Shown one piece after another: positions 1 to 25,415 of a stretch of DNA of 25,415 nt (positions are counted from its first letter, which is position 1; each line of letters begins with the position of its first letter). A program made the translations under genes and the position numbers. Source of the DNA: a virus; IMG/VR virus record IMGVR_UViG_3300032396_000154, positions 1 through 25,415 of that record, one strand, 5' to 3'. The notes beneath the pieces are model-generated. The model did not search any database and was not told the origin of the DNA. It worked only from the letters and a program-made list of their open reading frames with translations.

Positions 1-525
1 AGCGAGGTCGCGCAGCCGTTCCATTTCCTCGGTCGACTTGCGCTGATCCCCATAGAACAACTTGAACTGGGCGCGCAACACCTTGATGTCCTGCGCCGCC
101 GCCAATCCCAGCCCGGTGGCCGCCACGGTAGCCCCGCCGAGCGCTGTCATACGCGCCTCTTGTAACTTGGCGCGTTCGGCAGCCGCTTTCTTTTCGATCT
201 TGAGTCGTTCGGCAGCTTCCCGCTCGATTTGTTTGGTGAGGGTCTTTTCTTGCTTCAGGCGGTCTTGATAATCCCGCTTGAGGCTTTTGAGCAGATCGTT
301 ATAGGCTTGAGCTTCCGCGCGGGTTTGTAGTGCCGTTTGTTTGGCCGTATCGCCCAGACTTTGTTTGATGGCGGCATTCATGGCGCGGGATTCGCGGAGA
401 ATCTCCGACCGGGCCTGCGCAAAACTGGACGTATCAATCGTAAACCGTCCCTGCGCATTGCCGACCGAGTTGCCGGTGCCCTCGGCTCCTTTGGAAGACC
501 ATCCCATCTGGTCGAAGACGCTCAT
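1..525 (-). CDS. Tail tape measure protein, N-terminal part (cut by window edge)
   Basis: The frame is open from an ATG at 525 to the window edge, giving the first 175 residues of a longer protein. The N-terminus is followed by a long charged Lys/Glu/Gln-rich helical region (about residues 60-125), then a small Ala/Gly-rich hydrophobic stretch (TALGGATVAATGLGLAAA) and a segment beginning LFYGDQRKSTEEMERLRDLA, which resembles the N-terminal part of phage tape measure proteins. The start overlaps the stop of the chaperone extension as ATGA, so translation is coupled. The position directly after the tail assembly chaperone pair is where tape measure genes lie in siphoviruses. The protein should set tail length. 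Total length and any lytic domain are outside the window. Confidence 0.88.
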   Translation of the reverse strand, partial: MSVFDQMGWSSKGAEGTGNSVGNAQGRFTIDTSSFAQARSEILRESRAMNAAIKQSLGDTAKQTALQTRAEAQAYNDLLKSLKRDYQDRLKQEKTLTKQIEREAAERLKIEKKAAAERAKLQEARMTALGGATVAATGLGLAAAQDIKVLRAQFKLFYGDQRKSTEEMERLRDLA

Positions 526-827
526 GTGCGGATTACTCCAAACATGCCCGTGAGCCAGTCCAGAGCCTCTTGCTTGTCTGGCTCATCGCCCAACACCTCG
601 GCCAAGGTGTGTTTGTAGTGGCCCTTATCGTCGGTCTCGTTCAGCACGCCTTCGACGTGCCGCCCGAACCAGGACACCGCCCGATCAAACTGGAACGCCG
701 TCCACCACCCGTCCAGCCCCGTCTTCGCCGTCGCCCACGCGCGCAGGTTCAGCAGGTGGCTCGCTGGCTGGTACGTGTCCTTCTGGAGACACCACAGAGT
801 CCACATAGCCTTCTTGTTGCCGACGAA
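522..827 (-). CDS. Tail assembly chaperone, frameshift extension (T-like part)
   Basis: This frame has no credible start of its own. Its upstream part is Ser/Thr/Arg-rich and looks like the shadow of the overlapping gene, while from about 815 down to 522 it reads as a sensible protein (NKKAMWTLWCLQ, then GLDGWWTAFQFDRAV, then an acidic C-terminus ending GMFGVIRT). It lies +1 relative to the upstream chaperone frame. Entry by ribosomal slippage at CCC-T (831-828) would give a fusion of about 232 residues (131 plus 101). The arrangement matches the lambda G/GT type of overlapping tail chaperones between tube and tape measure genes. An alternative is an independent start at an internal ATG near 809, but its ribosome site is weak. 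Confidence 0.7.
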   Translation of the reverse strand, partial: FVGNKKAMWTLWCLQKDTYQPASHLLNLRAWATAKTGLDGWWTAFQFDRAVSWFGRHVEGVLNETDDKGHYKHTLAEVLGDEPDKQEALDWLTGMFGVIRT

Positions 828-1221
828 AGGGCTCCAAGTCGCGAGTCGCGATCCCCAGCAGGTGATAGACAAACTCCTTGTCCTCGAAGAGCAGGTCATT
901 GATGCTGATCTGGTTGTCCGAGATCGGAGGGTCCACAATTTGCGGTTCCACAAACGCACAGCGGCACACCGCGTTGAGGATGTCGATGTACTGCTGAAGG
1001 TCCGCGATTTTGTCGGGCAGCATGGCCTCAATATCTTTCTTCCCCTCCATAATGGCAGCAATGATGGGCGTCAGACTGTCCATGATTTTGCCCGTCATCA
1101 CGAAGAAGTCGAACTGGACGCCGCGCAACCGTGCCACACGACCGGAGGGGAGCCGACACAGCTCCCCTTCTGATTCTTTCCGCCATTCGTGGGGCGGAGT
1201 CAATACCAACTGGTTTACCAT
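685..1221 (-). CDS. Tail assembly chaperone (G-like)
   Basis: This 178-residue protein starts at an ATG preceded by AAGGGG at a good distance. It lies between the tail tube gene and the tape measure gene, the normal site of the tail assembly chaperone. Residues 1-131 look like real protein, for example DFFVMTGKIMDSLTPI and a helical region ending YHLLGIATRDLEPF. After that the frame becomes Gly/Val/Pro/Glu-rich and resembles non-coding translation, while the +1 frame becomes protein-like. Chaperones of this class bind the tape measure protein and recruit tube subunits. The identification rests mainly on position and the overlapping-frame architecture rather than on sequence motifs. Confidence 0.75.
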   Translation of the reverse strand: MVNQLVLTPPHEWRKESEGELCRLPSGRVARLRGVQFDFFVMTGKIMDSLTPIIAAIMEGKKDIEAMLPDKIADLQQYIDILNAVCRCAFVEPQIVDPPISDNQISINDLLFEDKEFVYHLLGIATRDLEPFRRQQEGYVDSVVSPEGHVPASEPPAEPARVGDGEDGAGRVVDGVPV

Positions 1222-1237
1222 TGCAACCCCTTTTCAA

Positions 1238-1771
1238 TTACGTGGGTGGGATGGTCACGGCCGTCGCCGTCGCATGATGGATCAGTTTCATCACGCCGTA
1301 GACGGTACTTTCATAATGGGCCCGCGCCGTCACGTTCTCTTCGATGTACGCGCCCTTGGCCATCGAGAAGTTCAAGCCGGACATGATCTTGACCTTGGGG
1401 ATAAACAGCCACATATCCCCGCCCCCCGTGGTGGTGTCCACGCGGCCACAGATGGCGAAGTAAGGCATGTTGTCCCGCCCAAAGATCATCGACTCGGTAT
1501 TGGTGCTGACCGTATTGGTCACCCCGGTCAAAATGGCCAGGACATCGTTGTCCTTGAGACCGAAGCCCAGCGTGATGTTGGCCGCCTGGATTTTGGCATG
1601 GCTGTCGGTGATGATGTCATCACCTTCCAGTTCGCCGCTTTCCATATCCAGCTCGACCCCGAAGACCTTGACGGACTCTACGTCCAGCGCCGTCCCATAG
1701 TTCTGAGCGCTATTCCAGACGGCGATCTTGGCGTCCGACAGGCCGTACATGAAACTCTGCGTATATGCCAT
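1238..1771 (-). CDS. Major tail tube protein
   Basis: This protein has 177 residues. The start ATG has AGGAG six bases upstream, the strong site expected for an abundant structural protein. The sequence (MAYTQSFMYGLSDAKIAVWN at the start, then VKVFGVELDMESGELEGDD, NITLGFGLKDNDVLAILTG and a beta-rich C-terminal half) has the character of phage tail tube subunits: beta-strand rich, few Cys, with an early Gly-Leu-X-Asp segment. It follows the tail completion genes and precedes the chaperone pair, which is the usual place. It should polymerise into the inner tail tube. There is no separate sheath gene next to it, which argues for a non-contractile tail. Confidence 0.82.
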   Translation of the reverse strand: MAYTQSFMYGLSDAKIAVWNSAQNYGTALDVESVKVFGVELDMESGELEGDDIITDSHAKIQAANITLGFGLKDNDVLAILTGVTNTVSTNTESMIFGRDNMPYFAICGRVDTTTGGGDMWLFIPKVKIMSGLNFSMAKGAYIEENVTARAHYESTVYGVMKLIHHATATAVTIPPT

Positions 1772-1778
1772 TTGTCTC

Positions 1779-2246
1779 CTATCCTATCGCCCGGATCGCG
1801 AAGTCACTCCGGATCATCAGGGCATTGTCTAACGCTTCGTCACGCTGCTGGGTCAGGATATTGCCCGCCCAGTGCGGGATGAACTTGCTGGACCCGATCA
1901 TCTGCCCGTGTAGTAACACCTTGGCACGGGTGCGGGCACTCTCGATGGTGGTATAGGCACGATCTCCATCATCGTAAAACCACAACTCGACTACCTGCCG
2001 GTAACTGACCTCTTGCGTCTGGTCGTCATCCATCCCGCCATCGGGCACTTCTTCGCGGCCCTTGACCAGGCAGCAGGGCTTCAACAGCCCCGTGGTCGCA
2101 TCAAAAGGCGCACTGCTCATGACACGGGTAATCCCATTGCGGCCCGTTTGGGCATACGTGAAAATGCCCCCGGTACACAGGGTCGCGACTCCGCCCGCCC
2201 CGGTATCGGCCACCAACACCGCTTTGATGTCATCCATGAAGGTCAT
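1779..2246 (-). CDS. Tail terminator / tail completion protein
   Basis: This protein has 155 residues. It overlaps the upstream gene as ATGA. The N-terminus (MTFMDDIKAVLVADTGAGGV) followed by a short beta-rich core (ELWFYDDGDRAYTTIESARTRAKVLL) resembles tail terminator proteins, which begin with a short helix of the 'I-x-x-x-L-x-x-D' kind and carry an amphipathic helix after the central strands. It sits just before the tail tube gene, where the tail terminator normally is. Its role would be to cap the tail tube and join the tail to the head. The assignment is made from position, size and secondary-structure pattern, not from a diagnostic motif. Confidence 0.6.
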   Translation of the reverse strand: MTFMDDIKAVLVADTGAGGVATLCTGGIFTYAQTGRNGITRVMSSAPFDATTGLLKPCCLVKGREEVPDGGMDDDQTQEVSYRQVVELWFYDDGDRAYTTIESARTRAKVLLHGQMIGSSKFIPHWAGNILTQQRDEALDNALMIRSDFAIRAIG

Positions 2247-2719
2247 ACCCTGCCCTCATAAAACGCCGTTTGCGTGTCGGGATTCCACTGGCGGCTAATG
2301 CCCGTCTGGTTGAACTGCCCCCCGCGCACGAGCTTTTGTAAATCCTGCATGATGATGGGGACCCAATGGTCGAGGGCCGGGCTGATGATGCTGTAGCGAC
2401 CTGCCCACTTGACCTCCAGCCAGAACCCATAATACATGCCATGCGACAGCAGGAGCGTGATCTCGTTCAACCCCTGAATGACCTGGGTGAACAACGTGCG
2501 GCGGGCGTTGCCCGTCTGGTCCTGCCACGGCGCATTGTCTTTCATCCAGACCAGGATGTCGTTCGCGCGGGTCTGCATGATCACGTTCAAGGCTTCCCGC
2601 AGATAGTTTAAGTAAGCATCGGCCAGCGCGCCAAAGGCTTGTTCGGGTGTCACCACCCATTCAAAACCAGCTTCGACGCTGCGCAGTGTGACATCCCCGA
2701 TGGGTTCCGGCGCTCTCAT
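2243..2719 (-). CDS. Head-tail joining / HK97 gp10-like minor structural protein
   Basis: This protein has 158 residues and overlaps the upstream gene by four bases (ATGA), with GGGGAG eight bases before the start. The middle carries APWQDQTGNARRTL, followed by LSHGMYYGFWLEVKWAGRY. This is the pattern of HK97 gp10-type proteins: a turn with 'A-P-x-x-T-G-x-L/A-R', then 'H-x-x-Y-x-x-x-x-E'. The C-terminus (SPALDHWVPIIMQDLQKLV) fits the closing helix of that family. Gene order (after the head closure protein, before the tail terminator) agrees. The family functions at the head-tail interface or tail tip of the neck. Confidence 0.68.
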   Translation of the reverse strand: MRAPEPIGDVTLRSVEAGFEWVVTPEQAFGALADAYLNYLREALNVIMQTRANDILVWMKDNAPWQDQTGNARRTLFTQVIQGLNEITLLLSHGMYYGFWLEVKWAGRYSIISPALDHWVPIIMQDLQKLVRGGQFNQTGISRQWNPDTQTAFYEGRV

Positions 2720-3105
2720 GATCGCTGCTCCCCGCTGGCTTCCGCGACTGCCAGCATCCGTCCGGGAAGGGTGTCCCAGACATCCACCACCACATACATC
2801 TGCCCGGCATGAAAAAACCGGTCGCCGCGATAGATCACGGTCGTGGACAGGGTAGGATGTCCCCGATACCCCAGGATCAACATATCCTGCTTCTGTCCCT
2901 GGTTGCCAGCGGGTCCACTTATGTCCGTGCGAGGCGTCAGGACTTCCAACCGCACCGTCTGGGCTGCCTGCTCTACGCCCGCCCGCCGGATGACGATGCT
3001 GGTGGGCTGTTCGGCGATGCGGCGTGCCGTGTCAAACGCCTTATCGTTGTCGTCGATAGTCGTCTCTAAGAGCCCACTGGTGCCCAACCACGCATTGAGA
3101 CCCAT
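2716..3105 (-). CDS. Head closure / head-tail joining protein
   Basis: This protein has 129 residues. The start ATG shares one base with the TGA of the upstream gene (TGATG). The C-terminal half (TTVIYRGDRFFHAGQMYVVVDVWDTLPGRML) has the beta-strand pattern of head-tail joining proteins: a strand, 'G-D-x-F', a short turn, 'Y-x-V-x-x-V', then a final strand. It lies second after the capsid block, as head closure proteins do. The first 30 residues (GLLETTIDDNDKAFDTARRI) look helical. Function is inferred from position and fold pattern. Confidence 0.55.
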   Translation of the reverse strand: MGLNAWLGTSGLLETTIDDNDKAFDTARRIAEQPTSIVIRRAGVEQAAQTVRLEVLTPRTDISGPAGNQGQKQDMLILGYRGHPTLSTTVIYRGDRFFHAGQMYVVVDVWDTLPGRMLAVAEASGEQRS

Positions 3106-3443
3106 CAGAAACTCGGTTTCTCCCGATCTATCGGGGGGATGGCGCGCATCCCCACCAGCCGGACTTGCTGGGCCTGGTTGGCTTTGTGCTCCCAGATGTC
3201 GATCTGGTCTTTGATGTTTTTGTAAATCTGCGATTTGCTTTCCGCCGACTGGGCCAGTCGGTAATCATACAACCGGGTGGCATCGGCCAGCAGGACATAC
3301 CACACCGTCAGAATCAGGGCCTTTTTGTCCTCTCCTGCTTCGGTATACCACTCATCCAGTTGGGCGTCGGTGAACACCGCTTCGGTATCCCCAATGCCCG
3401 TCATATACTGAACGTAGCGCCGATCCGCATCACTGAGTGCCAT
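3105..3443 (-). CDS. Head-tail connector / adaptor protein
   Basis: The protein is 112 residues when started at the ATG at 3443, which shares its A with the TGA stop of the glycosyltransferase upstream. An ATG nine bases earlier is possible but would add only three residues. It is mostly alpha-helical: LSDADRRYVQYMTGIGD, then FTDAQLDEWYTEAGEDKKAL, ILTVWYVLLADATRLYDYRL and a further helix. This is the layout of small head-tail adaptor proteins that dock on the portal. It is the first of the neck genes. The assignment comes from helix pattern, size and position. Confidence 0.62.
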   Translation of the reverse strand: MALSDADRRYVQYMTGIGDTEAVFTDAQLDEWYTEAGEDKKALILTVWYVLLADATRLYDYRLAQSAESKSQIYKNIKDQIDIWEHKANQAQQVRLVGMRAIPPIDREKPSF

Positions 3444-4459
3444 CAGCCCCACTCCTCAATCAACTCCATCAAGCGCCGGGCCGAATGCTGCCAGGTCTGG
3501 TGTTCGCGCAGCCAGGCGGCGGCCTGCTGCCCTTTCTGCCATGCCTCATCGCGGTGTTCGTAACACCAGCGCATGTGCGTGCCGACTTCTTCAACATCGG
3601 GCATGGCCCATTCGCCACCACCCAGAATGGCGGCGGGGACCATCTGGTAATTCACGATGGGAATGCCCCAGTGTTCTACCCCATCCAGGGTGCCGCCGAA
3701 CGCGGTGCAGATGACCGGTTTCCCGGTACAGGCGGCTTCACGGGGGAACATGCCCCAACCTTCGCCCTTGGTCGGATTGACCACACAATCGACGTGCGCA
3801 TACACGTCGGCCATGTGGAGCACGTCCTCACGCCAGATCGTCACCCGCCGGTCGCCTTTGGCGGTCGACAGCCAGGGGAGACCCCCTTGCCGGGTTTTGA
3901 TGATCAGGCGCACGTCCGGGTTTTCCCCAAAGGTATCGTAAAAGGCTTCCCAGACGAGATCCTGCCCCTTGCGGCTGCCCCGGTCCCCAAATGCCAGAAA
4001 GGTGTAAGGACGGTTCGTCGGCAGAGGGATGAATGTGTTCGGAAACTCAACCGGATCAACGCCCCCCGGCACGATGTGTATCGGAGTCGTGACACCGTTG
4101 TCGCGAAACACGTCTGCACACCACTGGCAGGGCACGATCAGGCGTTCCGCTTTCGTGTTGACGTGGTGTGCCCACTCGTCGGGAAGGCGCGTGCTCTCGT
4201 ACATGGTGCTCGCAAACACCCGACCGGGCATGGCTTTCAGATCATGCGGAGGGGCCAGCACCACGTTCAGGCGGGTCATATCCAACCCGCGCAGGTAGTT
4301 ATACCAGCCCGGCGTGTCCTCCAGGTCCATGAGTAAGCCGGGATACACCTTCGCGCCGATCTGTGCCAGCGCCTTGATCTGCGAGAGGGCATAATAACTG
4401 TAGCCATCGCAGGCCGTTTTTCGGAAGTGGAGGTAATTAAAACCGCGACTTTCGATCAT
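3443..4459 (-). CDS. GT4-type (GT-B fold) glycosyltransferase inside the structural operon
   Basis: The protein has 338 residues from the ATG at 4459, which has GAGGA six bases upstream; an upstream in-frame ATG at 4483 lies inside a stem-loop and is less likely. It shows the GT4 layout: an N-terminal nucleotide-fold half, a linker around IVPGGVDPVEFP (residues 129-140), the second-domain entry FGDRGSRKGQDL (158-168) and the donor-binding motif KGEGWGMFPREAACTGKPV (231-249), with the paired Glu residues of the E-x7-E motif. It should transfer a sugar from a nucleotide-sugar donor. It lies between the major capsid gene and the neck genes and is coupled to the connector gene, so it is probably expressed with virion proteins. 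The acceptor is unknown; a capsid or tail protein is an inference. Confidence 0.87.
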   Translation of the reverse strand: MIESRGFNYLHFRKTACDGYSYYALSQIKALAQIGAKVYPGLLMDLEDTPGWYNYLRGLDMTRLNVVLAPPHDLKAMPGRVFASTMYESTRLPDEWAHHVNTKAERLIVPCQWCADVFRDNGVTTPIHIVPGGVDPVEFPNTFIPLPTNRPYTFLAFGDRGSRKGQDLVWEAFYDTFGENPDVRLIIKTRQGGLPWLSTAKGDRRVTIWREDVLHMADVYAHVDCVVNPTKGEGWGMFPREAACTGKPVICTAFGGTLDGVEHWGIPIVNYQMVPAAILGGGEWAMPDVEEVGTHMRWCYEHRDEAWQKGQQAAAWLREHQTWQHSARRLMELIEEWG

Positions 4460-4471
4460 GGGTTCCTCAAG

Positions 4472-4494
4472 AGAGGGGCTCACGACGCCCCTCT
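4472..4494 (-). other. GC-rich stem-loop between capsid and glycosyltransferase genes
   Basis: On the minus strand AGAGGGGC (4494-4487) is followed by a seven-base loop and the exact complement GCCCCTCT (4479-4472). The eight-pair perfect stem lies in the 51-base gap after the capsid gene. No T-run follows on either strand, so it is not a classical terminator. It ends a few bases before the glycosyltransferase ribosome site. Possible roles are partial termination, RNA processing or stabilisation of the abundant capsid message. Confidence 0.6.
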
Positions 4495-4510
4495 GTTACT
4501 GTGTCGGATG

Positions 4511-5647
4511 TCAACTGATGGTCGGATTCGTCCAGGTGCCACCCGTCGAGCGATAGGCAGCGACCCCATTGGTACGATCCCCGCCCAGCCCCAGCCCGTA
4601 TTCGAACTCCATACGGATGAGTTTGATCGGGCTGATGGTACTATCTCCCGTGACGGCAGCGATGTAACACCCGAAGCCCTTGCCCCCGCGCGAGGCCGGA
4701 CGCAGCCGGACCGCAAACGGATTCTTGGGCGATAGGGTGCCATAACTCTTGGTCAGGAAGGCGTAGGCGGTCGGCACGCGCGCCGTCGCATAGAGTTCGA
4801 TTTCGCCATAATCCGAGCTGAACCCGCCGATGACGCCTTTACGGAGCGCCTGGGTGGTGTAGTAGTTCGGACCACTGGTTTCGCCTGCGCGGTCGATGAT
4901 CGAGATCATCTGATCCTTGGGGCGAATGAAGTCAGCCAGGTCGCGATAGCTACCGATGTCCGCACGGGAGACAATGGCATAATACGGACCATCATGTCCA
5001 TGTTCCTGGAGGGTTTCGGCCATCTGGTTCAGCATGTCGCCGAACCCGTAGGACCCTGACGCCACCCCCAGAAAGTGATCGTGTGTGCTGGCAAAGGTTT
5101 CGCCGTTGTAGGCCACCGGCACGAAGTCGATGTTGCCCGTGGTCGAGTGGACCCAGGGCACGTTGTAGCCAGAGGTGCCGACGCTGTATTCGGTGGTCAG
5201 GAAAGCGCGGTTGAGCAGATCGGTTTCGAAGCGCTTACGCAGGTTGTCGATCTTGCCCCCGATGTCGGAGGTCAATTGCATTTCGCGCGCATCCAGGAAC
5301 CATCGCTCGGTCCCGCCGATGACTTCTTGTTTGACTTCCAGCGCGATCTGGTGACCGATGGTCGTTTCGTGCGTCGGATCGACCACATCGAGGTCGGTAA
5401 CCACGGGCGATGCCGCCGGGGTGCCCCCGTTGCGATACTCGAACTCCTGAGTTTCGGTGGTGTAAAACAGGTTGCCCCAGTCCGTCTGAAATTCCGCGTT
5501 GACGGCAGCCAGGGCACTCGCCAAGCGCTGGGTGAAGCCCATAAAGGTCTCACCGGTCGCCAGTTCCCACTGCGCCAGCAGCGTTGCATCGACGCCGGAC
5601 GGGAGGGCGAGATTCAGGATGGATTCATAACCAAGTGTCGTTCCCAT
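4511..5647 (-). CDS. Major capsid protein (HK97-like fold)
   Basis: The protein has 378 residues. A strong ribosome site (GGGAGG, six bases before the ATG) suits the most abundant virion protein. It follows the protease/scaffold and decoration genes, the standard order. The sequence starts with a helical N-arm (residues about 20-55), then a long extended loop and a spine-helix region (GGKIDNLRKRFETDLLNRAF), a peripheral domain (FGDMLNQMAETLQEHGHDGPY, then AIVSRADIGSYRDL) and a C-terminal beta region with the conserved-looking RVPTAYAFLTKSYG. Size and order fit HK97-fold major capsid proteins. It should form the icosahedral shell after scaffold-guided assembly. It could be a target of the glycosyltransferase encoded next to it, but nothing in the sequence proves that. 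Confidence 0.88.
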   Translation of the reverse strand: MGTTLGYESILNLALPSGVDATLLAQWELATGETFMGFTQRLASALAAVNAEFQTDWGNLFYTTETQEFEYRNGGTPAASPVVTDLDVVDPTHETTIGHQIALEVKQEVIGGTERWFLDAREMQLTSDIGGKIDNLRKRFETDLLNRAFLTTEYSVGTSGYNVPWVHSTTGNIDFVPVAYNGETFASTHDHFLGVASGSYGFGDMLNQMAETLQEHGHDGPYYAIVSRADIGSYRDLADFIRPKDQMISIIDRAGETSGPNYYTTQALRKGVIGGFSSDYGEIELYATARVPTAYAFLTKSYGTLSPKNPFAVRLRPASRGGKGFGCYIAAVTGDSTISPIKLIRMEFEYGLGLGGDRTNGVAAYRSTGGTWTNPTIS

Positions 5648-5659
5648 GTGATCCTCCCG

Positions 5660-6088
5660 TTAGACGCTCGTCGCGTCCGTCGCGTTCCAGTTGACGAAAA
5701 TGGTCGTGGCACTCACGGCCCGGCCAATCGCATTCGGATACGCGCCACTGGTGGGGGCGGTTTGATCCAGGCGTCCCACCGTCTTCGAAATGTAGACCGG
5801 AGCACCGGGGGTCATCCCCGAAAAGCCCGTGACCCGACCCCAAACGGCAACCGAACAGCGGTCACCCGATGCCACCGTCGTCGAGCCGTCTTTGCTGGCG
5901 ACGACGATACCCACCACGCGCGCACCGACCGCCGAAAGATCAGCGTCCGCGTGCTGCGCATACCCGGAACTGTCCAGATAGACCGCGTACCCCACTGTCA
6001 GCGCTGCCCCCGCCACCAGATTGAGCGGCGGGTGATTGGGCGCATCCAGGTAGCAGACATCGGCACCGGTTACGGTAATACTTCCCAT
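5660..6088 (-). CDS. Capsid decoration-like protein (DUF2190-type pattern)
   Basis: The protein has 142 residues. The ATG has GGAGG a few bases upstream (GTAGGAGGACAGC). It is beta-rich, Gly/Ala/Val/Ser/Thr-rich and almost free of Lys: LVAGAALTVGYAVYLDSSGY, VGARVVGIVVAS and WGRVTGFSGMTPGAPVYIS. The order 'initial Gly-rich strand, G-x-x-V-Y-L-D, G-V-x-G-I, C-S-V-A-V-W-G, P-G-x-P-V-Y-I' matches small head decoration proteins of the DUF2190 kind. It lies directly before the major capsid gene, as expected. It probably binds the outside of the shell. Family assignment is by pattern. Confidence 0.72.
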   Translation of the reverse strand: MGSITVTGADVCYLDAPNHPPLNLVAGAALTVGYAVYLDSSGYAQHADADLSAVGARVVGIVVASKDGSTTVASGDRCSVAVWGRVTGFSGMTPGAPVYISKTVGRLDQTAPTSGAYPNAIGRAVSATTIFVNWNATDATSV

Positions 6089-6103
6089 GCTGTCCTCCTA
6101 CCT

Positions 6104-7735
6104 CTACGACACCCCAAACGTATGGAGTGCCTCTTTACCTTCTTGAAGAGTGGGTTCCACGGGTTTCGACGCCCCCTCGCGCCCCACCCCCCCGACACGA
6201 ATGGCGGGACCGCTGAGGGCATCGCGCGTCATTTCGACCAGGACTTTCAGGTCGCCCGTCATCAATTCCTCGACCGCCGGTTTGGCCAGTGCCAGTTCCG
6301 ACACCACGCCGCCCAGTCGAGCTTGCGCCATCGCAAACAACATAGTGCGCAGGGCGTTCAGTTTGTCGGTCGCCTCCGGTTTGCCATTGGTGTTCCAGGC
6401 CGTCAGTTCGGCAATATGCTGGCGCAGCGCGGCTTCATGCTCGCTCCGTTGGTATTCCGCCACCTGGGTGGCTTTGGCCGTGTTGTCGGCTTCCAGTTCA
6501 GCGATGCGTTGGTCTTTCTCCGCCATCTGCTGGATCAAGGCGGCCACGCGGGTATCGTGCTCCTGCGTAACCCCGGCAATAATCGTCTCGCGCAGTGCCG
6601 CGAAGGCGGGGACGGTTTGAAGCTCGTCCGCCGTCAATGTGGCCAGCACTGCCGCTTTTTCAGGCATAGTGACCTCCTGAGCTAAGTCCTGGGTGACGGG
6701 TACACCCGTAAGAAAGTCCCAGGATGTCGATGTAAATTCAGGCACGATCCCCGCTTCCATTTGGCTGGTCACGTGGAACGTCCCGGATAACCGTAAGGCG
6801 GCGCGTTCCCAGGGGGCGAGATCCAGCGATTCCAACTCGAACCCCTTGGCTTTCCAGGATTTCTTCTCCTCGTTTTTCATCTGGCTGGTGAACGGTCCGA
6901 AGATGCTGGTGGCCGCTTTGCCCCCCATTGCTTTCTGTCGCCAGAAGTGTTCTTTGGCCCTGCCAGGCGGGAGATACCCCTTGGCCCAAGCCGTTTTGCC
7001 GATCATCTTCGCACCCACCCAATACACGTCAGGAACCGGATAGGCGGTGGAACGCTCTTCCGCTTTGATGTGTCCCATGATCCCGCCGGGATGTTTGGTG
7101 TTGATTTGTTCGACGAGGCCCTTGACCAGCGGTTCGTCATAATCCAACCCGTTGGAGGAAACCCGCCCGATTTCACCCACGGCCAGGGTGATGAAATACG
7201 GTTCCTCATCGCCCTTCGTGAGCGCATCCAGGTCAATGCCCGGCGCCGTCGGAATCTCAGGCTCCTGGGTACTCAGGTCCGTGATGCTGAACTCGCGCAG
7301 AATCAGACGAGCAGGTTGTTGCTGAGTGGTTTCCACCGCCGCATAGGTCAGGGTCACTTCTTTCCAGGTCTCACGTGGATCGAACACAATAGCGTCTTTC
7401 GTTTTCTGGTAGCCCACCTGAAAATATTTCCCTTGGCCACTCACGACAATGTGGTCGGGAAACACATCATTCACCCACAGCGATTCCCCATTCACCACCG
7501 CCGTGTTATGCAGGGGGTAGAATTGGTCTTCAAAGGCACGGCGCACCACGGCCAGTTGGTCGTCCAGGCTGTTGTCCATTTCCTTCGCATGAGCGTCGGG
7601 AACGTTGGCCATCAACGCCTCAAAGTGAGCCTGTGCCTGCTCTTCCGTCTCATGACATTTGACTTCTTCGCCACGAGACCCATCAGCGTTTTTCTTATAG
7701 ACGCACAATCCTTCTTTCATGTAGGGCATAGACAT
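6104..7735 (-). CDS. Prohead maturation protease fused to scaffold
   Basis: The protein has 543 residues. I chose the ATG at 7735, which has GAGGAG just upstream; the ATG at 7729 is also possible, and the ATG at 7750 abuts the terminator. A small N-terminal module (MPYMKEGLCVYKKNADG to about residue 45) is followed by the protease-like region (about 180-315) with PGGIMGHIKAEERSTAYPVP (His about 222), KAATSIFG (Ser about 277) and LESLDLAPWERAA, consistent with a His-Ser protease of the prohead class. Residues about 389-445 form a charged coiled coil (EKDQRIAELEADNTA) typical of scaffold. The fusion would guide shell assembly and then clear itself. It is located just upstream of decoration and capsid genes. 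Confidence 0.8.
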   Translation of the reverse strand: MSMPYMKEGLCVYKKNADGSRGEEVKCHETEEQAQAHFEALMANVPDAHAKEMDNSLDDQLAVVRRAFEDQFYPLHNTAVVNGESLWVNDVFPDHIVVSGQGKYFQVGYQKTKDAIVFDPRETWKEVTLTYAAVETTQQQPARLILREFSITDLSTQEPEIPTAPGIDLDALTKGDEEPYFITLAVGEIGRVSSNGLDYDEPLVKGLVEQINTKHPGGIMGHIKAEERSTAYPVPDVYWVGAKMIGKTAWAKGYLPPGRAKEHFWRQKAMGGKAATSIFGPFTSQMKNEEKKSWKAKGFELESLDLAPWERAALRLSGTFHVTSQMEAGIVPEFTSTSWDFLTGVPVTQDLAQEVTMPEKAAVLATLTADELQTVPAFAALRETIIAGVTQEHDTRVAALIQQMAEKDQRIAELEADNTAKATQVAEYQRSEHEAALRQHIAELTAWNTNGKPEATDKLNALRTMLFAMAQARLGGVVSELALAKPAVEELMTGDLKVLVEMTRDALSGPAIRVGGVGREGASKPVEPTLQEGKEALHTFGVS

Positions 7736-7750
7736 CCCTCTCCTCAACAC

Positions 7751-7786
7751 AAAAAAACGGCTGAAGGTCGTGAAACCCTTCAGCCG
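7751..7786 (-). terminator. Rho-independent terminator on the minus strand
   Basis: On the minus strand CGGCTGAAGG (7786-7777), a nine-base loop and the perfect complement CCTTCAGCCG (7767-7758) are followed directly by seven T residues (7757-7751). This is a textbook intrinsic terminator for leftward transcription. It follows the 49-residue ORF and ends 15 bases before the start of the protease/scaffold gene, leaving no room for a separate promoter. Confidence 0.9.
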
Positions 7787-7806
7787 CAGGTTAACCGGGG
7801 GCCAGG

Positions 7807-7956
7807 TTACTTTCGGGGGTGGCGCTCTTCTTTGGGTGGGATGGTCTGGGGTAACCCCAGCACCTTATCCAAGGCCCGCAGCAGCATGATCACCGCCCGA
7901 CGCAGTTCCATCAACTTCTCTGGATCAACGTCATGATCCATGTCTCCCATTTTCAT
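7807..7956 (-). CDS. Small protein of unknown function (49 residues)
   Basis: I do not recognise this protein. It starts MKMGDMDHDVDPEKLMELRR, continues as one amphipathic helix (AVIMLLRALDKVLGL) and ends with a basic, Pro-rich tail. The start at 7956 is preceded by GGGATG; later ATG codons at 7950 and 7941 are alternatives. The frame remains open further upstream, but that part is the shadow of the glycosyltransferase gene. The gene stands alone between promoter-like sequences and the terminator, so it may be a short separately transcribed unit or a leader peptide. It has no visible signal peptide. Confidence 0.5.
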   Translation of the reverse strand: MKMGDMDHDVDPEKLMELRRAVIMLLRALDKVLGLPQTIPPKEERHPRK

Positions 7957-7983
7957 CTTAACGCATCCCCATTGGTGTGTCAA
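7955..7983 (-). promoter_or_regulatory. Sigma70-like promoter candidate (consensus -35)
   Basis: On the minus strand TTGACA (7983-7978) and TAAGAT (7960-7955) are separated by 17 bases. The -35 box is perfect and the -10 box matches 4 of 6. A six-base inverted repeat, CCATTG (7969-7974) and CAATGG (7981-7986), overlaps the -35 box. The -10 overlaps the first ATG of the 49-residue ORF, so a transcript from here would begin inside that ORF, near its later ATG codons. Confidence 0.4.
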
Positions 7984-7986
7984 TGG

Positions 7987-8015
7987 TGTATAGTACAACG
8001 GTGATAAACACTCAA
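7987..8015 (-). promoter_or_regulatory. Sigma70-like promoter candidate (upstream of the tandem)
   Basis: On the minus strand TTGAGT (8015-8010) and TATACA (7992-7987) are separated by 17 bases, each matching 4 of 6 consensus positions. It lies in the 77-base gap after the last glycosyltransferase of the large cluster and would give a leader of roughly 25 bases before the 49-residue ORF. Confidence 0.4.
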
Positions 8016-8033
8016 TACTACGCGAATGTTCCG

Positions 8034-8759
8034 TTAATGAACGACAACTTTTGACACCACTTTGTAATGTTCCGTCAGTCGAAAGGTCGCATCGCGAATG
8101 CGACACAGGCGGCCCCCCCGCGTGCGCACCAGGGCCTCGTTCCGCTCGCGTTGACGCTCTGCATATACGCCCCGATGACACCCGTCGTGATTCTGGTGAA
8201 TGGCCGTGGCCACCACTGTGGCGTCGATGACGGGAAGGTCCAGGTCTAACGCCCGCCACACCAGCCAGTTATCCCACGACCAGCGGCCCAAGGCAAAGGG
8301 GGGTATCTCCCCCCACATGCCCTTACGGTAGACGAAATAATCAATACCCGCGTCCTGGTGCAGCACGCCGGAGTGGCTCACCTGGTGGCTCAGGTCGGCT
8401 TGCCAGCCTCGTTCGAAGGCCAGTCGGGCTTTCAGATCCAGGTCGTATCGCTGGCCAATCATCAGAAAGTTACCCTCAAACCGTTGGAGGAGGGCTTTGA
8501 TCGCTCGCAGCCAGGATTGCAGCAGGATGATGTCGGTATTGACATAGGCTACGATGTCGGTAGAGGCCAGCGCCTCCCCCTGGGCAAAGACACTGGGGAC
8601 CAACGGGGTGCCAAATTCATCCTTGTCGACGGAGGAGAGTTGGACCCAGCGGACGCAGGGCGAAGGGATCAACCGCCGCCAGGACCGCTGGGCATTCGCT
8701 TCGATGGTCAGGCGCGACTCCAACTGGGTGGGGCAGGTAAAAATCGTCAGACCCGCCAT
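8034..8759 (-). CDS. GT-A-like glycosyltransferase, paralogue of the gene at 10989-11732
   Basis: The protein has 241 residues from the ATG at 8759, which shares its A with the TAA of the upstream gene (TAATG). Motifs in order are AYVNTDIIL (residues 71-79, a possible Asn-x-Asp metal-binding variant of the DxD motif), MIGQRYDLDL, IDYFVYRKGMWG, WSWDNWLVWRAL and VIDATVVATAIHQNH. The same series occurs in the protein at 10989-11732, so the two are divergent copies. The pattern of an Asp near a central strand, a later Trp-Asp-Asn and a final His-Gln-Asn-His fits a nucleotide-sugar transferase fold. Donor and acceptor are unknown. It is the last large gene of the cluster before the terminator region. 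Confidence 0.72.
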   Translation of the reverse strand: MAGLTIFTCPTQLESRLTIEANAQRSWRRLIPSPCVRWVQLSSVDKDEFGTPLVPSVFAQGEALASTDIVAYVNTDIILLQSWLRAIKALLQRFEGNFLMIGQRYDLDLKARLAFERGWQADLSHQVSHSGVLHQDAGIDYFVYRKGMWGEIPPFALGRWSWDNWLVWRALDLDLPVIDATVVATAIHQNHDGCHRGVYAERQRERNEALVRTRGGRLCRIRDATFRLTEHYKVVSKVVVH

Positions 8760-9223
8760 TACCAGCTCGCGCGGGGGTTCTGGGGATTGGCGCACGGGAC
8801 CTGCCGTTCGGCGCGTTCGGCTTGCACGCCATACCCTTCCAAGAATTTGATGCAGAAGGTAATCGTGCCTTCGATCAACTCATCGGTTTCCCCGACCTCG
8901 AAGAACAGGTCGCTGCCGATGCGATGTTCTTTCAGCACATCCCGCAACGCCTGGTGGAGAACAAAACGGTGTTCCTGCTGAAACGTCGCGGGATAGGTGA
9001 TGAGCAACACCGGCACCACACGCGCGATGGGTACCGTTTGCATTTCTTCGGGTCCCCCCGTGCGCAGCGCCCGCTGTTCGGCCTGGCGTCGTTTGCGGTT
9101 CGAGTCCCATTCTTTCTCCTCATAAATCACTTCGATGGAGATCGGCTGGGGAATGATGCTTTCCAGATCAATCGCTCGCGCCACGGTCGAGCGGGGCTTA
9201 CGAGTTCCTCTTGATTTCGCCAT
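8759..9223 (-). CDS. Unknown protein (154 residues)
   Basis: I do not recognise this protein. It has a basic N-terminus (MAKSRGTRKPRSTVARAI), an acidic linker (IEVIYEEKEWDSNRKRRQ) and a compact hydrophobic middle (VARVVPVLLITYPATF is approximate; the gene reads IARVVPVLLITYPATFQ) followed by a helix with HRFVLHQALRDVL and a strand FFEVGETDELIEGTITF. The ATG has AAGGA seven bases upstream. It overlaps the following glycosyltransferase by one base, so the two are co-translated. No membrane anchor or signal peptide is evident. Confidence 0.7.
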   Translation of the reverse strand: MAKSRGTRKPRSTVARAIDLESIIPQPISIEVIYEEKEWDSNRKRRQAEQRALRTGGPEEMQTVPIARVVPVLLITYPATFQQEHRFVLHQALRDVLKEHRIGSDLFFEVGETDELIEGTITFCIKFLEGYGVQAERAERQVPCANPQNPRASW

Positions 9224-9228
9224 GTTCG

Positions 9229-9912
9229 TTATCCTTCATAGATGCTTTGAATATCTTGCGGTCCCACGTGGACCGTATATCCCCAGGATTCTAGCAGGGT
9301 GCATTGGTTCTGTATATGGGTGGCTTCGGTGAACAGGAAGGGATGATCGCGCCGAATGATTCTCGCTCCGCCCCGCAGCACGGATTCCTCACGGCCTTCA
9401 ACATCGATTTTGATAGCATCGACATGAGCAATGTTTTCCCTTCGGCACACCAGGTCCAGCGTGGTCACTTCCACCATCTTCCAGGTACAGCGGTGGTCGG
9501 AGTTTCGAATATCGATGTAGGCCAACCCCGAACACCGGGGGTCATTCGGGATCGTGAGCAGGGCGTTCCCCAGGTAATCCAGGGCAGCATAGGGCAGCAC
9601 GGTGACGCGCGTTTCCAGGGCATTCAGGGCGATATTCTGGGTGAGTACCTGTCGAACCTCCGCGTTGGGCTCCAAGGCCCACACCCGCATTCTGGGATGG
9701 AAGTGGGCCAGCAGACAGAAGCTCCCAGTATTCGCCCCGACATCCAACACGACCGGTTCAGCGAGCGCCTGCACGTGCGTCCAGAAGTCCCAGATCGCCC
9801 CCTGATCATACGCCTGGAGCACGCCGTCCCGTTCGCTTTCCCACGAGCCGCCGTAGCGCGCGGTGTCGTCGTCCAGTTCGACCAGCATCCCGCTACAGAG
9901 TTGACCGCGCAT
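9229..9912 (-). CDS. FkbM-family SAM-dependent methyltransferase
   Basis: The protein has 227 residues. The start ATG has AGGAGG six bases upstream, which decides the start even though it overlaps the preceding glycosyltransferase by 20 bases. SAM-binding motif I is VLDVGANTGSFCLLA (residues 55-69), followed by the acidic-strand motif WALEPNAEV (78-86). The FkbM signature IKIDVEGREESVLRGG appears near the C-terminus. Family members O-methylate sugars or other small hydroxyl acceptors. Being next to a GT2 glycosyltransferase, it probably caps a sugar added by a neighbour. A second FkbM protein is encoded at 17015-17605. Confidence 0.88.
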   Translation of the reverse strand: MRGQLCSGMLVELDDDTARYGGSWESERDGVLQAYDQGAIWDFWTHVQALAEPVVLDVGANTGSFCLLAHFHPRMRVWALEPNAEVRQVLTQNIALNALETRVTVLPYAALDYLGNALLTIPNDPRCSGLAYIDIRNSDHRCTWKMVEVTTLDLVCRRENIAHVDAIKIDVEGREESVLRGGARIIRRDHPFLFTEATHIQNQCTLLESWGYTVHVGPQDIQSIYEG

Positions 9913-10597
9913 CGTCCCTCCTGATCACGGGTTCGAAGTTGTCGGGAAACCCCTGCCGTTCACGTTCGTAGTAGATATAGCCATCCCGTCCCTGCATCGC
10001 CATGTTCTCGCGGTTCAAGTCATCCATCTGCCCACCGTCTCTCGACCAGTGCCGATGCTGCACTACCGACTCTTGGCACCAATAGAAATGTCCTGCACGC
10101 TTGGCGCGAGAATTTGATTCAGTATCGTTCCACGCAAATTCGTACACTGGATAGGCCATAACCCCACCCAAGTGGTCAATGCAAAAATCTCTATCAAATA
10201 AATATTGGACGGATAATATATTGCCGTCTTGGTATCCATCCGAGAAACCACAAAGCCCATACCCGCCCAACTGCTCCTGGTGCGCCTGCAACGCCGCTTC
10301 CAGCCACCCCGGCTCTGGCTCACAGTCGTCGTTGAAGAAGCACAGAATGTCACCCGTGGCGGCGGACAAGCCCTGGTTCCAGCACGCCACTGCGCCCCGC
10401 CGAACCTCGTTGAACAGCACCATCACAGGCGAAGCATTAAGCGCCAGCACGCGGTCACGACTCTCGGTATCCACGTCGATGACCACCAGAATTTCCAGCG
10501 GGCGGTAGGGCGTCGTTTCCAGGATGCGCTGAATGCAGCGGACCAGGCGGTCAGGACGGTTCATGCTGGGCAGGACGATACTCACGATGTCATTCAT
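9893..10597 (-). CDS. GT2-type glycosyltransferase
   Basis: The protein has 234 residues. AAGG precedes the ATG by five bases. The GT-A fold is recognisable from VSIVLPSMNRPDRLVRCIQR (residues 5-24), the first strand and helix typical of GT2, and ILCFFNDDCEPEPGW (84-98), where NDD at 89-91 takes the place of the metal-binding DxD. A mid region GAVACWNQGLSAATGD is the usual 'N-x-G' helix before the DxD. The C-terminal half is shorter and more polar than in long GT2 enzymes. No membrane segments are visible, so it is a soluble cytoplasmic transferase. It is coupled to the FkbM methyltransferase gene downstream. Confidence 0.87.
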   Translation of the reverse strand: MNDIVSIVLPSMNRPDRLVRCIQRILETTPYRPLEILVVIDVDTESRDRVLALNASPVMVLFNEVRRGAVACWNQGLSAATGDILCFFNDDCEPEPGWLEAALQAHQEQLGGYGLCGFSDGYQDGNILSVQYLFDRDFCIDHLGGVMAYPVYEFAWNDTESNSRAKRAGHFYWCQESVVQHRHWSRDGGQMDDLNRENMAMQGRDGYIYYERERQGFPDNFEPVIRRDDARSTL

Positions 10598-10603
10598 TGT
10601 ACC

Positions 10604-10984
10604 TTAATATCTCCTAAATTGAATACTTGGCATAGGGTGATCGGCCTCATGATAGGAGAACCAGATTTCTTCACAGATGGGATCGCGTCGATTGACTATC
10701 ATAGCCTCTTCCCACAAGGCTTCCAGTTCACGGTCCTGTTTTCTCTTCAGTGCATCGCGTTGTTCCTCATGTGAAGCCAGCAAGTCATCTAACCTGTCCT
10801 GAATAGAAAAGCGCTTAGATTTACGCTTGAATTTCATCTTATGTTTAAATGGCCACCATGAGAAAGGAGCATAAAGTTCTGTCCAGCCTGGACGTTCAGG
10901 TGGTGGCGGTGGTTCTGGATATATAGCCATCCCCAATTCTTGGTCATAGTAAGGAGGCGTTTTGGGCTCAGGTTGTGTCACCAT
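10604..10984 (-). CDS. Unknown Pro-rich and basic protein (126 residues)
   Basis: I do not recognise this protein. The N-terminal third is Pro-rich (a run IYPEPPPPPERPGW), followed by a basic patch (KHKMKFKRKSKRF) and a long charged helix (DRLDDLLASHEEQRDALKRK) likely to form a coiled coil. The C-terminus reads ICEEIWFSYHEADHPM. It is placed between two glycosyltransferase genes with gaps of only four and six bases. No catalytic motif is visible. It could be a structural or adaptor protein; that is speculation. Confidence 0.65.
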   Translation of the reverse strand: MVTQPEPKTPPYYDQELGMAIYPEPPPPPERPGWTELYAPFSWWPFKHKMKFKRKSKRFSIQDRLDDLLASHEEQRDALKRKQDRELEALWEEAMIVNRRDPICEEIWFSYHEADHPMPSIQFRRY

Positions 10985-10988
10985 GTGT

Positions 10989-11732
10989 TCACCATTTCAG
11001 GGCTTGCGGCAGTTGCAAGCCACATGTCGCGTGCAGTTCGGGCGGCACGATAGACTTGACGATGCGATGGTTCTGCATCGCGCCGGGATGGCCGTCAAAG
11101 TTCGTCTCTGGGTGATTCTGGTGGACGGCGACAATCGTGCGCGTGGCGTCGATGAAGGTCGCGCCGTGTTTGGTAACTGCGTGCCAGGGGAGGTAATTGT
11201 CCCACGCCAGATGTCCAACACCTAAGCCCGCAGGTAGATAATCGGCCATCCTGGACGATGAGAAAGCAAAATAATCCGTTCCCGTGGGCTTGAGATATTT
11301 ATTTTCAATTATGGCACGTTGGCGCAGGTCATCAAAATCCTCAACGCATTGGTTCACGTTTAGATTGTGGCGCTGTCCGCAAATCATGAACTTCGGATAC
11401 CACACTTTGATAGCGAAGATGGCATTCACAAAATCTTGTGTTAGGCAAATATCGGCATTGACATAGGCTGGGACAACCCCTGCTGGAGTAAAGTTCAGAC
11501 ATTGACTCAGCATCCAGGCAAGGTCGGGACGCCCAAAAGTTGTAAGATGCGCGTTGGGGAGGTGCAAGAGACGATACTTCGCACAGAGTTCCGCCACTCC
11601 GTCGTCGTCTCCGTAAACAATGATGCGTGGTAAAGGGAACAGCGCCAGCCAGGACCGAATAGCATTGTCCTGGTGAATCGCGTCCAGTCCGACCATCGGC
11701 TTACAGGTGGTGAAGATACTCAGGTGGTTCAT
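10989..11732 (-). CDS. GT-A-like glycosyltransferase, paralogue of the gene at 8034-8759
   Basis: The protein has 247 residues. GGAG lies nine bases before the ATG, inside a 19-base repeat shared with the previous junction. Motifs in order are LSIFTTCKP (residues 4-12), AYVNADICL (89-97, possible metal-binding Asn-x-Asp), MICGQRHNLNV, TDYFAFSSSRM, LAWDNYLPWHAV and FIDATRTIVAVHQNH. All have counterparts in the same order in the protein at 8034-8759, with overall divergence high enough to suggest an old duplication or separate acquisition. A transferase role is inferred from the fold-like motif series and the company it keeps. Specificity is unknown. Confidence 0.72.
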   Translation of the reverse strand: MNHLSIFTTCKPMVGLDAIHQDNAIRSWLALFPLPRIIVYGDDDGVAELCAKYRLLHLPNAHLTTFGRPDLAWMLSQCLNFTPAGVVPAYVNADICLTQDFVNAIFAIKVWYPKFMICGQRHNLNVNQCVEDFDDLRQRAIIENKYLKPTGTDYFAFSSSRMADYLPAGLGVGHLAWDNYLPWHAVTKHGATFIDATRTIVAVHQNHPETNFDGHPGAMQNHRIVKSIVPPELHATCGLQLPQALKW

Positions 11733-11747
11733 CCAACTTTACTCCAA
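11729..11747. repeat. Junction direct repeat, downstream copy (pair with 12032-12050)
   Basis: The minus-strand sequence TTGGAGTAAAGTTGGATGA holds the stop of the 98-residue gene, the ribosome site and the start of the next glycosyltransferase. It matches the copy at 12032-12050 at 17 of 19 positions; the copies lie 303 bases apart and bracket exactly one small gene. Confidence 0.75.
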
Positions 11748-12035
11748 CAGGGCATGGTATTTATAGGCGTCCACGGGGTCCGTTTTGCCCTCTTTCTTTT
11801 TCAGTCGATTGGCATACCGAATGAGACGGTCTTCAAAGTGGTAGGCGGGCTCAAAGAGCCAGACCCATACTTCCAAGAAACGCGGGTCACCCTCTTCCAG
11901 ATGGTATTCTATTCGTTCCGGCATGACCTGAAGGGCTTCGTAGAGATAAACATAATCCTCGTCGGAACATGAAAAGGATAACTTATGTGCATAAGGATAA
12001 TAACTGGCCATGAGATTCCGATGTTTATTGCTCAT
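11739..12035 (-). CDS. Unknown small protein (98 residues) bracketed by direct repeats
   Basis: I do not recognise this protein. It starts MSNKHRNLMASYYPYAHKLS and contains an acidic aromatic stretch (CSDEDYVYLYEALQVMPERI) and a basic helix near the end (HFEDRLIRYANRLKKKEG). It overlaps the upstream GT2 gene as ATGA and is separated from the next gene by six bases. Its start and stop regions lie in near-identical 19-base repeats (12032-12050 and 11729-11747), as if the gene had been inserted with duplication of the junction. The gene looks more AT-rich than the transferases around it. Confidence 0.68.
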   Translation of the reverse strand: MSNKHRNLMASYYPYAHKLSFSCSDEDYVYLYEALQVMPERIEYHLEEGDPRFLEVWVWLFEPAYHFEDRLIRYANRLKKKEGKTDPVDAYKYHALLE

Positions 12036-12050
12036 CCGACTTCACTCCAA
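12032..12050. repeat. Junction direct repeat, upstream copy (pair with 11729-11747)
   Basis: The minus-strand sequence TTGGAGTGAAGTCGGATGA encodes the last residues of the GT2 enzyme (Trp-Ser-Glu-Val-Gly-stop) and also carries the ribosome site and start of the 98-residue gene. It matches the downstream copy at 17 of 19 positions. Confidence 0.75.
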
Positions 12051-12895
12051 TATTGTGCGATCTTCAACTCGCCGTCGCGCTCGATGATGGGACAAATCGG
12101 ACGGAACGCATGGCGGGGACGCCAACTCAGCCACTCGCGATGGGCCGCGCGGAACGTCTCATGGTTATGCTCAAACGACTGACGCATCACGTCACTGCCG
12201 GTGTGCGGGCTGGTATTCACGATGTCGAGCGGTAGATACAGGTTGGTATAGCCCCTCCGCAAGAGCTTCACCGACAGATCGGTATCGTCCCAGCAGAACT
12301 TCTCGTAACCGGGTCCGCCCAGCCCGCCTAGCTCGCGCAGCAGAGGCGTAGAGATGGCGAAGGGGCGTGTCACGAAGTCCACGCTATAGAGCGCCAGCGG
12401 ATACTTGCCCTCCGGGATGTTGTGCTTGCCGAAATGCACACCCTTGTGCGGACGATTGGTCTCCACCCGAAAATATGTGTCGCCGTCGGCACCGAAGTAA
12501 CCGCCAGCCAGCAGGGCGGTCGCGCCGGGATGATCGGCCCACTGCTGCGAGTGAACGAGAATGCGATCCCAGTTCGGTTCAAGAGACCAGTTGTCATCCT
12601 GAATGAAAACAATCAGGTCGCTATGATCCGAGGCGTAACCTAACGCCAGATTGTTGGACGCAATCTCGAAGATGTCATCAGTAGAAAATACGTAGATACG
12701 TTCAGTACTCAATAAGGAACGAACCCGTCGATATTCGAATGCAGTCAGATGTGAACCGTCAGTGCAACCATCGCAGACAATGACCGTTTCGTGTCTGTTA
12801 TCTGGAGAAAGGTTCTTGATCCACGAGTCCAGCACGCCTTCTAGCGTCTCCGCTGAATTGTGGACATTGAACACCAGCGTGATGAGTTTGGTCAT
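12032..12895 (-). CDS. GT2-type glycosyltransferase
   Basis: The protein has 287 residues from the ATG at 12895, which shares its A with the TGA of the preceding gene and has GGGGAG upstream; the upstream extension of the frame is not protein-like. It opens with the GT2 strand-helix LITLVFNVHNSAETLEG (residues 4-20), then VIVCDGCTDGSHL (38-50), the DGS/T-D motif that binds the nucleotide, then LIVFIQDDNWSLEPNW (94-109) with QDD as the metal site, and FCWDDTDLSVKLLRRGY later, with the catalytic-type Asp residues. It is soluble. It should transfer a sugar by inversion, acceptor unknown. Confidence 0.88.
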   Translation of the reverse strand: MTKLITLVFNVHNSAETLEGVLDSWIKNLSPDNRHETVIVCDGCTDGSHLTAFEYRRVRSLLSTERIYVFSTDDIFEIASNNLALGYASDHSDLIVFIQDDNWSLEPNWDRILVHSQQWADHPGATALLAGGYFGADGDTYFRVETNRPHKGVHFGKHNIPEGKYPLALYSVDFVTRPFAISTPLLRELGGLGGPGYEKFCWDDTDLSVKLLRRGYTNLYLPLDIVNTSPHTGSDVMRQSFEHNHETFRAAHREWLSWRPRHAFRPICPIIERDGELKIAQYWSEVG

Positions 12896-13170
12896 CAGTT
12901 TCTCCCCGTCACGCGATTGACCATGCGCATCCAGCCGTTCCACAGCCAATCAAGCCAAAACATGCGCAGAAGTCCACGGTAGGTTTTAGTGTCCATTTCC
13001 GTGAAGGTTAGCGTAATGGTTGGCAAGTCACCCTTGACAAGTTTGACGGGTTCTCCAGTATCCTTGTCCGCCAAGCCCCATGAAATATCCTGGATAGGAC
13101 CGATAACGTGTACATCACCGTTTTGGTCTATAAACCTCACCTGTGCATTCGTGCCCTCGTATTTACCCAT
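12895..13170 (-). CDS. Unknown small protein (91 residues)
   Basis: I do not recognise this protein. The start at 13170 has GGAGG shortly upstream and overlaps the previous gene by eight bases; the longer open frame upstream is a Gly/Ala/Cys-rich shadow. The protein begins MGKYEGTNAQVRFIDQNGDV, continues with beta-like segments (VHVIGPIQDISWGLADKD, PTITLTFTEMDTKTY) and ends in a Trp-rich basic helix (FWLDWLWNGWMRMVNRV) that could touch a membrane or pack on a partner. It is coupled to the GT2 gene. Confidence 0.65.
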   Translation of the reverse strand: MGKYEGTNAQVRFIDQNGDVHVIGPIQDISWGLADKDTGEPVKLVKGDLPTITLTFTEMDTKTYRGLLRMFWLDWLWNGWMRMVNRVTGRN

Positions 13171-13561
13171 CCCATCCTCCGCCGCGCAGCACGTGCCAGA
13201 GGCCGCGCACGCGATAGGACACGGGGATGCTGACCCGCCGCCAGGTGCGCATGTACCACGACCGATTCCGGCGGTCTCTCCGAACGCCAGGGGCAATCGC
13301 ATGTTCAATCCGCGCCATGAACTGGGAGTAAATAGCATCCAGTTCCTCATCAGGGTCGGGTTGCAAAGCCACCTGCTGATAATCCAGGAACAGCTCGCGG
13401 AGCTGCTGGTAGTCCTCAGTGGTCACGACGTAGGTGCGTTCCCCGATGCCCGCCATGCCATTTTTGTCCTGCCAGATCCAGTAGGTGCCTAGATGACCGT
13501 CCCCCAGGTCAATACGTTCCCCATAGTCGTAGATTTCCAGGCTCATCACGCGGTCACTCAT
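13163..13561 (-). CDS. Unknown protein (132 residues)
   Basis: I do not recognise this protein. It is started at the ATG at 13561, which overlaps the methyltransferase stop as ATGA and has GGAGG upstream (TTGGAGGAAACAATG). The N-terminal half is acidic and beta-like (MSLEIYDYGERIDLGDGHLG, TYWIWQDKNG). A helical middle (TTEDYQQLRELFLDYQQVAL) leads to a strongly basic, Trp-rich C-terminus (RRDRRNRSWYMRTWRRVS) that could bind nucleic acid, a membrane surface or an acidic partner. No enzyme motif is visible. Confidence 0.68.
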   Translation of the reverse strand: MSDRVMSLEIYDYGERIDLGDGHLGTYWIWQDKNGMAGIGERTYVVTTEDYQQLRELFLDYQQVALQPDPDEELDAIYSQFMARIEHAIAPGVRRDRRNRSWYMRTWRRVSIPVSYRVRGLWHVLRGGGWDG

Positions 13562-14160
13562 TGTTTCCTCCAACAGGTCATCGACCACCATTCATCGACC
13601 AGCGTCACCCGTTCATCAACCAACAGGCTCAATGCGACCTGGGTGGGTCCTTCCCAGCCCTGATTGTAGACCCCGACTGGCGTACCATCAACCCGACGCG
13701 AATCATGCAGCACCATCAGCCCGCCCGGTTGCAGCATCGGCAACCAGTCCTCCACGTCCTGCGCCACGTGCTCATAGAGATGACTGCCATCGATGTACAG
13801 GAAGTCACAGGACAACCCGTAATGCGACGCCACTCCGGCAATGTCATGCGACGTGCCGCAGTGTAGTGCCCAACGACTCGCGTCCAGCTTGAGCACCTTG
13901 GCCGCGTGCTCGACGTAGATGCGCACCTGTCCGGGATCGGACCGCCACGTGCCTTCACTGTCACCCGCGAAGTTGTCGATGCTGTGGACCGTGCCGCGTG
14001 TGTGCATGAGCAGCAGCACCGCACTCGCCCCAAAGCCCGCGCCGATTTCGACGGCGACCTGCGCCCCCGTACACCAGCGGCAGAAGGGGTCAATCTCGGT
14101 CGGATGAATAAACGCTTTTGCGCCGGGTCCCATTGCCAGTTCGAGTTCATCACGAGTCAT
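13558..14160 (-). CDS. SAM-dependent methyltransferase (Methyltransf_24 type)
   Basis: The protein has 200 residues. Motif I for SAM binding is VAVEIGAGFGASAVLLL (residues 35-51), followed by VHSIDNFAGD (58-67), the acidic end of strand two. The motif FLYIDGSHLYEHVAQD (120-135) and the closing PGGLMVLHDS (145-154) are the signature of the Methyltransf_24 family, seen in sugar and small-molecule methyltransferases such as those near antibiotic and O-antigen genes. It overlaps both neighbours by four bases. A sugar hydroxyl or an amine is a likely acceptor, inferred from the surrounding glycosyltransferases. Confidence 0.87.
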   Translation of the reverse strand: MTRDELELAMGPGAKAFIHPTEIDPFCRWCTGAQVAVEIGAGFGASAVLLLMHTRGTVHSIDNFAGDSEGTWRSDPGQVRIYVEHAAKVLKLDASRWALHCGTSHDIAGVASHYGLSCDFLYIDGSHLYEHVAQDVEDWLPMLQPGGLMVLHDSRRVDGTPVGVYNQGWEGPTQVALSLLVDERVTLVDEWWSMTCWRKQ

Positions 14161-14438
14161 GGGGAAATATCCCCTCTTTGAATAGCCTCATCAATTTCAG
14201 AAATGCTTAGAGGGCGTCGGGGTTCTCCAAGGGACCATAACCACCATTCACCTTCGTGGATTTTGTATTCTTGGCGCAGTAAGTTGGACATAAAATGGCA
14301 TGTCTCATCGACCATTTTCTTCATGTCTTCAGTAGATGGCTTTTGAATTGTGATATTGGCTTCGCGCAATATCTCACGAATTTCTGTCGCCATTTTCCGA
14401 AGTTTTTCCTCTTGTGCCTGTTTTTCTACTTGGTCCAT
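14157..14438 (-). CDS. Unknown small helical protein (93 residues)
   Basis: I do not recognise this protein. GGAG nine bases before the ATG at 14438 supports this start, although it makes the gene overlap the preceding one by 65 bases; the ATG at 14393 would reduce that to 20. The protein is nearly all helix: MDQVEKQAQEEKLRKMATEI, then STEDMKKMVDETCHFMSNLL, then a Trp motif (EGEWWLWSLGEP) and SISEIDEAIQRGDI. The sequence is AT-richer than the methyltransferase gene it is coupled to. Confidence 0.6.
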   Translation of the reverse strand: MDQVEKQAQEEKLRKMATEIREILREANITIQKPSTEDMKKMVDETCHFMSNLLRQEYKIHEGEWWLWSLGEPRRPLSISEIDEAIQRGDISP

Positions 14439-14628
14439 TGAGGTCTACTCCCTGCTCAATCACCATCTGCAACTTTGCTATCGCTGCGACTACGGCGTCG
14501 CGGTCCTGTTTCCCGATGCCGTCACGCATCGCCTGATAATAGGTCAACGCCAGCGACCAGAGCTTCAGGTTCTCGTGTTTGGTCGCGCGCTTCTCAGCGT
14601 TTTGTATCTGAGGCGGTTTAGCTGACAT
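14374..14628 (-). CDS. Unknown small protein (84 residues)
   Basis: I do not recognise this protein. It starts within the end of the preceding gene, with AAGAG eight bases upstream. Residues 10-60 form a plausible helical pair (KRATKHENLKLWSLALTYY and DAVVAAIAKLQMVIEQG). The last 20 residues, in the 65-base overlap with the next gene, are Ser/Gly/Arg-rich and look like a shadow of the other frame. An earlier stop may have been lost by a small insertion or deletion. No motif allows a function call. Confidence 0.5.
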   Translation of the reverse strand: MSAKPPQIQNAEKRATKHENLKLWSLALTYYQAMRDGIGKQDRDAVVAAIAKLQMVIEQGVDLNGPSRKTGTRGKTSENGDRNS

Positions 14629-14884
14629 GGGATAACTCTTTCATGAGGCGTTTTATACTCGACTGGGTACCACCATACATCGTAAAGCGTTCCATGCGGT
14701 CGCTGCGTAGAATGGGAATGCCCTCATATTCGCTCAACTCAGCGAGCATGGAGGGATGAAGGGCGAAACACAGGTCTTTATGTTTCCAGCCATGTTCTTC
14801 TAACTGTCGAATCATCGTGGAAAGAGCATCAAGTTCGACGGCATGAGTCGTTGTATAGTCTAGATAGTCGTTGCCAGTCGTCAT
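14618..14884 (-). CDS. Unknown small protein (88 residues)
   Basis: I do not recognise this protein. The ATG at 14884 overlaps the glycosyltransferase stop as ATGA; an ATG 12 bases earlier is possible. It has a mixed helix/strand pattern: ELDALSTMIRQLEEHGWKHK, then DLCFALHPSMLAELSEYEGI and a C-terminal helix SSIKRLMKELSHV. The middle resembles loops seen in large structural proteins, but no family can be named. It starts a run of three small genes between a glycosyltransferase and a methyltransferase. Confidence 0.62.
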   Translation of the reverse strand: MTTGNDYLDYTTTHAVELDALSTMIRQLEEHGWKHKDLCFALHPSMLAELSEYEGIPILRSDRMERFTMYGGTQSSIKRLMKELSHVS

Positions 14885-15846
14885 AATCTCAACCACTCCT
14901 TCACCTGCTGATACTTGCTCTCGGTCGGCGCGAACTGCTTCTGCACGAAGTCCGTTCCACGCGCCCGGACAATCTCCATCTGCTGTCGATGCTGAAGTGC
15001 CCAGATCAGGCGTTCACCCATCGCTTGCGGATTGAGACGTGGCACGAGGTAGCCCGTGTAGCCGTCGATCAGAAACTCACGGTTGCCCAACACGTCTCCC
15101 GCGATGAGCACACAGCCCGCATGGAGCGACTCTTGCTGTGAGCGAGGACAGCCTTCCCCAAACAACACGTGTTTGCCGGGGTTCATCCCCAGGAACACGT
15201 CACAGGAGCGTAGTTGGTCGATCACGTCTCGCTCAGACCCCTGGACGTGGTAAAACTCGACCGGCAGTTCTTTTTCCTGGCACATGCGCCGGATAATATC
15301 GATGTGACCCATCGTGTGCGGTCCTTCGATCATAAACCCCACCCGATTTTCCACGCGCTGCTCTGGAGCGGGATACCAGTAGTCGGTATCGGACCACTCC
15401 TGGATAATCGGGATGGAGGTCTGAAACTGGCTCAGGTACCAGGCGTGTTGGTGCCGCGCATGGGTCGCCACACCCCCGAACTTGGGCCACCAGTGCTTCA
15501 GCGCCTCGAAATGCCTGCCCGAACTGCTGTGGGCCAGCTCGGCGTCAAAGAAGTAAGGATGGTCGGTCAACTGAAGCGCCAGCGTCGCCGCCATCCAGGT
15601 GGTCACGACCGTAACGGGCTGCCCCGACTCGACCATCTGCACCGCATCCACGTAGGAGATCGCCGGGGCGGGTTCGATCATCCACGGGAGGACATGCCCA
15701 TCCAGGGTCATGCGATAGGCGGTGTGGCCGTGAGCGCGTAATAGCTTCACCCAAACGGTTTGCAATTTAAAACCACCATTTGCCACCGCATCACCCTGAG
15801 AATTTAGATTCTCAAGCGAAGAAAAAAGGATAACAGGCTCACCCAT
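14881..15846 (-). CDS. GT4-like (GT-B fold) glycosyltransferase
   Basis: The protein has 321 residues. The N-terminus VILFSSLENLNSQGDAVANG (residues 5-24) includes the Gly-Gly loop typical of GT-B acceptor domains. In the C-terminal domain, VGFMIEGPHTMGH (169-181), CDVFLGMNPGKHVLFGEGCP (215-234) and QQESLHAGCVLIAGD (237-251) resemble the GT4 donor site, where a Glu pair contacts the nucleotide-sugar. It ends with LIDGYTGYLVPRLNPQAM, the usual 'd-G-x-x-G-x-L-v-p' stretch. It follows another GT-B enzyme with an eight-base overlap, so the two are made together. Confidence 0.85.
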   Translation of the reverse strand: MGEPVILFSSLENLNSQGDAVANGGFKLQTVWVKLLRAHGHTAYRMTLDGHVLPWMIEPAPAISYVDAVQMVESGQPVTVVTTWMAATLALQLTDHPYFFDAELAHSSSGRHFEALKHWWPKFGGVATHARHQHAWYLSQFQTSIPIIQEWSDTDYWYPAPEQRVENRVGFMIEGPHTMGHIDIIRRMCQEKELPVEFYHVQGSERDVIDQLRSCDVFLGMNPGKHVLFGEGCPRSQQESLHAGCVLIAGDVLGNREFLIDGYTGYLVPRLNPQAMGERLIWALQHRQQMEIVRARGTDFVQKQFAPTESKYQQVKEWLRL

Positions 15847-16774
15847 CGATATAACCCCTCACCGCCCGCTCCCGTGCCTCATTCCAACGATAGCAGTTGA
15901 AGATCATCGTTTGTTGATAAATTCTGCGAAGATTATTCCCTTGAAAGGGTCTAACAAATTCTCGTAACACCAACAAAGCGTCCTCAATGGTATCCACCCA
16001 CGCAGGACCCGCCAGACTTCCACAATGATCGCGGGCCACCGACAGACACCCACTCGCCATCGCTTCATAGGTGGACAGCCCGAAGGATTCTCCCATGCCC
16101 GCGATAAGAGGCCAGGATTTATTCCAGGACAGAAAGGCCCCACATTGGCGCATCTTGTGAGCCACTTCTGCCTGCGTGCCCGTACAGCACACCACATTCT
16201 CTTGACCAAAGGCTTGTTGAAGACGAGACTTGATGTCGTAGCCGTTATCATCCGGTTGATAGCCCACCCAGTCCTCATGTCGTTCGCGCGGATTCGCGTG
16301 AAAAAGGTCGCGTATCCAATTCGTCCACCGGTATTGAGGATTGAGATCCAGAAGACGATAATCGGGATCGAAGGTGGGATTGTTGATCGCAATGGTTTGA
16401 CAATGTTCCCGCAACCATTGGCGCACCGGATCATAACGCGGTTCATCGCGCAAGATTTCTCCCGAACACCAGTACCGAATGTGCGGAAAGAGTTGCGGTT
16501 GTCTATTCAATGCATTGAGCCATGAATATAGCCAGGTCGTGATCACAGCGTAGTTTTCATCGGGCTGATGACACACGCTCTCCCAAGGGGTCAGCGCAGG
16601 GGCAGGATAACCCGTCCACGCCCATTTCTCTACCGTCAGGCTGTCCGTGGGGTCGAAAAAGGCCACGGGATAACCCATCGCTTCCAGGCGCGTGCTGAGT
16701 TCGGTGAGGCAGAGGAAACCCCCGTTGCCGAGATAGGTCCCGCCAGGGTCAGCGTGGATGTAGACGCGCTTCAT
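15839..16774 (-). CDS. GT4-like (GT-B fold) glycosyltransferase
   Basis: The protein has 311 residues. GGAGG lies six bases before the ATG, which overlaps the upstream stop as ATGA. The N-terminus RVYIHADPGGTYLGNGGFLC (residues 3-22) shows the Gly-rich loop of GT-B enzymes. The donor motif is GESFGLSTYEAMASGCLSV (228-246), a close match to the GT4 consensus with both Glu residues of E-x7-E. The enzyme should be soluble or peripheral. It stands first of two adjacent GT-B enzymes, which may act in sequence on the same glycan. Donor sugar cannot be read from the sequence. Confidence 0.87.
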   Translation of the reverse strand: MKRVYIHADPGGTYLGNGGFLCLTELSTRLEAMGYPVAFFDPTDSLTVEKWAWTGYPAPALTPWESVCHQPDENYAVITTWLYSWLNALNRQPQLFPHIRYWCSGEILRDEPRYDPVRQWLREHCQTIAINNPTFDPDYRLLDLNPQYRWTNWIRDLFHANPRERHEDWVGYQPDDNGYDIKSRLQQAFGQENVVCCTGTQAEVAHKMRQCGAFLSWNKSWPLIAGMGESFGLSTYEAMASGCLSVARDHCGSLAGPAWVDTIEDALLVLREFVRPFQGNNLRRIYQQTMIFNCYRWNEARERAVRGYIDG

Positions 16775-17046
16775 TCGTCCTCCGTTTGTAAATATTGAGG
16801 TTTCGCGAAAACGTTATTATAGAGCATGGTGATAAACCATCGGTTATTAAAAGGATCTACTGCCAACTCTCCACCCGTAACCCATTTCCACACGAGCGAT
16901 TCAAATGGAATTGATATTTTAGCCTGTTCTTCACTATCAAATACGCCTGCAATTTCCGTTTCTTGTTCATAATCATTAAAGAAACGAATATATTGAAGAA
17001 TGTAGATAGGGTGATTAGGCTCGCTCAAAGGTCCAGTTCTCCTCAT
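16771..17046 (-). CDS. Unknown small AT-rich protein (about 91 residues)
   Basis: I do not recognise a named family. The segment IYILQYIRFFNDYEQETEIA followed by GVFDSEEQAK has the pattern of small phage proteins with a strand, 'i-x-G-V-F', then a helix starting 'S-x-E-x-A'. The start is uncertain: ATG at 17046, ATG at 17067, or TTG at 17028 preceded by GAGGAG and giving the shortest overlap with the methyltransferase. I counted 68 G+C in 180 bases (16801-16980, 38%), well below 38 in 60 (63%) in the adjacent methyltransferase gene (17281-17340), which suggests a different origin. Confidence 0.65.
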   Translation of the reverse strand: MRRTGPLSEPNHPIYILQYIRFFNDYEQETEIAGVFDSEEQAKISIPFESLVWKWVTGGELAVDPFNNRWFITMLYNNVFAKPQYLQTEDE

Positions 17047-17605
17047 ATCCTGCGGTCTGGGTATCATACCCGATCATCTTGAACCCTGCCGGTTCCAGCA
17101 ACTCGCAGACCTCACGCGGTCCATATTCCTCCTGGTAGGTCTGCGTATCCGACACGTTGACCTCAATCGTGATACGTTCCACATTTTGGAGCCGCTCCCC
17201 CAGTCCCCGCAGCACATGCAGCCCGTTGCCCTGGGTGTCGATCTTGAGCCACGTCACGCGGTCGATGCTCATCTGCGTCATGAACGTGTCCAGCCGGATC
17301 ACCTGGGTCAGCACCCGCCCGACCTCCGCAAAGTTGAAGCCCTCCGGCCAGCGTGTCAGTCCCTCCCGATCCAGGCGGTGCAGCGACGAACAGCCCGGCA
17401 CGCGATTCAGATAAAGCCACGCCCAACCATCGGTGTCACCAACCGCCACGGGGATGAGATGATAGTTGGGCGCAGCGCCATACACGAACCGCCAGGCTCG
17501 TGGGTCGGGCTCAAAGGCATACACTGGGGTGTCAGGATGGGCAAACGCATACGGCAGCATCACTTCGCCGCGATGCGCCCCCACGTCCAAGGCACAGGTG
17601 GTCAT
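17015..17605 (-). CDS. FkbM-family SAM-dependent methyltransferase
   Basis: The protein has 196 residues, started at the ATG at 17605 that shares its A with the preceding TAA. Motif I is ALDVGAHRGEVMLPYA (residues 5-20) and motif II is VYAFEPDPRAW (28-38), both typical of FkbM. The FkbM signature appears as WLKIDTQGNGLHVLRGLG, with Asp-Thr-Gln-Gly where many members have Asp-Val-Glu-Gly. The protein is slightly shorter than the copy at 9229-9912 and starts almost directly at motif I. It probably methylates a sugar hydroxyl on the glycan built by the neighbouring enzymes. Confidence 0.87.
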   Translation of the reverse strand: MTTCALDVGAHRGEVMLPYAFAHPDTPVYAFEPDPRAWRFVYGAAPNYHLIPVAVGDTDGWAWLYLNRVPGCSSLHRLDREGLTRWPEGFNFAEVGRVLTQVIRLDTFMTQMSIDRVTWLKIDTQGNGLHVLRGLGERLQNVERITIEVNVSDTQTYQEEYGPREVCELLEPAGFKMIGYDTQTAGYEENWTFERA

Positions 17606-17952
17606 TAAAGTTGATGATCCTTCGCGATCAATCGCAGCAGGTGGAGTTGTTCGTCACTCACCCCCCCTCGGTGGTTGAAAATCAAGAACTTCAATCGGGC
17701 CGAGCCATAACTATACTGAATGAGATTGGTGTCCGACACCATAAACCAGACGTGACAACTAATCCTGTCGGTGACATCCAGGCTAGTCACAGGGACTTCT
17801 TTACGCAGAATGGCACCGCATAATACGGCAACCTGTCCCAGGTGATAGAAAGCTCGTTGAAAGCTCCATTCTTCTTCCCGCGCAGCCAACTCAAAACCCG
17901 TGACGAGTTGAGGGGATAAGGTCTTTAATAAGGGATCATTCAGATAGGGCAT
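17605..17952 (-). CDS. Unknown protein (115 residues), likely paralogue of the gene at 18151-18504
   Basis: I do not recognise this protein. The segment EWSFQR followed after a gap by VLCGAIL aligns with EWRFKR and VLCAARL in the protein at 18151-18504, and later strand regions (NLIQYSYGSARLKFLIFN against QVIYTSLTETFVLCN) and a final helix also line up. The two look like divergent copies. The ribosome site GAGGA lies inside a short repeat (17958-17975) that is also found before the two preceding junctions. The gene is coupled to the FkbM methyltransferase. There is no enzyme motif, signal peptide or membrane span. Confidence 0.66.
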   Translation of the reverse strand: MPYLNDPLLKTLSPQLVTGFELAAREEEWSFQRAFYHLGQVAVLCGAILRKEVPVTSLDVTDRISCHVWFMVSDTNLIQYSYGSARLKFLIFNHRGGVSDEQLHLLRLIAKDHQL

Positions 17953-17957
17953 ATCTC

Positions 17958-17975
17958 ATCTGTTCCTCAATCCAC
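17958..17975. repeat. Junction repeat copy C (related to epimerase 3' end)
   Basis: The plus-strand sequence atctgttcctcaatccac matches copy B (18170-18187) at 16 of 18 positions. Here it contains the stop of the 63-residue gene and the ribosome site of the next gene. The reading that gives Trp-Ile-Glu-Glu-Gln is present but out of frame with the gene. Confidence 0.7.
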
Positions 17976-18158
17976 CTTCGGTCTTTCATCAGGCAGATTC
18001 TTCGGCTTGGTGAGCACGACCGTCAGGGCGTTCAGCCCAAAGTTGTGAACCAAATGGGCCTGAACTGTCCATCTCTCATCGAGCAACTGATTGACTTCCG
18101 CTTCCCCGCGTTCACAATCCTGGTCGTTCAAGGGGTTGAATACCACATATTTAATCAT
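17967..18158 (-). CDS. Unknown small protein (63 residues)
   Basis: This protein starts MIKYVVFNPLNDQDCERGEA and has EVNQLLDERWTVQAHLV followed by LTVVLTKP. The pattern (a strand, then 'V-N-x-L-L-x-E-x-W' and two short strands) is reminiscent of small DUF1737-like proteins, but the match is by eye and weak. The start at 18158 overlaps the previous gene by eight bases; the open frame upstream of it is a shadow. It lies between two probable paralogues, and its stop codon falls inside a junction repeat. Confidence 0.6.
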   Translation of the reverse strand: MIKYVVFNPLNDQDCERGEAEVNQLLDERWTVQAHLVHNFGLNALTVVLTKPKNLPDERPKVD

Positions 18159-18504
18159 GAGATTCCCTGACCTGCTCCTCAATCCACTGAGACACGACCG
18201 ACATATCAGTCTCATTGAAAGGCAATCGATCCTCAATGGGATCGTAGTTGCAAAGCACAAAAGTTTCGGTCAATGAGGTATAAATGACCTGCCCTGACTC
18301 CCGTTTATTGACCCCGAAGGCATAAATAACGATGCGATGTTCATCCAGGGTTATCCCGAACTGCTCTAAACGAGCAGCGCAAAGCACGTACCATTGACTA
18401 CTCACAAGGATACAGCGCTTGAATCTCCATTCCATCAGATGCCACTGCAAATCATGAGCCGTGACCACAGAGAGTCCCCATTCGGTTGGAATATTGTTAA
18501 CCAT
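18151..18504 (-). CDS. Unknown protein (117 residues) ending in an epimerase-like tail
   Basis: I do not recognise the core of this protein. Residues around EWRFKR and VLCAARL align with the protein at 17605-17952 (EWSFQR, VLCGAIL). The final segment SQWIEEQVRESHD reproduces the end of the epimerase encoded just upstream (YRWIEEQVRNG), and the DNA in the two places matches at 16 of 18 bases. This looks like a copied gene end rather than chance. The start overlaps the epimerase stop by eight bases, and a GAGGAG ribosome site sits in the epimerase 3' end. Confidence 0.66.
   Translation of the reverse strand: MVNNIPTEWGLSVVTAHDLQWHLMEWRFKRCILVSSQWYVLCAARLEQFGITLDEHRIVIYAFGVNKRESGQVIYTSLTETFVLCNYDPIEDRLPFNETDMSVVSQWIEEQVRESHD
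18170..18187. repeat. Junction repeat copy B
   Basis: The plus-strand sequence acctgctcctcaatccac matches copy A (18510-18527) and copy C (17958-17975) at 16 of 18 positions each. On the minus strand it encodes Trp-Ile-Glu-Glu-Gln-Val at the end of the 117-residue protein and carries GAGGAG before the next start. Confidence 0.75.
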
Positions 18505-19516
18505 TGCGCACCTGCTCCTCGATCCAGCGGTACGTCAGTTCCAGCCCGCCATCCAGCGACCGCTGCGGCTCCCAGTCCAGCACGGCCTTACACAACATGT
18601 TGTCCGAGTTCCGCCCCTGCACGCCCACCGGTCCCTCGACATGCACCAGGTCGATGTCCACTTGCGCAATCCGCGCAATGGCATAGGCCAGGTCGTTGAT
18701 CGAGATCGCGCGGTCACTGCCGATGTTGAGCGGGGCGGCATAATGGCTATGCATCAGGCGGTAGAGACCTTCCAGGCAGTCGTCGATGTAGAGAAAGGAT
18801 CGCGTCGCCGTGCCATCCCCCCAGATTTCGATGGGGAGAGTCTTATGCAACGGTTCCCAACCGTCCGCCGTCGATACCGATGGAGCTAACGGACCATCGC
18901 GCAGTTTCCATTTCATCTCGGCAATCTTGCGACACAAGGCCGCTGGAGCTTTCTCCCGTCCGCCCTGCCACGTCCCTTGTGGGCCGTAGACGTTGTGAAA
19001 ACGGGGGATGCGCACCGTCATGCCGTACTGGCGCGCATACGCCAGCGCCACCTGTTCAGCATACAACTTCTCCCACCCATACTCAGTGTCAGGCCAGGCC
19101 GGAAGGGCGTCGCTTTCCTTGAGCGGAGCGGCGTCCAGGGTGGTTTGTTTGAAGCCGGGATAGACACACGCGCTCGACGTGTACAGGTAGCGACCGACCT
19201 TGGCGTGCCGCGCCGCCTCTATCGTGTGGAGATTGATGAGCGCGTTCTGGTGCAGGATGTACGCCCCCTGCTGGCTGATGTAGCCCATGCCGCCCATCTC
19301 CGCCGCCAGCGCGTACACTTCATCGAAGCCGCCCTCCAGCGCTTCGGTCGCCGCCAAGGGGTAGGTCAGGTCCAGCAGCAGGAACTCGTCAGCGGCAGAG
19401 TCGGAGAACTCCGGGTACTTCTTATCCACCCCGCGCACCCAGTAGCCCTTGGCCTTCAGGTACTCGACCAGATGGCTGCCAATGAACCCGCCTGCGCCCG
19501 ATACCAGTGCTCGCAT
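18497..19516 (-). CDS. GDP-mannose 3,5-epimerase-like sugar epimerase (SDR family)
   Basis: The protein has 339 residues. The NAD-binding loop is SGAGGFIGSHL (residues 6-16). AAEMGGMGYI (71-80), SSACVYPGFKQT (114-125), the Y146-x3-K150 pair and GTWQGGREKAPAALCRK (181-197) match plant GDP-mannose 3,5-epimerase. Using the published Arabidopsis catalytic numbering as I recall it (Cys145, Tyr174, Lys178, Lys217), the equivalents here (Cys117, Tyr146, Lys150, Lys189) keep the same offset of 28. The late motif GVQGRNSDN also fits. The family converts GDP-D-mannose to GDP-L-galactose and GDP-L-gulose. About 25 extra residues (roughly 201-227) lie before WGDGTATRSF. The gene is flanked by small orphan genes; the epimerase would supply unusual L-sugars to nearby transferases. 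Confidence 0.88.
   Translation of the reverse strand: MRALVSGAGGFIGSHLVEYLKAKGYWVRGVDKKYPEFSDSAADEFLLLDLTYPLAATEALEGGFDEVYALAAEMGGMGYISQQGAYILHQNALINLHTIEAARHAKVGRYLYTSSACVYPGFKQTTLDAAPLKESDALPAWPDTEYGWEKLYAEQVALAYARQYGMTVRIPRFHNVYGPQGTWQGGREKAPAALCRKIAEMKWKLRDGPLAPSVSTADGWEPLHKTLPIEIWGDGTATRSFLYIDDCLEGLYRLMHSHYAAPLNIGSDRAISINDLAYAIARIAQVDIDLVHVEGPVGVQGRNSDNMLCKAVLDWEPQRSLDGGLELTYRWIEEQVRNG
18510..18527. repeat. Junction repeat copy A (within epimerase 3' end)
   Basis: The plus-strand sequence acctgctcctcgatccag encodes Trp-Ile-Glu-Glu-Gln-Val on the minus strand, a native part of the epimerase C-terminus. Copies B and C lie 340 and 552 bases further along the direction of transcription, which makes this the probable source. 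Confidence 0.75.
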
Positions 19517-19521
19517 TTGCT

Positions 19522-19827
19522 CTACTCCATCAACATAATACCATCAGCGGGAGGCCAGAGGGTATAGGGTTCATCGGGAGCGGTTGCCATATACTCCAGT
19601 GTAGCCTGCCACTGATGATTCTCGTTGGGGTGGTACGTCTTTTCTACGATGCGATACATCCGGCGTTTGTCCTTCGATGATCCGCGAAAAAAGATGTAAT
19701 CCCCGTCGCTAAATTCACTGGCGAACCCAAAAACAAAGATCCAGCCGGACAGACCATCATCGGTAGGGTACCACATAAAGTGGGGAGCGCGTGGATCAGC
19801 ACAGTCTAGAGCCCGATGGGTAGTCAT
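19522..19827 (-). CDS. Unknown protein (101 residues)
   Basis: I do not recognise this protein. It overlaps the preceding gene as ATGA and ends five bases before the epimerase start. The protein is aromatic-rich and beta-like: FMWYPTDDGLSGWIFVFGF, then SEFSDGDYIFFRG, then a basic turn (SSKDKRRMYRIVEKTYH) and HQWQATLEYM. The pattern suggests a small beta-barrel or SH3-like domain, but that is a guess from strand spacing. No catalytic motif is seen. Confidence 0.66.
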   Translation of the reverse strand: MTTHRALDCADPRAPHFMWYPTDDGLSGWIFVFGFASEFSDGDYIFFRGSSKDKRRMYRIVEKTYHPNENHQWQATLEYMATAPDEPYTLWPPADGIMLME

Positions 19828-20216
19828 TTCTTCTTCCCGATGAACATTTTGCCATCCTGATCCACATATCCGAAGGGTTCGCCTTCTTTGGTCTCAATCG
19901 TCGTCGCGATTTTCACGGCAGCCGTTAAATCGCCCATTTGGTTGACGACCGTGACCTGTTGACCCCGCAAGGCATCGTGGATTACAACGCCAATAGGTAA
20001 CCAGATCACGGGAGCCTGAAACCGTTGCCAGAACCGCTGCCAGCGGGTCAGCACACGCGGGTAGGGATAGACTATCTCAGGGTGATCCGGTCGATAGGCC
20101 ACGATCATGCCCGCCTGGAGCGGTTCACCAGCCATCCGATGGCAGGTCATCATGGGGGAAGCCAGGACCACCCCATCCTGCTCTGGATCTCCCATGTACA
20201 TCGAATAGTCTTTCAT
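19824..20216 (-). CDS. Unknown protein (130 residues)
   Basis: I do not recognise this protein. The start at 20216 overlaps the dehydrogenase stop as ATGA; an earlier start codon would extend it by 11 residues. It begins MKDYSMYMGDPEQDG, has a strand-rich front (PLQAGMIVAYRPDHPEIVYP), a basic aromatic helix (RWQRFWQRFQAPVIWLP) and a C-terminal beta region ending in FGYVDQDGKMFIGKKK. The hydrophobic segment PVIWLPIGVVI is too short and mixed for a confident membrane span. It is co-translated with a sugar dehydrogenase. Confidence 0.66.
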   Translation of the reverse strand: MKDYSMYMGDPEQDGVVLASPMMTCHRMAGEPLQAGMIVAYRPDHPEIVYPYPRVLTRWQRFWQRFQAPVIWLPIGVVIHDALRGQQVTVVNQMGDLTAAVKIATTIETKEGEPFGYVDQDGKMFIGKKK

Positions 20217-21568
20217 TGGCCCACTCCCAGCGGAACATAACGTTTGCACCAGAAGGATAGCTCCGTCATGGCACGCCAGGGGTCAATGAGAGTCTTAGAA
20301 AGCATCAGCGCCAATTCGACCTGGGTGAAATCGGGGTGCATGAGCACTATCACATCAGCCTTATCGCAGCAGTCAGCGTTGTTATTGGCATACTCGACCG
20401 CGCAGCCCAACGCCGTGCGCGCCTCGTCCATCGCCAGCGGGTCGTAGACCACCACCCGACGCTGCGGGTTCATCAGCAGGTGGTCGATCAGATCCAGACT
20501 GGCTGACTCTTCGCAGACCGATGTGCCCGGTTTGTACGCCAGCCCCAACACGCCGACTACGCCCTCGTCGCCCGCTTCGCGCTCCACGATGCGCCACAGA
20601 TGGTCAGTCATCGCGTCGTTCGTCACATCCACCACCTCGCGCAGGGATAAGGTCGACGTTTTAGGAACCCCGGCGCGTTCGAAGACGATTTCCAACGCCC
20701 GCGAGTCTCTGGGATAGCACGGTCCCCCGTAGGCTGTGCCTGCCTTGAAATAAAGTGAGCCGACGCGGGGATCATCCCCGATGATGCGCGTGACTTCATC
20801 AACGTTGGCGTGGGGAAGATGCTCGCATAACCGTCCCAGGTCATTGACGAACGAAATCTTATTGGTGACGAAAGCATTGTCCGCGATTTTGGCGATCTCG
20901 CAGTTAATCCACGTGGAGCATCGCACGTCTTTCCCCTCGATATAGCGCTCGTAAATCTTCAGCAGCAGATCACGTGCCTGATCGTTCTCGGCCCCCACCA
21001 TCGCTACCTTGGGATGGACCAGATCGTGAATGACGCTGCCCAGGGCGATCATCGTGGGGCTGTAGACCAACCCGAAGTCGTGCCCCTCCATCTTGCCACT
21101 TTCGCGTTCCAGGATGGAGCAGCACTCGCGCGTCTGACCCGGCATGACCGTGCTCACTAGGATGACCAGATGATATGAGGTCTTCTCTTTCAGGGACAGC
21201 CCGATGTGTTCCATAACTGGCGCGAGATAGTCCAGCGTAAAGCCCCCATCTACCCCACTGGGTGTCGGCACGATCACGAACGTTGCGTCGGAGTCCAGGA
21301 CGGCTTGGCGCAGGTCCGTGGTGGCACTATATTGGCGAATACGAGGTTTTTCATTGGACCAGCCACCACCGACACCGACACGTTCGTAATAAACATGCTG
21401 TAGCCATGCCTGCAAGTCGGTTTCTTCGACCGGTGCTTTGCCCGCGTTGAGGGACGCGACTTTCGCTTCATCCGTATCCACGCCGATCACTGAGAAGCCC
21501 GCGTCAGCGAGTACCGCCAGCAGGGGAGCGCCGAGTTTGCCCAGTCCTACGACCGAGAGAGTTGTCAT
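20213..21568 (-). CDS. UDP-glucose/GDP-mannose dehydrogenase family enzyme
   Basis: The protein has 451 residues from the ATG at 21568, where it overlaps the previous gene as ATGA and the Rossmann fold begins at once (SVVGLGKLGAP, residues 5-15). STVMPGQTRE (139-148) corresponds to the family 'S-T-V-x-P-G-x-T'. EIAKIADNAFVTNKISFVND (224-243) is the central helix with the substrate-binding Lys and Asn, and GGPCYPRD (281-288) carries the catalytic Cys284. The family oxidises the C6 hydroxyl of a nucleotide-sugar with two NAD+, giving UDP-glucuronate, GDP-mannuronate or a related uronate; which substrate is used here cannot be read from the sequence. The enzyme would feed a uronic acid to the transferases around it. 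Confidence 0.9.
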   Translation of the reverse strand: MTTLSVVGLGKLGAPLLAVLADAGFSVIGVDTDEAKVASLNAGKAPVEETDLQAWLQHVYYERVGVGGGWSNEKPRIRQYSATTDLRQAVLDSDATFVIVPTPSGVDGGFTLDYLAPVMEHIGLSLKEKTSYHLVILVSTVMPGQTRECCSILERESGKMEGHDFGLVYSPTMIALGSVIHDLVHPKVAMVGAENDQARDLLLKIYERYIEGKDVRCSTWINCEIAKIADNAFVTNKISFVNDLGRLCEHLPHANVDEVTRIIGDDPRVGSLYFKAGTAYGGPCYPRDSRALEIVFERAGVPKTSTLSLREVVDVTNDAMTDHLWRIVEREAGDEGVVGVLGLAYKPGTSVCEESASLDLIDHLLMNPQRRVVVYDPLAMDEARTALGCAVEYANNNADCCDKADVIVLMHPDFTQVELALMLSKTLIDPWRAMTELSFWCKRYVPLGVGQ

Positions 21569-21852
21569 TTGTTTTCTCCAGGTACGATGACGCGAAGGAT
21601 GGGGTTCAATTTCAATTGCTCCAACAAAAGGCCCACGGCTTCGTCGCTCATGACGGGAGCGCACGTCAGGTCGATATAGGCAAAACGCCCCGTCTCGAAG
21701 TGGATGTCCACCTTTTGCAAGGTGTCAGGAGAAATTCCCAGGGAATCCAGAAATGGCTTGAGAATGTTGATCCCAAATACGTGATTGGAGGGCGTCTTGC
21801 CCTGATCTGCGATCATTGTTTCCACCATAGTCTCCAAATCAGATGTTTCCAT
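21565..21852 (-). CDS. Unknown small protein (95 residues)
   Basis: I do not recognise this protein. It starts METSDLETMVETMIADQGKT and looks like a small alpha/beta fold: an N-terminal helix, then ILKPFLDSLGISPDTLQKV, strands VDIHFETGRFAYIDLTC and a helix DEAVGLLLEQLKLNP. The ATG at 21852 has no ribosome site but lies eight bases after TATAAC; ATG codons at 21828 and 21816 are alternatives. It is coupled to the dehydrogenase gene through ATGA. Confidence 0.65.
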   Translation of the reverse strand: METSDLETMVETMIADQGKTPSNHVFGINILKPFLDSLGISPDTLQKVDIHFETGRFAYIDLTCAPVMSDEAVGLLLEQLKLNPILRVIVPGENK

Positions 21853-21939
21853 CCGATAATGTTATACCGAAACCCATACATATCAATTGCATGGTGAGCT
21901 ATCGCCAATCGGTGCCATCGCCAGATAAACACGGTGGTC

Positions 21940-22272
21940 TTATTCATCATCAGAGACCTTTATCTCGGAAAACTCAGAATGACCTGCCATCACGCTGGAA
22001 GCATAGATGACCATCTTGGCGTCTCCTTCTATTTTTATCCAATGGGAAGGAGATTTCAGAGTTTCATTAAACCCGAAGAGACCAGGGATGACGAGACTAC
22101 CATCCGGTTGCAGATATGCCTTAGAGCGAACCCCGCGATTTTCAACGATAAAATGAAGCGGCTCACTCCAACTGTAATCAGGGCGTTCCAGGGAAATCGG
22201 TTCGTAGCCATTACCTCGCAAGAGTTGTTCGGCTAAGGCTTGACCTTCATCGGTCACTGTAAAATGTTCCAT
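21940..22272 (-). CDS. Unknown protein (110 residues)
   Basis: I do not recognise this protein. It begins MEHFTVTDEGQALAEQLLRG, which resembles the start of a small winged-helix domain ('T-x-x-G-x-x-L-A-x-x-L'), but the remainder is beta-rich (SEPLHFIVENRG, GSLVIPGLFGFNETLK, WIKIEGDAKMVIYASS) and does not continue that pattern. It starts three bases after the GT2 gene, with GGAG upstream. An 87-base gap follows with no gene. Acidic C-terminus, no membrane span. Confidence 0.65.
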   Translation of the reverse strand: MEHFTVTDEGQALAEQLLRGNGYEPISLERPDYSWSEPLHFIVENRGVRSKAYLQPDGSLVIPGLFGFNETLKSPSHWIKIEGDAKMVIYASSVMAGHSEFSEIKVSDDE

Positions 22273-22275
22273 CGC

Positions 22276-23043
22276 TCATTCTCCATACGGGGCGTGCAGC
22301 CCAATCACCTGCGGGTCGAGCGGTTGCGGGTCCAGAAACGGGATGGTCGCGCGCAGCGGGTACTGGGGAATAGGATGATCCGGTGGCAGTGCCGTCACGG
22401 CGGTCAGCCCGTCCGCCACCCGCTCATAATTCAGCCATTTCAATGCGCGTTCCGCCAGCGGTTTGATGCCCTCATAATGATAGATAGGCATGTGGGGGAC
22501 GAAGATGATGTCCCGTTCGACTGTCGGGGACGTGTTGTTGGGGTCTTCCTTCCACAGTTGGTAGGCATTCGTCCCGGCGTGCAGGTTGCCATGCCATCGA
22601 AAGCCCTGGTGCAACTGGACAAAACGCAACTGCTTGTCCGGGCACAGGTAGGGGCAGAAGTGATAGCGGTCTTCGCTGAAGTTATAACGCGGGGTGATGA
22701 CCACCTTGTATACGTGCAACAGATTAGCGCATTGGTCGATGTGGCGGGGCCACATGAGTTCGTCGGGGTCCCACTTAAAATAGGCATCGTAGCCCAGTTC
22801 TTCGCAGCGTTCCACGACGCAGTTCTGCTGGTTCCCGAAATGCCAATCCCAGTCGCGACGAAAGAGATGCCAAGGAATGCCATGCAGAGCGCAGATGGTG
22901 GCTACCACCCTATCGCTGTCGTCCGTGCTGCCCCCATCCACGGCCACCACGCCATCAATCCTGCCCGATTGCAGAATGACAGGCAGGTGCAGACGCAACC
23001 AGGACGCTTCATTCAGGAATTGAAAGCCGAGGGCGAATTTCAT
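22276..23043 (-). CDS. GT2-type glycosyltransferase (first gene of the large cluster)
   Basis: The protein has 255 residues. It opens ALGFQFLNEASWLRLHL (residues 4-20), followed by VVAVDGGSTDDSDRVV (32-47), the nucleotide-binding motif of GT2, and AYFKWDPDELMWPRH (88-102), where DPDE at 92-95 forms the metal site. Several His, Trp and Tyr residues around VKVVITPRYNFS-like strands (the gene reads YKVVITPRYNFSEDRYHF) fit a soluble GT-A enzyme that works on polar acceptors. GGAG lies 11 bases upstream. It is the first gene after the portal and is preceded by a promoter-like gap. Confidence 0.87.
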   Translation of the reverse strand: MKFALGFQFLNEASWLRLHLPVILQSGRIDGVVAVDGGSTDDSDRVVATICALHGIPWHLFRRDWDWHFGNQQNCVVERCEELGYDAYFKWDPDELMWPRHIDQCANLLHVYKVVITPRYNFSEDRYHFCPYLCPDKQLRFVQLHQGFRWHGNLHAGTNAYQLWKEDPNNTSPTVERDIIFVPHMPIYHYEGIKPLAERALKWLNYERVADGLTAVTALPPDHPIPQYPLRATIPFLDPQPLDPQVIGLHAPYGE

Positions 23044-23079
23044 GACGGCAAGACTCCGCTGGGCGTCTAGAGGATAACG

Positions 23080-23117
23080 TTCATGAGTAGTCTACCATGA
23101 ATATCGAATGTTTACAA
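23080..23117 (-). promoter_or_regulatory. Promoter candidate with overlapping dyad between portal and cluster
   Basis: On the minus strand TTGTAA (23117-23112) and TAGACT (23094-23089) are 17 bases apart, each matching 4 of 6 sigma70 positions. A dyad, TTCATG-A-GTAG-T-CTAC-CATGAA on the plus strand (23080-23101), covers the -10 box; its arms match over ten bases with one extra A. It lies in the 76-base gap after the portal stop and would give a leader of about 40 bases before the first glycosyltransferase. Confidence 0.42.
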
Positions 23118-23119
23118 GG

Positions 23120-24844
23120 TTACGCCGACGACTCTGCCGACCCTTCCGGCAGCGCCAACTGCTTGAACTGCCCGCCGCCCTGCTGGTGGACGTTTTTGCC
23201 CGCCTGCCGGGCTTTTTCCAGGTTGGCCTGGTTCTCCAGGTCCCACTGGTGCTGGCGTTCGGCCTCGGCCTGCTGCTGGCGCTGGCGTTCCTTCATCTCG
23301 ATCTGGGCTTTTTCGTAGGTGAAGGTCGGATTTTTGACCAGCCCACTCTGGCGCAAGGCGGACACCGAGTCCATCATGCCGTTCGACGCGAGGAACTGCG
23401 TCCAATGCAACGCTACTTCCCAATCCACGCGGTCCAGGTACGGCCAGTCAATGTCCACCGGACCTACCACGATACGCGGGTCGGTGAGTTTGCGGGTGCG
23501 CAACCACACGTCGATCAACTCGCGCAGCCCGTCCTGGGGATGTTCGCCCTGACCCTCCCCTTCGAGGGCCAGCCGCCGCGCTTCGATGAACTGCCAGAAC
23601 GGCGGCATCTGGGTATCGGCACTAGCCCGGCTGCCCTGGATAGCCGCGCCCCACACCGCTTCGGGCAGTCCGACATGCTCCAACATCAGCAGGAACAGCG
23701 TGCCCAGCAGCGAGATGATGTCGGCGGTGAACCCGACCGGCGGGGAGGCGAATTTGAAGGAGGCATCTTTCCCCAGCACCATCAAGGTCCGGGTGTCGAA
23801 GTTGAACACCGCGCGCTCGTCGGGATTGCCGTCGATGTCGGTATAGTCTTCCTCCCCGTCGACCGGAGCATTCGCCGCTAAGATCTGGTCGGGATTCTCC
23901 GCCCCTTCGACCACCGGCAGGGGATTGCCCATCAACTCCCCCCCGTCCAGCCCCTTAAGGATTAAGGTATCGTAATGGGCATACACGTCGAACAAGGCTT
24001 CGTCAATGGGATGGCCGTAAATTTCATTGACCCCCCGGTCGTTGGGAAAATGCACGACGGGAATCCGCCCGATCAGGTTACTGAAGGTTTCCGTCAGCGT
24101 CTCGTTGGTCCGTCCACTCAACGGTTTGATGGTCACCGTGCGCCACGAGGCGTCGTATTCCTCTTTGACCTCAAACTTATCCAGCCGGGTGGTCACCGTG
24201 ACTTTGATGGTCTCGCGGTAATCGGTGGGATTCCACTCTTTGTCGACCAGTTGGGGGGAAATCACCGACAGGGTAGCATCGGGATTGACCGCCACGAACT
24301 GGTCGCCCAGCGACATCGAATCGTCCGTCAATTTCAGCAGCAGTTCGCGGTAATCCTTCAGGAAGCGTTCCAATTCCTTGTTGGTGTACCGCTTGTTGCG
24401 TTCATCGCCCTGAGCGTTTTCGGAGAGCGTCGCGGCCACGCCGCCGCGCCAGATGTAGCTGGCAATGGTCGAGGTGAGTCGTTTGCGGAATAAGCCCCCG
24501 AACCGAAAGCCTTCGGCTTTGCCCCGGCGCAGGCGATCCCAGAACTGGTAATCGATCTGGGTGGCGTCCACCGCCTTGGCGATGCGCAGCTTCCACAGCG
24601 GCAGCACGGAGACCTCCCGCCCAATCATCTCCGAGGCAGTGGCGGCATACCCGCGCAGCTCGCGCATGTCGGTCGCAATGGTCGTCAGGGCGTAGGGGCG
24701 CTCCGAATCGGCACTGATGATGCCCTGCGCCAGCATCTCCTTATGCACGTCCGAGGGGCTGGCAAACCCCTTGTGCATACACGCCAGCACAAAACGCTTG
24801 CGCTGCTCGCGCGTAATCGGGGTGTACACCGTGGGTTTGCCCAT
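23120..24844 (-). CDS. Portal protein
   Basis: The protein has 574 residues from the ATG at 24844, one base after the upstream stop; a TTG at 24865 could extend it by seven residues, and neither has a strong ribosome site. It shows the portal layout: a mixed N-terminal domain (RLRRGKAEGFRFGGLFRKRL), a central beta-rich wing (YRETIKVTVTTRLDKFEVKE) and a clip region, then a helical stem (FTADIISLLGTLFLLMLEHV) with GLPEAVWG. The C-terminus is a long Gln/Glu/Arg-rich helix (IEMKERQRQQQAEAERQHQW) as in crown regions. Portals form the dodecameric DNA gate of the head. Position before the head genes agrees, but a 15-kb sugar cluster intervenes before the protease. Confidence 0.84.
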   Translation of the reverse strand: MGKPTVYTPITREQRKRFVLACMHKGFASPSDVHKEMLAQGIISADSERPYALTTIATDMRELRGYAATASEMIGREVSVLPLWKLRIAKAVDATQIDYQFWDRLRRGKAEGFRFGGLFRKRLTSTIASYIWRGGVAATLSENAQGDERNKRYTNKELERFLKDYRELLLKLTDDSMSLGDQFVAVNPDATLSVISPQLVDKEWNPTDYRETIKVTVTTRLDKFEVKEEYDASWRTVTIKPLSGRTNETLTETFSNLIGRIPVVHFPNDRGVNEIYGHPIDEALFDVYAHYDTLILKGLDGGELMGNPLPVVEGAENPDQILAANAPVDGEEDYTDIDGNPDERAVFNFDTRTLMVLGKDASFKFASPPVGFTADIISLLGTLFLLMLEHVGLPEAVWGAAIQGSRASADTQMPPFWQFIEARRLALEGEGQGEHPQDGLRELIDVWLRTRKLTDPRIVVGPVDIDWPYLDRVDWEVALHWTQFLASNGMMDSVSALRQSGLVKNPTFTYEKAQIEMKERQRQQQAEAERQHQWDLENQANLEKARQAGKNVHQQGGGQFKQLALPEGSAESSA

Positions 24845-24845
24845 C

Positions 24846-25391
24846 TCAGGCCACGTACAGTCCAAACTCGAACTTCAGATCGGTCGTCTGCGTGTAGGTC
24901 GGCGTCCCGGTATTGATCACCGGCAGGATGAACAGCCACTCCATCGACTCGAAGTTGATCAGGGTAGAGCCGGACAGACTCAACCCCGCCAGCGCCAGGG
25001 AGGTGCCCGTCGGCGTGCGATAATCCGCCGCTGCAACGGCGATTTTATCGGGCAGGGCCAGGGCGTCCAGGTCGGCAATGACGGGCGTCCAGGCGGCGTT
25101 ATCTACGCCCAGGGTGGTCGGGATGCGGTCGAACACCCAGAAGTCAATAGCGATTTTGAGATTGCGGGCGTCGGTGATCTTCACCCCGCCGATAAAGCCC
25201 ATGCCTTTGGCACTTTGCACATTGAGCGCCAGCAGGCCCATCAACACATCGTTGGCCGCATAGATGCTGGTGCTGTTGGCAGGAGCGGTCGAGGTGACGG
25301 CGAAGGTGGTCAGACTGGTGACGCGCTGCACGGGGTAGACCGGGGAGCTGTTGTAATAATGCCGAAACTGCCACATCAAGGGGTCCATCAT
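24846..25391 (-). CDS. Unknown protein next to the portal (181 residues)
   Basis: I do not recognise this protein. CAGGAG precedes two adjacent ATG codons; the second (25388) has the better spacing. The protein is beta-rich with many Thr, Ala and Val residues: VTSLTTFAVTSTAPANSTSI, NDVLMGLLALNVQSAKGMGF and SLALAGLSLSGSTLINFES, ending TTDLKFEFGLYVA. Composition suggests a structural, decoration-like or shell-associated protein. It is one base from the portal gene and probably in its operon. The gene upstream (possibly the terminase) is outside the window. Confidence 0.72.
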   Translation of the reverse strand: MMDPLMWQFRHYYNSSPVYPVQRVTSLTTFAVTSTAPANSTSIYAANDVLMGLLALNVQSAKGMGFIGGVKITDARNLKIAIDFWVFDRIPTTLGVDNAAWTPVIADLDALALPDKIAVAAADYRTPTGTSLALAGLSLSGSTLINFESMEWLFILPVINTGTPTYTQTTDLKFEFGLYVA

Positions 25392-25415
25392 TACTCCTGG
25401 GGGGTTTCATGACCC

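Follow-up and report, generated by a model that had tools for sequence, protein, structure and literature searches.

The 25,415-nucleotide window analyzed here comes from an uncultured tailed phage of a siphophage clade and carries a block of sugar genes of about 15 kb amid its head-assembly genes. Together with a glycosyltransferase (GT) gene lying directly after that for the major capsid protein (MCP), this block probably forms a system for glycosylating virions that is integrated into the clade's head operon, with the GT as its fixed part and a swappable cassette resembling an O-antigen locus. The initial annotation had proposed that a methylated glycan with uronate and L-sugar units is made during virion assembly. 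The tie to assembly is well supported, based upon the clade-wide GT beside the MCP gene, purifying selection on the sugar genes, and the lack of membrane or lipid-carrier genes; the L-sugar and uronate stand as predictions, and methylation fits the gene content.

Layout and content of the sugar-gene block

The portal and putative prohead protease genes are separated by about 29 genes on one strand, occupying 15.4 kb, in which sugar genes are interleaved with small ORFs (Table 1). Some 28 genes in the same direction, with nearly overlapping starts and stops, had been annotated, and the ORFs, strand and coordinates agree with this. The extent given, 7807–23043, also holds, save that the 7807 end is slightly loose, the ORF there probably being of about 49 aa (7807–7956). 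Seven GT-type genes, three methyltransferases, an epimerase and a nucleotide-sugar dehydrogenase, all listed initially, were recovered by family, homolog or fold evidence. The G+C content of the cassette (0.51–0.59) is lower than that of its flanks (~0.60). The putative protease belongs to a family conserved at the same place, with invariant His and Ser residues (alignment A12) and a C-terminal coiled-coil-like region; it shows a weak scaffold-like match and no direct protease match in Pfam or PHROG.

Table 1. Features of the window, listed from the portal gene to the GT gene beyond the MCP gene
Feature	Coordinates	Strand	Evidence
Portal protein, left cassette border	23120..24865	-	phrog_104 E=6e-6; family alignment A9
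GT2-type glycosyltransferase, first gene after portal	22276..23043	-	PF00535 E=9e-4, below cut-off
UDP-glucose/GDP-mannose-type 6-dehydrogenase	20213..21568	-	TIGR03026 267 bits (cut-off 190); PDB 3gg2 E=5e-49
Small protein sm2	19824..20249	-	32% identity to an L002 protein
GDP-mannose 3,5-epimerase (GME) homolog	18497..19516	-	PDB 2c59 E=2e-85
Small-ORF segment missing from L002	17605..18504	-	21-nt repeat copies at 17955, 18167, 18507
FkbM-family methyltransferase 1	17015..17605	-	PF05050 1e-16; TIGR01444 over cut-off
GT1-type (GT-B) glycosyltransferase a	15839..16774	-	PF00534 E=3e-4, weak; L084 homolog E=2e-35
GT1-type (GT-B) glycosyltransferase b	14881..15846	-	PF00534 2e-9, over cut-off; L076 homolog E=6e-80
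Class I methyltransferase (Methyltransf_24)	13558..14160	-	PF13578 6e-18; homologs in L076, L084
GT2-like glycosyltransferase	12032..12949	-	weak match to GalT1 5hea (E=0.04); L076 homolog E=2e-46
GTx copy 1, GT-A-fold transferase (model)	10989..11732	-	AlphaFold model pLDDT 77; top Foldseek matches are GTs
GT2 glycosyltransferase	9893..10597	-	PF00535 2e-19
FkbM-family methyltransferase 2	9229..9912	-	PF05050 4e-17; TIGR01444; L076 homolog
Small protein sm12	8759..9223	-	E=1e-14 to L076, same place there
GTx copy 2	8034..8795	-	34% identical to copy 1; same place in L076
About 15 more small ORFs among the sugar genes	7807..22272	-	most with phage-like codon usage
Putative prohead protease fused to scaffold, right border	6104..7750	-	phrog_3219 (annotated unknown function)
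Head decoration protein	5660..6088	-	phrog_122 4e-4; 16-member alignment
Major capsid protein, C-terminus NPTIS	4511..5647	-	phrog_3990 3e-8; clade alignments
Core GT4-type glycosyltransferase, directly after MCP	3443..4483	-	phrog_2170 8e-24; EX7E motif

Four of the seven cassette GTs fall in the Pfam families GT2 or GT1, two above the cut-off and two weakly. Similarity to a solved GT, again weak, and a clear L076 homolog (with an ORF above the PF00535 cut-off at G006:4080–4415) identify 12032–12949, and the GTx pair was recognized by fold; several of these assignments therefore rest on weak or fold-level evidence. The GT2 gene next to the portal gene is conserved in L002 (dN/dS 0.15), and its homolog in the L109 interval passes the PF00535 cut-off. 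The GTx sequence profile gave noise only against PDB; it was the fold search, in which the modeled structure matches GT-A structures, that placed the pair (10989–11732 and 8034–8795) among GT-type proteins. Members of the family also occur in L080, L084 and L093.

The dehydrogenase, whose real start is probably the ATG at 21568, carries a GGPC motif and is predicted to furnish a uronate. The Cys, YxxxK and GREKAPA active-site segments of plant GME (2c59) all align with the epimerase, for which supply of an L-sugar (GDP-L-galactose or L-gulose) is predicted. An O-methylation role fits the FkbM and Methyltransf_24 genes. Relative to L002, dN/dS is 0.11–0.23 for the GT2, epimerase (0.11) and dehydrogenase genes and similar, 0.11, for the portal gene, values which indicate that the sugar genes are under purifying selection. 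None of the cassette proteins has a convincing transmembrane helix, so that flippase, polymerase and polyprenyl-phosphate transferase are lacking, and with them the membrane flippase, polymerase or initiating transferase that is the hallmark of surface-polysaccharide (Wzx/Wzy or ABC) systems.

The roughly 15 small ORFs have no confident family matches and hardly any homologs in the relatives. In 16 of the 17 small ORFs tested the codon score was best in frame, the seventeenth being a mis-set boundary. Sm2 was considered as a decoration-like acceptor and dropped (hhalign probability 0.4%; structure model uninformative). The 21-nt repeat (family D1) derives from the 3' end of the epimerase gene, and in L002 position 18509 is joined almost directly to 17605.

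The GT beside the capsid gene and the interval in relatives

The GT gene at 3443–4483, adjoining the MCP gene, is an eighth beyond the seven initially annotated, and the most telling clue of all. Its product can be placed in GT4 (GT-B) on the strength of an EX7E motif and of similarity to solved GT4 enzymes. The motif reads EGWGMFPRE in the window, with E241, G242, W243 and G244 invariant and E249 nearly so (alignment A6), and the best PDB match of the family profile is the chlorella-virus GT B736L (3oy2, 7.5e-8), 3oka being matched as well. Of 36 relative loci, 34 have a GT directly after the MCP (24 non-redundant GT4s), a count which includes L083, added by hand to the automatic count of 33 since the boundary of its GT ORF lies ahead of the end of the MCP. 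Mean pairwise identity is 0.51 for the GT4, 0.51 for the neck protein and 0.60 for the MCP, and the pairwise identities of the GT4 correlate (Spearman) with those of the neck (0.85), tail completion (0.80) and MCP (0.66) proteins. Judged by these comparisons the GT4 is passed on together with the structural genes, its divergence keeping pace with that of the head and neck genes. Counting against the proposed system, L099 and L100 keep a similar MCP C-terminus yet have no GT after the MCP.

The portal–protease gap is 1.0–8.2 kb in 17 relatives, as against 15.4 kb here. The 77 interval ORFs of the relatives include GT2, GT1, epimerase, methyltransferase, DegT aminotransferase and hexapeptide acyltransferase families. 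By gene content, then, the interval is hypervariable: relatives swap its sugar genes while nearly all keep the MCP-adjacent GT. L090, L128 and L108 retain that GT with little or no portal–protease cassette, which also counts against the proposed system.

Searched by tblastn, the core GT4 has matches in Streptomyces, Rhodococcus, Arthrobacter and Microcystis phages only, with best listed identities of 24–34% (Corndog lay outside the search). A search of 50,697 phage records with the MCP, GT1a, GT2a and FkbM1 turned up no relative. The L002 TerL, examined for clues to the host, matches a contig from a Rhodospirillales MAG (51%) and, at 47%, Methanosarcina virus MetMV; these loci are without the portal/MCP/GT4 module, and a host was therefore not assigned from them.

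Assembly soundness and alternative functions

Apart from its odd position, nothing favors the view that the locus is a misjoin of phage and host polysaccharide DNA, to which we give practically no credence. Contigs of 99.9% identity cover 14099–25415 (L001) and 1–7172 (L004). The search of related phages for the same insertion, suggested at the outset, found its portal-side part in L002, from another dataset, in which the order portal–GT2–dehydrogenase–epimerase–FkbM is kept (82–88% DNA identity; dehydrogenase 70%). The protease-side part occurs in the distant relative L076, which reads GME end...GT1–Methyltransf_24–FkbM–GT2–GT2b–sm12–GTx–protease–decoration–MCP. Bases 7172–14099 are spanned by the window contig alone, with a similar order in L076. 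The same junctions in these independent contigs, and similar cassettes in many relatives, refute a misjoin. That the cassette is passive "stuffer" DNA from host polysaccharide loci, non-functional in the phage, would suit its lowered G+C and very variable content, but is most improbable given sugar genes at dN/dS 0.11–0.23, intact and compact ORFs, and intervals repeatedly filled in relatives with the same functional class.

Alteration of the LPS, capsule or S-layer glycans of the host during infection or lysogeny, blocking superinfection or aiding release, is unlikely. Surface polysaccharide loci often contain FkbM and GT families, and cyanophages S-SCSM1 and P-SSM2 carry large LPS-type clusters, there without assigned function (PMC3037559). 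The present locus, however, has no flippase, polymerase, polyprenyl-phosphate transferase, GtrA-like or other membrane protein, its genes lie inside the head operon, and the MCP-adjacent GT is inherited with structural genes. Phage GTs can also glycosylate DNA (PMC12619734), and L002 has DNA-methyltransferase-like genes (6534–7981), so that the GTs might decorate hypermodified bases against restriction. We regard this as decidedly unlikely: PF00303 (thymidylate synthase/hydroxymethylase type) was not found in ten incomplete clade records, including contigs of 34.6, 44.9 and 50.9 kb; one or two GTs would suffice, an epimerase, a dehydrogenase and three O-methyltransferase-like enzymes being atypical; and the MCP-adjacent position is left unexplained.

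Proposed pathway and known systems

Virion glycosylation would proceed presumably late in infection, when activated sugars would be made from host pools. The epimerase would convert GDP-mannose, a supply of which by the host is assumed, to GDP-L-galactose or gulose, and the dehydrogenase would convert UDP-glucose or GDP-mannose to a uronate. The conserved soluble GT (3443–4483) would add the first sugar to a cytoplasmic virion protein, perhaps a capsid, decoration or tail-tube subunit; the cassette GTs would extend the glycan in sequence, in an order which we infer, and the FkbM and Methyltransf_24 enzymes would cap or methylate it. Assembled particles would then display an oligosaccharide, the chemistry of which would be set by the cassette, and might be protected from binders of the host or the environment, or adsorb differently. 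A more specific and rather doubtful version is a two-part virion glycan "serotype" system in a widespread clade, in which the near-invariant GT4 would prime the conserved Ser/Thr C-terminal tail of the MCP (NPTIS and the like), to which P-S/T tails of the decoration and tail-tube proteins are parallel, and the cassette would be swapped between phages, as are bacterial O-antigen loci, changing the glycan displayed.

Among phages, virion glycosylation has been demonstrated for a few mycobacteriophages, where a handful of enzymes is involved. The placement and size of the locus, initially thought unusual, have precedents in cluster O mycobacteriophages (PMC4351075) and in cyanophage clusters of comparable size (S-SCSM1; PMC3037559). 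In the cluster O phages Corndog and Catdawg, an O-methyltransferase (gp35) and GTs (gp36, gp37, gp38) are encoded between portal (gp34) and protease (gp39), on the structural-gene strand of a siphovirus head operon as here, and Corndog capsid peptides are oddly rare (PMC4351075). Corndog virions are reported to be glycosylated (Freeman 2023, cited in PMC12363180). Corndog-type phages differ in having four genes rather than about 29, no reported nucleotide-sugar synthesis genes, no GT reported directly after the MCP, and an actinobacterial host. The window capsid has no detectable similarity among phage records, and tblastn of the GTs at 15839, 22276 and 9893 gave no mycobacteriophage match in the 50,697 records (Corndog outside the set).

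The LPS-type clusters of cyanomyoviruses (S-SCSM1, with a GDP-mannose 3,5-epimerase 47% identical to that of the window; S-SSM7; P-SSM2) are comparable in gene number and bring GTs and methyltransferases together, but are placed away from the head operon, close to hli03 or phoH and proximal to tRNAs (PMC3037559), in much larger T4-like genomes. Chlorella viruses (PBCV-1/NY2A) likewise glycosylate their capsids with virus-encoded GTs and their own sugar synthesis; they are, however, giant viruses of a eukaryote, and the homology to B736L is remote (E=7.5e-8) and common to many GT4 enzymes. Phage serotype-converting gtr operons also have GTs acting during infection or lysogeny; they need membrane GtrA/GtrB proteins, a type absent from the window locus.

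If the proposed system is real, an entire environmental clade would possess virion glycosylation as an inherited core feature, served by a dedicated GT that is fixed beside the capsid gene and by a biosynthetic locus open to swapping. Phage surface-antigen diversity would then be a selectable, locus-encoded trait, and such phages would be a source of soluble protein glycosylation pathways free of lipid carriers.

Organization and authenticity of the cassette

The window is the entire virus record (25,415 bases), the phage genes of which all lie on the minus strand. Between the portal and putative protease/scaffold genes is a cassette of approximately 29 ORFs in which the enzymes occur in the order GT2 glycosyltransferase (GT), nucleotide-sugar dehydrogenase, GDP-mannose 3,5-epimerase (GME) homolog, FkbM methyltransferase and two GT-B enzymes, then a Methyltransf_24 enzyme, a GT2-like protein, GTx1, GT2, an FkbM methyltransferase and GTx2.

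Features of the window in order of transcription, followed by repeats and other intervals
Feature	Position	Strand	Remarks
Protein without assignment	24846–25391	-	first transcribed
Portal	23120–24865	-	just before cassette
Putative protease/scaffold	6104–7750	-	first after cassette
Decoration protein	5660–6088	-	after protease/scaffold
Major capsid protein (MCP)	4511–5647	-	after decoration protein
Glycosyltransferase (GT4)	3443–4483	-	after MCP
Connector and neck genes		-	between GT4 and major tail protein
Major tail protein	1238–1771	-	after connector/neck genes
Chaperone, then start of tape measure		-	last transcribed
Portal–GT2 spacer	23044–23119		no MuF-like gene
Segment absent from L002	17605–18504		between epimerase and FkbM
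21-nt repeat copies	17955–17975, 18167–18187, 18507–18527		
sm11	10604–10984		small cassette ORF

The initial annotation placed a sugar-gene locus between portal and protease, and this is genuine: contigs L001 and L004 match the two sides of the window at 99.9% identity, while L002, from a separate dataset, carries portal, GT2, dehydrogenase, epimerase and FkbM genes in window order at 82–88% DNA identity (dehydrogenase, 70%). Between the window and L002 dN/dS is low (GT2 0.15, dehydrogenase 0.23, epimerase 0.11; portal, for comparison, 0.11). The cassette is real and under selection. Dehydrogenase identity to L002 is uneven (0.90 over the first 40 residues, 0.40 over residues 172–211, 0.97 over 332–371), which may be a mark of recombination or substrate change.

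Since the small ORFs of L002 differ from those of the window, though at matching places between sugar genes, and some 900 bases of the window are missing from L002, small ORFs are gained and lost while the sugar genes stay put. Three copies of a 21-nt repeat border small ORFs that L002 lacks; the repeat derives from the epimerase gene (3' end), and its placement suggests gain or loss by recombination. Translation of most of the small ORFs is suggested by codon usage: of the 17 tested, 16 scored best in their own frame (the other was mis-framed by the chosen boundary). A homolog of sm11 lies upstream of the terminase gene in another phage contig (L009 3601–4050).

The epimerase aligns with plant GME (E=2e-85) over every active-site segment, including the residues with catalytic roles in that enzyme; from this alignment the expected product is GDP-L-galactose or GDP-L-gulose. 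The dehydrogenase exceeds the cut-off that NCBIfam sets for its nucleotide sugar dehydrogenase subfamily, a match that does not assign the enzyme to one substrate. The GTx family has no Pfam match; the best structural matches of its AlphaFold model (built from eight relatives, pLDDT 77) are glycosyltransferases and other GT-A-like nucleotide-sugar enzymes.

Portal–protease interval and GT4 in relatives

Related loci were gathered by scans with the GTx pair (yielding L076), an MCP pair (25 loci) and the portal family (43 loci). The search for the same insertion in related phages recovered part of the gene order in L002 and L076, and sugar genes in the intervals of relatives. The distant relative L076 (49% MCP identity) has the order GME end, GT1b, Methyltransf_24, FkbM2, GT2, GT2b, sm12, GTx2, protease, decoration, MCP, GT4. 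An IscB-like (RuvC + HNH) nuclease ORF between its MCP and GT4 genes (9566–10963) reads, judging by its sequence, as a putative mobile-element gene.

The portal–protease interval spans 1.0–8.2 kb across 17 relatives and 15.4 kb in the window, the largest seen. The interval usually includes a MuF-like minor head protein gene after the portal, as seen at 38 portal loci; none is present in the window (neither in the 23044–23119 spacer nor elsewhere), in L002 or in L127 (alignment A11). Beyond MuF the contents are sugar genes which differ among relatives. The 77 interval ORFs scanned, a few of them MuF-like, include GT2 (8), GT-B families (about 4–6), epimerase/dehydratase (5), several methyltransferases, DegT aminotransferase (2) and hexapeptide acyltransferase (2). 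One interval (L087) holds an amino-sugar type set of short-chain dehydrogenase, hexapeptide acyltransferase and aminotransferase, another (L093) two GT2 genes and a GTx, and L111/L089 a methyltransferase and a GT-B enzyme; the L090 interval has no sugar genes. A TIR domain (PF13676, E=9e-21), of a class often met in immunity, is present in one ORF from the relatives' intervals (set A10). An unrelated phage contig (L075 8229–20638) has three or more GTx genes, one of them a tandem double, directly after its head-completion genes, accompanied by genes for a nucleotide-sugar dehydrogenase and methyltransferases and by a nucleotidyltransferase-like gene.

GT4 follows the MCP gene in 34 (33 by script, L083 by hand) of 36 loci having sequence past MCP (24 non-redundant GT4s at 95%); the exceptions are L099 and L100, with MCPs only 32% identical. 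Five more distant loci (L134, L135, L136, L139, L142) have a homolog in the equivalent position. The mean pairwise identity of GT4 (0.51) is at the level of the neck and tail-completion proteins, with which its pairwise identities correlate (0.85 and 0.80, respectively). GT4 behaves as a head-module gene rather than a visitor.

Comparison with known systems and proposed role

The size and placement of the locus had been called unusual. Its kind is already known, since mycobacteriophage Corndog and relatives carry an O-methyltransferase and three GT genes in the portal–protease interval and yield fewer capsid peptides in mass spectra than expected (PMC4351075), and Corndog virions are glycosylated according to later work as cited in PMC12363180. 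The differences from Corndog are the scale, the presence of sugar-nucleotide synthesis genes, a cassette that is swappable and a GT fixed beside MCP clade-wide. Cyanomyoviruses also have large glycan clusters but, unlike the window, at other genome positions.

No convincing transmembrane helix was found in any cassette protein, so that the cassette alone would be unable to export lipid-linked polysaccharide, and the glycan acceptor should therefore be cytoplasmic. Virion proteins are the probable acceptors in view of where GT4 lies, its strand and its inheritance together with the capsid genes. Across the clade MCP, decoration and major tail proteins conserve short C-termini of Pro/Ser/Thr character (NPTIS, ATVS and similar in MCP; DPSS-like in decoration; PPT/PPTNIS-like in the tail protein). 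Because mycobacteriophage glycans are reported to be attached C-terminally to capsid and tail-tube subunits (PMC12619734), these tails are candidate acceptors by analogy; this is only a lead, since L099 keeps the MCP tail although the adjacent GT is absent.

Virion glycosylation is the most likely role of the locus, in which GT4 would add the priming sugar, the cassette GTs would lengthen the glycan, with epimerase and dehydrogenase supplying L-hexose and uronate, respectively, and the methyltransferases would cap it.
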